Source: Anaerocolumna sp.
GTDB taxonomy: Bacteria > Bacillota > Clostridia > Lachnospirales > Lachnospiraceae
Direction: 5' to 3'
Length of the DNA stretch: 64,000 nt
Assembly (NCBI GenBank): GCA_029256725.1
Contig: JAQSXJ010000015.1
Location: forward strand, 62,001-126,000
Shown: in pieces, positions 1 through 64,000 of the stretch
Position numbering within the stretch: the stretch's first letter is position 1
Layout of the letters: every line of letters begins with the position of its first letter
Translations under genes and position numbers: made by a program
The notes under the pieces: model-generated
The model's database searches: none
What the model was told of the DNA's origin: nothing
What the model saw: the letters and a program-made list of their open reading frames with translations, nothing else

Positions 1-1058
1 AACCTTACCCAGCGATTATCATCCAGCTTAGTGGTTGCCTCTATTGCATTGTCTATTAAATTGGATAAAATACAATTAATATCTCTGTCGCTTAGCTGAA
101 TTTCTTTGATCATATGTATATCATATATCATTTTTACATTTAGGCTTCTTGCTTCCATACTTTTACTGTTCACAATAAAATCAATAATATCATTGCCCGT
201 CCATACTTCCATATCCTTATCGTTGAAGGGCTTTATTATATCATCCAGATAATTTAGTGCTTCGCTTCGTCTCTGTTCTCTTACATATTTATGCAATATA
301 TTCAGATGATTTTTAAGATCATGGGCAGTCTTTGATTGTTCCTCATGTATTAATTTTAAAGAATCATAATTTTTTTCAAGTACTATATTTTTAAGTTCAA
401 TCAAGTCTTTTTTTTCATTGGTTACCTTATAACCAAGATATGAGGCTACGGCTATCAAGCACAAGACGATAAATACAAGATATGAGAGCCAATTGACAAC
501 AGTGGAGGAATTAATTTCTACGATGATATAATTAGCAAGATACCCCATAGCAATATAGCTAATAATACATATTGCCAAAATTAAGACTTTATACTTCTCA
601 AGCACCCTTCTATACTTTAGGATTCCCGAAAATCTTGATATAAGAGTAAACACGATAAAAAATTGAACGAGTTTCATAGCTAAAGAGTATAGGACCCTAA
701 TCAAGGAATGTGAGCTTGTAATCATATTTCCATAAAAGCTATTTCCAGTAAATAAACTAATCAGGACTAAGAGATTTAACTCTGAAAAGGCAATGATAAA
801 TACTAAGTAGATTGCTGATAAGGTCAATGTATATAAATAATGCTTTTTAAATACAAAACAAGCTGTAATGGAAATATAAGCTATACTAACATAAATAATA
901 TAGCTTGAATATAAGTTATCATTTTGCAGAGCTAATAGAAAAAAGCTATAAACCAAAGAGTATGGTATATATTTTTTTATTGAATTTCTTGCCCCTAATA
1001 AAAATTCAATAAATTTATAGCCTATATATACTTCCAGAAAATTCACAATAATTTCCAT
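1..1058 (-). CDS. agrC: AgrC-like GHKL sensor histidine kinase (partial, C-terminus beyond window)
   Basis: The reading frame starts at ATG 1058 and stays open to the window edge, so the C-terminal part of the ATPase domain is missing. The N-terminal half is a run of hydrophobic membrane segments. The cytoplasmic part has the H-box HDLKNHL (phospho-acceptor His, near 325-305) and the N-box SNLIDNAIEA (near 85-40), the pair that defines AgrC/ComD-type GHKL kinases. The gene lies 11 nt downstream of the LytTR response regulator and is probably translated from the same mRNA. The likely role is membrane sensing of the cyclic peptide made from agrD at 2545. The family call is firm; the cognate signal is inferred from position. 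Confidence 0.88.
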   Translation of the reverse strand, partial: MEIIVNFLEVYIGYKFIEFLLGARNSIKKYIPYSLVYSFFLLALQNDNLYSSYIIYVSIAYISITACFVFKKHYLYTLTLSAIYLVFIIAFSELNLLVLISLFTGNSFYGNMITSSHSLIRVLYSLAMKLVQFFIVFTLISRFSGILKYRRVLEKYKVLILAICIISYIAMGYLANYIIVEINSSTVVNWLSYLVFIVLCLIAVASYLGYKVTNEKKDLIELKNIVLEKNYDSLKLIHEEQSKTAHDLKNHLNILHKYVREQRRSEALNYLDDIIKPFNDKDMEVWTGNDIIDFIVNSKSMEARSLNVKMIYDIHMIKEIQLSDRDINCILSNLIDNAIEATTKLDDNRWVR

Positions 1059-1069
1059 CGATATAAAAA

Positions 1070-1795
1070 TTATATACTCCATTTACTATCACTCCAGTAT
1101 GTGAATATTTTAAGTTTAACATCTTGAGCATATAATCGACCAACGTGTAATATTTCTCCATCTCTCATATAAACATCATTAGCCTCTAATTTGATTACAT
1201 GAGAAATATTTACGATATATCCTCTTTCTATAAATAAAAATCTTTCTTGATCCAATTCAACAAAAACATCCTTCAAACTTTTTCTAACTCTACTGGTTTT
1301 ATCGTTACATACCATCATAGAGTTTTTGCCATCTTTATAAATATAATAAATTTCATTGAAGGAAACTTTTTCATATCTGCTGCTGTTGGAGATTAAATAA
1401 AATTTATCATCTATATTATCAAAGGTCGGAACTAAGTCATCCAGTGCAGCTACTAATTTAAGGGATATCATGGATTTTGGAATATATCTAAATACATTAT
1501 ATTCATATCCAATTAAGGAATACTTAAGGTGAGATGTTATAAATATGATTGGGGATGTCTGGTCATCTCTTCTTATTTTTTCAGCTAATTGTATACCATT
1601 GAAATTAGGCATCTCAATATCGAGAATGTATACATCATATTTGATCTCTTCACCTAAATCAAACAACAGCAATTCACTTTTATCATAACACTGTAGTTTT
1701 ATTGCAATATTCTTTTCATTATAATATCTGACTATAATATCTTTAATTTCATTAATATATACAGAATTATCATCTACAACTGCTATTCTAATCAT
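1070..1795 (-). CDS. agrA: AgrA-like response regulator, REC + LytTR DNA-binding
   Basis: This 241-residue protein has an N-terminal receiver domain (acidic pocket DD near residue 8, phospho-acceptor Asp in YILDIEMP near residue 58, and the conserved Lys of the IPKS segment near 107). A C-terminal LytTR domain covers about residues 135-235. This is the usual architecture of AgrA, ComE and PlnC-type regulators. It is transcribed divergently from agrBD-1 and just upstream of its kinase. LytTR proteins bind paired 9-bp direct repeats about 21 bp apart, and such a pair lies in the shared upstream region (1863-1890). It is therefore the likely activator of agrBD-1 and possibly of the 3-19 kb biosynthetic operon (inference). 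Confidence 0.9.
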   Translation of the reverse strand: MIRIAVVDDNSVYINEIKDIIVRYYNEKNIAIKLQCYDKSELLLFDLGEEIKYDVYILDIEMPNFNGIQLAEKIRRDDQTSPIIFITSHLKYSLIGYEYNVFRYIPKSMISLKLVAALDDLVPTFDNIDDKFYLISNSSRYEKVSFNEIYYIYKDGKNSMMVCNDKTSRVRKSLKDVFVELDQERFLFIERGYIVNISHVIKLEANDVYMRDGEILHVGRLYAQDVKLKIFTYWSDSKWSI

Positions 1796-1816
1796 TTCAA
1801 CCCTCCACCTTTACAT

Positions 1817-1845
1817 ATTATACCAAATTATAAATAAAATGGAAA
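1817..1845 (-). promoter_or_regulatory. Candidate sigma-A promoter for the agrA-agrC pair
   Basis: On the minus strand a perfect -10 box TATAAT (1822-1817) lies 17 bp from a -35-like TTTCCA (1845-1840). It sits just upstream of a GGTGGAGGG ribosome-binding site and ATG 1795. The boxes are read directly; promoter activity is inferred. Confidence 0.6.
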
Positions 1846-1861
1846 GTTGTTTCTCGACTCA

Positions 1862-1926
1862 TTTTAAGGACATAATCCAGTAATTTAAGGTCATCTTGTA
1901 GTTGGGATTGTTAGAATGCTTATAAT
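1862..1926 (+). promoter_or_regulatory. LytTR-type direct repeat and promoter of agrBD-1
   Basis: Two copies of TTTAAGGnCAT lie in direct orientation, with the TTTAAGG cores at 1863-1869 and 1884-1890, a period of 21 bp or two helical turns. A -10 box TATAAT is at 1921-1926, with no good -35 box about 17 bp upstream (near 1898-1903). Paired repeats of this period next to a weak -35 are the known arrangement for LytTR-activated agr and bacteriocin promoters. The repeat is seen; AgrA binding is inferred. Confidence 0.6.
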
Positions 1927-1973
1927 TAAATAAAAAGTACAACTATAACAGAAAAGGTTAGGTGGCTAGATAT

Positions 1974-2561
1974 ATGTTAGATTTTATATCAAACAAAAGT
2001 ACCTGCTTACTTATGAGTAAAAACTCTATTGAGGAAGATTATAGAGAGTTATATGTGTATGGATTTAATATTATTTATTCTACACTATTTATTATTTTAA
2101 GTATAACTGCAATTTCCTATTTTATTTTTAACGATATTTGTTATAGTTTTATCTATATTATAGTATTTATACCATTAAGAGCGTTCGCAGGGGGATATCA
2201 CTCTAGTAGTTATTTAGGTTGTTTTTCTATTAGTAATATATTTTTTATCATTGCTACTTTTTTTACATTTTTTTTAAATAATCTACCAGTACTTATGCAA
2301 TATATGCTATTACTTATTTTCTCTCTATATATTTGCTGGAGTCAGCAATCCAAAAAGAATATTGAAACAGTTTATACTCTTGAAGATCATAAAAAATTTC
2401 AAAGAAATGTTACCATTCTTTGCATTTTTTGGTGTTTCGTCTTTGGAATTTTACTACACTTCACAAAATATAGCAGCATGATTGTCTCTACTATCCTTAT
2501 TGTTGCTATTATGATACATATTAAAAACAGAAAGGAGAAAAATCATGACAGCAGTTTCTAA
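1974..2561 (+). CDS. agrB: AgrB-like membrane endopeptidase, AgrD processing
   Basis: AgrB proteins are multispanning membrane cysteine proteases that trim AgrD and close its thiolactone or lactone ring. The family hallmark is present: an arginine-rich turn followed by FAGGYH and a Cys seven residues after the His (AGGYHSSSYLGC), supplying the catalytic His/Cys pair. Several hydrophobic segments follow. I prefer ATG 1974 because AGGTGG lies 8 nt upstream; an in-frame GTG at 1962 is possible but overlaps that site. The 3' end overlaps the start of agrD by 17 nt, the normal agrBD arrangement, and the pair is divergent from agrA and agrC. Confidence 0.9.
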   Translation: MLDFISNKSTCLLMSKNSIEEDYRELYVYGFNIIYSTLFIILSITAISYFIFNDICYSFIYIIVFIPLRAFAGGYHSSSYLGCFSISNIFFIIATFFTFFLNNLPVLMQYMLLLIFSLYICWSQQSKKNIETVYTLEDHKKFQRNVTILCIFWCFVFGILLHFTKYSSMIVSTILIVAIMIHIKNRKEKNHDSSF

Positions 2562-2655
2562 GTTAGTTAATTTACTGGCATCAATGAGCTTAAACACAAA
2601 ATCAGCTTTCTTCGCATATGAACCTAAAAGACCTACCAAAATTATTAAGAAATAA
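2545..2655 (+). CDS. agrD: AgrD-like autoinducer precursor, serine (lactone) type
   Basis: The 36-residue peptide has an amphipathic N-terminus, a core NTKSAFFA and the AgrD recognition tail YEPKRP. In most AgrD peptides the ring residue is Cys; here the corresponding position is Ser, with no Cys anywhere, so AgrB would have to make a lactone (five-membered ring S-A-F-F-A by analogy). The C-terminal tail after YEPK is basic (RPTKIIKK), whereas the family tail is normally acidic. A ribosome-binding site AAAGGAG lies upstream and the gene overlaps agrB. The mature product is inferred. Confidence 0.82.
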   Translation: MTAVSKLVNLLASMSLNTKSAFFAYEPKRPTKIIKK

Positions 2656-2804
2656 GTTATACTGCTATTGATTTACTCCTTTCATATTAGCAATCCTGTC
2701 ATTAATAATCGGCTAATAATACGCGTATCGACTACCATTAAATTAGGAAATATAGCTACAATCAGATAAGTGAGAGTAAAATAATCCAAATATAGCGCTA
2801 GATC

Positions 2805-2841
2805 AACTGGAAAGTGGAGCGAAACAATCCACTTTCCAGTT
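2805..2841 (+). terminator. Hairpin downstream of agrBD-1
   Basis: A perfect 14-bp inverted repeat (AACTGGAAAGTGGA and its complement) has a 9-nt loop and is followed by an A/T-rich stretch rather than a clean T-run. It is the probable end of the agrBD-1 transcript. Confidence 0.5.
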
Positions 2842-2902
2842 ATTATATTATAACGTCAGATTTTTAGGCACTTACCTTCATTAAGAGAAAATCAAATGCT
2901 GC

Positions 2903-2953
2903 AAGGGGCTATCACACCTTCGATTCTTCAATCGTTAAGTGTGACAGCCCCTT
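2903..2953. terminator. Bidirectional terminator between agrBD-1 and the biosynthetic operon
   Basis: An inverted repeat AAGGGGCTATCACAC / GTGTGACAGCCCCTT with an inner ATTG-type stem is followed on the plus strand by CTTCTTTT. It lies 29 bp beyond the stop codon of the last gene of the minus-strand operon, between convergent transcription units. Confidence 0.7.
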
Positions 2954-2981
2954 CTTTTCACCAATATATATACTTTATAGT

Positions 2982-3476
2982 TTATCTCTTCACCTTACTC
3001 TTCTCAGTTACGACTATAGAGCCCTTTGCCACTATCTTTTGATCAACATATGCCGTCACCTTAGCTTCTATATAGTTATCCCAACTGTATATATTCCTTG
3101 ACTCTAATACAATTTGGTCACCAGGTTTTATTATTTTATAGTGCCGCATTTTATTAACACCTACCAAATATCCTATCTTTGCTTGTGAATCTTCATCATT
3201 TGTATATGCGTACATAATTCCACTAATTTGAGCAAGTGCTTCAATTAACAATGCCCCTGGGAATATATTATTATCAGGAAAATGTCCTTGAAAAAAAGGT
3301 TCATTATGACTTACATTTTTTATACCAATCGCATATTCTTTCGGTTTTACTTCTAAGATTCGATCAACAAGTAAAAACGGATATTTATGAGGTAAAATTT
3401 CTTTTACATCACGCAGGTTCTCAGTTATAACATTATTTACTCCAATATCAATAGCATTATTACCGTACATAGCCAC
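2982..3476 (-). CDS. FabZ-type 3-hydroxyacyl-ACP dehydratase of the cluster
   Basis: This 164-residue single hotdog-fold dehydratase shows the FabZ signatures HKYPFLLVDRI and GHFPDNNIFPG followed by EALAQ, which supply the catalytic His and Glu. It would remove water from 3-hydroxyacyl-ACP to give trans-2-enoyl-ACP. It is the last gene of the operon, and its start overlaps the NRPS gene by 17 nt, which suggests translational coupling. Because a KR and DH are present but no enoyl reductase or malonyl transferase is seen in the cluster, the acyl product is likely to stay unsaturated (polyene-like), with malonyl supply borrowed from housekeeping FabD. The dehydratase call is firm; the polyene is inference. 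Confidence 0.9.
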   Translation of the reverse strand: MAMYGNNAIDIGVNNVITENLRDVKEILPHKYPFLLVDRILEVKPKEYAIGIKNVSHNEPFFQGHFPDNNIFPGALLIEALAQISGIMYAYTNDEDSQAKIGYLVGVNKMRHYKIIKPGDQIVLESRNIYSWDNYIEAKVTAYVDQKIVAKGSIVVTEKSKVKR

Positions 3477-6432
3477 TAACCTCCTCTTCTAATCTCTCTA
3501 CGAATTCGTCTATAAATTTCGTATCATATAACGCTGCGTTATACTTGATTTCAAAATGTATTTCTTGATTTTCTTCTATAACACCGAAATAGAAACTTCT
3601 ATTTGTTATATCAGGGTTAAAATTGACGGAATTAATCTCTTCTATAAGTTCCGGATACTTTTCCAGACAGGACCAGTTATTCTGATAATTGAAACAAATA
3701 TCAAATATTTCACCATCCTCTAGCTCCTCCATGGGTAAAAGTTGATATAAGCAGCTCTGTGAGATATTTTGATTCATCAGCATTTGCTGGACTTCTTTTT
3801 GAATTGTTTTTATTATATCTGCCTCTTCCCATATACATATCAACGGTAATACATTTGTAAACATCCCCAGTACACCGTTATCAATCAATGGGTTTCTTCC
3901 AGGTAAATAACATCCAATTCTCATCGTATCAGCACTGGTGTATATCCTTATTACTTTAACAAAAATCGAAAGCAAAGCCATAAACATAGAGGTATTATTC
4001 TGTTTAGACATTTTTATGAGATTATTATACATACTTGTGGAACAACTATAATGATAAAGCTCATAGGTTTTATTCTCACTAGTAATTGTGGCAGCTGGTA
4101 ATTTCGTTCTTTCAGGCGATTTATCAAGTTGGCGTTTCCAATAATTAATTGTTTTTTCTTCCAAAAAATTATTTTTACTCAAATAGGAAATAAAGCCCAT
4201 TCTTGACTTACTTTTATCACCGCAGTACAGACTAAAAACATCCGATAGAAAATATTGAACTGAAATAAAATCTAATAAGATGTGTTTTACATTTATAATA
4301 AATTCTTTTTTATTAACCTGTACAACTTCCAATAATTCATCATCAAAAAGATCTAAATATGTAATTTGGTTTACTAATTCACCCTCTAAGGTTTGTTTGA
4401 TTTTCAGTGACTGAGGGATTTCTTTTAGAATACAAAAGCATCGGTTTCTTTTACGAATAAATCGAATTCTGAATGTTTCATTTTCAGACATTACAGTGTT
4501 TATGCATTGCTCCAGTCTATCAACGTCAGGTTCGTCTTTGAATTTTATTTTGTATATTAATGAATATCCTAATAATTCTGATTTAGGTTTTTGACTTTTT
4601 ATTGCCTTTCGCTCTAGATCAAATAACTTTTTTTGAGATTCAATGATTGGATATTCTAATTCTACTAAGCTATTATCAGTCACTGGTGTATTAGTCATTT
4701 TTAATTGTGGTTTAAGAGTCTTCAAATAATTGATTATTTCCTCTATTGTTTCACTGGCATATATCTTAGATATATCTAAGTCTATCTCATACCTCGTTAA
4801 GATATCACTTATAAATGCTAGCATTGTAATCGAATCTCCACCTAAAGTATAGAAGGATTTTTGCTTATCAATCCTGTTATATCCAATTAACTTCTCCAGT
4901 AATTGCGAAACGAATTCTTCAATGCTTAGCTCCTGATTATGCTTCATATCGTTCAATAACATATGATAATCAATTTTTCCATTTTGATTGACAGGGAATT
5001 CCTTACAATACATGATTTCTTGCGGAATCATGTAATATGGAAGTTCTTCTCTTAATCGTCTTTTTATTTCATTTATATTATATTCTTTATCACCTACATA
5101 AAAAGCATAAAGTCTAGTAAAATCATTTATATCTTTTTTGGTTATTACCCTGGCCTCTTTAATGTTTGAAAGTTTTTCAATTGCATGTTCTATTTCTTCG
5201 ATTTCAACTCTATATCCATTAATTTTGCACTGCCGGTCCACTCTTCCAACAAATTCAAAGACTCCATTTTCATCCTGTTTTACAAGATCTCCTGTTCTAT
5301 ATGACTTAGGATGGGGACCGTCATGAATGGAATCAAAGGGATTAGGATTTATCTCTCTTTTACTAATATACCCCATACCAACACAGTCACCAAAAATGAC
5401 CATCTCGCCAACTTCACAGGCATTTAAAAATTTGTCTCCATCCATAACTCTTAAAATGGAATTACTTGTATTAATTCCTATTGGTATGGAACTCATTTTT
5501 TTTATATTTTTCTTATTTAATTCATAGTAGGTGACCAATACTGTACATTCTGCAGGACCATAAGAGTTATATAAAATGAAGTTATCATTGTCAACGAGGT
5601 CAATTACTTCTTCAGCCAGATTATAGCTTAATACATCCCCAATACAGAAAATTATGCTGGTATGTAATTTAAGGCCTTTATTACATTTTAAATGATTGGC
5701 TATTAAACGCAGGTAATTTGGGGTTGCGTCTATCAGATCAATTTGATAATTATTAAGATATGTTACTATCCTCTCTCCATTTTGCTTTTCATTCTCGCAG
5801 ATAATATGTAAATTATGCCCCTTAAATAAACTGGCATAAATCATGAGAACACACATATCAAAACCAAATGGCGCAATAACTCCTGTATTGATATTATTCT
5901 GGTTTGGTAATGAAATAAACTTACAGGCCCATTTATCATAGAGTTCTACTACATTAAAATGGTTAATCAGTAAACCTTTCGGTTTTCCTGTTGATCCAGA
6001 GGTGTAAATAATATAAGCACCCATTTTCTGATGAATGATTGGAAAGGTAACAGGATTTATTTCATTGTCCGTGGCAGAAAATTTTGCTTTAAGGATACTA
6101 CTATAGGTTTCATCATCAATAAGAATACAAGCGTCCGAATCTTCTAACATAAATTGTTTTCTTTCCTCCGGATAACTTATATCAATAAACATGTAAGTAC
6201 ATCCAGTTTTCAAAACCCCTAACATAGCAACGATACAATCTTTACTTCTTTCCATACGAATGGCCACTACGCTACCTGCTGTGATATTAGAAGAAGTTAT
6301 ATAATATGCCACAGTATTACTTAGTTCCTCTAATTTATCATAGGTATAGCTGCCGTTAGAATCTGTCAGTGCCATCAAATCTCTATATTGTTCCACAGCA
6401 TTATTAAAGTATGCTACGATTGATCTCTCCAA
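3460..6432 (-). CDS. Single-module NRPS, domain order A-T-C
   Basis: This 990-residue protein begins directly with an adenylation domain (about 1-490): A3 YTSGSTGKPKG at 143-153, A5 NSYGPAE at 289-295, A7 YRTGDL at 378-383, and A10 NQNGK with its Lys at 486. A thiolation domain follows with LGGDS (attachment Ser534). It ends in a condensation domain (about 590-990) whose HHxxxDG motif reads KHILLDF at 716-722: the second His and the Asp are kept, while the first His and the Gly are replaced. A C5-like NVLPL motif is present. The protein probably loads one amino acid and joins it to an acyl group from the neighbouring type II system. Substrate and acceptor cannot be read from the sequence. Confidence 0.9.
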   Translation of the reverse strand: MERSIVAYFNNAVEQYRDLMALTDSNGSYTYDKLEELSNTVAYYITSSNITAGSVVAIRMERSKDCIVAMLGVLKTGCTYMFIDISYPEERKQFMLEDSDACILIDDETYSSILKAKFSATDNEINPVTFPIIHQKMGAYIIYTSGSTGKPKGLLINHFNVVELYDKWACKFISLPNQNNINTGVIAPFGFDMCVLMIYASLFKGHNLHIICENEKQNGERIVTYLNNYQIDLIDATPNYLRLIANHLKCNKGLKLHTSIIFCIGDVLSYNLAEEVIDLVDNDNFILYNSYGPAECTVLVTYYELNKKNIKKMSSIPIGINTSNSILRVMDGDKFLNACEVGEMVIFGDCVGMGYISKREINPNPFDSIHDGPHPKSYRTGDLVKQDENGVFEFVGRVDRQCKINGYRVEIEEIEHAIEKLSNIKEARVITKKDINDFTRLYAFYVGDKEYNINEIKRRLREELPYYMIPQEIMYCKEFPVNQNGKIDYHMLLNDMKHNQELSIEEFVSQLLEKLIGYNRIDKQKSFYTLGGDSITMLAFISDILTRYEIDLDISKIYASETIEEIINYLKTLKPQLKMTNTPVTDNSLVELEYPIIESQKKLFDLERKAIKSQKPKSELLGYSLIYKIKFKDEPDVDRLEQCINTVMSENETFRIRFIRKRNRCFCILKEIPQSLKIKQTLEGELVNQITYLDLFDDELLEVVQVNKKEFIINVKHILLDFISVQYFLSDVFSLYCGDKSKSRMGFISYLSKNNFLEEKTINYWKRQLDKSPERTKLPAATITSENKTYELYHYSCSTSMYNNLIKMSKQNNTSMFMALLSIFVKVIRIYTSADTMRIGCYLPGRNPLIDNGVLGMFTNVLPLICIWEEADIIKTIQKEVQQMLMNQNISQSCLYQLLPMEELEDGEIFDICFNYQNNWSCLEKYPELIEEINSVNFNPDITNRSFYFGVIEENQEIHFEIKYNAALYDTKFIDEFVERLEEEVSGYVR

Positions 6433-7155
6433 TTATAACCTACCCCCATCCACTACTAAAGTTTGTGCTGTGATATAAGATGAGCTGTCGCTTCCAAGAA
6501 AATACACTGCATCAGCTACTTCTTCAGGTTTACCCAGGCGGTTTAAAGGAATTTCACCAATAGATTTTTGGATTTTTATATTGTTAGTATCTACCATGTC
6601 AGTATCTATAAATCCAGGCGCGACTATATTAGCTCTAACATTTTTTCTTGCATATTCTCTCGCCAGACATTCAGTTAGACCAATAAGCCCTGCCTTGGAA
6701 GCAGCATAATTGGTCTGACCAGCATCAGGCCGGATTCCACCCGTTGATGAAACAGTAACAATACTTGCACCTGCTTTAAAATTAAGACTAAGAAATAACG
6801 ATTTTATTACATCTCTGCATCCGATCAGATTGGTATTTAATACACTATGAAACACTTCATCACTCATTGTAATGAAAGATTCATCTTTTACAATCCCACT
6901 GCAGTAAACAATACAGTCAATAACAGAAAAGGTTTTATCTACAAACTCACTAAACTTTTCGATAGAACCCTTATCGGTAACATCTAACTGATAGGAGTCA
7001 ATAGATACTGAAAGGTCGTCCATATTTATAATGTCTTTTACACTTTTATTTGAATTATGATAACTATAAATTATATTATAATTGTGGTTTATGAATTTAC
7101 GTACAATTGCTGCACCTATACCACCTGAACCACCAATGATTACTGCATTTTTCAT
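6433..7155 (-). CDS. FabG-type 3-ketoacyl-ACP reductase (KR)
   Basis: This 240-residue short-chain dehydrogenase has the NADPH-binding glycine motif GGSGGIG near residue 8, the catalytic Ser in VSSTGG and the YAASK motif (Tyr and Lys). It ends in VVDGG, as FabG proteins do. It abuts the NRPS gene with no spacer and lies 11 nt after the chain-length-factor-like gene. It would reduce the beta-keto group after each condensation by the KS pair. Position inside a type II set with its own ACP and dehydratase argues for a role in the secondary product rather than housekeeping fatty acid synthesis. Confidence 0.9.
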   Translation of the reverse strand: MKNAVIIGGSGGIGAAIVRKFINHNYNIIYSYHNSNKSVKDIINMDDLSVSIDSYQLDVTDKGSIEKFSEFVDKTFSVIDCIVYCSGIVKDESFITMSDEVFHSVLNTNLIGCRDVIKSLFLSLNFKAGASIVTVSSTGGIRPDAGQTNYAASKAGLIGLTECLAREYARKNVRANIVAPGFIDTDMVDTNNIKIQKSIGEIPLNRLGKPEEVADAVYFLGSDSSSYITAQTLVVDGGRL

Positions 7156-7166
7156 AAATCACCTAT

Positions 7167-8177
7167 TTATCTTTCTAAGCGCATTATAGTATAGTTTCCT
7201 GTTAGATCAAAGGAACAGATTGCAATACTGTTTACCTGTTCCGGATTTACACTTTTGTTTAAAAGAGTCTCTGGAATAGTATTTTTTTCTATTAATATTT
7301 TAGATAATAATACTTTTAATCCCAAATCAGCTCCTAAACAATTACCGAAGAAATCATGAGTTTTATCAATTACGCAAATAGAAGGGAAATTGGAATTTAG
7401 AACTTCTTTTTCAAATTTTCCTACCTCCGTATTGGGGTCATTTGTTATTACAACATCTGCATTTACAGTTAAATCAATAAGTTTTGATTGCAAATAATCA
7501 TAATTTTCTATTTGCATATCCTCATAAAGATTGCACCCCAAGTTAAATGTATTGATTTTCTTGATTGTGATACCCTTCGTATATTTCGTGTCATGTACTA
7601 ATCCGAAAACCACACATGCTTCTTTCAGATTTTGTTCTCTGCCACTCTGATAATTAATCGACTCTGCCAACTCATCATTATACTCATCCAAACATCCGGC
7701 CATTATAAAGTCGGCCTTTTCTTCCTTTAAAAGCATATCTGTCAGCATGAATTGATTGGAGCCCATCAGCATGGTACTTGGGCCAGTAATCCCCAATCGA
7801 ATTGATAAGGTACCAAGACAAGCATTATGTACAGTATTAGAAAAAAGAATCGGACTACAAGCATCCGGATCATCGGCAATAACTTGCTTCGCAAATTCCA
7901 TATTTGTTTCTAATGGTCCGTAGGATGTTGTAAAAATACAGCCGCTTTTATTTTTATCTGTTAGATTCATACGGTTAAAAGCTTCATCATAGCATTGCAC
8001 TGTTGCAGTAGTTGCCAAATCAGCAAATCGATTAATTTTTCTTTTATCTTTTTTTGATAAGCAGGACTCAAAATCATTTTTTTTACTTTGCAGAACAACA
8101 TTATTATTCAATCTATCCCATATTATTTCTGGATCATTTCCCATTGAGGTAATAAACCCTGCAGATATTATTTTCAT
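7167..8177 (-). CDS. Chain-length-factor-like ketosynthase, active Cys replaced by Gln
   Basis: This 336-residue protein belongs to the ketosynthase fold but is short and diverged. Where the partner KS has TSACAAG, this one has GSNQFML, so the active-site Cys is replaced by Gln142; the HGTGT and GHCLAAAG histidine motifs are not recognisable. Cys-to-Gln at this position is typical of the chain length factor (KS-beta) subunits of type II polyketide synthases, which pair with an active KS and set chain length. It overlaps the thioesterase gene by one nucleotide. Family membership is solid; the CLF role follows from the Gln and from the KS next door. Confidence 0.78.
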   Translation of the reverse strand: MKIISAGFITSMGNDPEIIWDRLNNNVVLQSKKNDFESCLSKKDKRKINRFADLATTATVQCYDEAFNRMNLTDKNKSGCIFTTSYGPLETNMEFAKQVIADDPDACSPILFSNTVHNACLGTLSIRLGITGPSTMLMGSNQFMLTDMLLKEEKADFIMAGCLDEYNDELAESINYQSGREQNLKEACVVFGLVHDTKYTKGITIKKINTFNLGCNLYEDMQIENYDYLQSKLIDLTVNADVVITNDPNTEVGKFEKEVLNSNFPSICVIDKTHDFFGNCLGADLGLKVLLSKILIEKNTIPETLLNKSVNPEQVNSIAICSFDLTGNYTIMRLER

Positions 8178-8608
8178 CAGGCAACCGCTCCTTTCAATTC
8201 TTGATATCGTTTCACTAGTTTATCCGGTAATGACAGCATTAATTGATTATTCAGATCGGTAACGACATGTACTGCCTGACCTGTACATGAAATCTTATTT
8301 CCGTAATATACAATGAAATCAAAAATTATCTTGATATCATCTTCAATATAAAATTTCAATACTACTGTTGCGGATTGGTTGCATTCGTACTTTATTGCAT
8401 TTACATATTTGATTGAAAAATGTGAAATCAAAAATTTCATATCTTCTTCGAGTACATTTATATCGAATAGACTAGGCTCATTCATAAACGAGAATTTTGC
8501 TTCTTCAACCAGCAATAAGTATTTACTATGGTGTAAGACTCCATAAGCATCCATATCTGAGAAACGAGGATAAACTTCATACTTATATTCTATAACTCCT
8601 TCTTTCAT
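8177..8608 (-). CDS. 4-hydroxybenzoyl-CoA-type hotdog thioesterase
   Basis: This 143-residue single hotdog domain has the 4HBT-family N-terminal motif RFSDMDAYGVLHHSKYLLLVEEA, with the Asp and the following Gly and Tyr in the expected spacing. It would hydrolyse or off-load acyl chains from ACP. It sits between the two ketosynthase genes and overlaps both by 1-4 nt, so the three are translationally coupled. Short 4HBT thioesterases recur in type II polyene and aryl-polyene clusters, where they edit or release the chain. The substrate is not known. Confidence 0.85.
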   Translation of the reverse strand: MKEGVIEYKYEVYPRFSDMDAYGVLHHSKYLLLVEEAKFSFMNEPSLFDINVLEEDMKFLISHFSIKYVNAIKYECNQSATVVLKFYIEDDIKIIFDFIVYYGNKISCTGQAVHVVTDLNNQLMLSLPDKLVKRYQELKGAVA

Positions 8609-9780
8609 TCAGATATCCCTCCAACGACGATGCTGGCTGCATTACCTGCAAAAGCAAAAGAGTTTGATAATGCGTAATGAATATCTTTCTGAACCAATTC
8701 AGCTGAGAGTTTAACTTCTTCTAAGGAATTAATGGGATTGCATATATTGATATTTGGATATACATAACTATTCTCAATACTTAAAACAGTAGCAGCAAAT
8801 TCAACAGCACCTGCAGCCGCCAGGCAGTGACCAACTTGAGACTTTATGGAATTAACATGGCATTCACTGGTTAATCTTTCAATCGCTTTTATTTCCATGC
8901 TGTCATTTATTTCTGTACCTGTTCCATGGGTATTGATGTAATCAATTTCAGCAGGGGCGATATCCGCTTGGTTTAGTGCTTGTGTCATAACTCTATAGGC
9001 TCCGTCACCAGATGGGTCTGGACTAGTTGCATGATAAGCATCATTCCCGAGTCCGTAGCCTAATACTTCACAATACATTTTCGCATTTCTTTTTTGCGCT
9101 GATTCATAACTTTCAAGAACAAAAAGAGCACCACCTTCGCCTAAAGTAATACCATCCCTATCTTTATCAAATGGCCTGCAAGGAGTGCTGCTTAAATTTT
9201 GTAGTGAATGAAATCCGTAACTTGAGAATTCCGTCAATGGATCTATTCCCCCTGTTATAACCATATCACAGATTCCAGAATTTACTAATGAGTATGCCGT
9301 TCCTATTGCAGTTGTCCCAGCGGCGCAAGCCGAGGTATTTACAAATACCGGGCCTTTAATTTTTAGCTTTTTAGGCAATTTATAAATATTACTTTTTGAT
9401 ATGGAGTTTTTAATAGTTCCTTTCACATGACCTGAAACATAATCATTGACTCCCACTGAGGTTGCAAAGGAAAAGCCAGCATTTTCATTTAAGTTACTAA
9501 TCATCTCTGGAGTGATCTTAGCATCCTCCAGTAATTGTGCAATTAAATCTTCGTACATGCACTCTAAACGAGATTTATCTTCCAAAGACTGAACCTCGTA
9601 GATGTATGTTTTATTTACCTGGCCGAAATAATCGGTACGAATCTTATCTGTAGGAAATAAGGTGGCTTTCTTAATACCACCTAATCCCCTGACTGCATTA
9701 TCATTAAATTCGTTAATATTATTTCCATTGGCCGCCATTATACTAATACCTGTTACAACAACCTTTTTCATTTTTGACAA
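8605..9780 (-). CDS. Active 3-ketoacyl-ACP synthase (KS-alpha, FabF-like)
   Basis: This 391-residue protein has all three catalytic residues: Cys152 in NTSACAAG, His285 in NTHGTGT and His318 in SQVGHCLAAAG. It would run decarboxylative condensation of malonyl-ACP on the growing chain, presumably as a heterodimer with the Gln-containing partner downstream. The start is a TTG at 9780, preceded by GAGGTGAT inside the end of the ACP gene; an ATG three codons later is the alternative. Neighbouring ACP, KR, DH and thioesterase genes make a complete minimal highly reducing type II set without an enoyl reductase. Confidence 0.92.
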   Translation of the reverse strand: MSKMKKVVVTGISIMAANGNNINEFNDNAVRGLGGIKKATLFPTDKIRTDYFGQVNKTYIYEVQSLEDKSRLECMYEDLIAQLLEDAKITPEMISNLNENAGFSFATSVGVNDYVSGHVKGTIKNSISKSNIYKLPKKLKIKGPVFVNTSACAAGTTAIGTAYSLVNSGICDMVITGGIDPLTEFSSYGFHSLQNLSSTPCRPFDKDRDGITLGEGGALFVLESYESAQKRNAKMYCEVLGYGLGNDAYHATSPDPSGDGAYRVMTQALNQADIAPAEIDYINTHGTGTEINDSMEIKAIERLTSECHVNSIKSQVGHCLAAAGAVEFAATVLSIENSYVYPNINICNPINSLEEVKLSAELVQKDIHYALSNSFAFAGNAASIVVGGISE

Positions 9781-9781
9781 T

Positions 9782-10072
9782 TTACATCACCTCATCCAAC
9801 TTACTGTTAAGAAATTCCGCAATAGTCTTTATACTATGAAGAGCTTTCTTATCCCCATCTGCAAGTTTTAAATCATACTTAGATTTAATGGCTACAACTA
9901 TCTCTAATGCATCAACGGAATCCAATTCCAAGCCTTCTCCCAATTCATCCTGACTTGCGAATAAAGGAGCACCATAGTTTACCTCATTAACATTTACATC
10001 GTCTAATCCCAAGGCATCAATAATCATTTTGGCTACTTCCAAACATCTTTCATCCATATTCATCATACTCAT
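9782..10072 (-). CDS. Dedicated acyl carrier protein
   Basis: This is a 96-residue acidic helical protein with the phosphopantetheine site LDSVDALEIV (attachment Ser52), giving a DS-V core instead of the housekeeping DSLD. It is somewhat longer than a standard ACP of about 75-80 residues because of an N-terminal helix. It heads the type II synthase block, directly after the ABC exporter genes, and is followed one base later by the KS gene. It would be activated by the Sfp-type transferase at the far upstream end of the same operon. Confidence 0.9.
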   Translation of the reverse strand: MSMMNMDERCLEVAKMIIDALGLDDVNVNEVNYGAPLFASQDELGEGLELDSVDALEIVVAIKSKYDLKLADGDKKALHSIKTIAEFLNSKLDEVM

Positions 10073-10093
10073 AAACTGAACCTCCTCCTATTA

Positions 10094-10771
10094 TCAAACC
10101 AATTTACCATCTTCTATGATTAACTGCTGTTCCCCATAATCTAAGATCTTTTTATCATGTGTTACTAAGACTACTGTTGACTGGCTTTCCTTCATGATGC
10201 CTTTTAAACATTCCATAAATAAGAGACTATTTTTTTTATCGAGATTACCGGTTGGTTCGTCAGCAAATATATAATTTGCTCCGGAAACAAAAGCTCTTAT
10301 AATGGCAACTCTTTGCTTCTCCCCGCCGGAAAGCGTTTGGATTTCCTTTTTTCGTATGTTACCCAAATTCATAATCTCAAGATATTTATCGATACGAGCT
10401 TCCAATTCCTGACTGACTTTTTCGTTACGCAGCATATAGTTTAGTTTGATATTATCTTCAACATTCATAAATCCAAAAAGGTTTAAATGCTGGTAAATAA
10501 AATTGATATTATTTAATCTAAAATTGTCACGTTGAACATTCCTTAGATCATAAATCGATTTATCGCCATACAAAACTTCTCCTTGAAGAGACTCAATAAG
10601 TCCTGCAAGTGCATACATAAAAGTTGTTTTGCCTGATCCAGACGGACCAGAAATTGCAGTTAGTATTCCCTGTTGAATCTCACAACTGATTCCATTTAAA
10701 ATGTTACGTACTGTTTGACCTTCTTTAATCGTATAAACTAAATTATTTGCTCTAATATTTGACTTACTCAT
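10094..10771 (-). CDS. ABC transporter ATPase, LolD/MacB-like
   Basis: This 225-residue ATPase has a Walker A GPSGSGKTT, signature LSGGEKQR and Walker B YIFADEPTGNLD, the EPTGNLD form typical of ATPases that pair with FtsX-type permeases (MacB, LolD, BceA). The partner permease gene lies 13 bp upstream. Together they probably export the peptide or acyl-peptide made by this operon, or give self-protection against it. No C39 leader-peptidase domain is attached, so leader removal must be done by another protein (see the M50 protease). Confidence 0.9.
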   Translation of the reverse strand: MSKSNIRANNLVYTIKEGQTVRNILNGISCEIQQGILTAISGPSGSGKTTFMYALAGLIESLQGEVLYGDKSIYDLRNVQRDNFRLNNINFIYQHLNLFGFMNVEDNIKLNYMLRNEKVSQELEARIDKYLEIMNLGNIRKKEIQTLSGGEKQRVAIIRAFVSGANYIFADEPTGNLDKKNSLLFMECLKGIMKESQSTVVLVTHDKKILDYGEQQLIIEDGKLV

Positions 10772-10784
10772 ATTCTTCTCCTAA

Positions 10785-12674
10785 CTACTCCGATATTGTT
10801 AAATATTTTCTTATATCTGAAGTAAATGCTCGTTTAATGGTTAAATGTAGAATCAGTGAACCACCAATTAGTAATAGAACATATACAAAAAGCATTAAAG
10901 TAATTGGAAAGGTCGTTCTAACAGGTACTGTTATAAATTCCAAAGACATATCAACTCCCATCCCAATAAAAGTTTTTGCCAGGAGAATTCCTATTACCGT
11001 TGCAATTGTGATGACATTCATCATCTGGAAAAGGTATGCTCTTTTAAGGGTATTAACATTCGCACCCATAGCTCTAAATCTTGTGATATCAAAAACATTT
11101 TGATTGGAAACAGATATATAAAAGTGAACTAACATCAAAAACGAAACCAGAATAACCAAAAATGCTGATATTTCAAATATTTCAACACCATTTATTGCAT
11201 TATCATAGCTATTGTCAGCAATCTCTTGTTTCGTAACCACATAATTTCCGGTAACGTTGGAATCGTTATTTAACGCTTCAATTACACTATCATTTGCTTT
11301 ATGGATATATAACGCATTTATCATATCAATATCAATTTGGCTTTGCATATACCCCTTACTCACAAACCCATATCTTCCTCTGCTTCCATTTGCCACAAAA
11401 CGTCCTGCTATCGTAAACTCTACTTTGTGATTATTAATCTGAAGAACATATTTTTCACCGATATCATCATCTGAAATGAAATAGTTTGGCAAATAGATTC
11501 CTGAAAAGGTTGGATCATTTAATGATACAGATGGATCACTCCCATCCGTAAGTACCATCTTCTCACCATACTTTCCATAATCACTGTCAATGGAATAAAT
11601 AGTGTTTTCATACCCTTCCGAATCTACCATTTCCAAATTAATTCCATATGCTATTTGGGCATCCGGATCCAGTTTAAAAACCAAATCCCTGTACTCCTCC
11701 TCCGAACGCTGCTTAATCACACTGGAGTGGATAATTAAATGATTGAAGAACATATTCTCCTCGACAGTGTCTTTCGCAATATTTCGCATCGTGGTGAACA
11801 TTCCTATAAGTCCTGCACTCAACATAACTCCAACCACCAGCGTAGAGATAATTGGATTTGTTCTTTTAAAGTATCCCATAAAAATCCTCTGGCTCAAAAC
11901 TAAGGATTTAAGGCCGAATAACTCCCCAATCTTTAGTAAAAGATGCTGAATACCTATTTCAATAATATCTAAGAGTAAGAAACCTCCTGCAATGGGTAAA
12001 ACGGCTAACATTCCATTGTCCTTTCCCATAAACAATCCACAAATAATCAGAACGAAGCCAACGATTCCCACTGCCCAGTCCTTCGTCTCAAGCTTCTTTA
12101 TCGTGTCTGTTTTATAAGGGCTTCTCATCTCTTCTAGTGGATCAAAGGACGCTATTTTCTTTAAGGTAACTAACATACATAATGTAATAATAAAAATGTG
12201 AAGGATTAATGCTCCTATGATATTGGCAAACCCAATCCATTTACTTTGTATATCTAAAATATCACTTAATAAAGTGTAGATTATTTCCATGAGTACAAGA
12301 GCGATAGGTACCGCATAAAATTGATAATATATAGACTCTTTTACATAAATGTATGAAAGTTGCTTTCTTGTAACACCAGAGAGTCTTAATTGGATATTAA
12401 ACTCTTTTCTAGTAGAAAAGATGGTTTTTATAACAATCCTCAATATCCAAAGTGAGAACAAAATAATCATAACCGATATTGCAATTAACAAATAAAAATA
12501 CATCGTTAATTGTTCATCTCTGGATATTCGTTCAGTTTCTAGTTTTATTTGGTATATTTCTCCTATTATCTTAGAGAAAACACCTACTACCACCAAATTT
12601 ATTACAGATACTACAATAAAAACCAACATTTGTGATTTATTATTTTTATAAAGCTGCTTCAATAAAGAATTCAT
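10785..12674 (-). CDS. FtsX-family ABC permease
   Basis: This integral membrane protein of about 629 residues starts at ATG 12674, which has AGGTG six nucleotides upstream; a longer frame to 12704 lacks a good site. It has an N-terminal membrane segment, three more helices with an FtsX-like loop, a large extracytoplasmic region of about 240 residues (about 330-500), and a C-terminal four-helix FtsX domain. This fits a MacB/BceB-like mechanotransmission permease rather than a classical channel exporter. It sits between the precursor peptides and its ATPase, and so probably handles their product. Confidence 0.85.
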   Translation of the reverse strand: MNSLLKQLYKNNKSQMLVFIVVSVINLVVVGVFSKIIGEIYQIKLETERISRDEQLTMYFYLLIAISVMIILFSLWILRIVIKTIFSTRKEFNIQLRLSGVTRKQLSYIYVKESIYYQFYAVPIALVLMEIIYTLLSDILDIQSKWIGFANIIGALILHIFIITLCMLVTLKKIASFDPLEEMRSPYKTDTIKKLETKDWAVGIVGFVLIICGLFMGKDNGMLAVLPIAGGFLLLDIIEIGIQHLLLKIGELFGLKSLVLSQRIFMGYFKRTNPIISTLVVGVMLSAGLIGMFTTMRNIAKDTVEENMFFNHLIIHSSVIKQRSEEEYRDLVFKLDPDAQIAYGINLEMVDSEGYENTIYSIDSDYGKYGEKMVLTDGSDPSVSLNDPTFSGIYLPNYFISDDDIGEKYVLQINNHKVEFTIAGRFVANGSRGRYGFVSKGYMQSQIDIDMINALYIHKANDSVIEALNNDSNVTGNYVVTKQEIADNSYDNAINGVEIFEISAFLVILVSFLMLVHFYISVSNQNVFDITRFRAMGANVNTLKRAYLFQMMNVITIATVIGILLAKTFIGMGVDMSLEFITVPVRTTFPITLMLFVYVLLLIGGSLILHLTIKRAFTSDIRKYLTISE

Positions 12675-12760
12675 AATTATCACCTGTTCTGGCAAATACT
12701 TCATAAAGAAGTATTTGCCTAATTTAATAAAACTAGATTATAAGAATTTACTTTTTAAAA

Positions 12761-12904
12761 TTAATTACAACAACTAGTACAACCAGTAAATCCTGCTGTT
12801 ACAATTTCTTCAACTTCTTCAAAAATCTCTTCTTTCGTATTCACAGTTGTTTCTTTTTCATTTAGAGTAATATTTTCGTTCAGATCTTTTTTCGTATTTT
12901 CCAT
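12761..12904 (-). CDS. RiPP precursor peptide A3 (47 aa), CxxCC core
   Basis: This small gene encodes 47 residues ending EEIVTAGFTGCTSCCN. The N-terminal 25 residues are polar and differ from the other two copies, while the last 22 (from EEIFEEVEEIVTAG onward) are nearly identical among the three. All cysteines (42, 45, 46) are in the final five residues. The pattern of variable leader start, acidic helical recognition segment and Cys-rich C-terminus next to a SPASM radical SAM enzyme and a protease is what a ribosomal peptide precursor should look like. It has a ribosome-binding site AAGGAG and lies 86 bp before the permease gene. I do not recognise the exact family. Confidence 0.8.
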   Translation of the reverse strand: MENTKKDLNENITLNEKETTVNTKEEIFEEVEEIVTAGFTGCTSCCN

Positions 12905-12926
12905 AATGAATCTCCTTTTCTATTTA

Positions 12927-13061
12927 TTAGCTGCAGCAACTTGAGCATCCAGTAAATCCTGCTGTTACGATTTCTTCAACTTCCTCAAACATTTCTTCGC
13001 TTTCTACGATATTTTCTTTGATATCCTCAGCTTTTTGGGTAGTTACTTTATTATCTTCCAT
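12927..13061 (-). CDS. RiPP precursor peptide A2 (44 aa), CxxCC core
   Basis: The second of three paralogous precursors is 44 residues ending EEIVTAGFTGCSSCCS. It differs from copy A3 in the core at two or three positions only (T to S, final N to S), while the leader start is unrelated. The AG before the core could be the cleavage point (inference). A strong GAGGAGGATTAATTA-type ribosome-binding region precedes ATG 13061. Confidence 0.8.
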   Translation of the reverse strand: MEDNKVTTQKAEDIKENIVESEEMFEEVEEIVTAGFTGCSSCCS

Positions 13062-13092
13062 TAATTAATCCTCCTCACTTATAATTGATTTT

Positions 13093-13227
13093 TTAATTAC
13101 AACAATTGGAACAACCAGTTAAACCTGCAGTGACAATTTCTTCAATTTCTTCAAAAATTTCTTCATTTTCATTTTGGACATTAGTAATAATAATGTCTTC
13201 CTTTGCGGAATTGAATTTCTTATCCAT
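13093..13227 (-). CDS. RiPP precursor peptide A1 (44 aa), CxxCC core
   Basis: The first of the three precursors in transcription order is 44 residues ending EEIVTAGLTGCSNCCN. Relative to the other copies it has Leu for Phe at the first core position after TAG, and Asn in place of the last Ser between the Cys residues. The conserved EEIxEEIVTAG segment and TGCxxCC core are retained. It has an AAAGGAAGG ribosome-binding site and lies downstream of a candidate internal promoter at 13325-13363. Confidence 0.8.
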   Translation of the reverse strand: MDKKFNSAKEDIIITNVQNENEEIFEEIEEIVTAGLTGCSNCCN

Positions 13228-13324
13228 TTTTAATCCTTCCTTTCTGTAATCTTCTCTCAAATAAAATAGTTACTATTTAGAACTGAATTTTTATGTATCT
13301 CTCCTCCCTTCTCTCCGGTCATGA

Positions 13325-13363
13325 AATACAATATCTAACAACTAAATTGTTAAGGAACAATTT
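13325..13363 (-). promoter_or_regulatory. Candidate internal promoter with inverted repeat ahead of the precursor genes
   Basis: On the minus strand TTAACA (13353-13348) and TGTATT (13330-13325) are 17 bp apart. The -35 is overlapped by the perfect inverted repeat AAATTGTT-AAGG-AACAATTT (13344-13363), which could be an operator or an RNA hairpin. A separate promoter would let the precursors be made in excess over the enzymes. The sequence elements are seen; the function is inferred. Confidence 0.4.
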
Positions 13364-13377
13364 ATGTTATTATCAAG

Positions 13378-13773
13378 TTATCCCTTAGCTCTACTTAAAT
13401 AATGATAAATAATATTGTGTAGACCTAATGTTATAAAAAAAATAATCCAGGTGACGGACCAGGCTGCAGTCACAGAACTGATAATCATATAGCTAAAAGC
13501 ACAGGCACACCATAAAAGAGTTGCTATCATTCTAAAGTATTTTGGTCTGGCTTCTAACACGGTTTCTTCATATTCTGAATCAGAATTACTTTTCGGTAGA
13601 AACTGTGAGCGATATACTAATATAGCCGTTGGCAGGATACAGATTAAAGCTGCTACCACTATCCCAACCTCATCTTTTTTGTAAATATTATCAGCCGCAA
13701 TTAGTATAACAGCGGCAAAGATATACATACTTACTGAAATCGCTAATAACAAAGCTGACTTTTCCTTTTTCAT
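13378..13773 (-). CDS. Small four-helix membrane protein, unknown function
   Basis: This 131-residue protein has four clear hydrophobic segments (about 8-28, 37-54, 82-103 and 107-124) and a short acidic loop in the middle (SNSDSEYEETV). I see no catalytic motif. It lies 3 bp after the M50 protease gene and before the precursor peptides, so it is likely part of the peptide system. An immunity protein or a partner of the transporter are reasonable options, but nothing in the sequence decides between them. Confidence 0.6.
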   Translation of the reverse strand: MKKEKSALLLAISVSMYIFAAVILIAADNIYKKDEVGIVVAALICILPTAILVYRSQFLPKSNSDSEYEETVLEARPKYFRMIATLLWCACAFSYMIISSVTAAWSVTWIIFFITLGLHNIIYHYLSRAKG

Positions 13774-13776
13774 GAA

Positions 13777-14862
13777 CTAAAAACTCCTTTTGATTTTATG
13801 TATGAACTTACCAGTTAAATAGATAATGATTATTGCAAACGCAATATACAAAATAAAACTACTCAGTTCGAATAACCCAAGCCAATAATTAATATTAATA
13901 AAAATACTTACGAGACTAGATACAAACAGACCAAGCAAAATAAGTCCGCATATTTGGTATCTGCTATTTAATTTTACTTTATTTCCATTGAATAAATTAT
14001 TCAGATATTTGAAGCCTTTAAGGCGTAAATCTAAAATTCCTACCAGCATCGTCATCATAAAGTATCCATCTGTCATACCAAACAGTCCTAAATTCGTAAT
14101 AATTGTACTTATATTTGCTGAAATCCAAATATCGATTACAGCCCCATGAAAATATTCAGGAAGCAATGCTTTTAATAAGATCCCTATAAAGGCCATAATA
14201 AAATTAAAATAAATTCCGCCTGCCATAACTAATAGTTTTTTACTCTGTTTTTCCAGATTGAGACCAAAATATTGAACCAAGATAATTGGATATATAAAAT
14301 ACCAGCCCAGGCTGACATTATCAATTTTTACCCCTACATACCTGGCTATTGTACAATGCCCAATTTCATGGATCACCAATACTGCCCAGGGGAATACTGC
14401 AATGGTAAATATGATTTCCCACAGCTTCATATTTACATAGTCTATGCTTTGAGGTAGAAACATTCGATAATTCCAAAAGAATAAACCCATAAGAATTACA
14501 CTTAAAAACACGAAACCTATACCTAATTTGGTGGAACCAAAGGTATCTTTGGCTTCGCTTTTTGGAAAAAAACTAAAAAATACTTTTCCTACTTTTTTGA
14601 ATTCATTAAACGATCCTTTTGGTTCTACATCGTTTTCCAGATAACCAAGTTTACTAAAGTTATTAAAAATGCGAGTATTGTCTTCATCTAATGTATCAAC
14701 TACTATTTCCTCACTCTTATATTTATCAATGAATTTTGTAACAGCGTTTGCATACTTATAATCGATTTTTACAAAACTGTTTAGTGATTTAATGCCTACT
14801 AATAGCAGCCGGCCTGAGAGGGTATAGTTGATGTTATAGCAAAGGTTTTCTTTCACTTTCAT
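13777..14862 (-). CDS. M50-family membrane metalloprotease with RRE-like N-terminus
   Basis: This 361-residue membrane protein has the zinc motif HEIGH (His165, Glu166, His169) inside a membrane helix and a second-ligand segment MTDGYF (Asp265), as in site-2-protease-like M50 enzymes. The first 80 residues form a soluble domain with a winged-helix pattern (YANAVTKFIDKYKSEEIVVDTL then LGYLEND) that resembles the PqqD/RRE peptide-binding domain of RiPP enzymes. It would bind the precursor leader and cut it at or in the membrane, which fits the absence of a C39 domain on the exporter. The gene is 3 bp from the radical SAM gene. The protease call is firm; the RRE call is moderate. Confidence 0.85.
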   Translation of the reverse strand: MKVKENLCYNINYTLSGRLLLVGIKSLNSFVKIDYKYANAVTKFIDKYKSEEIVVDTLDEDNTRIFNNFSKLGYLENDVEPKGSFNEFKKVGKVFFSFFPKSEAKDTFGSTKLGIGFVFLSVILMGLFFWNYRMFLPQSIDYVNMKLWEIIFTIAVFPWAVLVIHEIGHCTIARYVGVKIDNVSLGWYFIYPIILVQYFGLNLEKQSKKLLVMAGGIYFNFIMAFIGILLKALLPEYFHGAVIDIWISANISTIITNLGLFGMTDGYFMMTMLVGILDLRLKGFKYLNNLFNGNKVKLNSRYQICGLILLGLFVSSLVSIFININYWLGLFELSSFILYIAFAIIIIYLTGKFIHKIKRSF

Positions 14863-14865
14863 CTC

Positions 14866-16158
14866 TTATATCTCCTTATGATACTTGTTGTAAGCGATTA
14901 ACTTTTTGTTAATAAGATCTTTGTTATCTTTATAATGATCCACCAAAAATTTAATTATTTTTCTTGTATAGATATTCATTAAGATACAACGTTCCTGCAG
15001 CTCTTTGCTGATGCTTCCTTTTAGATTGTTTTGCAGTCCTTTACACCAGACTCCGCAAACTTTCTTAGCAATACACCTTTGACATGCTTCATTGTCATAG
15101 CGACAGCCTTCTCTAACTTCTTTGAAGCCTATATTCTCTTGTAAGTTCTGCAAGGAATTTAAGTTGTTGAATTCGACAGCATACTTATCATGTTCCGTAA
15201 AGGTATGGCATGGGTACATTCTTCTATTAGGTGTTATTGAGAATGAATGACCCGCGGAGCAATCCCTTTGTTCTACTTGCATTAGAATTCTAATCATTAA
15301 ACCAATAAACGTACGGGGAACCTTTGTTATGTCACCATTTAAGATTTTGTCAACATAGTATTCTGCAGTTTCTGTACAAAATAGCTCGTACTTCTCTAAG
15401 GTGTCTTTGTCTTCAATATCAATACGATATCTATCATCATCGGAACTAACTGGAATTAATTCGTAGGTATTAATTGGCATCTCTTCCATTTCCCCACACC
15501 ATTGATTAACATATCCTGGTCGATAACTATCTAAGTGTTGTTTTGTGAAGGTATATTGAGCATAGATATTAGTTCCTCTCTCTTTTAGTGTTTTTAGGTT
15601 TTTATATACAATATCGTATGTACTTTCGATATGCTCTGCGACTCTGTTTTTATCATGGATCTCTTTTGTTCCATCAATACTTGTGCCAATGATAATATTG
15701 TATTTGCAAATAAACTCTAAAATTTCATCATTTAAAATCGTTGCATTTGTATTTATTGATAATTGGGGCACTTTATCTGAGGTCTCATAAAGGTACTCCA
15801 CAAATTTTTTGATTTGTCGAAAGTTTAAGATTGGTTCACCACCAAAAAAGGATATTGCCTTTACTCCATTATGAATTTCTTTTATCTTCTCATAAGTGGC
15901 CACATAGGCTTCAAAATCAAATTGACGTTTTGAGTCATGAATACCGTAGGTTCCCTCTTCGGCATAACAATATTTACATTTTAGATTACATGTCGTTGCT
16001 GCCAAATAAATAATTGTCGGCCTCCAACCTTCATCATTTACGGAGGGGGCTTCAATTTTTCTGGGAACTTTTAAGAATTCTTTAATACTTCCATCTCTTT
16101 CAAGGAAAATCTTTATGGCTTCACTATCAAACCAAATCTTATCGTCTACTTTATACAT
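14866..16158 (-). CDS. Radical SAM/SPASM peptide maturase
   Basis: This 430-residue protein has the SAM-binding cluster motif CNLKCKYC (Cys57, 61, 64), the GGEP motif (FFGGEPIL), and a C-terminal SPASM domain with a Cys around the ITPNRRMYPC segment and the CQRCIAKKVCGVWCKG arrangement for auxiliary Fe-S clusters. This is the architecture of peptide-modifying enzymes that form thioether or carbon-carbon crosslinks (sactipeptide, ranthipeptide, SCIFF and related). Substrates are almost surely the three CxxCC precursors in the same operon. The gene overlaps the upstream BtrH-like gene by 8 nt. The bond type formed cannot be told from the sequence. Confidence 0.93.
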   Translation of the reverse strand: MYKVDDKIWFDSEAIKIFLERDGSIKEFLKVPRKIEAPSVNDEGWRPTIIYLAATTCNLKCKYCYAEEGTYGIHDSKRQFDFEAYVATYEKIKEIHNGVKAISFFGGEPILNFRQIKKFVEYLYETSDKVPQLSINTNATILNDEILEFICKYNIIIGTSIDGTKEIHDKNRVAEHIESTYDIVYKNLKTLKERGTNIYAQYTFTKQHLDSYRPGYVNQWCGEMEEMPINTYELIPVSSDDDRYRIDIEDKDTLEKYELFCTETAEYYVDKILNGDITKVPRTFIGLMIRILMQVEQRDCSAGHSFSITPNRRMYPCHTFTEHDKYAVEFNNLNSLQNLQENIGFKEVREGCRYDNEACQRCIAKKVCGVWCKGLQNNLKGSISKELQERCILMNIYTRKIIKFLVDHYKDNKDLINKKLIAYNKYHKEI

Positions 16159-17089
16159 ACGCTGAAATCACCCTCTCTTTTAGTATTCTTTCAAATAAGG
16201 ACTGCTCTTCTTTTTCAATACTTGAAACAACAGTGTCAATTAGTTCATAATCTATTTCTTTGTCTTCCATAATGGATTTCTTTATTAGTCTTGCAATCTT
16301 CCTCCAAAGATTCCCGCTTCTTTCAAGTTCTTCAAACTGAAGATTCATTTGGGCTTTTAAGGCCTCATTAAATTCTCGTCTATAAAAAAAGGAGCTGCCA
16401 TTTTGAATGCTCTGTAATATCACATATTTTGATACCTTGTTCATTGGCTCCCAATTATTTAATAGAATATTTTTGAAACTGCTATAGAAATCTGAACCTT
16501 TTACCCAGCCCCCACGCTCATCTTCGTATAAATCAGACTGAATCAGCAGTCTGATATTATCTTCAATACAATTTCGTTTGTTTTCTGCGCTCACTTCTAA
16601 GGATTCCAGGTAAATAAATTTAAAGGGTACACCAAGCGGTTTTATTTTTAAACTTTCCAATTTTTTAAGACTACTTTTTGAAATTAACTTTTCCATAATA
16701 CTTTCGTCATAGTCACCCTCTAATACTATCGTGTCATCATTAATTTCGGCGATTCTGTAAGTACCGTAGGTATGAAAGAATTGTACGACATTCGTCTTGA
16801 GATTTTGAATCTTATCAAAATCCATATATGGAAGAGTTACTAAGACTCGACTAAACTGTTCTTGCTTTAAGGCAAATAGTTCATCAATTTCAAGATACCT
16901 ATAAGTGAGTGATAACTTATCCAGTAATTCATCGATAAAGCAGATACCCCGGCCTTGTAGAATGTATAGTGTACTTCCGCCATAGGACATATGGTTAATA
17001 GTGTTACTGAGTCCGCTACATAAAACAGCTTCATAATAGTTTAAATTTTCGATTTTTTCTTCCAATAGATATAAATCGCAGCTTCTCAC
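16151..17089 (-). CDS. BtrH-like (DUF4872-type) protein, possible acyltransferase
   Basis: This 312-residue protein resembles butirosin protein BtrH and relatives: an N-terminal segment with a Cys followed by a glycine-rich helix start (AVLCSGLSNTINHMSYGGST), and a C-terminal helical tail of the type LWRKIARLIKK followed by an acidic helix. BtrH moves an acyl group from an acyl carrier protein to an amine. If the assignment holds, this protein is a natural link between the ACP-bound acyl chain and the modified peptide. It overlaps the radical SAM gene by 8 nt, so the two are probably made together. The assignment comes from pattern memory only, so confidence is moderate. Confidence 0.5.
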   Translation of the reverse strand: MRSCDLYLLEEKIENLNYYEAVLCSGLSNTINHMSYGGSTLYILQGRGICFIDELLDKLSLTYRYLEIDELFALKQEQFSRVLVTLPYMDFDKIQNLKTNVVQFFHTYGTYRIAEINDDTIVLEGDYDESIMEKLISKSSLKKLESLKIKPLGVPFKFIYLESLEVSAENKRNCIEDNIRLLIQSDLYEDERGGWVKGSDFYSSFKNILLNNWEPMNKVSKYVILQSIQNGSSFFYRREFNEALKAQMNLQFEELERSGNLWRKIARLIKKSIMEDKEIDYELIDTVVSSIEKEEQSLFERILKERVISAYV

Positions 17090-17227
17090 CTCTTATTCAC
17101 GCCTTTCTTTTTCTTAATGATTTAATCATATAATATAAATAACCGTAAAAAAAAACTCATATTGACTGCAAACAACATAAAAATGACCTCAAAAAAAGAA
17201 GATAATTTCATAAAAATTATCTCCTTC

Positions 17228-17770
17228 TTATCTTAGTTTATAGAATCTATTCCTTTTAAGATCATGCAGGTAGGACTCGTGTTCATTAATAATTAACTCA
17301 TACACATCATCTGCCTCTTTTTTTTGTGGGTTTTGGTTGCTATGGTAATAATATATGCCATACTTGTTGCTATTTACATGCTCAATTATCTCCTCAATCA
17401 CTTCATTAATACCTTTTGTGTGATATTTTGATGACGACCATCGTTTAATAATTCTACGCAGATCTGTTTTACTAAGGTAATTTTTCTTGCTTAAAATCTG
17501 CTCCCAAAAACTGTCTTTATCTATATTATTTATAGTCAAAATAAAATCAAACGCATCCTTATGCTGTTCATATACAAACCCCATTTCTAAGTAAACTTTG
17601 ATGTGTAATAAGGCTACCTTGCAATATTCTTTATCTTGCGTCTGATTATATAAAGTTACAAGCTGATCAACCAATACTTCTAACGTTTTTTCTATGGATA
17701 TGTTTCTGTATCCAATGGTACCGTAAAGTAATTTAATAGCTTCAATAACATCTCTCCCATTTTCAATCAT
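17228..17770 (-). CDS. Unrecognised helical protein (180 aa) of the operon
   Basis: This 180-residue soluble protein is mostly predicted helix, with no signal peptide, membrane segment or obvious catalytic motif. A mid-region KTDLRRIIKRWSSSKYHTKG is basic and could bind nucleic acid or peptide. It lies between two other operon genes (19 bp and 138 bp spacers) on the same strand and is likely co-transcribed with the biosynthetic genes. I do not recognise the family. Confidence 0.6.
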   Translation of the reverse strand: MIENGRDVIEAIKLLYGTIGYRNISIEKTLEVLVDQLVTLYNQTQDKEYCKVALLHIKVYLEMGFVYEQHKDAFDFILTINNIDKDSFWEQILSKKNYLSKTDLRRIIKRWSSSKYHTKGINEVIEEIIEHVNSNKYGIYYYHSNQNPQKKEADDVYELIINEHESYLHDLKRNRFYKLR

Positions 17771-17789
17771 TTTTGAAACTCCTGTTAAA

Positions 17790-18206
17790 TTAATTTCTTA
17801 AACCGATATTTATTAACTTGAAATCATTTATATCATATTCATTCATTATTTGATGAAACTGCTCACCAATACATAGGTATATGCATTCATTTTTTTCATT
17901 ATATTTACATTCATCAAAGCATCTGCTGTTACAAAAGTACAACTTGTGCAATTGCTTTGTCATAAGTCTATATACATATCCGGTTGTCACTTGTCCATCA
18001 CAAAGCTGATAATCAAGGCTATCTCTATTTATCTCTATGATAGAAATTAGATATTTCAAAAAAGGTATGCTTACAAACTTATGTATAGGAATGTAAAAAT
18101 GTTGTTTCCGGTTTTTTTTAATTTCTTCAATTAATGATATAACTATTTCCCTCGATATAATTACGAATGATGTTGTAGAGAAATAGAGATTGTTACATTT
18201 TTCCAT
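17790..18206 (-). CDS. Unrecognised Cys-cluster protein (138 aa) of the operon
   Basis: This 138-residue protein has a central-to-C-terminal cysteine cluster CNSRCFDECKYNEKNEC followed by IYLC, that is C-x3-C-x3-C-x7-C-x3-C, which could hold zinc or an Fe-S cluster. The rest is hydrophobic-polar helix without a clear membrane span. It is the second gene after the phosphopantetheinyl transferase, 15 bp away. It could be a partner of the radical SAM enzyme or a regulator; neither can be shown from the sequence. I do not recognise the family. Confidence 0.6.
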   Translation of the reverse strand: MEKCNNLYFSTTSFVIISREIVISLIEEIKKNRKQHFYIPIHKFVSIPFLKYLISIIEINRDSLDYQLCDGQVTTGYVYRLMTKQLHKLYFCNSRCFDECKYNEKNECIYLCIGEQFHQIMNEYDINDFKLINIGLRN

Positions 18207-18221
18207 AATCCCTCCATTTTA

Positions 18222-18953
18222 TTAACTTGCTTTTATATCCGTTTTCTTTAACTCCAAAGCAAAATTATTTGTGCATACAATTGTATAAACAAAGTCCTCC
18301 TCAAAAAATGTGTATGCTTCCAGCGTAGGAAAATATCGATAGCTGGATTTAAAACCACTATCTGTCCATTCAACTGATGAAATCTGCATTACATCAAAAT
18401 TAACCGACAGACCTAGTTTTAGAAATTTAACAAGTGCTTCTTTCATTGTCCAGGCTGCTATAACGAAATTATCATTATCATAGTTAAGTGGGCAAAGTTT
18501 CCTTTCCTTGTCTGTTAGAATGGTATTTATACTTTTAACTTTTTTTAAATCCAACTTTTCCATGTCTAAACCAAGAACCATCTCTTCCGGAAACACTATA
18601 ATGGCAGCATAATCATCACAATGTGTTATACCTAACCCATAGCCTTGCTCCTTGCTCTTAATAATAGGGTTATTCAGATAACCTTTTGCAATCTTTATAT
18701 CCGTCAGCTTATGCTCCTCTTTATATAAAGAACGCAATATAGTTTTAGCTAATGTTCTGCTCCAATAAAATTCACTTTTTCTCTTATCTGATTTTTTTTG
18801 CAGGTATTCTCTCATTTCATCTGCTGAGAGAATACTACTTACTCCCTCCTTTAGATATGGCGAATTTGTATTGCATATGCCTAATGTAAGTTCTCCCTGA
18901 AGCTGTTTAGCGTAATCAGAGTAGGTTAAGATCACTTTATCGTTTCTATACAT
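18222..18953 (-). CDS. Sfp-type 4'-phosphopantetheinyl transferase
   Basis: This 243-residue protein has the magnesium-binding pair Asp130 and Glu132 in LGLDMEKLD and the motif AAWTMKEALVKFLKLG (Trp168, Lys171-Glu172, Lys176) that define Sfp/AcpT-type transferases. It would move phosphopantetheine from CoA to Ser52 of the cluster ACP and Ser534 of the NRPS. It is the first gene of the 16-kb operon, with a strong AAAGGAGGTG ribosome-binding site, while its carrier-protein targets lie at the other end. That is good evidence that the RiPP genes between them belong to the same unit. Confidence 0.92.
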   Translation of the reverse strand: MYRNDKVILTYSDYAKQLQGELTLGICNTNSPYLKEGVSSILSADEMREYLQKKSDKRKSEFYWSRTLAKTILRSLYKEEHKLTDIKIAKGYLNNPIIKSKEQGYGLGITHCDDYAAIIVFPEEMVLGLDMEKLDLKKVKSINTILTDKERKLCPLNYDNDNFVIAAWTMKEALVKFLKLGLSVNFDVMQISSVEWTDSGFKSSYRYFPTLEAYTFFEEDFVYTIVCTNNFALELKKTDIKAS

Positions 18954-18992
18954 TTTGCACCTCCTTTCTTAAGCCGCGTTATATTTAACTGA

Positions 18993-19021
18993 ATCATAAT
19001 CCAATAGTAGGATGCTTACAA
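18993..19021 (-). promoter_or_regulatory. Candidate promoter of the biosynthetic operon
   Basis: On the minus strand TTGTAA (19021-19016) and TATGAT (18998-18993) are separated by exactly 17 bp, about 40 bp upstream of the first start codon of the operon. The weak -35 suits an activated promoter. A tandem 20-bp repeat lies 19 bp further upstream. Confidence 0.6.
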
Positions 19022-19040
19022 TAGATAGTGGGTAACTCAA

Positions 19041-19080
19041 TATTTAGAAAGTATAATTGATATTTAGAAAGTATAATTAA
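19041..19080. repeat. Two 20-bp tandem direct repeats upstream of the operon promoter
   Basis: Positions 19041-19060 and 19061-19080 are identical except for one base near the end. Each starts TATTTAGAAAG and ends TATAATT followed by GA or AA. The 20-bp period is close to two helical turns and the pair lies just upstream of the -35 box. This is the layout expected for binding of a LytTR regulator such as the two AgrA proteins flanking the operon. The sequence differs from the TTTAAGG pair at agrBD-1, so a different regulator or a different site class is possible. Confidence 0.6.
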
Positions 19081-19557
19081 TATCACGTTATAAAACGCTG
19101 CTACTGAATCACATTCATAATAAAAAAATCTATAGCACATCTTTTTTTGCAGCATAGTAGATATATTAGTTAGATAAACACAGATAGAGCAGTTGCAAAA
19201 TAAGCAATATTGCTGAAAAAGACCCCATGGTTTTCCTCCACACACCGGCTTCAAGACACGTTACCAATTTCGTACGCTATAATCGTACAAAAATTGTTCG
19301 CTTTTAACAGACGAAAATGGCAACATACCTTTCAGGCAGTGCATTACAGGAAAGTCATGAAGCCTTTTACAGCCTTACAATCATTTTGCAACGCTCCATT
19401 ACATAAAGTATCAGCATTAAAGTAAGCTGATTCGTCGCTAAACGAACTTTATTAAATAAGCAATCACAGTATTTGGTTACTCAAACTATGTTGTATTAGT
19501 AATCAACAAACTGTATAGTGATACCATAATTAATAACTGATAGGGAGGATGAATATT
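19081..19557. other. Non-coding spacer between the operon promoter and agrD-2
   Basis: This stretch of about 475 bp has no convincing gene on either strand. A short open frame on the plus strand (19210-19425) has no ribosome-binding site and odd composition. Weak CAAACTrT repeats (near 19482 and 19507, 25 bp apart) and a CATAAT box (19525-19530) lie before agrD-2 and may form its promoter. Nothing else is visible. Confidence 0.5.
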
Positions 19558-19707
19558 ATGAAAAAAATTATGAGAACTATCTTAAAGGGAACTAGTTCGA
19601 TGGCAATTAACATGGCAGTCAGCTCCATTGCACAAGCAAGTACAATATTTACCCATCAGCCTAAAGTTGATGAAGAATTAAATAACCAGTTACGCTCTCT
19701 CAAATAA
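19558..19707 (+). CDS. agrD: AgrD-like autoinducer precursor 2, serine (lactone) type
   Basis: This 49-residue peptide has a basic N-terminus, an amphipathic helix, then the core ASTIFT and the AgrD tail HQPKVDEEL. The tail matches the canonical HQPKVPEEL pattern closely, but the residue at the ring position is Ser rather than Cys and no Cys is present. By analogy the ring would be S-T-I-F-T closed as a lactone. A strong GGGAGGATG site precedes ATG 19558. It stands alone with its own terminator, 530 bp before agrB-2, which is an unusual order. Confidence 0.85.
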   Translation: MKKIMRTILKGTSSMAINMAVSSIAQASTIFTHQPKVDEELNNQLRSLK

Positions 19708-19717
19708 TTTATATAAC

Positions 19718-19779
19718 GCCAGTGCTTATGGGCAGCTCTTATCTACATATTAGCTCATAAGCCTGGCAATCATTTTTTC
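19718..19779 (+). terminator. Rho-independent terminator of agrD-2
   Basis: An inverted repeat GCCAGTGCTTATG / CATAAGCCTGGC is followed by ATCATTTTTTC. It separates the agrD-2 transcript from agrB-2. Confidence 0.75.
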
Positions 19780-19793
19780 ATCTTTTAACTACT

Positions 19794-19945
19794 TAAAATT
19801 CCTTTTGTTCTAGAATGAAGGTTATGAATTTCTTATTCGTTTCAACACCTGAAATAAACATCTCTGATAATACAATTATCATCTTATCCACCACTTCCTT
19901 TTTCTTTGCCCCCAATACAAGCTCTTGTCCAATATTGAATCTATT
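19794..19945 (-). pseudogene. Unrecognised C-terminal gene fragment, start lost
   Basis: A minus-strand frame of about 49 codons without a start reads IGQELVLGAKKKEVVDKM and ends ILEQKEF with a stop at 19794. It has the composition of a real helical protein end and stops abruptly at the small mobile element at 19955. It looks like the remnant of a gene cut by insertion or deletion. The family was not recognised. Confidence 0.35.
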
Positions 19946-19954
19946 TCATTTTAC

Positions 19955-20080
19955 AGGGTGTGTCTGAAAACTCATTGTACCGTTCTGAATGCCCCACTTT
20001 GCGGTATTCTGCGTTGCGATTTTGGGAACGTAACACCACTACGTCCCCAAAACGGCACAAGCAGTTTTCAGACACACCCT
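19955..20080. mobile_element. MITE-like element, 126 bp with perfect 18-bp terminal inverted repeats
   Basis: The ends AGGGTGTGTCTGAAAACT (19955-19972) and its exact complement (20063-20080) bracket a GC-richer interior. That interior itself contains a partial palindrome around TTTTGGG(a)ACGTA / TACGTCCCCAAAA. There is no coding capacity. The element lies between agrD-2 and agrB-2. A clear target-site duplication was not found. A related TGTGTCTGAAAA string occurs at about 61573. Confidence 0.65.
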
Positions 20081-20233
20081 AACATAACCTTGATATTTAT
20101 AGATTACATCGTTTAGTCTCAAAAAGCTTAATTCCGTCCGCAATTTACTTTAAAGCCAAATTTCTGTTGTTTGGGGACATTCAGTAAAAATAATGTAGTT
20201 TTTCATTATAATTACGGTTGCAGGAGGGAATTA

Positions 20234-20842
20234 ATGATAATTATATTGGCAAAGAAATTGACTGAGAGGGTTATAAAAGACTCGATTATAAGCAAGGAAC
20301 AGCAGAAATTATATCAATATAGTTATGAGTTATTAATATCTTCATTGATAAACATTGTAATTGTATTATTTATTGGAAGTATATTTAATAAAACTCTTGA
20401 AACTATACTCTTTTTACTGTTCTTTTGTTCACTCAAAAAGTATACAGGTGGATTACATATGTCAACTTATAATCGGTGTATCAGTTTATTTAGTTTTATT
20501 TATACTGTAATTCTTATTTTAGATTACTATGCAGTGTTTAATAATCCGGAAATTATCCTAATTCTGGTTATTTTCTCAAGCTGTATTATATGTACCCTTT
20601 CTCCTATCGTTGATGATAATAAGCCATTATCTACTCAAGAAATTGAAATGATTAAAAGAAAAGGAATGATAATTTTACCGATTCAACTAATTTTATTCAT
20701 TGTATTACATTTTATAGTAAGTACATACCTATCAAAATATGTAGGGGTTGCAATTATAACTACAGCCTTTTTGGTTTTTACTGGATATATAAATAACAAA
20801 TTGAAGGAGGGAAAGACGTTTGATAAGTATAGTAATCTGTGA
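20234..20842 (+). CDS. agrB: AgrB-like membrane endopeptidase 2
   Basis: The chosen start ATG 20234 has CAGGAGGG five nucleotides upstream; a longer frame to 20171 has none. The protein of about 202 residues has the AgrB catalytic segment YTGGLHMSTYNRC, His and Cys seven apart, and several hydrophobic helices. It would process the serine-type AgrD-2 encoded 530 bp upstream. Its 3' end overlaps the regulator gene by 23 nt. It is the second agr processing enzyme in the window and diverges clearly from the first at 1974, so the two systems likely make different signals. Confidence 0.9.
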   Translation: MIIILAKKLTERVIKDSIISKEQQKLYQYSYELLISSLINIVIVLFIGSIFNKTLETILFLLFFCSLKKYTGGLHMSTYNRCISLFSFIYTVILILDYYAVFNNPEIILILVIFSSCIICTLSPIVDDNKPLSTQEIEMIKRKGMIILPIQLILFIVLHFIVSTYLSKYVGVAIITTAFLVFTGYINNKLKEGKTFDKYSNL

Positions 20843-21530
20843 TGATGAAAATAACTTTCTTGATGAACTTGAAGAACACATTAAAAATTATGCAAGTAGT
20901 AAGTGTGAAGAAATCATAATCACAAGATTTACCAGCGGAGAAGAACTACTAAAAAACTATAAATTAGGTTTTGACATAATATTTTTAGACATTTCTATGG
21001 CTGAGGTTAGTGGAATTGAAGCTGCAAAATATATCAGAGATATTGATAAAAATGTCATTATCGTTTTCCTGACATCAATAATCAAATATGCTCTGGCAGG
21101 ATATACTCTCGGAGCCTCCAACTATATATTAAAACCAATTACATTTAAAAAACTATCAATGGAATTAGACAAGGCAATAAAGAAATGCAAGGAAATGGAG
21201 CATCAATATATCACGTTAAAAAATAACGATGGTATATTCAAACTGTACGTGAGAGAAATAATGTATATAGAAACCTCTCAGAGAAATACGTTAATCCACA
21301 CCTCAGACCAGGACGTAGTTTGTTTTTACAGGATGAAAGCCTTGGAGGAAAAATTAGAGTCTTTTGGATTCCTTAGATGCCATTCCGGATTTATTATAAA
21401 CATCAGATATGTGAAATCCATAGAGAAATTATTAATTACACTTACAGATGATACTGAAATACCCATAAGTCAGCAAAAAAGAAAAGATGCAATGAAAATG
21501 ATTGCTATATATTTAGGAGATGAATTATGA
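20820..21530 (+). CDS. agrA: AgrA-like LytTR response regulator 2
   Basis: This 236-residue protein has a receiver domain (acidic residues CDDE near 7-10, phospho-acceptor Asp in IIFLDISM near residue 57, conserved Lys in ILKP near 105) followed by a LytTR domain (about 130-230). It starts at TTG 20820 with AAGGAGGG upstream, inside the end of agrB-2, and overlaps the kinase gene by 4 nt. Likely targets are its own locus and the divergent biosynthetic operon, whose promoter has a 20-bp tandem repeat. The targets are inferred. Confidence 0.9.
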   Translation: MISIVICDDENNFLDELEEHIKNYASSKCEEIIITRFTSGEELLKNYKLGFDIIFLDISMAEVSGIEAAKYIRDIDKNVIIVFLTSIIKYALAGYTLGASNYILKPITFKKLSMELDKAIKKCKEMEHQYITLKNNDGIFKLYVREIMYIETSQRNTLIHTSDQDVVCFYRMKALEEKLESFGFLRCHSGFIINIRYVKSIEKLLITLTDDTEIPISQQKRKDAMKMIAIYLGDEL

Positions 21531-22798
21531 TTAATTTAATATCTGATATAATTGGGACTACTTTAGAAGTTATGATACTTTACAATCTTCAAAGGAATAA
21601 GACATTGTTTTCAAAAAAGAATATTGCGCTCTTCTCCTTAATCATTCCTTACATCATAGGAATATCCTATGTAGATATAACTTTTTTTCCTAAAATAATA
21701 TCAATACTCTTATTAACAATTGTAATTACCAAATTTACGATGAAAACATCTTTTAAAAGAATTCTATTTGCATTTATATTATATTTATTATCCATTTCAA
21801 TAGGGGAAATAATTGGATTTGGTATATTCCGGCTGATATTTAATACTTCAATCAAGGTCCTAATGGAGGAGCCGGCTAAATTCCTACTGGTTGTTATTGT
21901 TTCTAAAGTATTTATGCTCGCATTTGTTATTTATCTAAGAAACTTTATTCATAGGGCCAATGCCTTTTTAGATAAACATGTACTTCTAACTATTACTCCC
22001 TTGCTAACATGTTTTATTACGCTTTTTATTGAGACATTTAAAATATTTAATTCAGTTGAGTTTGATACTACCAAAAACTTATTTTCAATACTAAGTATTT
22101 CTTTCGCCTTGGTTTCAGCTTTTTGTATTATAGTTCTTATTGAAAAGTACTTGCAGACAAAAGAAGTGGAAGCATTTAATCACCTGAATATAAACCAAAT
22201 CAGTGCTGGGTATCATTATCTTTCACAGAAGGTTGAAAGTCATGAAAAAATTTTAGAACTTTATCATGATCTAAAGAATCACCTGATTATTTTGCAAAGC
22301 AAAAATGAGAACTCAGATTATATTGACGGTTTATTAAACAGAATATCAGACTTTGAACATTTCGATGATACAGGTAACCAAATATTAAATACAATAATTT
22401 ATGAAAAAACAAAAGTTTCTCTCAAAAACCAAATTGATTTCCAATCATTTGTAGATCTAAGCAGAGTTTCCGGATTACAAGATTTTGATTTATGCAGTAT
22501 TTTTGGAAATGCAATTGATAATGCAATCGAAGCATGTATGAAAATTCCCAATGCAAGTTTAAGAAGAATACTTATAAAGGCTAATAAGATCAACAATTTC
22601 TTATTAATTAAAATTGAGAATTCGGTTGAAGATGGCGTTCTAATCAATAAGGAACATCTTGAGACAACAAAGGATGACTCTTTATTACATGGACATGGTT
22701 TAAAGAGTATACAGCGAGCTGTATGTAAGTATAATGGTGAAATGGAAGTAACTTTAGGACCAACTTCTTTTCGCTTAAGTATTGCTATTCCGCTTTAA
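21527..22798 (+). CDS. agrC: AgrC-like GHKL sensor histidine kinase 2
   Basis: This 423-residue kinase has about six N-terminal membrane helices (1-200), a coiled linker, the H-box YHDLKNHLIILQ near residue 247, the N-box FGNAIDNAIEAC near 325 and a glycine-rich ATP lid (HGHGLKSI near 388). This is the AgrC/GHKL layout. It ends 14 nt inside the convergent methyltransferase gene. With agrD-2, agrB-2 and agrA-2 it makes a complete quorum-sensing circuit next to the biosynthetic operon. Confidence 0.92.
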   Translation: MINLISDIIGTTLEVMILYNLQRNKTLFSKKNIALFSLIIPYIIGISYVDITFFPKIISILLLTIVITKFTMKTSFKRILFAFILYLLSISIGEIIGFGIFRLIFNTSIKVLMEEPAKFLLVVIVSKVFMLAFVIYLRNFIHRANAFLDKHVLLTITPLLTCFITLFIETFKIFNSVEFDTTKNLFSILSISFALVSAFCIIVLIEKYLQTKEVEAFNHLNINQISAGYHYLSQKVESHEKILELYHDLKNHLIILQSKNENSDYIDGLLNRISDFEHFDDTGNQILNTIIYEKTKVSLKNQIDFQSFVDLSRVSGLQDFDLCSIFGNAIDNAIEACMKIPNASLRRILIKANKINNFLLIKIENSVEDGVLINKEHLETTKDDSLLHGHGLKSIQRAVCKYNGEMEVTLGPTSFRLSIAIPL

Positions 22799-23405
22799 GC
22801 TCGAGTTTTTTTGATAACCCCTGTTTCTTTTTTTCCTTAACAGGTTTTCTAAAAGTACGCTTCTCTGCTATAAACAAATAATAACCATCTTTTTCAATTA
22901 CTTTTACACCACCAAAGACAGATGTTATTTTATTTCTGTACCAAGTAAGACGTTTCGTAACCATAAGTAATTTTCCACCAACAGCTAAATGCTTAAAAGC
23001 ATTTTCGATAAATTCTTTTGCAACTGAGAAATCCGTATGATATGGCGGATTACTCAATATAATTGTAAAATAATTTTCTTTAATATTTTGAAACCCATTG
23101 CTTTGAATAATTTCAATATTCTCAATTAAATTTAACATCGCATTCCTTTTTGAGATCTCAACGGCTTCTTCTGATATATCGCACATAATTACATTTTTTG
23201 CTCCGATAATTTTAGCTGCTAAAATGCCGACTACTCCATAACCACATCCCAGATCTAAAGCCTTGTCATCCAGTTGAAACTCCACTTCCGATAACATAGC
23301 CAAAGTACCCTTATCAATTGCAGATGGAGAAAATACACCATCACTTGTTTCAAAATGAAGTTCTAATCCTTTTATTATTGTTGTAATCATTATATCTCCA
23401 TTCAT
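22785..23405 (-). CDS. Class I SAM methyltransferase, RsmC-like
   Basis: This 206-residue protein has SAM motif I LDLGCGYGVVG near residue 52, an acidic residue ending motif II (CDISEE) and motif IV NPPYHTD near 118. NPPY marks N-methylation of a nucleobase, and the overall form matches RsmC-type 16S rRNA guanine-N2 methyltransferases in Firmicutes. The C-terminus is lysine-rich, as expected for RNA binding. The first in-frame ATG encodes MNGD; a Met at residue 6 (MITTII) is also plausible. It is convergent with and overlaps the end of agrC-2, and marks the border of the accessory island. Confidence 0.82.
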   Translation of the reverse strand: MNGDIMITTIIKGLELHFETSDGVFSPSAIDKGTLAMLSEVEFQLDDKALDLGCGYGVVGILAAKIIGAKNVIMCDISEEAVEISKRNAMLNLIENIEIIQSNGFQNIKENYFTIILSNPPYHTDFSVAKEFIENAFKHLAVGGKLLMVTKRLTWYRNKITSVFGGVKVIEKDGYYLFIAEKRTFRKPVKEKKKQGLSKKLELKAE

Positions 23406-23632
23406 GAGTGTACTTTAGTTATTGATATATATTTTACCATATCTGATATTAAATAAAAAGAGATAACTATCTTGAGTTTCTATAGTTTAATCCACAACCC
23501 CTTATTTCTCCTAATAATGTAATTAACAACTTTCAAATAATGCCCAAAATATAAGGAATCCATATCCATTTTGTAGTAGAATAATGGTGTCGAAGCAAAA
23601 TCTACACTAAACAATAAAGAAAGCGACTCCTT

Positions 23633-24398
23633 ATGCTTAATTCTACAACAAATACTTACACTTTGAAACGAGAAATTTTATCTTTTTCAAACAAAATATC
23701 CTTTAAGCTTTCCAAACCCGGTAGAAAGTTTACTAATCTATGGCATGTTAGCTTCTTGGAGCTGCCTTTTAACTGATATTGTGGATCAGCTTCACGAAGA
23801 TTCCAAAAAGGTCATCGGCGTAGCGCGACTTACGTGACATCAAAAAAAGGAGTACAAATCACAGCTCAGTCTGGGTATTTTCATACGATACAAAAATGGG
23901 TTCCCGATGAACCAACAATTCATGTCGTTTCTGATAGTTGCATTATCAAAAGAAAAAAACAGCCTTTTCCAGCTGTTTTGATTTGCCTGCCTATTTCTTT
24001 GTATGGGATAGGCTTGGTTGTGTTCCGTACCAAGCCTATCCACTATACAATTGGATTTTTACTCGTTGATTTTACGGAGAACCCTAAGGTTTGTCCCATA
24101 CCCAGTGCATGTTGAAAAACCGTCTGGAAATTGAAAACTTCAACAGTTTGAAACCGATTAGCATTAAACAGGAATTTTTTCGGCAATGTTCCTTTCAAAT
24201 CTTTCTGCTATCATAAAGAAAGAAACTGATATGCCAATCGCAGCTAATTCTTCCACCCCCAAGAAACATTTATATCAGTCTAATCGCAGCTTTATCCTAA
24301 ACAGGATAAAGCTGCGACAGTACTCTCTATTATCCGACCAAACAGAAGATATGGCAGATATCACAAACATACCCGACGCCGGTATTATACTCATTTGA
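23633..24398 (+). pseudogene. Decayed IS4-family transposase remnant
   Basis: The N-terminal piece starts at ATG 23633 (MLNSTTNTYTLKREILSF) and shifts frame after KFT; the continuation in the next frame reads YGMLASWSCLLTDIVDQL. The C-terminal piece, from about 24109, reads KNRLEIENFNSLKPISIKQE, then after another frameshift FLSNLSAIIKKETDMP. These segments resemble the ends of IS4/IS231-like transposases common in Clostridia. The middle is scrambled and most of the catalytic domain is lost, so the element is dead. No intact terminal repeats were found. Confidence 0.65.
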
Positions 24399-24589
24399 AA
24401 AATTGCATATAAAATTTTACCTTATAAGTTCTCGCCAGTTATTTCTTTTTGAAATAACTTTGTTTCTTATTCTCTTTTTACATAAAGAGTAGTAATTCGT
24501 CTTTTACTAGCACTTTTAAAATCTTAAATTGACGACATTGCCTGTATAACAGGTGGTTTATTAAAAGACTGCCATACAAAAAAAGGGGC

Positions 24590-24678
24590 TTCCTTTTACC
24601 ACCGAAACCCTTGATACGTTATGCTTTGTACTAGATTGCGAGGTGAGTGATATTCTTAAACACGACAAAACCAAATAA
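24590..24678 (+). pseudogene. C-terminal remnant of a small Xre-like (HTH) regulator
   Basis: A short frame reads ETLDTLCFVLDCEVSDIL followed by KHDKTK and a stop at 24676. This matches the usual end of small Cro/CI-type HTH proteins in Clostridia (LDKICxxLDCxVSDI). The N-terminal part with the recognition helix is missing. It sits in the same decayed patch as the IS4 remnant. Confidence 0.5.
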
Positions 24679-24713
24679 TATCTTACTTATAAATATTTCT
24701 AAACAACAATAAA

Positions 24714-24737
24714 AAGACCAATAATCTACTGGTCTTT
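24714..24737. terminator. Distal hairpin terminator after lysS
   Basis: The inverted repeat AAAAGACCA / TGGTCTTTT has T-runs on both sides and could act in either direction. Confidence 0.65.
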
Positions 24738-24770
24738 TCTCTTTATCTATGCATAAATTTTAGATGCATA

Positions 24771-24807
24771 TCAAAAAGGAGAACAAAAGTTTCCTTCCAT
24801 TCTCCTT
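24771..24807 (-). terminator. Proximal terminator after lysS
   Basis: On the minus strand AAGGAGAA and TTCTCCTT form a stem followed by TTTTG, about 90 bp downstream of the lysS stop codon. Confidence 0.6.
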
Positions 24808-24897
24808 CTATTTCCCTTATAGTTAATTTGAACGTGTTATCTTTAATTAGTCGTAAATCTTGATTCTCAACTTCTGAAACCCTTTAAAATAAAGGTT

Positions 24898-26406
24898 TTA
24901 TTTATCCAAACTCTTCATCGTAGGGAATAAAAGTACATCCCTAATCGCCGCAGAATCCGTCAGCAACATTACAAGACGGTCAATTCCAATACCAATACCA
25001 CCAGTCGGCGGCATACCATATTCCAATGCCGTCAAGAAATCTTCATCCATGGAATTGGCTTCTTCATCACCGGCAGCCTTTAAAGCTTCCTGAGCCTCAA
25101 AACGTCCTCTCTGATCAATCGGATCATTTAACTCAGAGAATGCATTTGCCATCTCTCTCTTTGTTATAAATAACTCAAATCTCTCAGTAAAGTCAGGTGC
25201 TTCCGGCTTTCTCTTGGCAAGCGGTGAAATCTCTACCGGATGATCCATGATAAAGGTCGGCTGTACCAGATTCTCTTCTACGAACTCTTCGAAGAAAAGA
25301 TTGATGATATCACCTTTCTTATGTCTGTCTTCAAATGCAACATGATGCTCTTTCGCAATTGCTTTTGCCTCTTCCTCTGTTTTTACCTCTGAGAAATCAA
25401 CACCGGAATATTTCTTAACAGCCTCTAACATGGTCATTCTCTCGAAAGGCTTGCTTAAGTCTATAATAACACCATCATAGGAAATCGTAGTTGTGCTGAG
25501 CACATTCTGAGCAACGGTACGGTACAGCTCTTCTGCAAGATCCATCATACCATAGTAATCTGTATAAGCCTGATAGAGCTCTAACAGAGTAAACTCAGGA
25601 TTGTGTCTTACGGATAGACCCTCATTACGGAAAACTCTTCCGATTTCATACACTCTCTCAAGCCCGCCAACAATCAGTCTCTTCAGGTATAACTCTAAGG
25701 AAATACGTAAATGGATGTCTTCATCCAGAGCGTTATGGTGAGTGAAGAAAGGTTTTGCGGCTGCTCCTCCAGCATTAGGAACCAGAACAGGTGTCTCTAC
25801 CTCAATAAAGTTCTTTCCATCCAGATACTTTCTGATTTCTCTGATAATAAGTGAACGTTTAATAAAGGTATCCTTTACTTCCGGATTCACGATCAGGTCA
25901 ACATATCTCTGACGATATCTGACATCGGTATCCTTCAGTCCATGATATTTTTCAGGCAGTATCTGAAGGCTCTTTGTTAAAAGAACAATGCTTGTAACCT
26001 TTACAGAGATCTCTTCTGTATGAGTCTTAAATACTTCACCAGTAATACCAACGATATCACCCATGTCATATTTCTTGAACTCAGCATAAAGTTCTTCTCC
26101 GATTACATCCTTTCTTACATACACCTGGATATTTCCTTTGATATCCTGGATATTGCAAAAGGATGCCTTACCCATAACACGTTTGGACATGATACGTCCT
26201 GCGATGGATACCTCCTTACCTTCCAGGGTTTCAAATTCTGCTTCGATATCCTTAGACTGGTGTGTAACCTGATATTTCATTATCTGAAAAGGATCCTTGC
26301 CATTTTCCTTTAATTCGGAAAGCTTATTCCTTCTAATCTTCAAAAGCTCATTAAGCTCTTGCTCTGTCTGCACCTTTTCCTGCGCCTGTATCTTTTCCTC
26401 AGCCAC
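24898..26406 (-). CDS. lysS: Lysyl-tRNA synthetase, class II
   Basis: The enzyme charges tRNA-Lys with lysine using ATP. The 502-residue length is normal for bacterial LysS. An N-terminal OB-fold anticodon domain (about 60-175, with [15 protein letters not shown]) is followed by the class II core: motif 2 [15 protein letters not shown] near residue 262-276 and motif 3 [12 protein letters not shown] near 475. It lies 40 bp downstream of greA on the same strand, a linkage widely conserved in Firmicutes, and is followed by two hairpin terminators. No T-box leader is visible between the two genes. Confidence 0.97.
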
Positions 26407-26446
26407 TTTTCTTCATCCTTTCCTTTTTACATCAGTTGGATCTGCT

Positions 26447-26929
26447 TTAGTTGGACTTCTGTATTTCCAATATCTTGTACTCTAACATACCAGAATGAGT
26501 CTCAACATTAACAATATCCCCAACTCTTGCACCAATCAATGCTCTTCCGACCGGTGATTCATTGGAGATCTTTCCTTTAAGACTATTTGCTTCCGTAGAA
26601 CCTACGATTTTATATTCCATCTCATCATCAAATTCTATATCAAGTATTCTAACTTTACAGCCTATATTAATTACGTCAACCTCAACTTCGTCTTCTACAA
26701 CGACTTCGGCATTTTTCAGGATTTTATCTATCTCTTCAATTCTTGCTTCAATTTCTCTCTGCTCGTCTTTTGCTGCATCATATTCTGCATTTTCGGATAA
26801 ATCACCCTGCTCTCTGGCTTCTTTTATCTTCTGTGCAACCTCTTTACGTTTGTTGACTTTTAAATCCTGTAACTCTTCTTCCAAAAGTCTTAATCCCTCA
26901 TAGGTCAAAATGTTCTTTTTTTCTGCCAT
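26447..26929 (-). CDS. greA: Transcript cleavage factor GreA
   Basis: GreA rescues backtracked RNA polymerase by stimulating transcript cleavage. The 160-residue protein has the N-terminal coiled-coil with the tip acidic pair (LSENAEYDAAKDEQ, about 44-57) and the C-terminal FKBP-like domain (SPVGRALIGARVGD). The start is preceded by CGGAGGAAGGG, and a consensus sigma-A promoter lies 50 bp upstream. It is the first gene of a greA-lysS operon. Confidence 0.97.
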   Translation of the reverse strand: MAEKKNILTYEGLRLLEEELQDLKVNKRKEVAQKIKEAREQGDLSENAEYDAAKDEQREIEARIEEIDKILKNAEVVVEDEVEVDVINIGCKVRILDIEFDDEMEYKIVGSTEANSLKGKISNESPVGRALIGARVGDIVNVETHSGMLEYKILEIQKSN

Positions 26930-26979
26930 ATTTAAACACCCTTCCTCCGTTTCAATCGTATTAACGATACATTCAAAGT

Positions 26980-27008
26980 ATTATAACTTATCACTAGTAT
27001 GTTGTCAA
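26980..27008 (-). promoter_or_regulatory. Consensus sigma-A promoter of greA-lysS
   Basis: A perfect TTGACA (27008-27003) and perfect TATAAT (26985-26980) are separated by 17 bp on the minus strand. The leader then contains a small hairpin ATCGT-TAAT-ACGAT. Confidence 0.88.
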
Positions 27009-27282
27009 TAATTTTGCTGATGACACTTACGGTACTTTATATATTATCATGGTTGAGTCAAAATTATTCCGCAAGTTATGATTAACTTTTTTGTGACTTT
27101 TATACCAAAATTCATATAACTTTTAATTTATAAAATTTGCAGATTTTGTAACAATTCCATATAACATATTACATGAATTCCTTCTTATATAATGATAAAA
27201 TTGGTGCTTTTTACTAGTTTTATCGCATTAAATAAGAGCGGGGAATCATTTATTAAAAATTTGAATAAGTACGAATTAACTC

Positions 27283-27311
27283 TTTACACGACTGTCGAAT
27301 AGTGTTATTCT
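27283..27311 (+). promoter_or_regulatory. Candidate promoter of nifJ
   Basis: TTTACA (27283-27288) and TATTCT (27306-27311) are 17 bp apart, giving a leader of about 180 nt before the ATG at 27499. The rest of the 27.0-27.5 kb spacer is AT-rich with one hairpin GGATTTTCA / TGAAAATCC (near 27333-27363). Confidence 0.5.
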
Positions 27312-27421
27312 CTACTATAGGTATTCCACTGGATTTTCATATTTTCAGGTTTGCTGAAAATCCGTTCATTACCAAATAAAGTTAGTTACATAATTAACAA
27401 TGTTCAGTAATTGAGGCGCAC

Positions 27422-27446
27422 AATGAGGTGACTCATTATTTTTGTT
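27422..27446 (+). promoter_or_regulatory. Possible attenuator hairpin in the nifJ leader
   Basis: The stem AATGAG-GTGA-CTCATT is followed by ATTTTTGTTG, about 55 nt before the nifJ start. It has the form of a short intrinsic terminator inside the leader. The stem is weak, so function is uncertain. Confidence 0.3.
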
Positions 27447-27492
27447 GTATTCTATACTTTCTCGATTACTATGCATTCATCAAGGAGGATAA

Positions 27493-31000
<3,508 letters not shown>

Positions 31001-31061
31001 TCCATAAAGTTTAAGTTTATAAGAAGGATTATTTCCTGCTTAGTTAAGATAATATAAGAAA

Positions 31062-31110
31062 AAATGCGTTGTAACACTGATTTATATCAGTATACAACGC
31101 ATTTTTTTGT
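31062..31110 (+). terminator. Strong rho-independent terminator of nifJ
   Basis: A long stem ATGCGTTGTA / TACAACGCAT with an inner CTGAT / ATCAG pairing is followed by seven T residues, about 65 bp after the stop codon. Confidence 0.9.
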
Positions 31111-31160
31111 TGTATTATATGAGTTGAGTTAATGGGTAACGTAAGTTTTTCTTAAAGGGG

Positions 31161-31378
31161 ACGGCAAATTGGAGAAAACAGAAAAAACTCATGCTTCAAT
31201 TCCAAGGTATAAGAAGTCCTAATTCTCTGAATATTTTATGCTAGACATATTATAAAATAGATAACTCGCTACGCTCAAACAATCTATTTTATAATATAGC
31301 ACAAAATATCCAGAGAAAAGGACTTCTAATACCTTTCCATAGGCGCATTCGTTCTTTCTGTTTTCTCCAATTTTCCTG
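31161..31378. repeat. Long imperfect palindrome (about 215 bp), family member 1
   Basis: The left arm begins AAATTGGAGAAAACAG (31166) and the right arm ends CTGTTTTCTCCAATTTT (31374). Matching inner blocks include AAGGTATAAGAAGTCC / GGACTTCTAATACCTT and TATTATAAAATAGAT / ATCTATTTTATAATA. The short centre reads AACTCGCT-AC-GCTCAAAC (31263-31280). There is no coding capacity. A second palindrome at 57435-57674 has different arms but the same central words, so this is probably a family of hairpin elements. Confidence 0.7.
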
Positions 31379-31541
31379 AAATTAATGGAAATAGGCTTTT
31401 GATGCTTGGTTCGTTATTATGGTTTAGTTAAAGATTCAATAAAGAATGTATAATTTACAAAGGCTATTATTTTATTAAATTGTTCAGTTAATAATTACCT
31501 AAATTTTTATTTTAGAATTCTCAGTAATATAGTATTATCAC

Positions 31542-32468
31542 CTATTTTATAAAAAATCCTGCAAAGAACATAAGAATAGGGATAGTCACGAGAGAAGTTA
31601 CCGTACTTATTGAATAAAGTTCAGATGCATACAGATGATTCTTATTAAAACGCAGTGCAAATAGCATTCCCGTTGCTGCTACGGGACAACCTGCTGCAAT
31701 TACGGTTGTAGTAAGAATCATATTATCTATAGGAAGTTTATGAAATAGTAATACCAGTATGGCTGGTATTACTAGCTGCTTCATTAATACTACCAGGTAA
31801 ATTCTGCCCTTTAACAGCACCTTTTTAAGCTGGGATTGTGCCATGGTTGCACCTGCGATTATCATTGCCAGGGGTGTATTCATTGATGCCACATAGTCCA
31901 TAGAGCGATACAGAACCTCCGGAATCCGGACATTTAATAGGAATAGAACAAGTCCTGCTATAATTGCTATAAAAGTGGGCGATATCAGGGTTTTTAGAAT
32001 TGCTTTCATATCCTTTTTCCCTGTCATTAGCACAACGCCATGCGTCCATATAAGCACATTAAAGACTGTTAAATAAGCAGTCAGGTAAAATACACCTTCG
32101 CTGCCAAATAGGCTGTTGATAAGGGGTATACCAATAAATCCGCAGTTCGAATATATAGCTGAAAACCTCTCCAGTGAAATATCCTGTTTGTTCTTTCCTC
32201 TTATTAATAGTCTGGCTGCTCCCATTGCGACCAGATGGCTGACAAAGGCAAGTACAAAGGATATTTCAAGTCCCAGCAGTAATTCTTTATTAAAATCCCT
32301 CTGATAAGAATTAAATATCAGCAAAGGATTTACGATTAATAGTAAAAAGTCCGATAGTTTTCTATTGGTTTCATGATTAATAATCTTTATCTTATAACAG
32401 AAAAAACCTAATAACATTATCAGAAACATAATTAGTATTTGATTTAGTGCAATGACTGCTAATGTCAT
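31542..32468 (-). CDS. AEC-family (auxin efflux carrier-like) membrane transporter
   Basis: This 308-residue protein has about ten hydrophobic helices in two similar halves and the family features of a conserved Asn-Pro in the first half (LLIVNPLLIFNSY), NCGFIGIPL near residue 108 and AAGCPVAATGM in the second half. AEC carriers in bacteria export or import small organic acids such as malate or malonate; the substrate here cannot be told. It stands alone between the palindromic element and a composite terminator. Confidence 0.85.
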   Translation of the reverse strand: MTLAVIALNQILIMFLIMLLGFFCYKIKIINHETNRKLSDFLLLIVNPLLIFNSYQRDFNKELLLGLEISFVLAFVSHLVAMGAARLLIRGKNKQDISLERFSAIYSNCGFIGIPLINSLFGSEGVFYLTAYLTVFNVLIWTHGVVLMTGKKDMKAILKTLISPTFIAIIAGLVLFLLNVRIPEVLYRSMDYVASMNTPLAMIIAGATMAQSQLKKVLLKGRIYLVVLMKQLVIPAILVLLFHKLPIDNMILTTTVIAAGCPVAATGMLFALRFNKNHLYASELYSISTVTSLVTIPILMFFAGFFIK

Positions 32469-32681
32469 AAATTACCTCTTCTAATGGTGATGATTACACA
32501 CCAAAATATAATATCAAATATAAATTTCACTGTCAATCTCTCCTGTTGATAATAACTTGTCTGCCGGTTGACAAAAACCTGAATGCTCTTATAACTGTTT
32601 TTATGAGAGTATTTATAAGAATCGCTTTATGCACATACAGTAAGCTATAAAGATGACTTTTGGATTATAAAAAGATGTATC

Positions 32682-32784
32682 AAAAAGACCGGTAGATACC
32701 CTTCTGGGTTTGATGTGACCCCCATAAGTTAGACCTAAAAATCTAACTTATGGGGGTCTGTTCATTTATCTAGCGGTCTTTTTT
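32682..32784. terminator. Intrinsic terminator with a perfect 16-bp palindrome nested in its loop
   Basis: The outer stem AAAAAGACCGGTAGAT / ATCTAGCGGTCTTTTTT (32682-32697 and 32768-32784) is an ordinary terminator stem with A- and T-runs. Inside it sits a perfect 16-bp inverted repeat GACCCCCATAAGTTAG (32717-32732 and 32743-32758), which resembles the terminal sequence of IS3-type elements. It separates two minus-strand genes and could end transcription from either side. Confidence 0.65.
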
Positions 32785-32886
32785 ACTATGAATAATAATT
32801 TATTCGTATATTTATTTCATAAATCATGTTAACATTCATAATTCATGCAACATTATAAATCATGCTAACAGCTGTTCTTCTTCATC

Positions 32887-34140
32887 TTACGCACTTAATC
32901 TGTCTTTTACAGTCTCTTTATTCATTAAGATATGTCTGGATTTGTCATAGGATACTCTGCAGTATACAATCACAGGAGATACTTTCTGTATGACTAATCC
33001 GGGAATTCTTTGCCCAAAGGCTACTTCTTCTTCATTTTTCTTAATTGCTCCGGCTCCAGCCATGATAAAGAGAAACAAGGGCATTGTCTGCACCCACATT
33101 AGTGTAACATCTGTTATTCCGTGTATCAATGCTGCACCTGCTACTCCCAAGATCAAAGATGTTATATGGGTATTCTTCTGGTAGAAGCATCTTTTTAAGA
33201 TGTCCAGAATAAACTTACCAAAGGCTGTAAAAAGCACAATGGTACCCAGGATTCCGTAATTAAGCAATGCCTCAAATATTATACTGTGGGAATGCATAAC
33301 CATTTTGCCGGTCTGTAATGTGGAGTATGCATAAGCCATGGTGCCTTTTCCAAGTAAAGGGGCTTCCTGTATAAAGGACAGCGCATCCTTCCATATCTGA
33401 AAACGCATACTGAGGGTCAGACTCGCTTCTGATATTCTTGGTATGATATCGGGATTGATTAACAAAATCATGCCGATACCAACACCTGCCATAGCAACAA
33501 AGGTAATCAGCAGGCGTTTATATTTTAGTACAAATAACATAACTGCAGTTCCTGCTAACACTTCTACCCAGCCGAACATACTCTGGCTTAAATAGATATT
33601 AATTAAGTTCATCGTAACAGCAATCAGGTATATTTTCTTATTTCCCTGACCTGTCAGCAATTTGTAAACGCAAATAAGTATTACAGTAGCTGATATGGTG
33701 GCAAAATAGTTTGGATAGAAGAAAATGCTGCATACTCTCTGATAGCTTAAGTAATCCATAGAGATAAGAGCCTTTTCCACCAAAGCATATACTGTTGAGA
33801 AGCAACTGAAGATACACATAATTGTAAGACTCTTCTCAAAAAGTTCTGCGGTCATTATCCTGAACTGATATATTCCTAGCACTGCTGCAAGTGTAAAGAC
33901 AAACCCTCCCAGTACTCCCATCCAGTTACCGTAAATTAATGAAACTACCTGGAAAAACAACTGGAAATAAATCACACTCTTAAACGCCTTATGTACACTT
34001 AAGGCTTCTCTTGTCTGTTTGTTAATAAGTAAATATAATGCAATCGCAACCAATATAACACCTGATAGCATATAGGGCAGAAAAATAGCCGCTGCTGCTA
34101 TCATTACTAAATTACTGTCTGTCAGTAATTTTTCCGCCAT
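32887..34140 (-). CDS. O-antigen ligase/polymerase-like (Wzy_C) membrane protein
   Basis: This 417-residue protein has about ten to twelve membrane helices and the Wzy_C-type segment MHSHSIIFEALLNYGILGTI (near residue 281), which carries the His and the Glu conserved in O-antigen ligases and related polymerases. Such proteins join or extend surface glycans on a lipid carrier outside the membrane. The residues just upstream (SMRFQIWKDAL and LLGKGTMAYAY) fit the periplasmic loop of the family. No other glycan genes lie nearby, so the substrate is unknown. Upstream of the gene the 260-bp spacer is AT-rich and featureless. Confidence 0.8.
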   Translation of the reverse strand: MAEKLLTDSNLVMIAAAAIFLPYMLSGVILVAIALYLLINKQTREALSVHKAFKSVIYFQLFFQVVSLIYGNWMGVLGGFVFTLAAVLGIYQFRIMTAELFEKSLTIMCIFSCFSTVYALVEKALISMDYLSYQRVCSIFFYPNYFATISATVILICVYKLLTGQGNKKIYLIAVTMNLINIYLSQSMFGWVEVLAGTAVMLFVLKYKRLLITFVAMAGVGIGMILLINPDIIPRISEASLTLSMRFQIWKDALSFIQEAPLLGKGTMAYAYSTLQTGKMVMHSHSIIFEALLNYGILGTIVLFTAFGKFILDILKRCFYQKNTHITSLILGVAGAALIHGITDVTLMWVQTMPLFLFIMAGAGAIKKNEEEVAFGQRIPGLVIQKVSPVIVYCRVSYDKSRHILMNKETVKDRLSA

Positions 34141-34403
34141 CCCGGCAAAATCTCTTTGTTGTAACGCTTTTATAATGAACTCTGTATCTTTTGTTTTTCT
34201 GATAATAACTTTATTCTCTATGATAACCCGCCTCTTTTCTTTTTGACAGCACCTAAATTACATTAGCGCTTCTCACAAACAGAAGACCGAAGTTTCCGTA
34301 ATGAATGTCTATCACGAATAGGCATTTTATCACATATTGATAAAATTATCAATTTGGTATATCCTTAATGTTTTTTACGAATTTATTAATTTTTACATAA
34401 ATT

Positions 34404-35084
34404 TTATGAAGATTTATCATTTAAGCTTGCTTTTGCCAAGTATAACAGAGCATTACAGATGCCAGCTGCAACATTACTGCCGCCTTTTCTGCCTCTGGCT
34501 ACAATATAGTGTATATTAAGATCTTCTATCATTTCCTTGGCTTCTACTACATTGACAAAACCAACAGGAACAGCAATAACAAGAGCAGGCTTAAACTGCT
34601 TCTCAAGAATTAATTCATGGAGGGTAATAAGTGCTGTGGGTGCGTTACCAACTGCAAATATAAGCTCTCCTTTCAGTATCCCCTCTTCTTTTAGACGAAA
34701 AGCCTTCTCCATGCTCGCAGTTGCTCTGGTAACCCCTCTTTTTTGAGCTTCCTCTGCTACGTCCTTATCCGCCATAAAACAATGAATCTCACAGCCAAAG
34801 AGCTCCAGGGCAGCTTTATTAATTCCTGCTTTACCCATGTTGGTATCTGTAATAATTACCGGTTTATCTTTAAGAACTTCCAGTGTATGACCAACAACAC
34901 CTGATGAAAAATTCAGGTTCTCCGCATAATCGAAGTCAGCTGAGGTATGTATTACCCTCTTTATAATTGATATGGTTCCTGGTTCCTTTTCTTCAAAGCC
35001 ACGTTTCTTAAGTTCTCCTTCAATGATTTCAAAACTTCTTTTTTCAATCTCTTCCGGGAGAAGATTTTCTATCTTGTATTTCAT
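34404..35084 (-). CDS. cbiC: Cobalt-precorrin-8 methylmutase
   Basis: CbiC moves the C11 methyl to C12 to give cobyrinate. The 226-residue protein has the family start ENLLPEEIEKRSFEII and the catalytic His in RVIHTSADFDYAENLNFS near residue 47, plus DTNMGKAGI and GNAPTAL motifs. It is the last gene of the long minus-strand cobalamin block, 54 bp after cobO. The length is normal for the family (about 210-225). Confidence 0.95.
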   Translation of the reverse strand: MKYKIENLLPEEIEKRSFEIIEGELKKRGFEEKEPGTISIIKRVIHTSADFDYAENLNFSSGVVGHTLEVLKDKPVIITDTNMGKAGINKAALELFGCEIHCFMADKDVAEEAQKRGVTRATASMEKAFRLKEEGILKGELIFAVGNAPTALITLHELILEKQFKPALVIAVPVGFVNVVEAKEMIEDLNIHYIVARGRKGGSNVAAGICNALLYLAKASLNDKSS

Positions 35085-35138
35085 TATTCCTCGCCTTCCG
35101 CCGTTCTTAACGGCCCTTTAAAAGATATTTTACTTGTA

Positions 35139-35666
35139 CTAAAATTCAATACCTTTTCTTGCTCCTATATTCTGGTCAAAGGGGTGCTTCATTTTCTTAA
35201 TTTCTGAAACATAATCTGCATGTTCAAGAAAAAGCGGCGCTGGGTCCCTTCCAGTCAGAACAAGCTCTAATTTATCAGGTTTTTCCCTTATAAGAGTATC
35301 AATTATATTTCTATCCAATAGATTATAGTGGTAAGCTGCACATACTTCATCCAGCACCAGTAAGTCACAATCTTCTTCATAGACATATTGTAAGGCAGTC
35401 TTAAGATTTCTGTTATGAAGTTTCGTTATCTGCAGCTTATCCTCTTCTGACATACGCTTATAGAACCCGTAATCCACATCATTTCTTATTACAGTTACAT
35501 TCTTAAGGTCTCTTAAAATATCTATCTCACCGGAGTCTCTTGCCTTAAGAAATTGAAAAAATACGACCTTTAACCCACTGCCTGCAGCCCTAACTGCTAA
35601 ACCTGCAGCGGCTGTCGTCTTACCTTTACCGTCACCACAATATACATGTATCAATCCTTTATTCAT
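35139..35666 (-). CDS. cobO: Cob(I)yrinic acid a,c-diamide adenosyltransferase, CobO/BtuR type
   Basis: This enzyme adds the upper 5'-deoxyadenosyl ligand to the corrin. The P-loop GDGKGKTTAA lies near residue 10 and the family motif LDEVCAAYHY is present. I place the start at ATG 35666 (MNKGLIHVYCGDGKG), which has GTGGGAG six nucleotides upstream. The frame is open back to 35744, but those 26 extra codons are translated tandem-repeat DNA. The start therefore sits on the last copy of an 85-bp repeat, which supplies its ribosome-binding site. Confidence 0.93.
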   Translation of the reverse strand: MNKGLIHVYCGDGKGKTTAAAGLAVRAAGSGLKVVFFQFLKARDSGEIDILRDLKNVTVIRNDVDYGFYKRMSEEDKLQITKLHNRNLKTALQYVYEEDCDLLVLDEVCAAYHYNLLDRNIIDTLIREKPDKLELVLTGRDPAPLFLEHADYVSEIKKMKHPFDQNIGARKGIEF

Positions 35667-36000
35667 ACTTTCTCCCACTGCATACCACATCTGCTTGCAG
35701 ATATGGCACTTCCACAAATCAGGATGTGAATTATGCTTTTTCATAATTCACACTTGCTCCCATTGCATACCGCATTTATTTGTAGATGTGGCACTTCCAC
35801 AAATCAGGATGTGAATTATGCTTTTTCATAATTCACACTTGCTCCCATTGAATACCGCATTTATTTGTAGATGTGGCACTTCCACAAATCAGGATGTGAA
35901 TTATGTTTTTTCATAATTCACACTTGCTCCCATTGCATACCGCATCTGTTTGTAGATGTGGCACTGCCACAAATCAGGATGTGAATTAAGTTTTCAATAA
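35650..36000 (-). repeat. Tandem array of four 85-bp units upstream of cobO
   Basis: The word CTTGCTCC or a close variant recurs at 35668, 35753, 35838 and 35923, exactly 85 bp apart. Each unit on the minus strand contains ATGGGAG, a few bases, an ATG and then an AATTCACA arm that pairs with TGTGAATT, plus a GTGG/CCAC hairpin. Every unit thus repeats a ribosome-binding site and start codon. There are no unique spacers, so it is not CRISPR. A fifth, diverged copy lies at 41030-41095. Confidence 0.9.
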
Positions 36001-36097
36001 TTCACATTAATCGCCATTAGCAACTTTGCACGCTCCAATCAACAGTTGAAATTGCTTTCTTAATTAATACACTAACTCCCATTTACATGGTTATATA

Positions 36098-37618
36098 TTA
36101 ATTTGCACTTTCATTCATAATATTATAAATCATTTCCATATCTATATTCTCTCTAACTGTATCCGCAAGAAGATTGTATTGACTTTCTTTGTAAGCATTA
36201 AAGTCAAGAGGTTCAATCCCTTCATAGGTAAGACCCTTTCTTTTAAGAAGCAGCTTCATTAGTCTTTCACAGAAGTTCCCCTGATCAAAGATGCCATGGA
36301 CATAAGTACCAAATACATTCCCTTTGGCAAATCCCTCTTCCTTACCCTCGGATTTTTCTGTGATAGGAGTAACCTCAGAAAAGCTTCCTTCTGCTATATC
36401 TGAAAGTATACTTGAGCGTCCCATATGTATCTCATATCCTTCGAAATCTGCACCACTAAGCTCTGTAAGTTCACCTTGTAAAGGATTTATACGGCCCTGT
36501 ACTCTGGTTCGCACTTTCTCTTTTTCATATATTGTCTCCAGGGGCAACAGGCCAAGGCCTCTTAAATCGCCTCCCCCTTCAATATTATCAGGGTCTTTTA
36601 ACACTTCCCCCAACATCTGGAAACCGCCGCAAATTCCCATAATAATTACACCCTTCTGAGCCAGTTTCTTAATAGCTGCTTCTATTCCGTTCTGTCTCAT
36701 CCAAAGCAAATCATTTAAGGTGTTTTTGGTACCGGGTATTATTATAATATCTGCATTCTCAAGATCACCTGCTCCCGTTGCATATACCAGCGATAGATAA
36801 TCCAGAGATTCCAATATACTATAATCAGAAAAGTTGGAGATTCGGGGAAGCTTAACAACTGCTGCCTTCAACTGACTTACCTTTCCTTTATCCTGAAAAC
36901 GTTCTGTAAGGCTGTCTTCATCATCCAGGTTAAGATACACATAAGGAATGACACCTGCAGTAGGACGTTTTATCAAATCGTCCAACATGGTCAGACCTGG
37001 TTTTAGAATTTCTTTATCTCCTCGGAATTTATTGATTATAACTCCCTTGACCAGTTCTTTTTCTTCTTCCTCTAACAGCATCATGGTCCCTGCCAATTGG
37101 GCAAATACTCCTCCCCTATCGATATCACCTACCAGTAATACCGGAGCACGAAGTTCTTTCGCCAGTCCCATGTTAACGATATCATTCTGTTTCAGATTAA
37201 TTTCAGCAGGACTTCCGGCACCCTCAATAACAATATAGTCATAATCTTTTTCAAGCTCCTGAAAAGCTTCCATAATAACCGGCATCAGAGATCTCTTATA
37301 TTTGAAATATTCCACTGCTTTCATGTTACCAATTACTTCCCCTCGTACAATAACCTGGGAGCCTACATCGGTAGTAGGTTTTAAAAGTATTGGGTTCATG
37401 AGCACGTTGGGTTCAACCATAGCTGCTTCTGCCTGAACCACCTGAGCCCTTCCCATTTCAAGCCCTTCCTTTGTTATAAAGGAGTTTAAGGCCATATTCT
37501 GTGACTTAAAGGGTGCAACCCTATATCCGTCCTGGCGTAGGATTCTGCATAATCCAGCTGTTAAAAGGCTCTTACCTACCCCGGACATAGTTCCTTGTAT
37601 CATAATTTTCTTTGCCAT
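36098..37618 (-). CDS. cbiP: Cobyric acid synthase
   Basis: CbiP/CobQ amidates side chains b, d, e and g of adenosyl-cobyrinate diamide with glutamine and ATP. The 506-residue protein has the N-terminal dethiobiotin-synthase-like P-loop (GTMSGVGKSLLTAG) and a C-terminal class I glutamine amidotransferase-like domain with the nucleophile Cys in IIMGICGGFQMLG near residue 330 and the late His in YVHGIFD. The length is standard (about 490-510). It lies between the cobO repeat array and the CobD-like aminotransferase. Confidence 0.96.
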   Translation of the reverse strand: MAKKIMIQGTMSGVGKSLLTAGLCRILRQDGYRVAPFKSQNMALNSFITKEGLEMGRAQVVQAEAAMVEPNVLMNPILLKPTTDVGSQVIVRGEVIGNMKAVEYFKYKRSLMPVIMEAFQELEKDYDYIVIEGAGSPAEINLKQNDIVNMGLAKELRAPVLLVGDIDRGGVFAQLAGTMMLLEEEEKELVKGVIINKFRGDKEILKPGLTMLDDLIKRPTAGVIPYVYLNLDDEDSLTERFQDKGKVSQLKAAVVKLPRISNFSDYSILESLDYLSLVYATGAGDLENADIIIIPGTKNTLNDLLWMRQNGIEAAIKKLAQKGVIIMGICGGFQMLGEVLKDPDNIEGGGDLRGLGLLPLETIYEKEKVRTRVQGRINPLQGELTELSGADFEGYEIHMGRSSILSDIAEGSFSEVTPITEKSEGKEEGFAKGNVFGTYVHGIFDQGNFCERLMKLLLKRKGLTYEGIEPLDFNAYKESQYNLLADTVRENIDMEMIYNIMNESAN

Positions 37619-37832
37619 AAAGACCTCTTTTCTGAATTCAATCTTTGACTTAATAGTCGAAATCCGTAGTTGCAGAAGTACTTTTATTTATTAAATAATT
37701 TCTTTTTATTAGTAAGCAATTAGTAAGAATTTCTTCATTTATTATTAAAAACTTCCTATTATAATGTAACTTTTATTATACTAAATCTTAAGCTTTGTAG
37801 TTCCATTCTTAATATTTATATTCTATTCTTTC

Positions 37833-38027
37833 TATTATTGCTCTTCTTTCCTTACTATCATTGCTCTTCTATTCTTCTATTCTTGCTATCTTTGCTCTTC
37901 TATTCTTACTATCTTTGCTCTTCCACTCTTACTATCTTTGCTTTTCTATTCTTACTATCTTTGCTCTTCTATTCGTACTATCTTTGTTCTTCTTTTCTTA
38001 CTATCATTGCTCTTCTATTCTGTTTAT
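37833..38027. repeat. 23-bp tandem array, strand-biased pyrimidine tract
   Basis: About eight degenerate units with a 23-bp period, each built on TATCTTTGCTCTTCTATTC plus four bases, fill the space between the CobD-like gene and cbiP. The plus strand is nearly all pyrimidine (purines on the transcribed mRNA). Open frames through it encode only low-complexity hydrophobic repeats and are not genes. Confidence 0.85.
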
Positions 38028-38107
38028 TTATATAAAGATTCCTAATATCTTTGCGATCTATTTATATTATTTGATGCGATACTATAGTGTTTTTTATGAT
38101 GTCTGCT

Positions 38108-39154
38108 TTATATATTATTAACTTCTAAAATCTTACCGATTCCTTCAAGCAGTTGGTCATTATCTTCCCTTAACTTAACGGCTATACGATAGTAACCAGC
38201 ACCCAGCTGTCTATAATTCTTACACTCTCTTATGAGAATTCCTCGCATTAATAATTCTTCATAAAGCCCCTCTTTACCTCGGAAAAGAAGGAAATTACCT
38301 TTAGAAGGATACACCTTAAATCCTAAGGAAGAAAGCCCGGAACTTAAATACTCTCTCTCTACCCCAAGCCATTTATATGTCTTATTCCTATACTCCATAT
38401 CTTTTAGCGCTTCCACTCCGGCAAGTTGGGCAGGAAGTGATACATTCCAAGACGGAGTATGCAGTAATAGCCTGTCCATTAATTCCTTCCGACTGCAGAT
38501 TCCGTATCCAAGTCTCAGTCCTGCTAAGGCATAAAATTTTGTAAATGCCCTGAGGATAAAAAGTCCTGGGTAGTTCTTTCTAATGCTTATAAGCGACTCT
38601 GCCTCTTTAATAAAATCAATAAAGCATTCATCCACTACCAGAAATATCCCAAGTTCCTGACATTTGTCTGCTACTTTTACCAGAAGGTTTTTATCCACAA
38701 GATTACCTACAGGATTAGAAGGATTACACAAAAACACCATATTGATATCAGCTGTCAGGTGGATAAGGTAATCCTCCTGCAGTGCGAAATCATTTTCTTC
38801 CTCTAGATTATAATAAGTAATTTCGCAGCCTGTAGCTTTAAGCGCCTGTTCATATTCTACGAAAGTAGGCGCACAGAGAAGAGCTTTTCCCGGTCGTATT
38901 ACCTGACATAGGCGGTAAATTAGATCCGAAGCACCATTAGCGCATATAAGCTCGTCACTATCTATAGCGTGCTCACTTGCTAATGCTGTCTTAAGCTCCC
39001 TGTAGTAATCGTCAGGATAGCGGTCGTATAAATCCACCGACTCTATCAGGATTTTACGAACCCGTTCCGGTATCCCTAAAGGATTGGTATTTACGGAAAA
39101 GTCTAAAGACACCTTCTTATCGTATATTTCACCGCCGTGTGTATAACTAATCAT
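38108..39154 (-). CDS. cobD: CobD-like/HisC-like PLP aminotransferase (threonine-phosphate decarboxylase)
   Basis: CobD decarboxylates threonine phosphate to (R)-1-amino-2-propanol phosphate, the linker arm of cobalamin. The 348-residue fold-type I PLP protein starts HGGEIYDKKVSLDFSVNTNPLGIP, typical of CobD, with the PLP Lys in ILRAFTKFYALAGLRLGYG near residue 213 and a C-terminal Arg region (ECKNYRQLGAGYYRIAVK). HisC has the same fold, but location inside the cobalamin block favours CobD. Confidence 0.9.
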   Translation of the reverse strand: MISYTHGGEIYDKKVSLDFSVNTNPLGIPERVRKILIESVDLYDRYPDDYYRELKTALASEHAIDSDELICANGASDLIYRLCQVIRPGKALLCAPTFVEYEQALKATGCEITYYNLEEENDFALQEDYLIHLTADINMVFLCNPSNPVGNLVDKNLLVKVADKCQELGIFLVVDECFIDFIKEAESLISIRKNYPGLFILRAFTKFYALAGLRLGYGICSRKELMDRLLLHTPSWNVSLPAQLAGVEALKDMEYRNKTYKWLGVEREYLSSGLSSLGFKVYPSKGNFLLFRGKEGLYEELLMRGILIRECKNYRQLGAGYYRIAVKLREDNDQLLEGIGKILEVNNI

Positions 39155-39333
39155 GTTCTACTTTTTTCCCTTCTTACAGTAAATAAATAATGTCGCTGGA
39201 TTACAAATACTATTATGCAAGAAATTTATGCCGCTAATTTCTTTATATAATATCGCACTAAAATTGCACTAATAGTTCATATTATTTAAAATAAATTAAT
39301 AAGTTTTATTCATCTGTATTTTAGTTCAGAATT

Positions 39334-40305
39334 TCATAAATACATCATTATTACGGCTCTGCACCCCCCAAATAGAAGCAGTGCCAGCAACGAACTGACA
39401 TACATCAGGCGATTTGCTCTCTTAATATCTTCTCTTACCACCGGTCTGGTATTATCACCTATAGTCTTTTTGTGATGAATGACACCAAAATAGGAGGCGT
39501 CACCACCTAACTGTACTCCCAGGGCTCCGGCACAAGCACTTTCTGTCTGAGCAGAGTTCGGACTGGAATGATTTCTATTATCTCTTCGGTAAATACGAAA
39601 AGCCTCTTTTAGCCGTAAACCTGTTAAGGGGCAGCTTACTATAAACAGATAGGCTGCTATTCTTGAAGGGATATAGTTTAATATATCATCAAGTCTGGCA
39701 GCACATCTTCCAAAATAGAGATACTTGCTGTTCTTATATCCTACCATAGAATCCATGGTATTTACTGCCTTATATAAGAATCCCAGTACAGGTCCTCCCA
39801 GTAAAAGATAACATAAAGGGGCTATTACACCATCAGAGGTATTCTCCGCAACTGTTTCAACTGCTGCCTTAATAATCCCCTCCTCTGTAAGCTCCCTGGT
39901 ATCTCTGCCGACAATCATGGAAACATTGTATCTGGCTTCCTCGATATCCTTCTTATTTAATGATCTATAAACCTTCATGCTTTCTTTCTTTAAACATCTG
40001 GCTGCAAGCGTCTGATAGCACATCACTGTCATAATACTAAACCCAAGCCATCGGTTGAACTGATAGGCTAGCTGTATAATAAGAAAAGGAATACCTCCCG
40101 AGAAAATTAAAACCACCAGTACTAATATAAAACCACCTATAAGTTCGCCCTTACTGGTCGCCGGCAAAAGTTTTCTAAGTATCTTTTCCGTAATTTGAAT
40201 CAGTTTGCCGATTAATCTTACCGGATGATACAACCAATAGGGATCACCAAGAATAAAATCCAGCAGAAAACCTGCCAGACATGCAAAAAGAATATCATAT
40301 ACCAT
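39334..40305 (-). CDS. cbiB: Adenosylcobinamide-phosphate synthase
   Basis: CbiB attaches the aminopropanol arm to adenosyl-cobyric acid. The 323-residue membrane protein has the family motifs GDPYWLYHPVRLIGKLI near residue 20-34, ENTSDGVIAPL near 155 and NHSSPNSAQTESACAGALGVQLGG near 245, with several hydrophobic helices. The 180-bp spacer before the CobD-like gene is AT-rich with no recognisable feature. Confidence 0.96.
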   Translation of the reverse strand: MVYDILFACLAGFLLDFILGDPYWLYHPVRLIGKLIQITEKILRKLLPATSKGELIGGFILVLVVLIFSGGIPFLIIQLAYQFNRWLGFSIMTVMCYQTLAARCLKKESMKVYRSLNKKDIEEARYNVSMIVGRDTRELTEEGIIKAAVETVAENTSDGVIAPLCYLLLGGPVLGFLYKAVNTMDSMVGYKNSKYLYFGRCAARLDDILNYIPSRIAAYLFIVSCPLTGLRLKEAFRIYRRDNRNHSSPNSAQTESACAGALGVQLGGDASYFGVIHHKKTIGDNTRPVVREDIKRANRLMYVSSLLALLLFGGCRAVIMMYL

Positions 40306-40344
40306 AATCTTACCTCATACCTCATTCTGTTTTTCAAAGAAGTT

Positions 40345-40926
40345 CTAGCTTAACTTATGTAATACCTTTAATGTGAACTTTTCTTCCAGTTCACATAGGT
40401 AACCTTCTCCATTCTTAAGCTGCCATTCAAAATAATCTTTTTTCTCAAGACTGTATTTATCAAGAATAGCCATAATAGTTCCGCCATGAACTACGAAGGT
40501 TATCGGTGCATTCCCGCTACTAAGAATTATTTCTTCATAAGCTTTTATACAGCGTTCTTTAAAGGCTTCATTTCCTTCCCCTCTTGGGAAATCCATCGTT
40601 CCTCCGCTGTCTATCCATGCCTGATAATTCAGATTTCCTGACAGTTCCAGGTAATTCTTGTATTCAAACTCACCAAAATCACATTCTTGAAGTCCCTTAT
40701 GTAATATTGGTTTTATAGCAGGAAATAATATCGCGGCAGTTTCCTTGCACCTGATAAGAGGACTTGCATAGATTATCTCTTCCTCTGAAGGTGGGTACAG
40801 ATAAGACTTCTTGATAATCAACTGTTTTCCTTCTTCACAAAGACCTTCATCCGTACTTCCTACATAACGTTTCTCAAGGTTTCCGGCTGTCATTCCATGC
40901 CGTATAAATCTTATGCTTCTGCCCAC
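40345..40926 (-). CDS. cobC: Histidine-phosphatase-family protein, likely CobC (alpha-ribazole phosphatase)
   Basis: CobC removes the phosphate from alpha-ribazole phosphate or from adenosylcobalamin phosphate. The catalytic RHG is in IRFIRHGMTAGN and the second His is in FVVHGGTIMAIL. I prefer the GTG start at 40926 because GGAGGG lies five nucleotides upstream; ATG codons at 40938 and 40950 are in frame but lack a good site. The length of about 193 residues fits the family. The cobalamin function is inferred from location. Confidence 0.85.
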   Translation of the reverse strand: MGRSIRFIRHGMTAGNLEKRYVGSTDEGLCEEGKQLIIKKSYLYPPSEEEIIYASPLIRCKETAAILFPAIKPILHKGLQECDFGEFEYKNYLELSGNLNYQAWIDSGGTMDFPRGEGNEAFKERCIKAYEEIILSSGNAPITFVVHGGTIMAILDKYSLEKKDYFEWQLKNGEGYLCELEEKFTLKVLHKLS

Positions 40927-41029
40927 ATTACCCTCCATCCTGTAAAACAATTTTTAAATTTGGTGCATATACATATCACAAGCTTGCTTGCCGTACTACA
41001 TAAATTAAGAAGTTAAAATACTTCATTTC

Positions 41030-41095
41030 ACATTAGCTCCCATTGCGTGCCAGCTGCTTGCAGATATGGCACTGTCATAAATTATGGTAAGAATT
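41030..41095 (-). repeat. Dispersed, diverged copy of the 85-bp repeat
   Basis: The minus strand carries CATAATTTATGACAGTGCCA, then ATCTGCAAGC and GCAATGGGAGCTAATGTGAA. These match the order of words in the 85-bp array at 35.7-36.0 kb (CATAATTCA, GTGCCACATCTACAA, GCAATGGGAGCAAGTGTGAA). It lies upstream of cobC, about 100 bp from its start. Confidence 0.7.
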
Positions 41096-41195
41096 ATACT
41101 TACGTTTATTCGTACTATAACTATGTTACCACAAGCAATCTTGCGCACTTTCAAAAATAATGTGACCTGTTGAACTGTTAGTCATCATTAATCTC

Positions 41196-41588
41196 TCAAG
41201 TTCCTTTTAACACCAGCCCAAGTCCACAGGAAATTCGCTCAACATGAACAGCAACAGAAGCAATTTTTAAAGAACAATGACCGACTGCCTCTCTAAAGCG
41301 TCTGTCTTTCCTGTCTAGAGGTACTACACCTGCTCCCACTTCATTGCAGATAATCACTGCCGATGGATTGCATCTAATCAATTCTTCTGTAAATTCTTCC
41401 GGCTCTATACCTTCTGTAAGTAACCGCTTAACGAATTCATGGTAATGATTAATAAATCTCTTTTTAAATAGCTCCTCTTTCATACACACAGCTCCATCAC
41501 AGAATTGGTCGCTGTCCATTGTTATTTTATACTTATTCAGTACATAATCTAATTTTCCTTGATTTAATCCGCCGATATACAGCTCCAT
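41196..41588 (-). CDS. Short CobU-like protein (130 aa)
   Basis: The protein begins with a P-loop-like MELYIGGLNQGKLDYV and has NEVGAGVVPLDRKDRRFREAVG, the C-terminal motif of CobU/CobP adenosylcobinamide kinase/guanylyltransferase. It lacks the middle part of CobU (about 50 residues fewer than the full-length copy at 42523). It lies just downstream of cobS. It may be a specialised or regulatory paralogue, or a non-catalytic relic that is still open. The second His-containing segment typical of guanylylation in CobU is not evident. Confidence 0.65.
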   Translation of the reverse strand: MELYIGGLNQGKLDYVLNKYKITMDSDQFCDGAVCMKEELFKKRFINHYHEFVKRLLTEGIEPEEFTEELIRCNPSAVIICNEVGAGVVPLDRKDRRFREAVGHCSLKIASVAVHVERISCGLGLVLKGT

Positions 41589-41779
41589 TTACTGCCTCCT
41601 TTCTGTTAGATCTATATTACTGTTAGATTTATACTACCGTTGTATATTGATTACTCTTATTGTATTCTTATTGCACTCCTTAACACTCTTGCAGAACACT
41701 AGATATAACGAATAGCTGAGACTCCTTAATACCCTTGTTATAACAGCTCCCTATCAGCATATTCACACTCTATTATTTA

Positions 41780-42535
41780 TCAATAAAGTACTGCACAGCT
41801 TATTACCACAAACAGCTCACAAAGCTGTAAGAAGAAGCCTGCCAGATCTCCTGTAATGCCGCCAAATTTCTTTCCAGACATTCTTTTGTAATAGATAAAA
41901 ACAAGAACAGCGGCTGCTGCCGGTACGATGCCTTTTGCTCCTCCTACTATAAACATCAGAGCTGCCATAGCTATCACTGTAGTGGAGAGCACTACAGCTG
42001 TAACTTTTTTCTGGGCAGCGGAGGAGAAGGTATGTAGTGTTCCTTCTTTTTTAGCATTGGGAAACCAAATCAGAGAAAGTCCACTTAAAGCTCTGGATAA
42101 TACAAATCCAAAAGCAATTAGCAGACAAGGTATCAGGTCTTTTATTTCTGTCAGAGCACCGAATAAAATCAGCATATACATAAGCCCGCCAATAACTGCA
42201 AAGGCACCGCAATGAGGGTCTTTTAGAATCTTAAGCTTCACTTCCTTGGACTGATAGGAGCTAAGTGCGTCTACTGTATCCAGAAATCCGTCCATATGGA
42301 TTCCTCCCGTAATCATTAAGGGCAGCACAGCCGCTATTGCAGCAGTAAAGCTGTTTCCAAAACCTAAACTTGCCGCAGCAAAATACCAGCCAATAAATAC
42401 GCCACCAATAACAATTCCTATAAGGGGAAAGAATACCATGGAATATTTCATATCCTCTTCTTTCCATTCAAAGATAGGTACTGGAATCTTGGAATACATA
42501 GAAAATGTTATTGCCAATCCTTTTAAAAGTCCCAT
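41780..42535 (-). CDS. cobS: Adenosylcobinamide-GDP ribazoletransferase (cobalamin synthase)
   Basis: CobS joins adenosylcobinamide-GDP with alpha-ribazole in the membrane. The 251-residue hydrophobic protein has the motif PLMITGGIHMDGFLDTVDAL near residue 72-91, which contains the conserved His/Asp cluster, and KDPHCGAFAVIGG near 107-119. The gene overlaps cobU by 13 nt. The length is normal (about 245-255). Confidence 0.96.
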   Translation of the reverse strand: MGLLKGLAITFSMYSKIPVPIFEWKEEDMKYSMVFFPLIGIVIGGVFIGWYFAAASLGFGNSFTAAIAAVLPLMITGGIHMDGFLDTVDALSSYQSKEVKLKILKDPHCGAFAVIGGLMYMLILFGALTEIKDLIPCLLIAFGFVLSRALSGLSLIWFPNAKKEGTLHTFSSAAQKKVTAVVLSTTVIAMAALMFIVGGAKGIVPAAAAVLVFIYYKRMSGKKFGGITGDLAGFFLQLCELFVVISCAVLY

Positions 42536-43074
42536 CGTTTTTCCTCCTCTTTTATAGGCAGCTTAAGCCCCGATACAATCTCATACACATTATCAGCCAT
42601 TGCAGTAAGCCGTCTGTTGATTTCACCCAGGTATTTAAGATAGCTCATGGTTTCCTCATATACAGAGCCATAATCAGAAAATACTTCATTGGTGACAATC
42701 ACCACATGCTCACATTGTTCTCTTAGTACCTTCACGCCATTGATTATGGCATCACATAACCCGTTTCCGCCGTATTTACTGAAGTACCCTTTCGGATCAT
42801 ACATTTCATTGGCTAAGAGGTTGGACATACACTCCAAAAGCAGCACCGGTCTGTCTGAAAGGGTGACTCCTGCAATATCCGTATACTGCTCCAGCGTTTC
42901 ATACCCTTTGCCGGCTCTCACTACCCGGTGTTTTGCTATCTTCTCCCTGCACTCCTCATCCCAGGGAATCATGGTAGCTAAGTATATCGCTCTATCCTTC
43001 TTTAAGGTTTCTACTACCTTCTCTGCAAAAGCTGATTTACCGCTGGCACTACCCCCGGTCACCAGAATCATCAT
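42523..43074 (-). CDS. cobU: Adenosylcobinamide kinase / adenosylcobinamide-phosphate guanylyltransferase
   Basis: CobU phosphorylates adenosylcobinamide and then transfers GMP to it. The 183-residue protein has the P-loop VTGGSASGKSAFAE at residues 5-18, the TMIPWDEECREKIAKHR segment that carries the guanylylated His, and a central VIVTNEVF motif. It lies between cobT and cobS with short overlaps. A Met at residue 2 could equally be the start. Confidence 0.95.
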   Translation of the reverse strand: MMILVTGGSASGKSAFAEKVVETLKKDRAIYLATMIPWDEECREKIAKHRVVRAGKGYETLEQYTDIAGVTLSDRPVLLLECMSNLLANEMYDPKGYFSKYGGNGLCDAIINGVKVLREQCEHVVIVTNEVFSDYGSVYEETMSYLKYLGEINRRLTAMADNVYEIVSGLKLPIKEEEKRWDF

Positions 43075-43100
43075 AAATTATCCGCCTTCCCTCTATTGCT

Positions 43101-44456
43101 TCACTTTCCTGTTTTTAAGTCCTCATAAGCTACAATCTTCATTCCCCTAAAGGTCGGTGAATTCCTATACACTGCCTCTGCCATATCTAATAATGGGAAC
43201 AAAAATGCTGTACCGCTTCCTTCACCCAAGGCCAGATCACCGTATATAACCGGCGTAAGTCCCAATTCTTTTAAGATATAATCACAAGCCTTCTCCCTGC
43301 CCTGATGGGAAGCCAGCATGAAATGAACAGCATCAGGATTTATCCTGCACGCGGTTAGGGCTGCCACAGCTGAAATAATACCATCTATTACTACAGGGAG
43401 ACGGTAAAGCATTCCACCAAGGAACAATCCGGTAATACCCGCAATATCAAAGCCTCCTATTTTAGCAAGCACATCCACTGGGTCAGAGGAGTCCGGTTTG
43501 TTAACTTCGATTGCCTGTTCAATAACCTGTATCTTATGGACAACACCTTCATTTGAGAGGCCCGCACCAGGTCCTGTAAGCGTTTTGACCGGAAGCTTTA
43601 ACATTACACTTGCCATGGCTGAACTGGTAGTGGTATTCCCAATCCCCATTTCCCCGGTTCCTACAATAGAATACCCCTTATCTTTTAGTTCTCTCATAAG
43701 GTTTATACCTGTCATTATAGCTTGTACAGCCTGTGCTCTGCTCATTGCTGCACCTTTGGCGATATTGCCGGTGCCTTTAGCAACCTTTGCAGCGATCAAA
43801 CCATTTAAAAATGTTACATCTGTGTTCTCCTGCCATGCAGTTTCTTCGTGCTTAATCAGTTTCTCTGACTTCTCTCTCTCTCTATGCTTATCCAGTTCCG
43901 CTGACTTTTCTCTCTCTATGTGCCTATCCAGTTCCTTTGTCTTTTCCCTCTCTATGTGCTTATCAAGTTCCGCTGACTTTTCCCTCTCTATGTGCCTATC
44001 CAGTTCCTTGGTCTTGTCCCTCTCTATGTGCTTATCCAGTTCCGCTGACTTTTCTCTCTCAATGTGCTTATTCAGTTCCCCTGTCTTTTCTTCCCCTGTG
44101 TTCATTCCGATATCAACTGCTATTACCTGTGCTCCGCTATAGCGGGCAAGGGTATTGATATTTCCTTTTCCCTCAGCAATATGACCAGCTACGATTGCTG
44201 TTACACTTTGATCTGTTTGGGTGACCCCTTCTTCTACAACACCGTTATCACTGCACATTACCACGATTGCCTTCTTATCGAGTTTAATATCCTGACAACC
44301 GGTTATACCGGCTATTTTAATAAGGTATTTCTCAAAGGTCCCAAGACTATACAGAGGTTTCGCCACTTCATTCCAGCGAAGCTTGCAGGCTTCCATGGCT
44401 TCCTTGTCGAGAGGAAAGCTTCCTTTCGTTAAATCCTCAAACTGCTTAATGTCCAT
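43101..44456 (-). CDS. cobT: Nicotinate-nucleotide:DMB phosphoribosyltransferase with a 12-residue repeat insertion
   Basis: CobT makes alpha-ribazole phosphate from nicotinate mononucleotide and the lower-ligand base. Family motifs are present on both sides of an unusual insert: VVMCSDNGVVEEGVTQTDQS, GTGEMGIGNTTTSSAM, GFDIAGITGLFLGG and the catalytic Glu near the end in LALGEGSGTAFLFPL. The protein has about 451 residues against about 350 normally. The excess is seven tandem 12-residue units (AELDKHIEREK type, about residues 122-206), strongly charged and likely helical. I start at ATG 44456, which has AAGGTG six nucleotides upstream. The enzyme is probably functional, since the repeat keeps the frame. 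Confidence 0.93.
   Translation of the reverse strand: MDIKQFEDLTKGSFPLDKEAMEACKLRWNEVAKPLYSLGTFEKYLIKIAGITGCQDIKLDKKAIVVMCSDNGVVEEGVTQTDQSVTAIVAGHIAEGKGNINTLARYSGAQVIAVDIGMNTGEEKTGELNKHIEREKSAELDKHIERDKTKELDRHIEREKSAELDKHIEREKTKELDRHIEREKSAELDKHREREKSEKLIKHEETAWQENTDVTFLNGLIAAKVAKGTGNIAKGAAMSRAQAVQAIMTGINLMRELKDKGYSIVGTGEMGIGNTTTSSAMASVMLKLPVKTLTGPGAGLSNEGVVHKIQVIEQAIEVNKPDSSDPVDVLAKIGGFDIAGITGLFLGGMLYRLPVVIDGIISAVAALTACRINPDAVHFMLASHQGREKACDYILKELGLTPVIYGDLALGEGSGTAFLFPLLDMAEAVYRNSPTFRGMKIVAYEDLKTGK
43839..44093 (-). repeat. In-frame 36-bp tandem repeat inside cobT
   Basis: Seven units encode variants of KSAELDKHIERE and KTKELDRHIERE, with an alternating pattern that gives a higher-order period of 72 bp. 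DNA conservation between units is high, so expansion is recent. Other frames of the same DNA give low-complexity Ser/Leu runs. Confidence 0.9.
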
Positions 44457-44468
44457 AACTTGCACCTT

Positions 44469-45926
44469 TTATCTTCCATAATCTTCAGCTTTTTTAAGGA
44501 ATCGCCAGGCTGCTTTTTCATTGCCCGGAAAATAGAGATGGGGAAATCCGGCATACATCCTGTCTGTTGCTATTACTTCTCTCCATTCCTGTCCATTAGA
44601 AGCCTTCGTTACCAGAAAATCATCACCGATTATGTTGCTGTCCCAATAATGAAATTCATGAGCTTTCAGACTATCGCCCTGTTCAGCCAACAGACTATCC
44701 TTCTCTGCCTTTAATTCCACATAACCAAAACGTCTTAACCTGCCCGTGGGAAAGGCTTTCCCAGAGAGTGCACCCACCATTTTATGTATTCTGCCTTCCT
44801 TATCCTCCAATTCTTGTTGAAGATAAAGAAAACCTCCGCATTCTGCTATTGCAGGTATTCCCTCGTTAATACATTCTCGGATTTCTTCTCTGATGGATTT
44901 ATTTTCACTTAACCTCTCTGCATGGAGTTCGGGATATCCACCGCCTAAGTAGAGTCCTGCAAGATCTTTAGGAAGTCTGTTATCCTTTAGCGGACTGAAA
45001 GGTATAATTTCACCGCCAAAACTTTCTAACAGCCTTAAATTTTCCCTATAGTAAAAGGTAAAAGCTTCGTCCATGGCTACTCCTATCCTTACAGGTCTGG
45101 CGACAGGAATTTGGTATATGTTTCGATACAACGGACTGTTTTCTTTGGAATGATCGGATAAATCACTTTCAGTATTAGTTTTTATTGGTTTAATTGTATC
45201 GTTATTCTCATTTCTTTCTAAGTATGTAGAATATTCTACAGACGGTGCCTCCGCTGCTATCTTTAGTAATCCCTCTATGTCTACTGTTTTCTCAAGTTCT
45301 TTACTTAATTGAGAAAGAATATCCTCCAGGTTCTTGATTTCCTCTGCCATTAGAAGTCCCAAATGCCGGCTTTCTATAACTATATCTTTTAGTTCCGGTA
45401 CATAACCAAAGCATTTTGTACCTAATTCTTCACACTTATTTTTGGCTGCTTCATAAAGGACAGGAGACAAACGGTTAAAGATTACACCGGCTATCTTACT
45501 GTCTTTCTTGTAATGTAAGAATCCTTGCAACAGTGCTCCGAGAGAGTTCCCCATTCCTTTGGCTTCAATTATCAGTATGACCGGTGTATCTGTAAGGGAA
45601 GCTACTTCATAGGAACTGCTTCGTTCTGTGAACCCGATACCATCGTAATAGCCCATAACTCCTTCCATTACAGAAATATCACTCTCCTTACTGCCTTCCA
45701 GGAATACTTCCTTTACTGCATTCTCTCCCGAAAGAAAAATATCGAGATTATAGGAATCTGTTCCAATTACCTTCCTGTGAAACATAGGATCAATGTAATC
45801 CGGCCCGCATTTAAAGGAACTGATAACCATTCCTCTATCCTTTAAACACTTTAAGATTCCGCAGGTAAGAGTAGTTTTTCCGGTTCCGCTTTTGGTTCCG
45901 GCAAACATAATTCGGTTTCTTTTCAT
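44469..45926 (-). CDS. cbiA: Cobyrinic acid a,c-diamide synthase
   Basis: CbiA amidates side chains a and c of cobyrinate using glutamine and ATP. The 485-residue protein has an N-terminal P-loop AGTKSGTGKTTLTCG and a C-terminal glutamine amidotransferase-like domain with the nucleophile Cys in AIAECGGFLYLQ near residue 330. The length is about 25 residues above the norm, partly through a hydrophilic linker (about 235-262). The gene lies 12 bp before cobT. Confidence 0.96.
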   Translation of the reverse strand: MKRNRIMFAGTKSGTGKTTLTCGILKCLKDRGMVISSFKCGPDYIDPMFHRKVIGTDSYNLDIFLSGENAVKEVFLEGSKESDISVMEGVMGYYDGIGFTERSSSYEVASLTDTPVILIIEAKGMGNSLGALLQGFLHYKKDSKIAGVIFNRLSPVLYEAAKNKCEELGTKCFGYVPELKDIVIESRHLGLLMAEEIKNLEDILSQLSKELEKTVDIEGLLKIAAEAPSVEYSTYLERNENNDTIKPIKTNTESDLSDHSKENSPLYRNIYQIPVARPVRIGVAMDEAFTFYYRENLRLLESFGGEIIPFSPLKDNRLPKDLAGLYLGGGYPELHAERLSENKSIREEIRECINEGIPAIAECGGFLYLQQELEDKEGRIHKMVGALSGKAFPTGRLRRFGYVELKAEKDSLLAEQGDSLKAHEFHYWDSNIIGDDFLVTKASNGQEWREVIATDRMYAGFPHLYFPGNEKAAWRFLKKAEDYGR

Positions 45927-46019
45927 AATAACTCCTATCTGTATCTTGTATTGTACATTTCAGGAATTTACACGTACACTCATGCCTACCCTGTTTTATG
46001 TTTTTCCTTTTCCTTGCTT

Positions 46020-47228
46020 TTATGTTCTTCCTTTGCCTCTGCCTTTTATAATAAATACCGGATTTTGTGCCAAAAGCATATGGTAAGGCCCTGCTGTTCT
46101 GGTTTTTGTAATAGCTGCCTGTATTATTTCCATATCCGTTATCTCTAATTTCTTAAAAGCCTCCAGGGCTTCACTTAAAGTTTCCAGCGTAATAGCATTT
46201 AGTACCAACCTGATAGAAGGGTTTCTATCAAGTAGTTCTTCCAGTGTTTTGCTGAGTTTTCCTCTGCTTCCTCCGATAAAGGCAGCATCCGGTACCGGCA
46301 GTTCTTCTAAGCAGTCCGGAGCACTTCCCCTGATTACAGTAAGATTCTTAAGTGAGAACTTCTCTCTGTTTCTTTCTATGAGCTCAGTCCCTTCCTCTTT
46401 CTCCTCGATAGCATAGACCCAGCCGTTATTTAACAATAAAGCCGCTTCCACGCTTAAGGAACCAGTGCCGGCTCCGATGTCGTATACGATATCATTGTCT
46501 TTAAGCGAAAGCTTGCTTATTGAAAGAAGTCTTACCTCGCTTTTCGTCATAGGGATATCCCCTCTTATGAAATCTTCATCGGGTATACCAAGGTGATATT
46601 CTTTACTATAGAAACTATTTATTATAAACAATGAAGTAAGGGGTTTATCCTCCATAACCGATAACTCGGCCGGTGTCACCTTTATTACTTCCTCTTCTGC
46701 ATAGGATAGTGCAATTCCAACATAAATATCAAGTTCCAGAAGACCGGCAGCTATAAGTTCCTTTCCTATCACAGCGAGCTTTCCATCTGTTAATAGAAAA
46801 GTTTTAGAATGCTCTCTTACTGCTCTTGTGAAGTCACAGCTTTTTCCGTGAAGGCTTAAGATGCAGGCATCCTCCCAGGAGATTCCAAGAAGAGCACTGA
46901 AATAAGAAACTGTGGATATGCCAGGTATTACCTTAACCTCATATTCACCATTCTCTTTCAAAGCTTCTGCAACCTTACCTGCTCCACTATAAAACCCTGT
47001 ATCTCCTGAGAAAAGTATAGTATACTGCTCATAAGCAGATGTTTCTACAAACTGCTTGATTTCCAAAGGGTTATAGGATTCAAAAATCTCTCTGTCTCCA
47101 CAGGATACGGATTCCAGCATCCGCCTTGCACCAATAAATACCTGTGCATTCTCAATGGCTCTTTTACCTTCCTGTGTAAGTGTGTCTGGATTACCCATCC
47201 CAATCCCTACTAAGTTGATTTTTTTCAT
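46020..47228 (-). CDS. cbiET: Fused cobalt-precorrin-7 C5-methyltransferase / C15-methyltransferase (decarboxylating)
   Basis: This 402-residue fusion has an N-terminal tetrapyrrole methylase domain (CbiE, about 1-200, start KINLVGIGMGNPDTLT) and a C-terminal class I SAM methyltransferase (CbiT, about 210-400, with DIVYDIGAGTGSLSVEAAL). The fused form is the CobL arrangement. It adds methyls at C5 and C15 and removes the C12 acetate carboxyl. It lies upstream of cbiA with a 93-bp spacer. Confidence 0.95.
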   Translation of the reverse strand: MKKINLVGIGMGNPDTLTQEGKRAIENAQVFIGARRMLESVSCGDREIFESYNPLEIKQFVETSAYEQYTILFSGDTGFYSGAGKVAEALKENGEYEVKVIPGISTVSYFSALLGISWEDACILSLHGKSCDFTRAVREHSKTFLLTDGKLAVIGKELIAAGLLELDIYVGIALSYAEEEVIKVTPAELSVMEDKPLTSLFIINSFYSKEYHLGIPDEDFIRGDIPMTKSEVRLLSISKLSLKDNDIVYDIGAGTGSLSVEAALLLNNGWVYAIEEKEEGTELIERNREKFSLKNLTVIRGSAPDCLEELPVPDAAFIGGSRGKLSKTLEELLDRNPSIRLVLNAITLETLSEALEAFKKLEITDMEIIQAAITKTRTAGPYHMLLAQNPVFIIKGRGKGRT

Positions 47229-47419
47229 AAATTCCTTTCTACAAATGAATCTTAGTTCTAACGACTTCCTGGAATAAAAGTTTGTATCTTTGGTATTCCC
47301 TGGAAGAGGTTATAAACTTAATTCAACTTAACACTATACATATCGCAGAATGGATACAATATTGACCAAACTGCTGCTACACTTACTATTGATAGTGTTG
47401 AAACCTTACTTTACGTTCG

Positions 47420-48172
47420 TTAACCATTTCTCTCTGCCAGTCTATCTTTAATCTCTTCTACTGAAAATCCGGTTTCCTCTTTCGGTCGTTGAATTACAAG
47501 AACTTTAGCTCCGGCCATTCTTCCGCCTTCCGTCTTTTCTTCATATCCCCCAAGACTTCCGCCTTCTTTGGTGACTAAATACTTTCCGTTTATCTGCTTT
47601 AGCATGGCATAATTCAAATCCTTACTAAAGGGTCCCTGCATACATATAATATTCTTTCGCTGATACCCCAGTTCAAAGCAGCTCCTTAAAGCGTCCGGAT
47701 CCGGAAGTATTCTTATATATAATCTTTCCTGATAATCTTTTACTCTGGTATATTCTTTTAAATCCTTGCTTCCGGTGGTTATGAGGGCATTTCCCTCATT
47801 ATCATTTAAGAAGCGGATGGTTTCATTCATATCTTTCACTTCTATTATACCTTTAACAGATAACGTTTCCCTTATTACTCTTAATACTGGAATTCCAAGG
47901 GTTTGTGCAGCCTGTTTGATATTATCCGTCACATCGCAGGCATATGGATGTGTTGCATCTATAATAACAGTGGTTCCTTCTTCTTTCATAAGAAGTTCCA
48001 TCTGCTGACTGTTAAGACGTCCTTCACGAATACTTCCCCAATCTCCTTTTTCCAACAGAGTCTTTCCATACTCTGTAGCTACACAGGCAGTAACAGGGAA
48101 TTTCTTTTCCACACAGTATTCATACAGGAGTCTTCCTTCTGTAGTACCTGCAAACAGTAAAATTTTATTCAT
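47420..48172 (-). CDS. cbiJ: Cobalt-precorrin-6A reductase
   Basis: This 250-residue protein starts ILLFAGTTEGRLLYEYC, the glycine-rich NADPH site of CbiJ/CobK, and has DATHPYACDVTDNI near residue 73 and the IRILPDP segment. It reduces precorrin-6A to 6B (dihydro form). The 190-bp spacer that follows has no clear structure. Confidence 0.94.
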   Translation of the reverse strand: MNKILLFAGTTEGRLLYEYCVEKKFPVTACVATEYGKTLLEKGDWGSIREGRLNSQQMELLMKEEGTTVIIDATHPYACDVTDNIKQAAQTLGIPVLRVIRETLSVKGIIEVKDMNETIRFLNDNEGNALITTGSKDLKEYTRVKDYQERLYIRILPDPDALRSCFELGYQRKNIICMQGPFSKDLNYAMLKQINGKYLVTKEGGSLGGYEEKTEGGRMAGAKVLVIQRPKEETGFSVEEIKDRLAERNG

Positions 48173-48300
48173 GTTTTCCTTTCATTCGCCATCTCTGGTT
48201 AAGTAAACCGACCAAAGCTTCAGTCTTTCGTTCGCTTTAGAAGCAAGTCAGTACATTTAAGCTGAGTATGACCTTTCTTATTTAACCATACAACCGTAAA

Positions 48301-49023
48301 TTATACGGAATAACCTCTTGGGGTAGCCATCGAATTCTCGATCTGAAGGGTATTTGAATTGCCAATAAACACAGTGGTAAACATATCCACTTCTCTCTCC
48401 CTTAACTCTGTCAAGGTGAGTACTTCTGCTTCTTCTCCTTCTCTGCCGATATTACGAGTAATACCGCAAACAGTATCTCCTTTTCGGTACTGAAGCAATA
48501 TATCGCAGGCTTTCATCAGATGATCCGCCCTCTTCTTGCTGGAGGGATTATAGAGACTGATACAAAAATCCCCCATACCTGCACACTGTAATCGCTTCTC
48601 AATTACTTCCCAGGGTGTAAGAAGATCACTTAAACTGATTACTGCAAAATCATGGTTTAAGGGTGCACCTAAGAGCGCTGCACCGCTTAATGCAGCTGTA
48701 ACGCCTGGTATTACCTTGAGATTAACTGCAGGGTATTCTTTTTTCAGTTCAAAGCAAAGACTTGCAAGCCCGTATACACCTGCATCACCACTGCAGATTA
48801 AGGCGATATCTGTTCCTTTCGCTGCCTCTTCCATAGCCAGACGGCATCTGCTTACTTCCTGTTTCATGGAGGTGCTGTAGTATTCTTTCTCCGGAAAATA
48901 AGGCTTAACAAGTTCTACATATGTAGTGTATCCGGTAATCACTTGGCATTTTTCTAATACCTCAATAGCCTGTTTTGTCATATATTCAAGGGAACCTGCC
49001 CCGAAACCAACAATATAAAGCAT
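48301..49023 (-). CDS. cbiH: Cobalt-precorrin-3B C17-methyltransferase
   Basis: CbiH methylates C17 and contracts the macrocycle. I place the start at ATG 49023 (MLYIVGFGAGSLEYMT), with AGAGG five nucleotides upstream; the longer frame to 49110 encodes an unlikely leader. The tetrapyrrole methylase fold is shown by GYTTYVELV, CSGDAGVYGLASL and SLYNPSSKKR. The length of about 240 residues is normal. Confidence 0.95.
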   Translation of the reverse strand: MLYIVGFGAGSLEYMTKQAIEVLEKCQVITGYTTYVELVKPYFPEKEYYSTSMKQEVSRCRLAMEEAAKGTDIALICSGDAGVYGLASLCFELKKEYPAVNLKVIPGVTAALSGAALLGAPLNHDFAVISLSDLLTPWEVIEKRLQCAGMGDFCISLYNPSSKKRADHLMKACDILLQYRKGDTVCGITRNIGREGEEAEVLTLTELREREVDMFTTVFIGNSNTLQIENSMATPRGYSV

Positions 49024-49162
49024 AATAACCTCTTTTCTGTATGATAAACTTAAGCTTTCTTCCCCTCTTTCGGTATAAAAGCTTGAATGTATAATGTTCA
49101 TTCTCTTCACGAGTAACTTAATGAATAAACGTAATTCTGTATAAAAATATAATCAAGCTTTA

Positions 49163-50194
49163 CTAGAACTCAATTTTAAATTCCTTTTCATAAACTGCCA
49201 TAGCGATTCCTGCACCTGTAGTCTTTGGCAGCAGCTGTTTTCCATAATGGCTTGCTAAAGCACCGCTTCGTTCACAGACATTACCTACACCTGCTGTTAC
49301 TTCTACGAAAGGAGAATGCATAAATTCACCTGCCACTGCCGATAGCTCCTCTGCTGAATAGAAGTATGTCTTCGCTTTCAATTTATCTGCTAACTCATAA
49401 ATTCCAGGTTCCTCACTTTTAAGATCCACAGAAGAGATGGTAGAAATTCTGGCAATATCAATACCTGACTGACTACAGATATCTGTTACCCTTTTATAGA
49501 GCGCCATACCTGTAACTCCTTTACGACAGCCGATACCAAGCACAAGGTTCTTAGGAACCAGATGAAGGGTAGTCTCAAACGGATCAGCATTTACATCGCT
49601 TCCAATGCAGATACCGACTTTCTTCACCCCCGGTTCAATACCTGCCGGCGGTTTGCCAAGCAAAGGATATTCACTATGGATACCTACCGCTTCTCCGGCT
49701 AAAAGGGCTGCAGAAATTGCTTTTATCCTTGCTATTTCCTTTATTACAAGTTCATGCTGTCCGGCAAATAAATCTACCGCAAATACCCCATTTAAGTCAG
49801 TAGCCGTAGTTATTACCGGCTTAGCTTCGATTAGCTCTGCAACTTTCATACATAATTCATTCCCTCTGCCAAGATGGCCTGAGAGCAAAGATATAACGTA
49901 ATTTCCCTTCTCATCCAGCACCAGGACAAAAGGGTCAACCTCTTTCCCCTGAAGGTAAGGTGCTATACTTCTTACTGCGATACCACAGGCACCTATATAA
50001 ATGATTCCTTCTCTGCTTTCAAAAAGCGTACCGGTAAGAACACTGATATTTTCAAAACTTCCTAACTCATCAGCAGGTGTTGTGGAATATCGCTGAAATC
50101 CTTCTACATCATGTCCGATATTTCTTAAGGCCTGGCAAAGGCGTTGGTTTAGTTTGTTTCCGCCTTTGGTAAAGGATATTACTGATATTTTCAT
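49163..50194 (-). CDS. cbiG: Cobalt-precorrin-5A hydrolase
   Basis: CbiG opens the delta-lactone and releases acetaldehyde. The 343-residue protein has an N-terminal domain with GIIYIGACGIAVRSIAPYL near residue 65 and SLLSGHLGRGNEL near 101, and a C-terminal CbiG domain with LVLGIGCRKGVT near 212. It lies 9 bp after the cbiF gene on the same strand. Confidence 0.95.
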   Translation of the reverse strand: MKISVISFTKGGNKLNQRLCQALRNIGHDVEGFQRYSTTPADELGSFENISVLTGTLFESREGIIYIGACGIAVRSIAPYLQGKEVDPFVLVLDEKGNYVISLLSGHLGRGNELCMKVAELIEAKPVITTATDLNGVFAVDLFAGQHELVIKEIARIKAISAALLAGEAVGIHSEYPLLGKPPAGIEPGVKKVGICIGSDVNADPFETTLHLVPKNLVLGIGCRKGVTGMALYKRVTDICSQSGIDIARISTISSVDLKSEEPGIYELADKLKAKTYFYSAEELSAVAGEFMHSPFVEVTAGVGNVCERSGALASHYGKQLLPKTTGAGIAMAVYEKEFKIEF

Positions 50195-50203
50195 AAGCTC
50201 ACT

Positions 50204-50953
50204 CTATTCCTGTCCCTTCCGGTATTCCGTGGTAAACTTCTCATCATAGAGTTTTGATAATTCATAATCATCACCCAGGGAGTCGCCTACTACGATTAAT
50301 GCGGTTTTCTTTATTCCGTTATCTGCTGCTAATGCCGATAACTCTTTTATAGTTCCTCTTGCAATCTTTTCATCCACCCAGCTGGCTTTGTAAACAATAG
50401 CACAGGGGGTATCCTCACTATACCCTCCTGCTATCAGCTCTTCGGATAATTCTTTTGTATAACTAACACTTAGGAATATTACCATGGTTGCTTTATGAGC
50501 CGCCAAAGCCTGTATGGATTCCCTCTCCGGTACCGGAGTTCTGCCAGCCATTCTGGTTATGATAACTGTCTGGGTAACTCCCGGTAAGGTATACTCTGTC
50601 TTAAGAGCTGCTGCTGCACCAAATAAGCTGCTGACCCCCGGACATATATCAAATGCTATTTCCATACTTTTAAGTGCATCCATCTGTTCACGGATAGCAC
50701 CATAAATACTTGGATCGCCGGTGTGAAGACGTACAATCTCTTTATCCCTGTTATTTTCAATTACCTCTAATACCTGAGGTAATGTCATATAGGCACTGTC
50801 GTAAATAACAGCATCCTCTCTGGCATACTCTAGCAGTTCCTTATTAACCAGAGAGCCGGCATATATAATAACACCTGCTTCCCCAAGAAGCCTCGCCCCT
50901 CTGACGGTTATCAAATCCGGGGCCCCGCTACCCGCTCCTACAAAATGGACCAT
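50204..50953 (-). CDS. cbiF: Cobalt-precorrin-4 C11-methyltransferase
   Basis: This 249-residue tetrapyrrole methylase has the start VHFVGAGSGAPDLITVRGARLL, VRLHTGDPSIYGAIREQM and CPGVSSLFGAAAAL, all CbiF/CobM signatures. It adds a methyl at C11 of cobalt-precorrin-4. It is preceded by cbiD (36-bp gap) and followed closely by cbiG. Confidence 0.96.
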   Translation of the reverse strand: MVHFVGAGSGAPDLITVRGARLLGEAGVIIYAGSLVNKELLEYAREDAVIYDSAYMTLPQVLEVIENNRDKEIVRLHTGDPSIYGAIREQMDALKSMEIAFDICPGVSSLFGAAAALKTEYTLPGVTQTVIITRMAGRTPVPERESIQALAAHKATMVIFLSVSYTKELSEELIAGGYSEDTPCAIVYKASWVDEKIARGTIKELSALAADNGIKKTALIVVGDSLGDDYELSKLYDEKFTTEYRKGQE

Positions 50954-50989
50954 GTTATCTTTATCCTTTCCATATCAATATACTAAGCC

Positions 50990-52171
50990 TTAACTTAACT
51001 GCTTAATCAGCCTGTCTGCTTCTGTTGTCTTTCCAAGAAGTCCGTATTTATTAGAAAATAGGACCGCGCCTATAGTTAACCCATCATACGCTCTTTTCTT
51101 TAAATAATAATCTATTTTATCCATTAGAATGTCAATGGTAGTTTCCATTTTCCCATGTTCTTTTAATACTGCTAAGGCTTCCTCTGTGGTAACACAATTT
51201 AGTATTTGATTTAATGTGTTTGTATCACAGCCTGCTTTTAAAGCACAGCAGCACAGGACTTCCTGTCTGGCATCTCCCCATTTAGAGTGGGTGTTCATAA
51301 TACCTGCTCCAAGCTTTACAAGTTTACCGATATGTCCAATCAGCAGAAATCCCTCTAATTTAAACTCATAAGCCATATCGATGGTGTCTCCGATGAAATT
51401 ACTGCACTTTACCATATTCTCTTCGCCAAAATTCAATTCACTTCCTGCAAAGGCTTCACCGTAATTTCCCGGTACTACTGCCAGAGTTGTAATCCCTTTG
51501 CTGGCAAGCATTCTTATCTCCGTTCGAATTGTATCAACAAGAGCCTTCTCACTCATAGGCTCAACAATACCGCTGGTTCCAAGAACTGAGATCCCCCCCG
51601 TAATTCCAAGCCTTGGATTAAAGGTCTTCTCTGCAAGGAGCTCTCCACCAGGTATCGCGATCACTATGCTGAGCCCGCCTTTATACTCGGCTTCCTCGCA
51701 GATCTCCTTTACTTCCTTTTCTATCATAAGTCTTGGTACCCTGTTAATGGCAGCCTCACCAACCGGCTGATCAAGCCCTGACCTAGTGACTCTTCCGATT
51801 CCAAGCCCTCCGTCTATGGTTATACCGCTATCTGTTTTACTAACAGTAGCATAGACCAATACTCCGTGAGTAATATCTGCATCATCTCCGCCGTCCTTTT
51901 TAACCGAGCAGGTAACCGAAGGTTCTGTGGTGAAAAACCGGCTGCCTTCAGGCTCTGGCTGTTGTCCATTCACATCTGTCCGGTTACGTTCTGTAGTGAT
52001 GATATCGAGTGTGAGCATAATCCCTTTTGGAGTATCAATGGTTACTCGTTTAGCCTCTTTTTGTAACAGCAGCCCTATAGCCGCCGCCTTTGCCGCAGCT
52101 GCTGCACAGGAGCCTGTTGTATAACCGCATCTCAGCTTTTTATTATCCTTATAGATATACAATTCCTCCAT
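50990..52171 (-). CDS. cbiD: Cobalt-precorrin-5B C1-methyltransferase
   Basis: CbiD methylates C1 in the anaerobic pathway. The 393-residue protein has the family start LRCGYTTGSCAAAAAKAAA, a VTRSGLDQPVGEAAINRVPR segment and GNYGEAF near residue 230. Its presence, with CbiG and CbiK, shows that the block is the oxygen-independent route rather than the aerobic CobG/CobN route. Confidence 0.96.
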   Translation of the reverse strand: MEELYIYKDNKKLRCGYTTGSCAAAAAKAAAIGLLLQKEAKRVTIDTPKGIMLTLDIITTERNRTDVNGQQPEPEGSRFFTTEPSVTCSVKKDGGDDADITHGVLVYATVSKTDSGITIDGGLGIGRVTRSGLDQPVGEAAINRVPRLMIEKEVKEICEEAEYKGGLSIVIAIPGGELLAEKTFNPRLGITGGISVLGTSGIVEPMSEKALVDTIRTEIRMLASKGITTLAVVPGNYGEAFAGSELNFGEENMVKCSNFIGDTIDMAYEFKLEGFLLIGHIGKLVKLGAGIMNTHSKWGDARQEVLCCCALKAGCDTNTLNQILNCVTTEEALAVLKEHGKMETTIDILMDKIDYYLKKRAYDGLTIGAVLFSNKYGLLGKTTEADRLIKQLS

Positions 52172-52218
52172 GCTGCCTCTTTCCGGATTATCTATCCTGT
52201 TCTATCTGTTTACTGAGT

Positions 52219-52917
52219 TTACTCAGCCTGCTCTTTTATTATAATAAGTGTAAAATACCCTGCCTCAGCCGGAAAGTCTTCTATTTTATCATAGATTCTT
52301 TCCTCTGCCATTCCACAATTCTCTGCCATCATAGCTCGTAAGCCCAACTCTTTGATTCGCTGTACCAGTTCTTTGTATTTCCTGCCTGACTTCATAATAA
52401 CTTTAGTACCTGGCTGTCTTAAGGTTTCTTCCACATCATGAAGTCCTGGAATAATATGTATCTTTTCACTTCCGGCAGCAAGGCTCGTCTGTAAAAGGGC
52501 AGCTGCATTACAAAAGGAAGTAACTCCATTAATCGTACAGGTGCTTAGCCCTTTCTTCTTAAGCCGCTCCTCCAGATAACCATAAGTGGAATATACCGTA
52601 GGATCTCCCAGTGTCAGAAAGGCAACGCTAACGCCTTTTTCCAAATATTCCGCTACCTTACCGGCGCAAGAATCATGGCTTTGCTTCTGTAATTCCTTAT
52701 CCATGGTCATAGGCATAGGCAAATAAAGTATTTCTTTCTCCTTAAGTTCTGGCAACGCTTCTTCAGCTATCCTATAGGATACGCAGTTTTCTTTATTTTC
52801 AGCAGGTAATGCTATAATCGGGCACTCCCTTATAATTCTTACAGCCTTTAATGTAAGCAGTTCCGGATCCCCCGGCCCTACACCAATACCATAAAATACA
52901 GCTGTTTCTCTTTCCAT
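52219..52917 (-). CDS. cbiL: Cobalt-precorrin-2 C20-methyltransferase
   Basis: This 232-residue tetrapyrrole methylase has the start FYGIGVGPGDPELLTLKAVRI and the motif FLTLGDPTVYSTYGYL near residue 97. These are signatures of CobI/CbiL, which methylates C20 of cobalt-factor II / precorrin-2. It lies 17 bp downstream of cbiK, the enzyme that makes its substrate. Confidence 0.96.
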   Translation of the reverse strand: MERETAVFYGIGVGPGDPELLTLKAVRIIRECPIIALPAENKENCVSYRIAEEALPELKEKEILYLPMPMTMDKELQKQSHDSCAGKVAEYLEKGVSVAFLTLGDPTVYSTYGYLEERLKKKGLSTCTINGVTSFCNAAALLQTSLAAGSEKIHIIPGLHDVEETLRQPGTKVIMKSGRKYKELVQRIKELGLRAMMAENCGMAEERIYDKIEDFPAEAGYFTLIIIKEQAE

Positions 52918-52934
52918 ATTTTCAACTTCCTCTC

Positions 52935-53714
52935 TTATATACTAATTGCCTCTCTTGCATGTTCTGCAAAGATCTCCTGTATTCCTTTGTATTCACCTAA
53001 CCCCTTTAAGATACATTCCACTTCAAAGCCCTCCTGTAAGAGCATCTCCTTCCAGGAATCCTCATCACCTGCCATATCATTGGCGGCATGATCTCCGGAT
53101 ACTACCATAAAGGGAGCAAGACAGACACCTTTATAGCCTTTTGCTTTTAATCTTGGCAGAAGGGTTTCAAGAGAAGGATACGCCTCTACTGTTCCTACAT
53201 AAACATGCTCATAACCTTTGTCCCTGAATACATATTCCAGTGCTGCATAGGAGCTGTTCGTGTAATGACTTGTCCCATGTCCCATAAATACCAGGGCTTT
53301 TTCTGAACTTCCGGTATCTATTTCTTCTGCTACTTCTTCTACTGCCTTCCTATAATCCTCTGTACTGCTAAGGAGCGGAGTTCCAACCTTTATAGCATGG
53401 AATTCCTGTGCCATCTCTCTTATATCTTGTAACATACGGTCATTCTCAACCCCATGGAGAATATGAGTAGGCTGTACGATAACTTCACTGACACCGTCTT
53501 CTACCATCTGTTTTAAGGCCTTGGCTACTGTAAATATCTCCATCCCATCTCTCTCTTTTAGAATCTTTATAATCATTTTGCTGGTAAATGCACGGTAAAG
53601 CGTATATTCCGGAAAAGTTTCTGATAATTTTCCTTCTATCTGAACAATTGTTTTTTCCAAAGTATTTAAATGACTGGTTCCAAAGCTTACAACCAGCAAT
53701 CCTTTTTTCTTCAT
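52935..53714 (-). CDS. cbiK: Sirohydrochlorin cobaltochelatase
   Basis: CbiK inserts cobalt into sirohydrochlorin. The start is ATG 53714 (KKKGLLVVSFGTSHLNTLEKT), with GATGGGAG upstream; the in-frame extension to 53810 is translated repeat DNA. Signatures are FGTSH at the start, QPTHILHGVEND near residue 110 and FMGHGTSHYTN, which supply the metal-binding His and Glu residues. The length of about 260 residues is normal. Its ribosome-binding site is part of the last unit of a 42-bp tandem repeat. Confidence 0.95.
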   Translation of the reverse strand: MKKKGLLVVSFGTSHLNTLEKTIVQIEGKLSETFPEYTLYRAFTSKMIIKILKERDGMEIFTVAKALKQMVEDGVSEVIVQPTHILHGVENDRMLQDIREMAQEFHAIKVGTPLLSSTEDYRKAVEEVAEEIDTGSSEKALVFMGHGTSHYTNSSYAALEYVFRDKGYEHVYVGTVEAYPSLETLLPRLKAKGYKGVCLAPFMVVSGDHAANDMAGDEDSWKEMLLQEGFEVECILKGLGEYKGIQEIFAEHAREAISI

Positions 53715-53960
53715 AATTGACTCCCATCTGCGTGATTTATCACGCTTTTCTTTCGTTATTGGCTCCCTATTTGTGTGCTTCATCACGCTTTTTTCGCTAT
53801 TGACTCCCATTTATGTGCTTCATCACACTTTTCTATCACTCTTGGTTCCCATTTATGTGCTTCATCGCGCTTTTCTCTCACTCTTGGTTCTCATTTATGT
53901 GCTTCATTACACTTTTCTTTCTCTATTGGCTCCCATTTATGTGCTTCATCACGCGCACAA
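53715..53960 (-). repeat. Tandem array of six 42-bp units upstream of cbiK
   Basis: CTCCC-type words recur at 53721, 53763, 53804, 53846, 53888 and 53930 (period 41-42 bp). On the minus strand each unit has GCGTGATGAAGCAC or a closely related stem, then AATGGGAG and a few bases. The last unit gives the ribosome-binding site of cbiK. A single copy of the same motif, with GCGTG/CACGC stem and ATGGGAG, lies just before the oxidoreductase start at 60395. There are no unique spacers, so it is not CRISPR. Confidence 0.88.
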
Positions 53961-54047
53961 TATCGGGGAGAGAAAGTATAAATTTAATTCTCTCTTGTGC
54001 CTATTTCATATAGCAGATCTGTCTGCAATACTGCATACTTTTATATT

Positions 54048-54875
54048 TTAATCTGTCAGATAACCTTCCAGCTCTTTTAAGTTTCTTGGTATAGGAAGGT
54101 TCCCCTTTAGAATTTTTTTCTCTATTAATTTCTTAAATAATGTTATTACATCCGGCTGGCTAAGATTGGCCTCCTTTAACAGCTCTACCTCCTGGAATAT
54201 ATCTGCCGGATTTCCGTCTCTTATGATAATTCCGTCTTTTAGCATTATGATTCTGTCTGCCCATTCCAGAGCAAAGTTCATATCATGAGTTGCCACTATA
54301 ACGGTTATGCCTTTATTAGGAAGTTCCTCTAATTTCTCATTTAATAGTTTCGTATGTAAAGGATCTAAGGCTGATACCGGTTCATCCATAATCAATACCT
54401 CCGGCTCCATGACCAATATATCTGCTAATGCTACCTGCTTTTTCTGCCCACCGCTTAATGCGTGGGTTGGCTTTTGACTAAAAGGCTTAATACCTAACTC
54501 CTCGATAACATTATCTACTCTTCTTTTTACCTCCTCCTGGCTTAAATCCAGATTGCAGGGGCCAAAGGATATCTCCTGATATACGCTGGAGGCAAATAAC
54601 TGATTATCCGGATCCTGAAAGACAATCCCAACTTTGCTTCGAAGTTCTAAAAGTTCTTTTCTTTTATATACAACCGGTTTCCCATTGTAATTAATAGTTC
54701 CGCTCTGGGGTCTTAATATCCCGTTAAGACATAAAAACAATGTGGATTTGCCGGACCCGTTACCTCCTACAAAAGCCAGTTTTTCACCTTGTCTGATTTC
54801 AAGGCTGACTCCGTTTAAGGCTTTCGTCCCATCGCTGTAAGTATAGGTAATCTTATCGATTTCTAAGATATTCAT
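54048..54875 (-). CDS. cbiO: Cobalt ECF transporter ATPase
   Basis: This 275-residue ABC ATPase has a Walker A VGGNGSGKSTLFLCLNG, signature ALSGGQKKQVALA and Walker B VLIMDEPVSALDP, with the ECF-type QDPDNQLFA Q-loop. It powers cobalt uptake together with CbiMNQ. The start has ATGGGAG nine nucleotides upstream, the same ribosome-binding context as other genes in the block. Confidence 0.95.
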   Translation of the reverse strand: MNILEIDKITYTYSDGTKALNGVSLEIRQGEKLAFVGGNGSGKSTLFLCLNGILRPQSGTINYNGKPVVYKRKELLELRSKVGIVFQDPDNQLFASSVYQEISFGPCNLDLSQEEVKRRVDNVIEELGIKPFSQKPTHALSGGQKKQVALADILVMEPEVLIMDEPVSALDPLHTKLLNEKLEELPNKGITVIVATHDMNFALEWADRIIMLKDGIIIRDGNPADIFQEVELLKEANLSQPDVITLFKKLIEKKILKGNLPIPRNLKELEGYLTD

Positions 54876-54910
54876 ATGTTACTCCCATTCTCTGGATTAG
54901 AAATAAAATC

Positions 54911-55687
54911 TCAAATTATATGTTTTAGATAATAGCTGCATACGCCTAAAACGGTTACTAATATCATTACAGCTGCGATTTCAATCTTTCCGGCCTTCTT
55001 CTTTTCCCATAAGACCTTTATGGTACCATAATAGCACCTTGCCTCCATAGCATCATAAAGTAAGGAGGATTTCTTCATGGCTCGGATAAATAAAATAGAA
55101 AACAGTCCTGTGCTTCCCTTTAGAGCGGTTTTAAAACTTCGGTTACCCAGTCTGCTCTCCTGGGCAGTTGTTATACCTGCCGCCGTTTCATAAAGTATAA
55201 AAATATACCGGTAAATTAACAATAAAAGCTCTGATATAACAGTGGGGCACCGAAGCAGTTGCAGTACTCTCAGGATATCCGTAAATGGTGTTGTCAAAGA
55301 CAGAAAATACAGACAGGCTACTGCTCCCAAAGCCGAAGATATTAATTGCAGTCCAAAGATCAGTTTGCCGCTTTCAAAGTAGCAGAATAATCCGAAGAGT
55401 TTTATAAAGGGTTCCTCAACCGGATGTAGTGATATTCCAAAAAGAATGGTGACAGTACTGATAATCAGAAAGGCTAAGGGAACACGCATAAGCCTTATGT
55501 AATTGGCTATAGACGTGCCGCCCAGTATAACTGTCAGCCCTGTCATTAATGCGAGAACCAGAAAGGAGAATAAAATTGACCTTGCAGCCACACATACCAA
55601 CAGAGTGGTAACAGCAAGGAATGCTTTTAAGACCGGACTTTTATCCCTAAGCCTGGACGAATAGGATAATTTATCAATTAACAGCAT
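54911..55687 (-). CDS. cbiQ: Cobalt ECF transporter T component
   Basis: This 258-residue membrane protein has about five helices and the two cytoplasmic coupling Ala-Arg-Gly-like motifs of T components: here AAGITTAQESRLGNRSF near residue 165 and DAMEARCYYGTIKV near 210. It links the ATPase to the CbiMN substrate unit. The 3' end lies 35 bp before cbiO. Confidence 0.93.
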   Translation of the reverse strand: MLLIDKLSYSSRLRDKSPVLKAFLAVTTLLVCVAARSILFSFLVLALMTGLTVILGGTSIANYIRLMRVPLAFLIISTVTILFGISLHPVEEPFIKLFGLFCYFESGKLIFGLQLISSALGAVACLYFLSLTTPFTDILRVLQLLRCPTVISELLLLIYRYIFILYETAAGITTAQESRLGNRSFKTALKGSTGLFSILFIRAMKKSSLLYDAMEARCYYGTIKVLWEKKKAGKIEIAAVMILVTVLGVCSYYLKHII

Positions 55688-55809
55688 ATTTATATTCTCC
55701 TTCAGTTCATTACTAATTACATTTTAACTATACTTTTGTATATTAATTTTTGTACACTTTTTCTGTTCTTTTATATACTCATTTCTATTGTTCTGCATAC
55801 TTACTTGGC

Positions 55810-56106
55810 TTATTCTTTTGAGTACTTTCTTCTTTCCTTCAGTACTCCGATGCCATAACCAAAGATACCGGCACCAAGAGCTGCCTGAAGGCAGAATAAC
55901 AGAGATTCTGTCTCACCGCCCGGTGGCTCATAGATAGGTGAAAACCAGGGGGTATATTCCTCTCCGCCGGTAAGCTGGCTAATTGCCTGGGAAGCCGCAT
56001 CATCGGATCCGCCGAATTCGGAATCTTTGATTGCTATCAGAGGAACCACTGCAATAACAACACACAATAATATTAATATAATAGCTTTCTTTCCATTACT
56101 GTTCAT
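55810..56106 (-). CDS. cbiN: Cobalt transport accessory protein
   Basis: This 98-residue protein has two membrane helices (about 8-26 and 66-88) with an extracytoplasmic loop that contains [12 protein letters not shown] and [26 protein letters not shown], the family motif of CbiN. It overlaps the end of cbiM by 11 nt and works with it in cobalt capture. Confidence 0.94.
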
Positions 56107-56857
56107 TTTTGATTCCTCCCTTCATAAAACCAATTTCCTTCAGCTCATTGCCTGCATAGGAACTAAGTGTCATTACAACCAACGCCGTTACGATACCTTC
56201 AATAATTGCAATAGGTACCTGAGTAACTGCAAAGATTCCCATGAATTTAACTAGGGAAGCTCCCACCCCGCCTACTTCTGCCGGGTAAGCAAGGGCCAGC
56301 TGCAGAGAGGTAACACAATATGTAATCAGATCTCCGAGGGTAGCTGCCAGAAATACTGCTGTAAGCTTGGGTAGTTTACATTTTAAGCTGATCTTGTAGA
56401 CAGCATATGCCACAAAAGGTCCTGCGATTGCCATAGAAAAAGTATTGGCACCAAGTGTTGTAAGTCCTCCATGAGCCAATAATAGTGCCTGGAATAACAG
56501 AACGATAACACCAAGAATACTCATTACGCTTGGTCCAAAAAGAATGGCTCCAAGACCAGTACCCGTAGGATGGGAACTGCTGCCTGTAACGGAAGGAATT
56601 TTAAGAGCAGAAAGCACAAAAGCGTAAGCTCCGCACATTGCCAGTACAATCAGGGCTTTTCTGTGTTCAGTTACAATTCGCTTCAGATTAAAATAACCTG
56701 CCGCAAAGAAGGGAATGCAGATTACACCCCAAACTATACAAAATTTAAGGGGAAGATACCCCTCCATGATGTGCATGGCATTTACTCTTGGTGTAATAGA
56801 AGCACCAAGACAGATGATTGCTAAGGCCACCACAAATTTTTTCTGTTTTTTGTTCAT
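56096..56857 (-). CDS. cbiM: Cobalt ECF transporter substrate-specific component
   Basis: The start is ATG 56857, with AATGGAG six nucleotides upstream; a frame open to 56923 adds an unlikely 22 residues. A signal-like N-terminus is processed before [10 protein letters not shown]: the His of MHIMEG binds the metal at the mature N-terminus. About seven membrane helices follow, with [17 protein letters not shown] near residue 90. It is the first gene after the cobalamin riboswitch and the head of the long minus-strand block. Confidence 0.95.
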
Positions 56858-57009
56858 TTTTTCTCCATTCCTGCACATGTATTTAGTGCATTCGAATTTG
56901 TGCCGAGGATTTCGCAGACACAAATTTGCGGTTGAAAGTGTATTTTTTCAACCTTGTTCTTCTCTTTCATATCGTGGATTCCAGTCATCCTTTTCTTTAG
57001 ACTGGCGCA

Positions 57010-57076
57010 ATAAAAAATACCCTTTTACTCTGCTCACATTCTTAGAAGAACGATTGCAGGGTGAAAGGGTACCCTA
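57010..57076 (-). terminator. Terminator of the cobalamin riboswitch expression platform
   Basis: On the minus strand TACCCTTTCACCCTGC pairs with GCAGAGTAAAAGGGTA, followed by TTTTTTATT, between the aptamer and cbiM. It is the likely OFF state when cobalamin is bound. Confidence 0.8.
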
Positions 57077-57159
57077 AATAGTTTCCTGTTAATACCGGTC
57101 AATACAGGAAATGAAAGCATACACAGAGCCATCGTCCGTAACTTGTGTATAAAACATAC

Positions 57160-57330
57160 GAAAAGGCAGGTCTTCTGACTCAGGCTTCTATGCAACAGTT
57201 TATCTTCCCATCTTGTGACAGTGATTATGCGGTAACTGTTACTCTTCCTTTACAGCGGCGGGACCGTATGGGCTTTTCACCCATTTCCCTATTATCTTGT
57301 CTGCAGTATAATGCTCCAAGCACCTTTTGG
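57160..57330 (-). promoter_or_regulatory. Cobalamin riboswitch aptamer
   Basis: On the minus strand the conserved elements are in order: AAGGTGCTTGGAGCATTA near the 5' end, GGGAAATGGGTGAAAAGCCC, CCCGCCGCTGTAA with AGGA, and the closing GAAGCCTGAGTCAGAAGACC and TGCC. This matches the cobalamin (B12) riboswitch consensus. It lies about 300 bp upstream of cbiM and is followed by a terminator. It should repress cobalt uptake and, through read-through, at least the front part of the cobalamin block. Confidence 0.93.
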
Positions 57331-57434
57331 TATTTATATTTCTATTAAAGTGTATCATTATGGAGGGGTTGTGTCAATCTAAATGGAGTGGTGGGGAGAG
57401 GGTAAGATGTGGATGGGGGTTGTGGCAACGGACG

Positions 57435-57674
57435 AAAACCCGGCTTCCTCTTTGTACGTTTTTGTTCGGATAAGAACCCTTATTCCACTAATACTTCAGT
57501 AATTGCTTAGGACAGTTCCGAATAAACCAAACTCGCTAAAGAATCTTCTATGGTATTTGAATGGTTTTAGCAGCTCAAACAGTGGTTTATTCGGAACTTG
57601 GCGCAATTTCTGAAGTATAAGTGTCATAAGGAACCTTTCCGAGACAAAAACTCCCAAAGAGGAAGCCGGGTTTT
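57435..57674. repeat. Long imperfect palindrome (240 bp), family member 2
   Basis: The arms start AAAACCCGGCTTCCTCTTT (57435) and end AAAGAGGAAGCCGGGTTTT (57674), perfectly paired. Inner pairs include TACTTCAG / CTGAAGTA and AGTTCCGAATAAACCA / TGGTTTATTCGGAACT. The centre holds AACTCGCT (57530-57537) and GCTCAAAC (57573-57580), the same words as the palindrome at 31161. There is no coding capacity. The remaining spacer to 57963 contains one further hairpin. Confidence 0.75.
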
Positions 57675-57876
57675 CTGATTTACTTATTTCACTTTCTTAT
57701 TTTACTTCTTGTTTTTATTGATATTATTCTTTATTTTTTTTTGTATAGTACTATATTGCATAACTCCTCTTAATATCAGTTGCTGATATTTGTGCTGTGG
57801 AAAGAGGAGGAATGAGGCATAGTCTAGTGATCTCTGTAGCAAGTGTACTACGTCTTTGCACTTACTTACGACAACA

Positions 57877-57902
57877 CAGCACCTGAGTAAATACAGGTGC
57901 TG
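57877..57902 (-). terminator. Hairpin after the small unknown gene
   Basis: The stem CAGCACCTG / CAGGTGCTG has an 8-nt loop, 60 bp beyond the stop of the gene at 57963, but with only a poor T-run. It is a weak terminator candidate. Confidence 0.4.
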
Positions 57903-57962
57903 CGTTAAGTGATATTTATGCTGGCAGTACTAGTTAAAGACTACCTTTTTCATTGGGTTGTA

Positions 57963-58328
57963 TTATTTCTTTTCGGTTTTAATTACGTAGTCTCTGGCTT
58001 CTTCTATTCTCTTTACGGTCAGAGAATAACCGCCTTCGAGAATTCCTCTGGTGGTAAAAAAGGGCTTTATCTGTTCTTTTAATACTTTTGCCAGTTCTTG
58101 AGGTGTCTCATATTCGGATACATCAAGTTCTTCGATTAGTTTTAAGGTCTCTTTAATTCCGTAGAGCTGTTTCTCATATATTGTTAGATTTCCATGATAG
58201 ATAAAATTCTTTATGACCCTGTTTGCGTGGTCTTTGTGGGATGTTTCGATATATTCCGTTATGTCATTTACCAGGTCTTGCAACTCGATTCTTACTATGT
58301 CCAAGTATTTACTCATTTTACGTACCAT
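57963..58328 (-). CDS. Small helical protein, unknown function (121 aa)
   Basis: I start this at ATG 58328 (MVRKMSKYLDIVRIEL), which has AAGGAG eight nucleotides upstream; the frame is open 20 codons further but has no ribosome-binding site there. The protein is charged and mostly helical, with heptad-like spacing around residues 5-60, no membrane segment and no recognised motif. It stands alone between AT-rich spacers (57675-57962 and 58420-58579), in which I see no further gene. Confidence 0.65.
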   Translation of the reverse strand: MVRKMSKYLDIVRIELQDLVNDITEYIETSHKDHANRVIKNFIYHGNLTIYEKQLYGIKETLKLIEELDVSEYETPQELAKVLKEQIKPFFTTRGILEGGYSLTVKRIEEARDYVIKTEKK

Positions 58329-58579
58329 TGCCGCACACTCCTTCTTTTCAAATAAATCCCATTGTGATTTATGATCAGCAAGTTGCATTTTTTGTTTATA
58401 TGTTTATATTTTAACATATTATTGTAGATACAACAATAATTTACTTTCATAGGATTTTTGTGTACTTATACAATATACTTATATTTGGACATTGTTTTTT
58501 TTCTTATAAAAATTTCCATATACTTCTTATTATTGAAATTTTTTTTGTGATTTTTACAATTACTACTGTTTTTAAGCTA

Positions 58580-59299
58580 TCATTTAATCACAGATAAATA
58601 TTCATAATCGTTTCTGATACTCTCCCATACAGGCTTATCATAATCTTCGTGTTCCAGTACAAAATATGCGGCATAGCTTGCTGCTTCTTTTATTTCCTTC
58701 ATATCCAGGCAGCCTTCTGCCATATCCACATTTTCAAGTGCTTCATTCATCTGCTTCATATGGATCAGTTCTATTTTACTGCCCCACTTCTTTATATAGG
58801 CTACCGGATCAACTCCGGCATAAGCTGCCCAATAGACATCCAGTTCCAATATAACATTCTCACTTGTCTTCTCTGCCAGTAAGTCTAGTGCATATTTTCC
58901 TTCTATCTTGTTAAATTCTGCTCCATGGTTATGATAACCTACCTTGATACCAAATTCTTTTGCTTTCTCTGCCGCATAATTTAATACTGCTGCAAGGTCT
59001 TCTATTTCTTTTAGAGTATCTGTTGGTGCATAGGGGCAGATGAGGTATTTAGAGCCGATTGTCTGATGATATGCCAGTTCCTCTTCTAAAGCTTCTTTAA
59101 ATTGCTCTACTCCTATATGAGCACCTACGGAATATAGGTTATTTTTCTTTAGAAAGTCTGCCATTTCCTCAGCGGTCAGCCCACCGTAACCGGCAAATTC
59201 CACTCCTTTAAATCCTATGTCTGCTGCACTTTTTACTGCTTGTTTATAGTCTTTTTCTGTTTCTCCGTGAATGGAGAATAATTGCAATGATATTTCCAT
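58580..59299 (-). CDS. Sugar phosphate isomerase/epimerase family (AP endonuclease-2-like TIM barrel)
   Basis: This protein of about 239 residues starts at ATG 59299 (MEISLQLFSIHGETEKDYKQ), with AAAAGGAG just upstream. It has the family pattern SVGAHIGVEQFKEAL, GYHNHGAEF near residue 130 (metal-binding His) and ELDVYWAAYAGVDP near 160 (metal-binding Glu/Asp), then LIHMKQM. Such enzymes isomerise or epimerise keto sugars and often work with Gfo/Idh/MocA dehydrogenases, two of which lie immediately upstream. The exact substrate is unknown. Confidence 0.85.
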   Translation of the reverse strand: MEISLQLFSIHGETEKDYKQAVKSAADIGFKGVEFAGYGGLTAEEMADFLKKNNLYSVGAHIGVEQFKEALEEELAYHQTIGSKYLICPYAPTDTLKEIEDLAAVLNYAAEKAKEFGIKVGYHNHGAEFNKIEGKYALDLLAEKTSENVILELDVYWAAYAGVDPVAYIKKWGSKIELIHMKQMNEALENVDMAEGCLDMKEIKEAASYAAYFVLEHEDYDKPVWESIRNDYEYLSVIK

Positions 59300-59429
59300 G
59301 GATACTCCTTTTCTATCTGGTCTTATATTCAAAATACTTATGCAGTATCGCAAGCTTAATTACGATACTGCATGATATAGAAAAAATGAATGATAAATGT
59401 GATAAATGTCTTTTAGCTATTACCGTTTT

Positions 59430-60395
59430 TTAAGCTATTACCGCTTTTTTGCCGGTAGCCTGTGATTCATAAGCTGCTTCCATAAGTTTTGTCAGAGTTA
59501 TAGAATCTTCAATTCCAAAGGTTAGATTTCCTTCCCATTGATCTCTTGCCCACATTACTAAAGGAGAGGGGAGGGTCGTAGGAAGTTTTTCAGGAGTTAT
59601 CCATTTACCTTCGGTTTCTTTTGTTGCATAGCGGATTGTTTCTCCTACTATTAATGTACCATCTGTTCCGCTGATTTCAAGTATTGGCGGTGTATAAACA
59701 GATACAAATCCCGTTTCTGCTACTCCAATTGCCCCACCTTCAAACTCAACGACAGATACAGCATTATCTTCTACCCCATGTCCTGTAATATCAGTAAATA
59801 CAGACTGAACAGTAAGAGGTGTTCCGAGCAGCCATGTGAGCAGATACATCGGATGCGCACCCAGATCTATCATAGCGCCTCCGCCGCACTGTTCCCGGTT
59901 ATAGAAATGCTCCGGCAGCCAGTTTCCCGTACTTCCGTTATGAACGTTTCTCATACGTGCATAAGTAATTCTGCCAAGACATCCGCTTTCTACAAGCTCT
60001 TTGGCAAATAAAAATGTACTTTCACATTTCTTTACCAGGGATAGTGTTATATCATTTCCGGAAGCAAGAAGTGCTTCCTTTATTTCAAGGCACTCGGAAA
60101 GGGTCAATGCCAGTACTTTCTCACTGAATACCTTTTTCCCTTTCTTTATTGCTTTTATAATTAATTCCGTATGCATAGAAGTCGGTGCTGTTATGATAAC
60201 TCCCTGAATTTCTGAATTATTAAGAAGTTCATCATAATCCTTGTAAAAAGGTACAGAGAATTCTTCTGCATACTTTCTGCCTCTCTCCTCTTCTTCATCC
60301 CACACAGCTGTTATTTTACTGTCTGTATTCTCCAATACTTCTTTTGTATAGCCCTCAGCATGGACGTGCCAATAACTTATAACTGCTATATTCAT
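59430..60395 (-). CDS. Gfo/Idh/MocA-family oxidoreductase
   Basis: This 321-residue NAD(P)-dependent dehydrogenase has an N-terminal Rossmann fold (NIAVISYWHVHAEGY, then an acidic WDEEEERG), the motif SEKVLALTLSE in place of the usual EKP, and a C-terminal domain with GGGAMIDLGAHPMYLLTWLLG near residue 170. It oxidises or reduces a sugar or polyol. The start has ATGGGAG nine nucleotides upstream, preceded by a GCGTG/CACGC hairpin that matches the 42-bp repeat unit at 53.7 kb. It lies 130 bp upstream of the isomerase gene. Confidence 0.9.
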   Translation of the reverse strand: MNIAVISYWHVHAEGYTKEVLENTDSKITAVWDEEEERGRKYAEEFSVPFYKDYDELLNNSEIQGVIITAPTSMHTELIIKAIKKGKKVFSEKVLALTLSECLEIKEALLASGNDITLSLVKKCESTFLFAKELVESGCLGRITYARMRNVHNGSTGNWLPEHFYNREQCGGGAMIDLGAHPMYLLTWLLGTPLTVQSVFTDITGHGVEDNAVSVVEFEGGAIGVAETGFVSVYTPPILEISGTDGTLIVGETIRYATKETEGKWITPEKLPTTLPSPLVMWARDQWEGNLTFGIEDSITLTKLMEAAYESQATGKKAVIA

Positions 60396-60477
60396 GTTTC
60401 GCTCCCATCTGCGTGCTTTAACACGCGCATTTCTTTCACCTTTGACCTTTCCTGCACAGGATGCAGTCAGGTCTTAA

Positions 60478-61519
60478 TTATTCAAAGTATACCGGCTGAC
60501 CAGTTCTGGCAGAGGTGTAGATTGCCTCCAGAATCTCTGATACCACACAAGCCTGCTCCGGTTTTACTACTACTTCTGTATCATTCTTAACTGCATCAAT
60601 CCAGCGCCTTGCCTCTACTTCCGCAGGATCACTTGAGCTTAATCTCAACCAAACGGTTAAATTCTGCTTTGTTTATGGACACTCCGCCTTTTATCTGAGC
60701 TCCTGCGTCAGTTCCACAAAGAACTGTGCTGCCCTCCTGAACCGGCTCAATGGTGTTCAGAGCCCAGCTGGATTCCAGAATAATAGTTGCACCGTTCTTC
60801 ATAACAATAAAGCCAAAAGCGGAATCTTCCATAGTATTATCAGCGTCCTCCCAGCCACCCCAGGGATTGCCGCACTGAGGGTTATTCACCATTTTATATT
60901 TCGTTCCTACTACCATCTTAGGCTCATAGTTATTCATAAGATATAAAGTAATATCAAGGGAATGGGTTCCGATGTCAATTAAAGGTCCACCTCCCTGCTC
61001 ATATTCGTTTAAGAACACGCCCCAGTTGGGAGTACCTCTTCTTCTTACCGCGAAAGCTTTGGCGAAATAAATATCTCCCAAGTCGCCTCTCTCGATAACA
61101 TTCTTTAAATAAAGAGCTTCTGGTTTATGTCTGTGCTGATATCCGATTGTTAGTTTCTTGCCGGTTTCTTCGGCAGCTTCCACCATCTTTCTGGCGTCTT
61201 CAGCTGTTTTTGCCATGGGTTTTTCACACATAACATGCTTACCGGCATGGAGGGAGTCAATGGATATGGGTGCATGGGAACGGTTCGGAGTGCATACGTG
61301 CACTACCTCAATATCCTTATCCTTTAACAATTCCATATAATCTGTGTAAACTTTGGCATCTGGTACACCATACTGCTCTTTCGCTTTTATAGCTTTTTCT
61401 TCCACGATGTCACAAAAGGCAACCATCTCTACATCCTTTAATTTGCTTAAAGAAGGCATATGCTTTCCATTTGCAATTCCGCCACAGCCGATAATACCAA
61501 CTTTCACTTTTCTTTCCAT
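60478..61519 (-). pseudogene. Gfo/Idh/MocA-family oxidoreductase with a 3' frameshift
   Basis: The intact part (296 codons, stop at 60629) has the Rossmann motif VGIIGCGGIANGKH, the EKPMAK motif near residue 99 and GGGPLIDIGTHSLDITLYLM near 175. The frame then ends abruptly after RLVEIKLK. The expected C-terminus continues in another frame as SSSDPAEVEARRWIDAVKND and ends QPVYFE at 60478. Relatives have about 10-15 more residues at the junction, so a short out-of-frame deletion is more likely than a single-base slip. The catalytic core is untouched, and activity cannot be ruled out. Confidence 0.8.
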
Positions 61520-61570
61520 TTTAACTTCTCCTTTTTATTTTTTATTTGTTTAAATCGTATTCTTCCCAAG

Positions 61571-61600
61571 GATGTGTCTGAAAAACACACCAATACAAGT
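61571..61600. repeat. Solo TGTGTCTGAAAA motif, possible MITE end
   Basis: The word TGTGTCTGAAAA followed by ACACACC lies in the spacer between the frameshifted oxidoreductase and the AraC gene. It matches 12 bases of the terminal repeat of the element at 19955-20080. There is no second end nearby. Confidence 0.3.
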
Positions 61601-61724
61601 CAACTTTTAATTGGGACATTAACATTAACCTGTCTTGGTTGTAAATTTATGTTACTAACGCCTTTGATGCTATTTGTTTATTTTTTTAAAATATAGCATA
61701 AATAATTCGTCCATGATATAATAA

Positions 61725-62626
61725 ATGCATAAAAAAATATCAATTATTTGTCCTCTAAGGAGTTATGATTTGGAACAGAACTATTATATTGAAAAGCGTG
61801 ATACCTATAATGATCTGCCACTGCAATTCAGCCTTCATATGCAAGTGTTAAACGGAATCGGTGAAATGGCTCATGCCCATATGCATGATTATATTGAGAT
61901 TCTCTATGCCCTCTCCGGAAAGTATCAGATTCTTCTCAATAACAGGGATTATACCTTTAAAGAAGGTGATATGGTTCTGATCAATTCCAATGAAATTCAC
62001 AATGTTTTCTCAGAAAGCGAGGGACTGAACCGGTATATCTGTATCAAATTTGAACCTGAGTTGCTCTACACCTCCTGGTCTCTTATTGAAATGAAATATC
62101 TGATGCCCTTTATATTAAAAGATTCCTCCCATCAGAAAATATTCACCAGAGAAGAAATAGCAACTACCGTCGTTCCCTCGCCGCTTACGGATATGAGTTC
62201 GCAATCCGTTCAGATCTCTTTCGTTTATTCTTGTATATTATAAGAAGCTGGCATGTCCAGAGTATTGATTTAAATATAGGTGTTTCAATTAATAAGGAAA
62301 TGGAGACTCAGCTCAGAAAGGTCTTTGACTATATCGATGATCGGTACAACGAAGATATTACCGCAAGAGAAATGGCAAAATACTGCAATATGAGCTACAG
62401 CTATTTTTCCAGAATGTTTAAGCGGGTAATGAAGAAAAGTTTCAAGGAATACCTTAACTATGTACGTATTTCCAAAGCAGAAAAGCTTCTGATCAGTACC
62501 AATAATACCATAACAGAAATTGCTCTGGAGACTGGGTTTACTACCTCCAGCTATTTTATCAGTCAGTTTAAGGCACATAAAAATATCAGCCCCAAGCAAT
62601 ATCAACTGAACTATAGGAAGTTATAA
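61725..62626 (+). pseudogene. AraC-family regulator (cupin + HTH), frameshifted in the middle
   Basis: The first part has a cupin sensor domain (HAHMHDYIEILYALSGKYQ, then YTFKEGDMVLINSNEIHNV) and ends with a stop at 62243. A second frame, open from before 62200 (SLAAYGYEFAIRSDLFRLFL) to 62626, holds the two HTH motifs of the AraC domain (ITAREMAKYCNMSYSYFSRM and ITEIALETGFTTSSYFISQ). The sensor frame ends after EEIATT and the second begins around YRRSLAAYG, which fits a short out-of-frame deletion in the linker. It would have controlled the divergent sugar genes at 58.6-61.5 kb. Confidence 0.82.
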
Positions 62627-62645
62627 CAACTGTAATTAGCAAAAA

Positions 62646-62716
62646 AAGGGCGCTGCTTTACTGGAATTTTAGAAAAATTCTTTTATTAATCCATTCCTTA
62701 GGCAGCGGCTCTTTTT
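62646..62716. terminator. Bidirectional terminator between the AraC gene and HPr
   Basis: The stem GGGCGCTGC / GCAGCGGCTC has CTTTTTAA on the plus strand and CCCTTTTTTT on the minus strand, placed between convergent genes. Confidence 0.75.
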
Positions 62717-62773
62717 AAGTTCTTATTCCTATGCAGTTATAAATTCCACATTCTCTTGAGTTTAAAATCTGTC

Positions 62774-62996
62774 TTACAGATTCTCTCTAAAGAATTTCTC
62801 TATCTCTGTAATCACAGCTTCTTCATCCGTACCTTCAGCAGTTATGGTTACCTGAGCTCCTTTCGTAATTCCAAGCCCCATTACTGACATCAGCTTTCTA
62901 GCATCGGCAGAGGCTCCCTTTGAAGCTATCCAGACACTGCTCTCAAAATTTTTAACCAGTTTTACCAGCAAACCTGCGGGTCTGGCGTGAATTCCT
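62774..62996 (-). pseudogene. HPr-like PTS phosphocarrier protein, N-terminus lost
   Basis: The frame from GIHARPAG (62996) to the stop at 62774 gives about 73 residues of an HPr protein with the phosphorylated His in GIHARPAG, but no start codon or ribosome-binding site is found upstream of that motif. The normal first 12-14 residues are missing, and the gene overlaps the 3' end of the PTS permease gene in another frame. Where HPr has the regulatory Ser46, this protein has Lys (ADARKLMSVMGLGI), so it is not a normal catabolite-control HPr. A TTG at 62971 could give a His-less product. It is probably inactive if the sequence is right. Confidence 0.7.
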
Positions 62997-64000
62997 CCGT
63001 ATTTGTTACGATTATGGGAGTAACAACGGAATAACCCGCTTTCTTTATTCCTTCTATATCAAACTCAATAAGTGTCTGTCCTTTTTTTATTTTTTCTCCA
63101 CTCTTTACCTTCTGAGTGAAGAATTTGCCTTCTAATTTCACGGTATCCGTACCAATATGAATGAGTATTTCCGCACCAAAATCGGTCTTTAATCCAATGG
63201 CGTGACCGGTAGGAAAGAGTGAGAGAACCTCACCGTCAACTGGTGCAATAAGTTTACCTTCTACGGGAATGATTGCTACTCCCTTACCAAGTACCTCTGT
63301 TGAGAAGACTTCATCCTCAACCTTTCCAAGCTCCACAACTTCTCCTTTCAGAGGGCTTGCGATTACTCCTCTTATACTTGTTTTATGAGCCGGCGCGGAA
63401 AGATCTTCTGTTTTTTTCTCCTCATCCCTATAAGTAACAAAGGTGGCCACAAAGGCAATTACAACTGCTACTCCCACGGCTATCAATGCCCAGACAATAC
63501 TGGAAATATCTTTTGTGGCATTATTGATAAAAGTAGGAATACCAAAAACTCCAAGTCCTCCAAAGGTGTAGATCTTCGCTCCGGCGGCTCCGATAATGGC
63601 TCCGCCTACACCGGCTGCAAAACAGGATATGATAAAGGGTTTCTTCTTCGGTAAACTGATTCCATAGATTGCCGGCTCAGTTACTCCGAATACACCGGAT
63701 ATTGCAGCGGGAATACACAATGCTCTTAATTTCATATTCCTGGTCTTGAATAGAATAGCTGTAACTACTGCTGTCTGAGCAAAGGAGGCAGCAAAATATG
63801 GCGCAAGTACAAAATCATAACCAAAGTTTGTCAGATTAAGCATCATGATAGGTACAAGTCCCCAGTGAAGACCGAAAATAACCATTACCTGCCAGAATGC
63901 ACCAACCAACAGACCTGCGAACAACGGGCTGAAATCAAAAGCTGCAGAAGTCAGAACACCGATTAAGGAGGTCAGCAGAGAAGCTACTGGTCCCACTACC
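62962..64000 (-). CDS. PTS permease IIC-IIA (beta-glucoside/sucrose type), partial
   Basis: The gene enters from beyond the window. The visible 344 residues hold the end of a IIC membrane domain (about 1-190, with FGVTEPAIYGISLPKKKPF) and a complete glucose-type IIA domain whose phosphorylated His is in AEILIHIGTDTVKLEGK near residue 285. The last residues, TEEFTPDPQVCW, are not family-like. After TNTEEF the DNA runs directly into the HPr gene in another frame, so the natural 3' end appears to be lost. It probably imports a glucoside; the substrate is not known. Confidence 0.88.
   Translation of the reverse strand, partial: VVGPVASLLTSLIGVLTSAAFDFSPLFAGLLVGAFWQVMVIFGLHWGLVPIMMLNLTNFGYDFVLAPYFAASFAQTAVVTAILFKTRNMKLRALCIPAAISGVFGVTEPAIYGISLPKKKPFIISCFAAGVGGAIIGAAGAKIYTFGGLGVFGIPTFINNATKDISSIVWALIAVGVAVVIAFVATFVTYRDEEKKTEDLSAPAHKTSIRGVIASPLKGEVVELGKVEDEVFSTEVLGKGVAIIPVEGKLIAPVDGEVLSLFPTGHAIGLKTDFGAEILIHIGTDTVKLEGKFFTQKVKSGEKIKKGQTLIEFDIEGIKKAGYSVVTPIIVTNTEEFTPDPQVCW

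What the first reader, a model, noticed from the sequence alone, without database searches (positions are those of the whole stretch)
2982..18953. Candidate new system: one quorum-bracketed operon that joins a radical-SAM RiPP machine to a type II polyketide/NRPS machine
Seen: one strand, short or overlapping junctions, order PPTase, two unknowns, BtrH-like protein, radical SAM/SPASM, M50 protease, small membrane protein, three CxxCC precursors, ABC exporter, ACP, KS, thioesterase, Gln-type KS, KR, A-T-C NRPS, dehydratase. Known: each half exists alone (sactipeptide-like clusters; polyene type II PKS clusters with NRPS), and lipid-RiPP hybrids such as lipolanthines and goadvionins use other maturases. 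Inference: the PPTase at one end needs carrier proteins at the other, so the RiPP genes in between are part of the unit. The product may be a short crosslinked peptide carrying an unsaturated acyl-amino-acid cap.
Basis: partly seen in the sequence, partly recalled or inferred. Interest (0 to 1): 0.92.

Follow-up and report, generated by a model that had tools for sequence, protein, structure and literature searches.

The report
Radical-SAM peptide joined to polyketide operon
One bacterial operon carries both the genes for a tiny ribosome-made peptide and the genes for a fatty, polyketide-like chain, and the same unusual pairing turns up in several distantly related bacteria, so the two are very probably stitched into one new kind of lipopeptide.

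Summary
Confirmed: 19 genes on one strand (2982-18953) run from a PPTase through BtrH-like protein, radical SAM/SPASM, M50 protease, three ~45-aa Cys precursors and an FtsX/ABC exporter into ACP, KS, thioesterase, CLF, KR, A-T-C NRPS and FabZ. Junctions are -17 to +150 nt; no terminator-like site lies between the halves. A same-genus genome keeps every gene under purifying selection. RiPP clusters without visible PKS exist; one (G657) has a ligase-carrier fusion instead. The likely joiner is the BtrH-like protein: invariant Cys, stepwise homology to BtrH/DarH acyltransferases, and a poor model whose 14 best Foldseek matches are all CcbD, CtaG or AziU2/U3 (none at E 0.001 or better). Product: a short, probably crosslinked peptide with an unsaturated acyl(-amino acid) cap; chemistry untested. 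A new variant of lipo-RiPP hybrids; no prior report seen in the listings of ten searches.

The parts
18222..18953 (-). Sfp-type 4'-phosphopantetheinyl transferase (arms ACP and T domain)
   Evidence: ACPS 1.9e-9; G261 86%; a PPTase also lies in the G1076 cluster
17790..18206 (-). unkB, unknown protein, seen only in G261 besides the window
   Evidence: no family above cut-off; dN/dS 0.13
17228..17770 (-). unkA, unknown protein, seen only in G261 besides the window
   Evidence: no family above cut-off; dN/dS 0.16
16151..17089 (-). divergent BtrH/DarH-like acyltransferase with invariant Cys4; proposed joiner of acyl chain and peptide
14866..16158 (-). radical SAM/SPASM peptide maturase (C57xxxC61xxC64; C300, C317, C359, C362, C368, C372, C391)
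   Evidence: 6e-18; PapB family 4.6e-41 but below cut-off; these Cys invariant in 7 of 7 aligned
13777..14862 (-). M50 intramembrane metalloprotease (HEIGH), proposed leader protease
   Evidence: 7.9e-8; daptide and YydH/LiaK protease families 8e-8 and 2e-7, below cut-off
13378..13773 (-). small membrane protein (membrane by eye)
   Evidence: G261 83%
13093..13227 (-). precursor C: leader ...EEIEEIVTAG / proposed core LTGCSNCCN
   Evidence: dN/dS 0.10
12927..13061 (-). precursor B: proposed core FTGCSSCCS
   Evidence: dN/dS 0.20
12761..12904 (-). precursor A: proposed core FTGCTSCCN
   Evidence: dN/dS 0.33
10785..12704 (-). FtsX-type ABC exporter permease
   Evidence: 1.8e-8
10094..10771 (-). 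ABC exporter ATPase
   Evidence: 9e-29
9782..10072 (-). acyl carrier protein (DSVD Ser)
   Evidence: 35% to G1076 ACP, 43% to G402 ACP
8605..9780 (-). ketosynthase (TSAC nucleophile)
   Evidence: 37-40% to the KSs of G1076, G417 and G402
8177..8608 (-). 4HBT thioesterase
   Evidence: 7.5e-8; 4HBT proteins also in G1076 and G402
7167..8177 (-). chain-length-factor-like, Cys-less ketosynthase partner
6433..7155 (-). ketoreductase
   Evidence: 3e-52
3460..6432 (-). A-T-C NRPS, 990 aa
   Evidence: same architecture in G1076 and G417
2982..3476 (-). FabZ-type dehydratase
   Evidence: 3.4e-45, above NCBIfam cut-off
1070..1795 (-). LytTR response regulator
   Evidence: LytTR 1e-12
1962..2561 (+). AgrB; AgrD-like peptide 2545-2655 (+) by eye
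   Evidence: AgrB 8e-24
19549..19707 (+). AgrD-like peptide (by eye)
   Evidence: conserved in G261; no Pfam match
20171..22798 (+). AgrB, LytTR response regulator and GHKL histidine kinase
   Evidence: AgrB 4e-36, LytTR 2e-21, GHKL 3e-24

Best explanation
A single, quorum-controlled pathway for an acylated, crosslinked mini-peptide. (1) The PPTase arms the ACP and the T domain. (2) KS/CLF with KR and FabZ builds an unsaturated chain on the ACP, the thioesterase proofreading or releasing it; no dedicated enoyl reductase was recognised among the 19 genes, which favours a polyene-like chain. (3) The A-T-C protein loads an amino acid and most likely N-acylates it with the chain. (4) The radical SAM/SPASM enzyme crosslinks the Cys residues of the ~9-residue core after reading the EExEEIVT leader. 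(5) The M50 protease cuts near TAG. (6) The BtrH-like Cys enzyme moves the acyl or acyl-aminoacyl group from its carrier onto the freed peptide amine. (7) The FtsX/ABC pair exports the product. Shown here: gene content, order, selection, recurrence in four lineages. Inferred: every reaction, and the order of steps 4 to 6.
For: RiPP and PKS sets together in G261, G1076, G417 and G402. G417 and G402 were found with a CLF profile; that profile was built from the CLFs of the window, G261 and G1076, but holds no RiPP information. Same A-T-C architecture in the window, G1076 and G417. Interleaving in G402 (contig direction: TE-DH-ABC-FtsX-KS-DH-precursors-BtrH-like-aminotransferase-SDR-CLF/KR-ACP-M50-rSAM). 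Precursors at the far end of the PKS genes in G1076. G657 has a ligase+carrier protein, overlapping the ABC gene, in place of the PKS. BtrH-like: family chain, Cys 11 of 11, Foldseek ranks 1-14 all CcbD/CtaG/AziU2-U3. Precursor HMM: the 13 best of 4307 small ORFs in 22 loci are the candidate precursors. dN/dS 0.05-0.33 for the 19 genes.
Against: BtrH-like genes also sit in RiPP clusters with no carrier gene in the stretch fetched (G1008, G1048, second G657 cluster), so the enzyme may use household acyl-ACP or do something else. Its catalytic His is not conserved in the 11-row alignment. The profile of true BtrH proteins does not find the window's protein directly (E 0.72) and profile-profile comparison was weak (18.8%, E 0.0012). 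The structure model is poor (mean pLDDT 44.9); Foldseek gave no match at E 0.001 or better, TM-scores of the top rows are 0.2-0.33 with rmsd 18-21 A, and VIA-align likens the N-part to C39 peptidases. Only 2 of the 13 precursor-HMM hits have E below 0.01. No A-T-C is visible on the 14.5-kb contig of G402. No chemistry was tested.
Confidence: 0.7

Rival explanations
1. Two products from one operon: a radical-SAM bacteriocin-like peptide and a separate polyenoyl-amino acid, made together under quorum control and perhaps acting together.
For: RiPP clusters with no PKS in the stretch held exist (Lachnotalea glycerini, G1008, G1048, second G657 cluster; G810 and G683 on cut contigs), so the peptide can probably be made without PKS. 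No assay shows one molecule.
Against: Recurrent pairing in four lineages, interleaving in G402, and precursors on either side of the PKS genes. rSAM tree: hybrids scattered among RiPP-only clusters, at least 4 changes of label, that is, repeated re-pairing or loss. G657 shows another carrier-bound acyl source in the same slot.
Confidence: 0.17
2. Same hybrid product (so this overlaps with the best explanation; the odds are not exclusive), but the terminal C domain of the A-T-C protein makes the bond to the peptide, and the BtrH-like protein does another step such as leader cleavage or acyl proofreading.
For: The C domain lies downstream of T and keeps the second His and the Asp of HHxxxD in all three A-T-C proteins. 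BtrH_N is related to C39 peptidases (PMC10318531, passages), and VIA-align likens the model's N-part to C39 domains. BtrH-like occurs without carrier genes nearby in some clusters.
Against: G657 has BtrH-like plus ligase-carrier but no C domain in that protein. M50 already offers a leader protease. Foldseek's best matches are CcbD, CtaG and AziU2/U3, not peptidases.
Confidence: 0.25
3. Chance neighbourhood: a PKS/NRPS cluster inserted beside a RiPP cluster.
For: The BtrH-like gene of the cluster is in only 2 of 15 genomes of the genus.
Against: Four independent arrangements with different gene orders; 21-nt junction; the 19 genes under purifying selection.
Confidence: 0.02

Closest known systems
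Goadvionins and lipolanthines (polyketide-RiPP hybrid lipopeptides of actinobacteria)
   Same: RiPP core joined to a PKS-made acyl chain (goadvionin paper known from its title in the references of PMC12159101; PMC9505594 passages name these two as the polyketide-hybrid lipopeptide RiPPs)
   Different: Those carry avionin/lanthipeptide-type cores (PMC10435860, start of abstract in the listing; enzymology and GNAT transferase recalled). Here radical SAM/SPASM maturase, M50 protease, type II KS/CLF plus A-T-C NRPS and a BtrH-like enzyme
Selidamides
   Same: Acylated RiPPs (PMC9505594 passages)
   Different: GNAT enzymes and fatty acids from primary metabolism on Orn/Lys side chains; here a dedicated PKS
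Epipeptide yydFGHIJ locus
   Same: Small precursor, radical SAM enzyme, membrane protease, ABC transporter (PMC7026026 passages)
   Different: Epimerase chemistry; M50 match here is below the family cut-off
PapB-type ranthipeptide and SCIFF maturases
   Same: Nearest named rSAM families
   Different: Scores far below cut-offs (141 vs 340; 131 vs 425 bits); window cores lack the Cys-x3-Asp/Glu motif described in PMC9413430 (passages)
Highly reducing type II PKS (ishigamide, aryl polyenes; cyl-type clusters)
   Same: ACP, KS, CLF, KR, DH set; ishigamide and aryl polyene KS-CLF pairs (PMC8358021 passages)
   Different: Coupling to a RiPP; CLF 23% identical to that of a Lactococcus cyl-like cluster, KS 35% to that of G920
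BtrH (butirosin), CcbD, CtaG, AziU2/U3
   Same: BtrH is an acyl carrier protein:aminoglycoside acyltransferase with a papain-like domain related to C39 (PMC10318531 passages); CcbD was solved with a PCP domain (entry title)
   Different: Known acceptors are small molecules (aminoglycoside, methylthiolincosamide by entry title; CtaG recalled); here the acceptor would be a ribosomal peptide

Membership tests
Lipolanthine/goadvionin | lanthipeptide-type synthetase and GNAT acyltransferase (recalled) | tested here: not met
   No such domain listed for the 19 genes in Pfam
PapB ranthipeptide | rSAM above the NCBIfam cut-off | tested here: not met
   141.1 vs 340 bits
PapB ranthipeptide | Cys-x3-Asp/Glu in the core | tested here: not met
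   no Asp/Glu after Cys in the three window cores
Epipeptide (YydF) | M50 protease above the LiaK/YydH cut-off | tested here: not met
   31 vs 225 bits
Radical SAM/SPASM RiPP maturases (broad) | CxxxCxxC plus SPASM cysteines | tested here: met
   10 Cys invariant in 7 of 7
BtrH/DarH acyltransferases | PF14399 or DarH above cut-off in the window protein | tested here: not met
   PF14399 not listed at E 0.1; DarH 12.4 vs 300 bits. G1076, G1008 and G1048 pass the PF14399 cut-off
BtrH/DarH acyltransferases | homology through intermediates and an N-terminal Cys | tested here: met
   G1076/G1008/G1048 profile finds G683 3e-11 and G402 3.5e-8 (window itself only 0.7); window-group profile finds G402 4e-7 and G683 3e-5 among 611 ORFs; Cys 11 of 11
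BtrH/DarH acyltransferases | conserved catalytic His | tested here: inconclusive
   His at the aligned column in 3 of 11 rows; rows other than G261 are 15-26% identical to the window's
BtrH/DarH acyltransferases | fold like carrier-dependent relatives CcbD/CtaG | tested here: inconclusive
BtrH/DarH acyltransferases | transfers acyl from carrier protein to amine | not testable with these tools
   needs enzyme assay
Highly reducing type II PKS | ACP, KS with Cys, Cys-less CLF, KR, DH in one locus | tested here: met

The most novel reading that the evidence does not exclude
A new class of tri-hybrid natural products, ribosomal + type II polyketide + nonribosomal in one molecule, in which a BtrH/CtaG-type Cys enzyme is the general 'plug' between a radical-SAM mini-RiPP and any carrier-bound acyl group (PKS, ligase-carrier or household ACP). 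The PKS partner has been gained or lost at least four times on the rSAM tree.
Probability: 0.5. Interest if true: 0.92.

Novelty: new variant of a known kind. Interest (0 to 1): 0.83.

Why it matters
Lipidated RiPPs are rare: PMC9505594 (2022, passages) named selidamides, lipolanthines, goadvionins and prenylated cyanobactins. A recurrent family that couples a genetically editable peptide to a type II polyketide through a papain-like transferase would give a second, unrelated chemistry for lipidating ribosomal peptides. It gives a search recipe (CLF or BtrH-like beside rSAM-M50 and EExEExVT precursors) for more such products and a direct test of what BtrH-like genes in RiPP clusters do.

Tried and rejected

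Literature: ten full-text searches gave no title or start of abstract in the listings describing a radical-SAM RiPP with type II PKS. Eight papers were opened, passages only (PMC12159101, PMC9505594, PMC8358021, PMC10318531, PMC3949708, PMC8430323, PMC7026026, PMC9413430); the other listed papers were not opened.

After the filing check I added, corrected the account of the agr genes, the Foldseek caveats, the counts of kb and identities, and removed habitat words.
Full report
WHAT IS THERE. The window lies on contig C13 of a 5.53-Mb genome. Between 18953 and 2982 nineteen genes follow one another on the minus strand: PPTase, two unknowns, BtrH-like, radical SAM/SPASM, M50, small membrane protein, three precursors, FtsX permease, ABC ATPase, ACP, KS, 4HBT thioesterase, CLF, KR, A-T-C NRPS, FabZ. 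The 18 junctions are -17 to +150 nt and most start codons have a Shine-Dalgarno-like stretch by eye. Of 10 terminator-like sites found in 1-20000 (7.5 +/- 2.8 expected) the four on the minus strand fall inside genes. Two AgrB genes, two LytTR regulators and a GHKL kinase flank the operon, with AgrD-like peptides by eye. Precursor A reads MENTKKDLNENITLNEKETTVNTKEEIFEEVEEIVTAGFTGCTSCCN; B and C are alike.

CONSERVED AS ONE BLOCK. Of 15 genomes of the genus (own included) 2 have the BtrH-like gene at E 1e-5: the own and G261. G261 carries every one of the 19 genes at 73-95% amino-acid identity in the same order, as part of homology spanning window 1-22802 with gaps. dN/dS is 0.05-0.11 for the enzymes, ACP and exporter, 0.13-0.20 for unkB, unkA and the membrane protein, and 0.10-0.33 for the precursors, so both halves are maintained.

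THE RiPP FAMILY. A scan of genome contigs with a three-row rSAM alignment gave two loci: the contig of G344 (decayed: rSAM split over two frames, M50 cut to 132 aa) and Lachnotalea glycerini DSM 28816, with rSAM, M50, exporter and two precursors ending in ITPAAGIAWCCN and ITPASGILVCCN. Profile searches of 397 family genomes (5 with a match at E 1e-48 or better, own included) and 391 class genomes (237 at that limit; the tail at or below 199 bits I take for SCIFF-type background, and I fetched the five best outside the window's genome) added G657 (two clusters), G683, G810, G1008, G1076 and G1048. Their tiny precursors share E/D-rich leaders mostly ending near VTP or VTA and a short Cys core. 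A profile made only from the window and G261 precursors ranked candidate precursors 1 to 13 among 4307 small ORFs of 22 loci, two at E 4e-5 and the rest at 0.03 to 6; it missed five more divergent ones. Of the three window precursors and ten others none scores near an NCBIfam cut-off.

THE CO-OCCURRENCE TEST. In G1076, of another family, the genes run rSAM, M50, FtsX, ABC, BtrH, ACP, KS, FabZ, CLF, KR, A-T-C NRPS (1057 aa, 24% over 981 aa to the window's), PPTase, two 4HBT proteins, a flavodoxin-type reductase, three precursors (cores GSGFGCACS, GSGFGCNCN, GSGFGCDC) and AgrB. Because G1076 was found by its rSAM, I then searched with the CLF alone (profile of the window, G261 and G1076 CLFs). 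Of 246 genomes drawn from the window's order, three matched at E 1e-15 or better: the window's own, G417 and G402. G417 has ACP-KS-DH-CLF-KR-A-T-C-reductase-BtrH-like-precursor-rSAM-M50-FtsX-ABC. G402 has thioesterase-DH-ABC-FtsX-KS-DH-three precursors-BtrH-like-aminotransferase-SDR-CLF/KR fusion-ACP-M50-rSAM on a 14.5-kb contig (contig direction; genes on the minus strand). Both new CLF finds in this order therefore carry the RiPP set, and in G402 the two sets are interleaved. In 58 genomes of the order of G1076 two matched: G1076 and, weakly, G920; in its genus 4 of 11 at E 1e-12. G920, G959 and G1101 are not hybrids: a cyl-like KS-CLF fusion cluster twice, and a lone KS.

EVOLUTION. On the rSAM tree of 19 rows the hybrid label needs four changes, a number forced by well-supported branches: the window pair groups with G657 and G344 (100/100), G402 with Lachnotalea (100/98), G1076 with G1008 and G1048 (100/98). 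On the 9-row KS tree the hybrids may be one group (67/77, weak). So similar PKS machinery has been paired with different branches of the RiPP family, or lost repeatedly. Recurrent pairing is what a shared product predicts.

WHAT IS NOT SHOWN. The crosslink type, the cleavage site, the chain, the amino acid loaded by the A domain, the direction of the C domain and the joining step are inferred. G402 shows no A-T-C on its contig, and of the hybrids only the window pair and G1076 show a PPTase match.

COMPARISON AND NOVELTY. Polyketide-RiPP lipopeptides are known (lipolanthines, goadvionins), as are GNAT-acylated selidamides (PMC9505594 passages; goadvionin by title in PMC12159101). The synthetase and GNAT types recalled for those were not listed for the 19 genes. 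The radical SAM enzyme and the M50 protease fall below the cut-offs of the NCBIfam families listed. The ten literature searches listed no title or start of abstract describing a radical-SAM RiPP with type II PKS. I rate it a new variant of a known kind, with a real chance of being its own class.

Noticed in passing
window 19955-20080: 126-bp element with 33-nt inverted arms (88%), MITE-like, in the gap between the AgrD-like peptide and agrB; blastn to G261 breaks over this stretch.
   Followed up: partly
L039/L043 (G344, CALWLD010000037.1): Decayed relative of the cluster: rSAM split over two frames, M50 truncated, no precursor seen.
   Followed up: partly
L105 8489-10927 and L106 7830-10268: KS-CLF fusion of 812 aa with ABC, aminomethyltransferase (GCV_T 6e-28), ACP, DH and KR genes, a set resembling cyl clusters, in two genomes of genus g465 (cyl likeness by eye).
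   Followed up: partly
L054 9527-13072: M50 protease and FtsX permease fused into one 1181-aa protein beside an rSAM and a precursor ending AVCCIG.
   Followed up: no
L093 8756-9556: Five tandem near-identical precursors ending TPACGGGCGAGC or TPACGGGCGGGC (plus one divergent upstream) between a BtrH protein and an rSAM in G1008.
   Followed up: no
L095 12525-14336: B12-binding radical SAM protein near the rSAM, M50 and BtrH-like genes of G1048: possible extra peptide modification.
   Followed up: no
window 35139-56923: Large set that looks like anaerobic cobalamin biosynthesis and transport genes beyond the cluster (by eye).
   Followed up: no
window 1-1082 (-): ORF cut by the window edge beside the first LytTR gene, perhaps a second AgrC-like kinase (by eye); G261 has a match to the other kinase in the corresponding place.
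   Followed up: no
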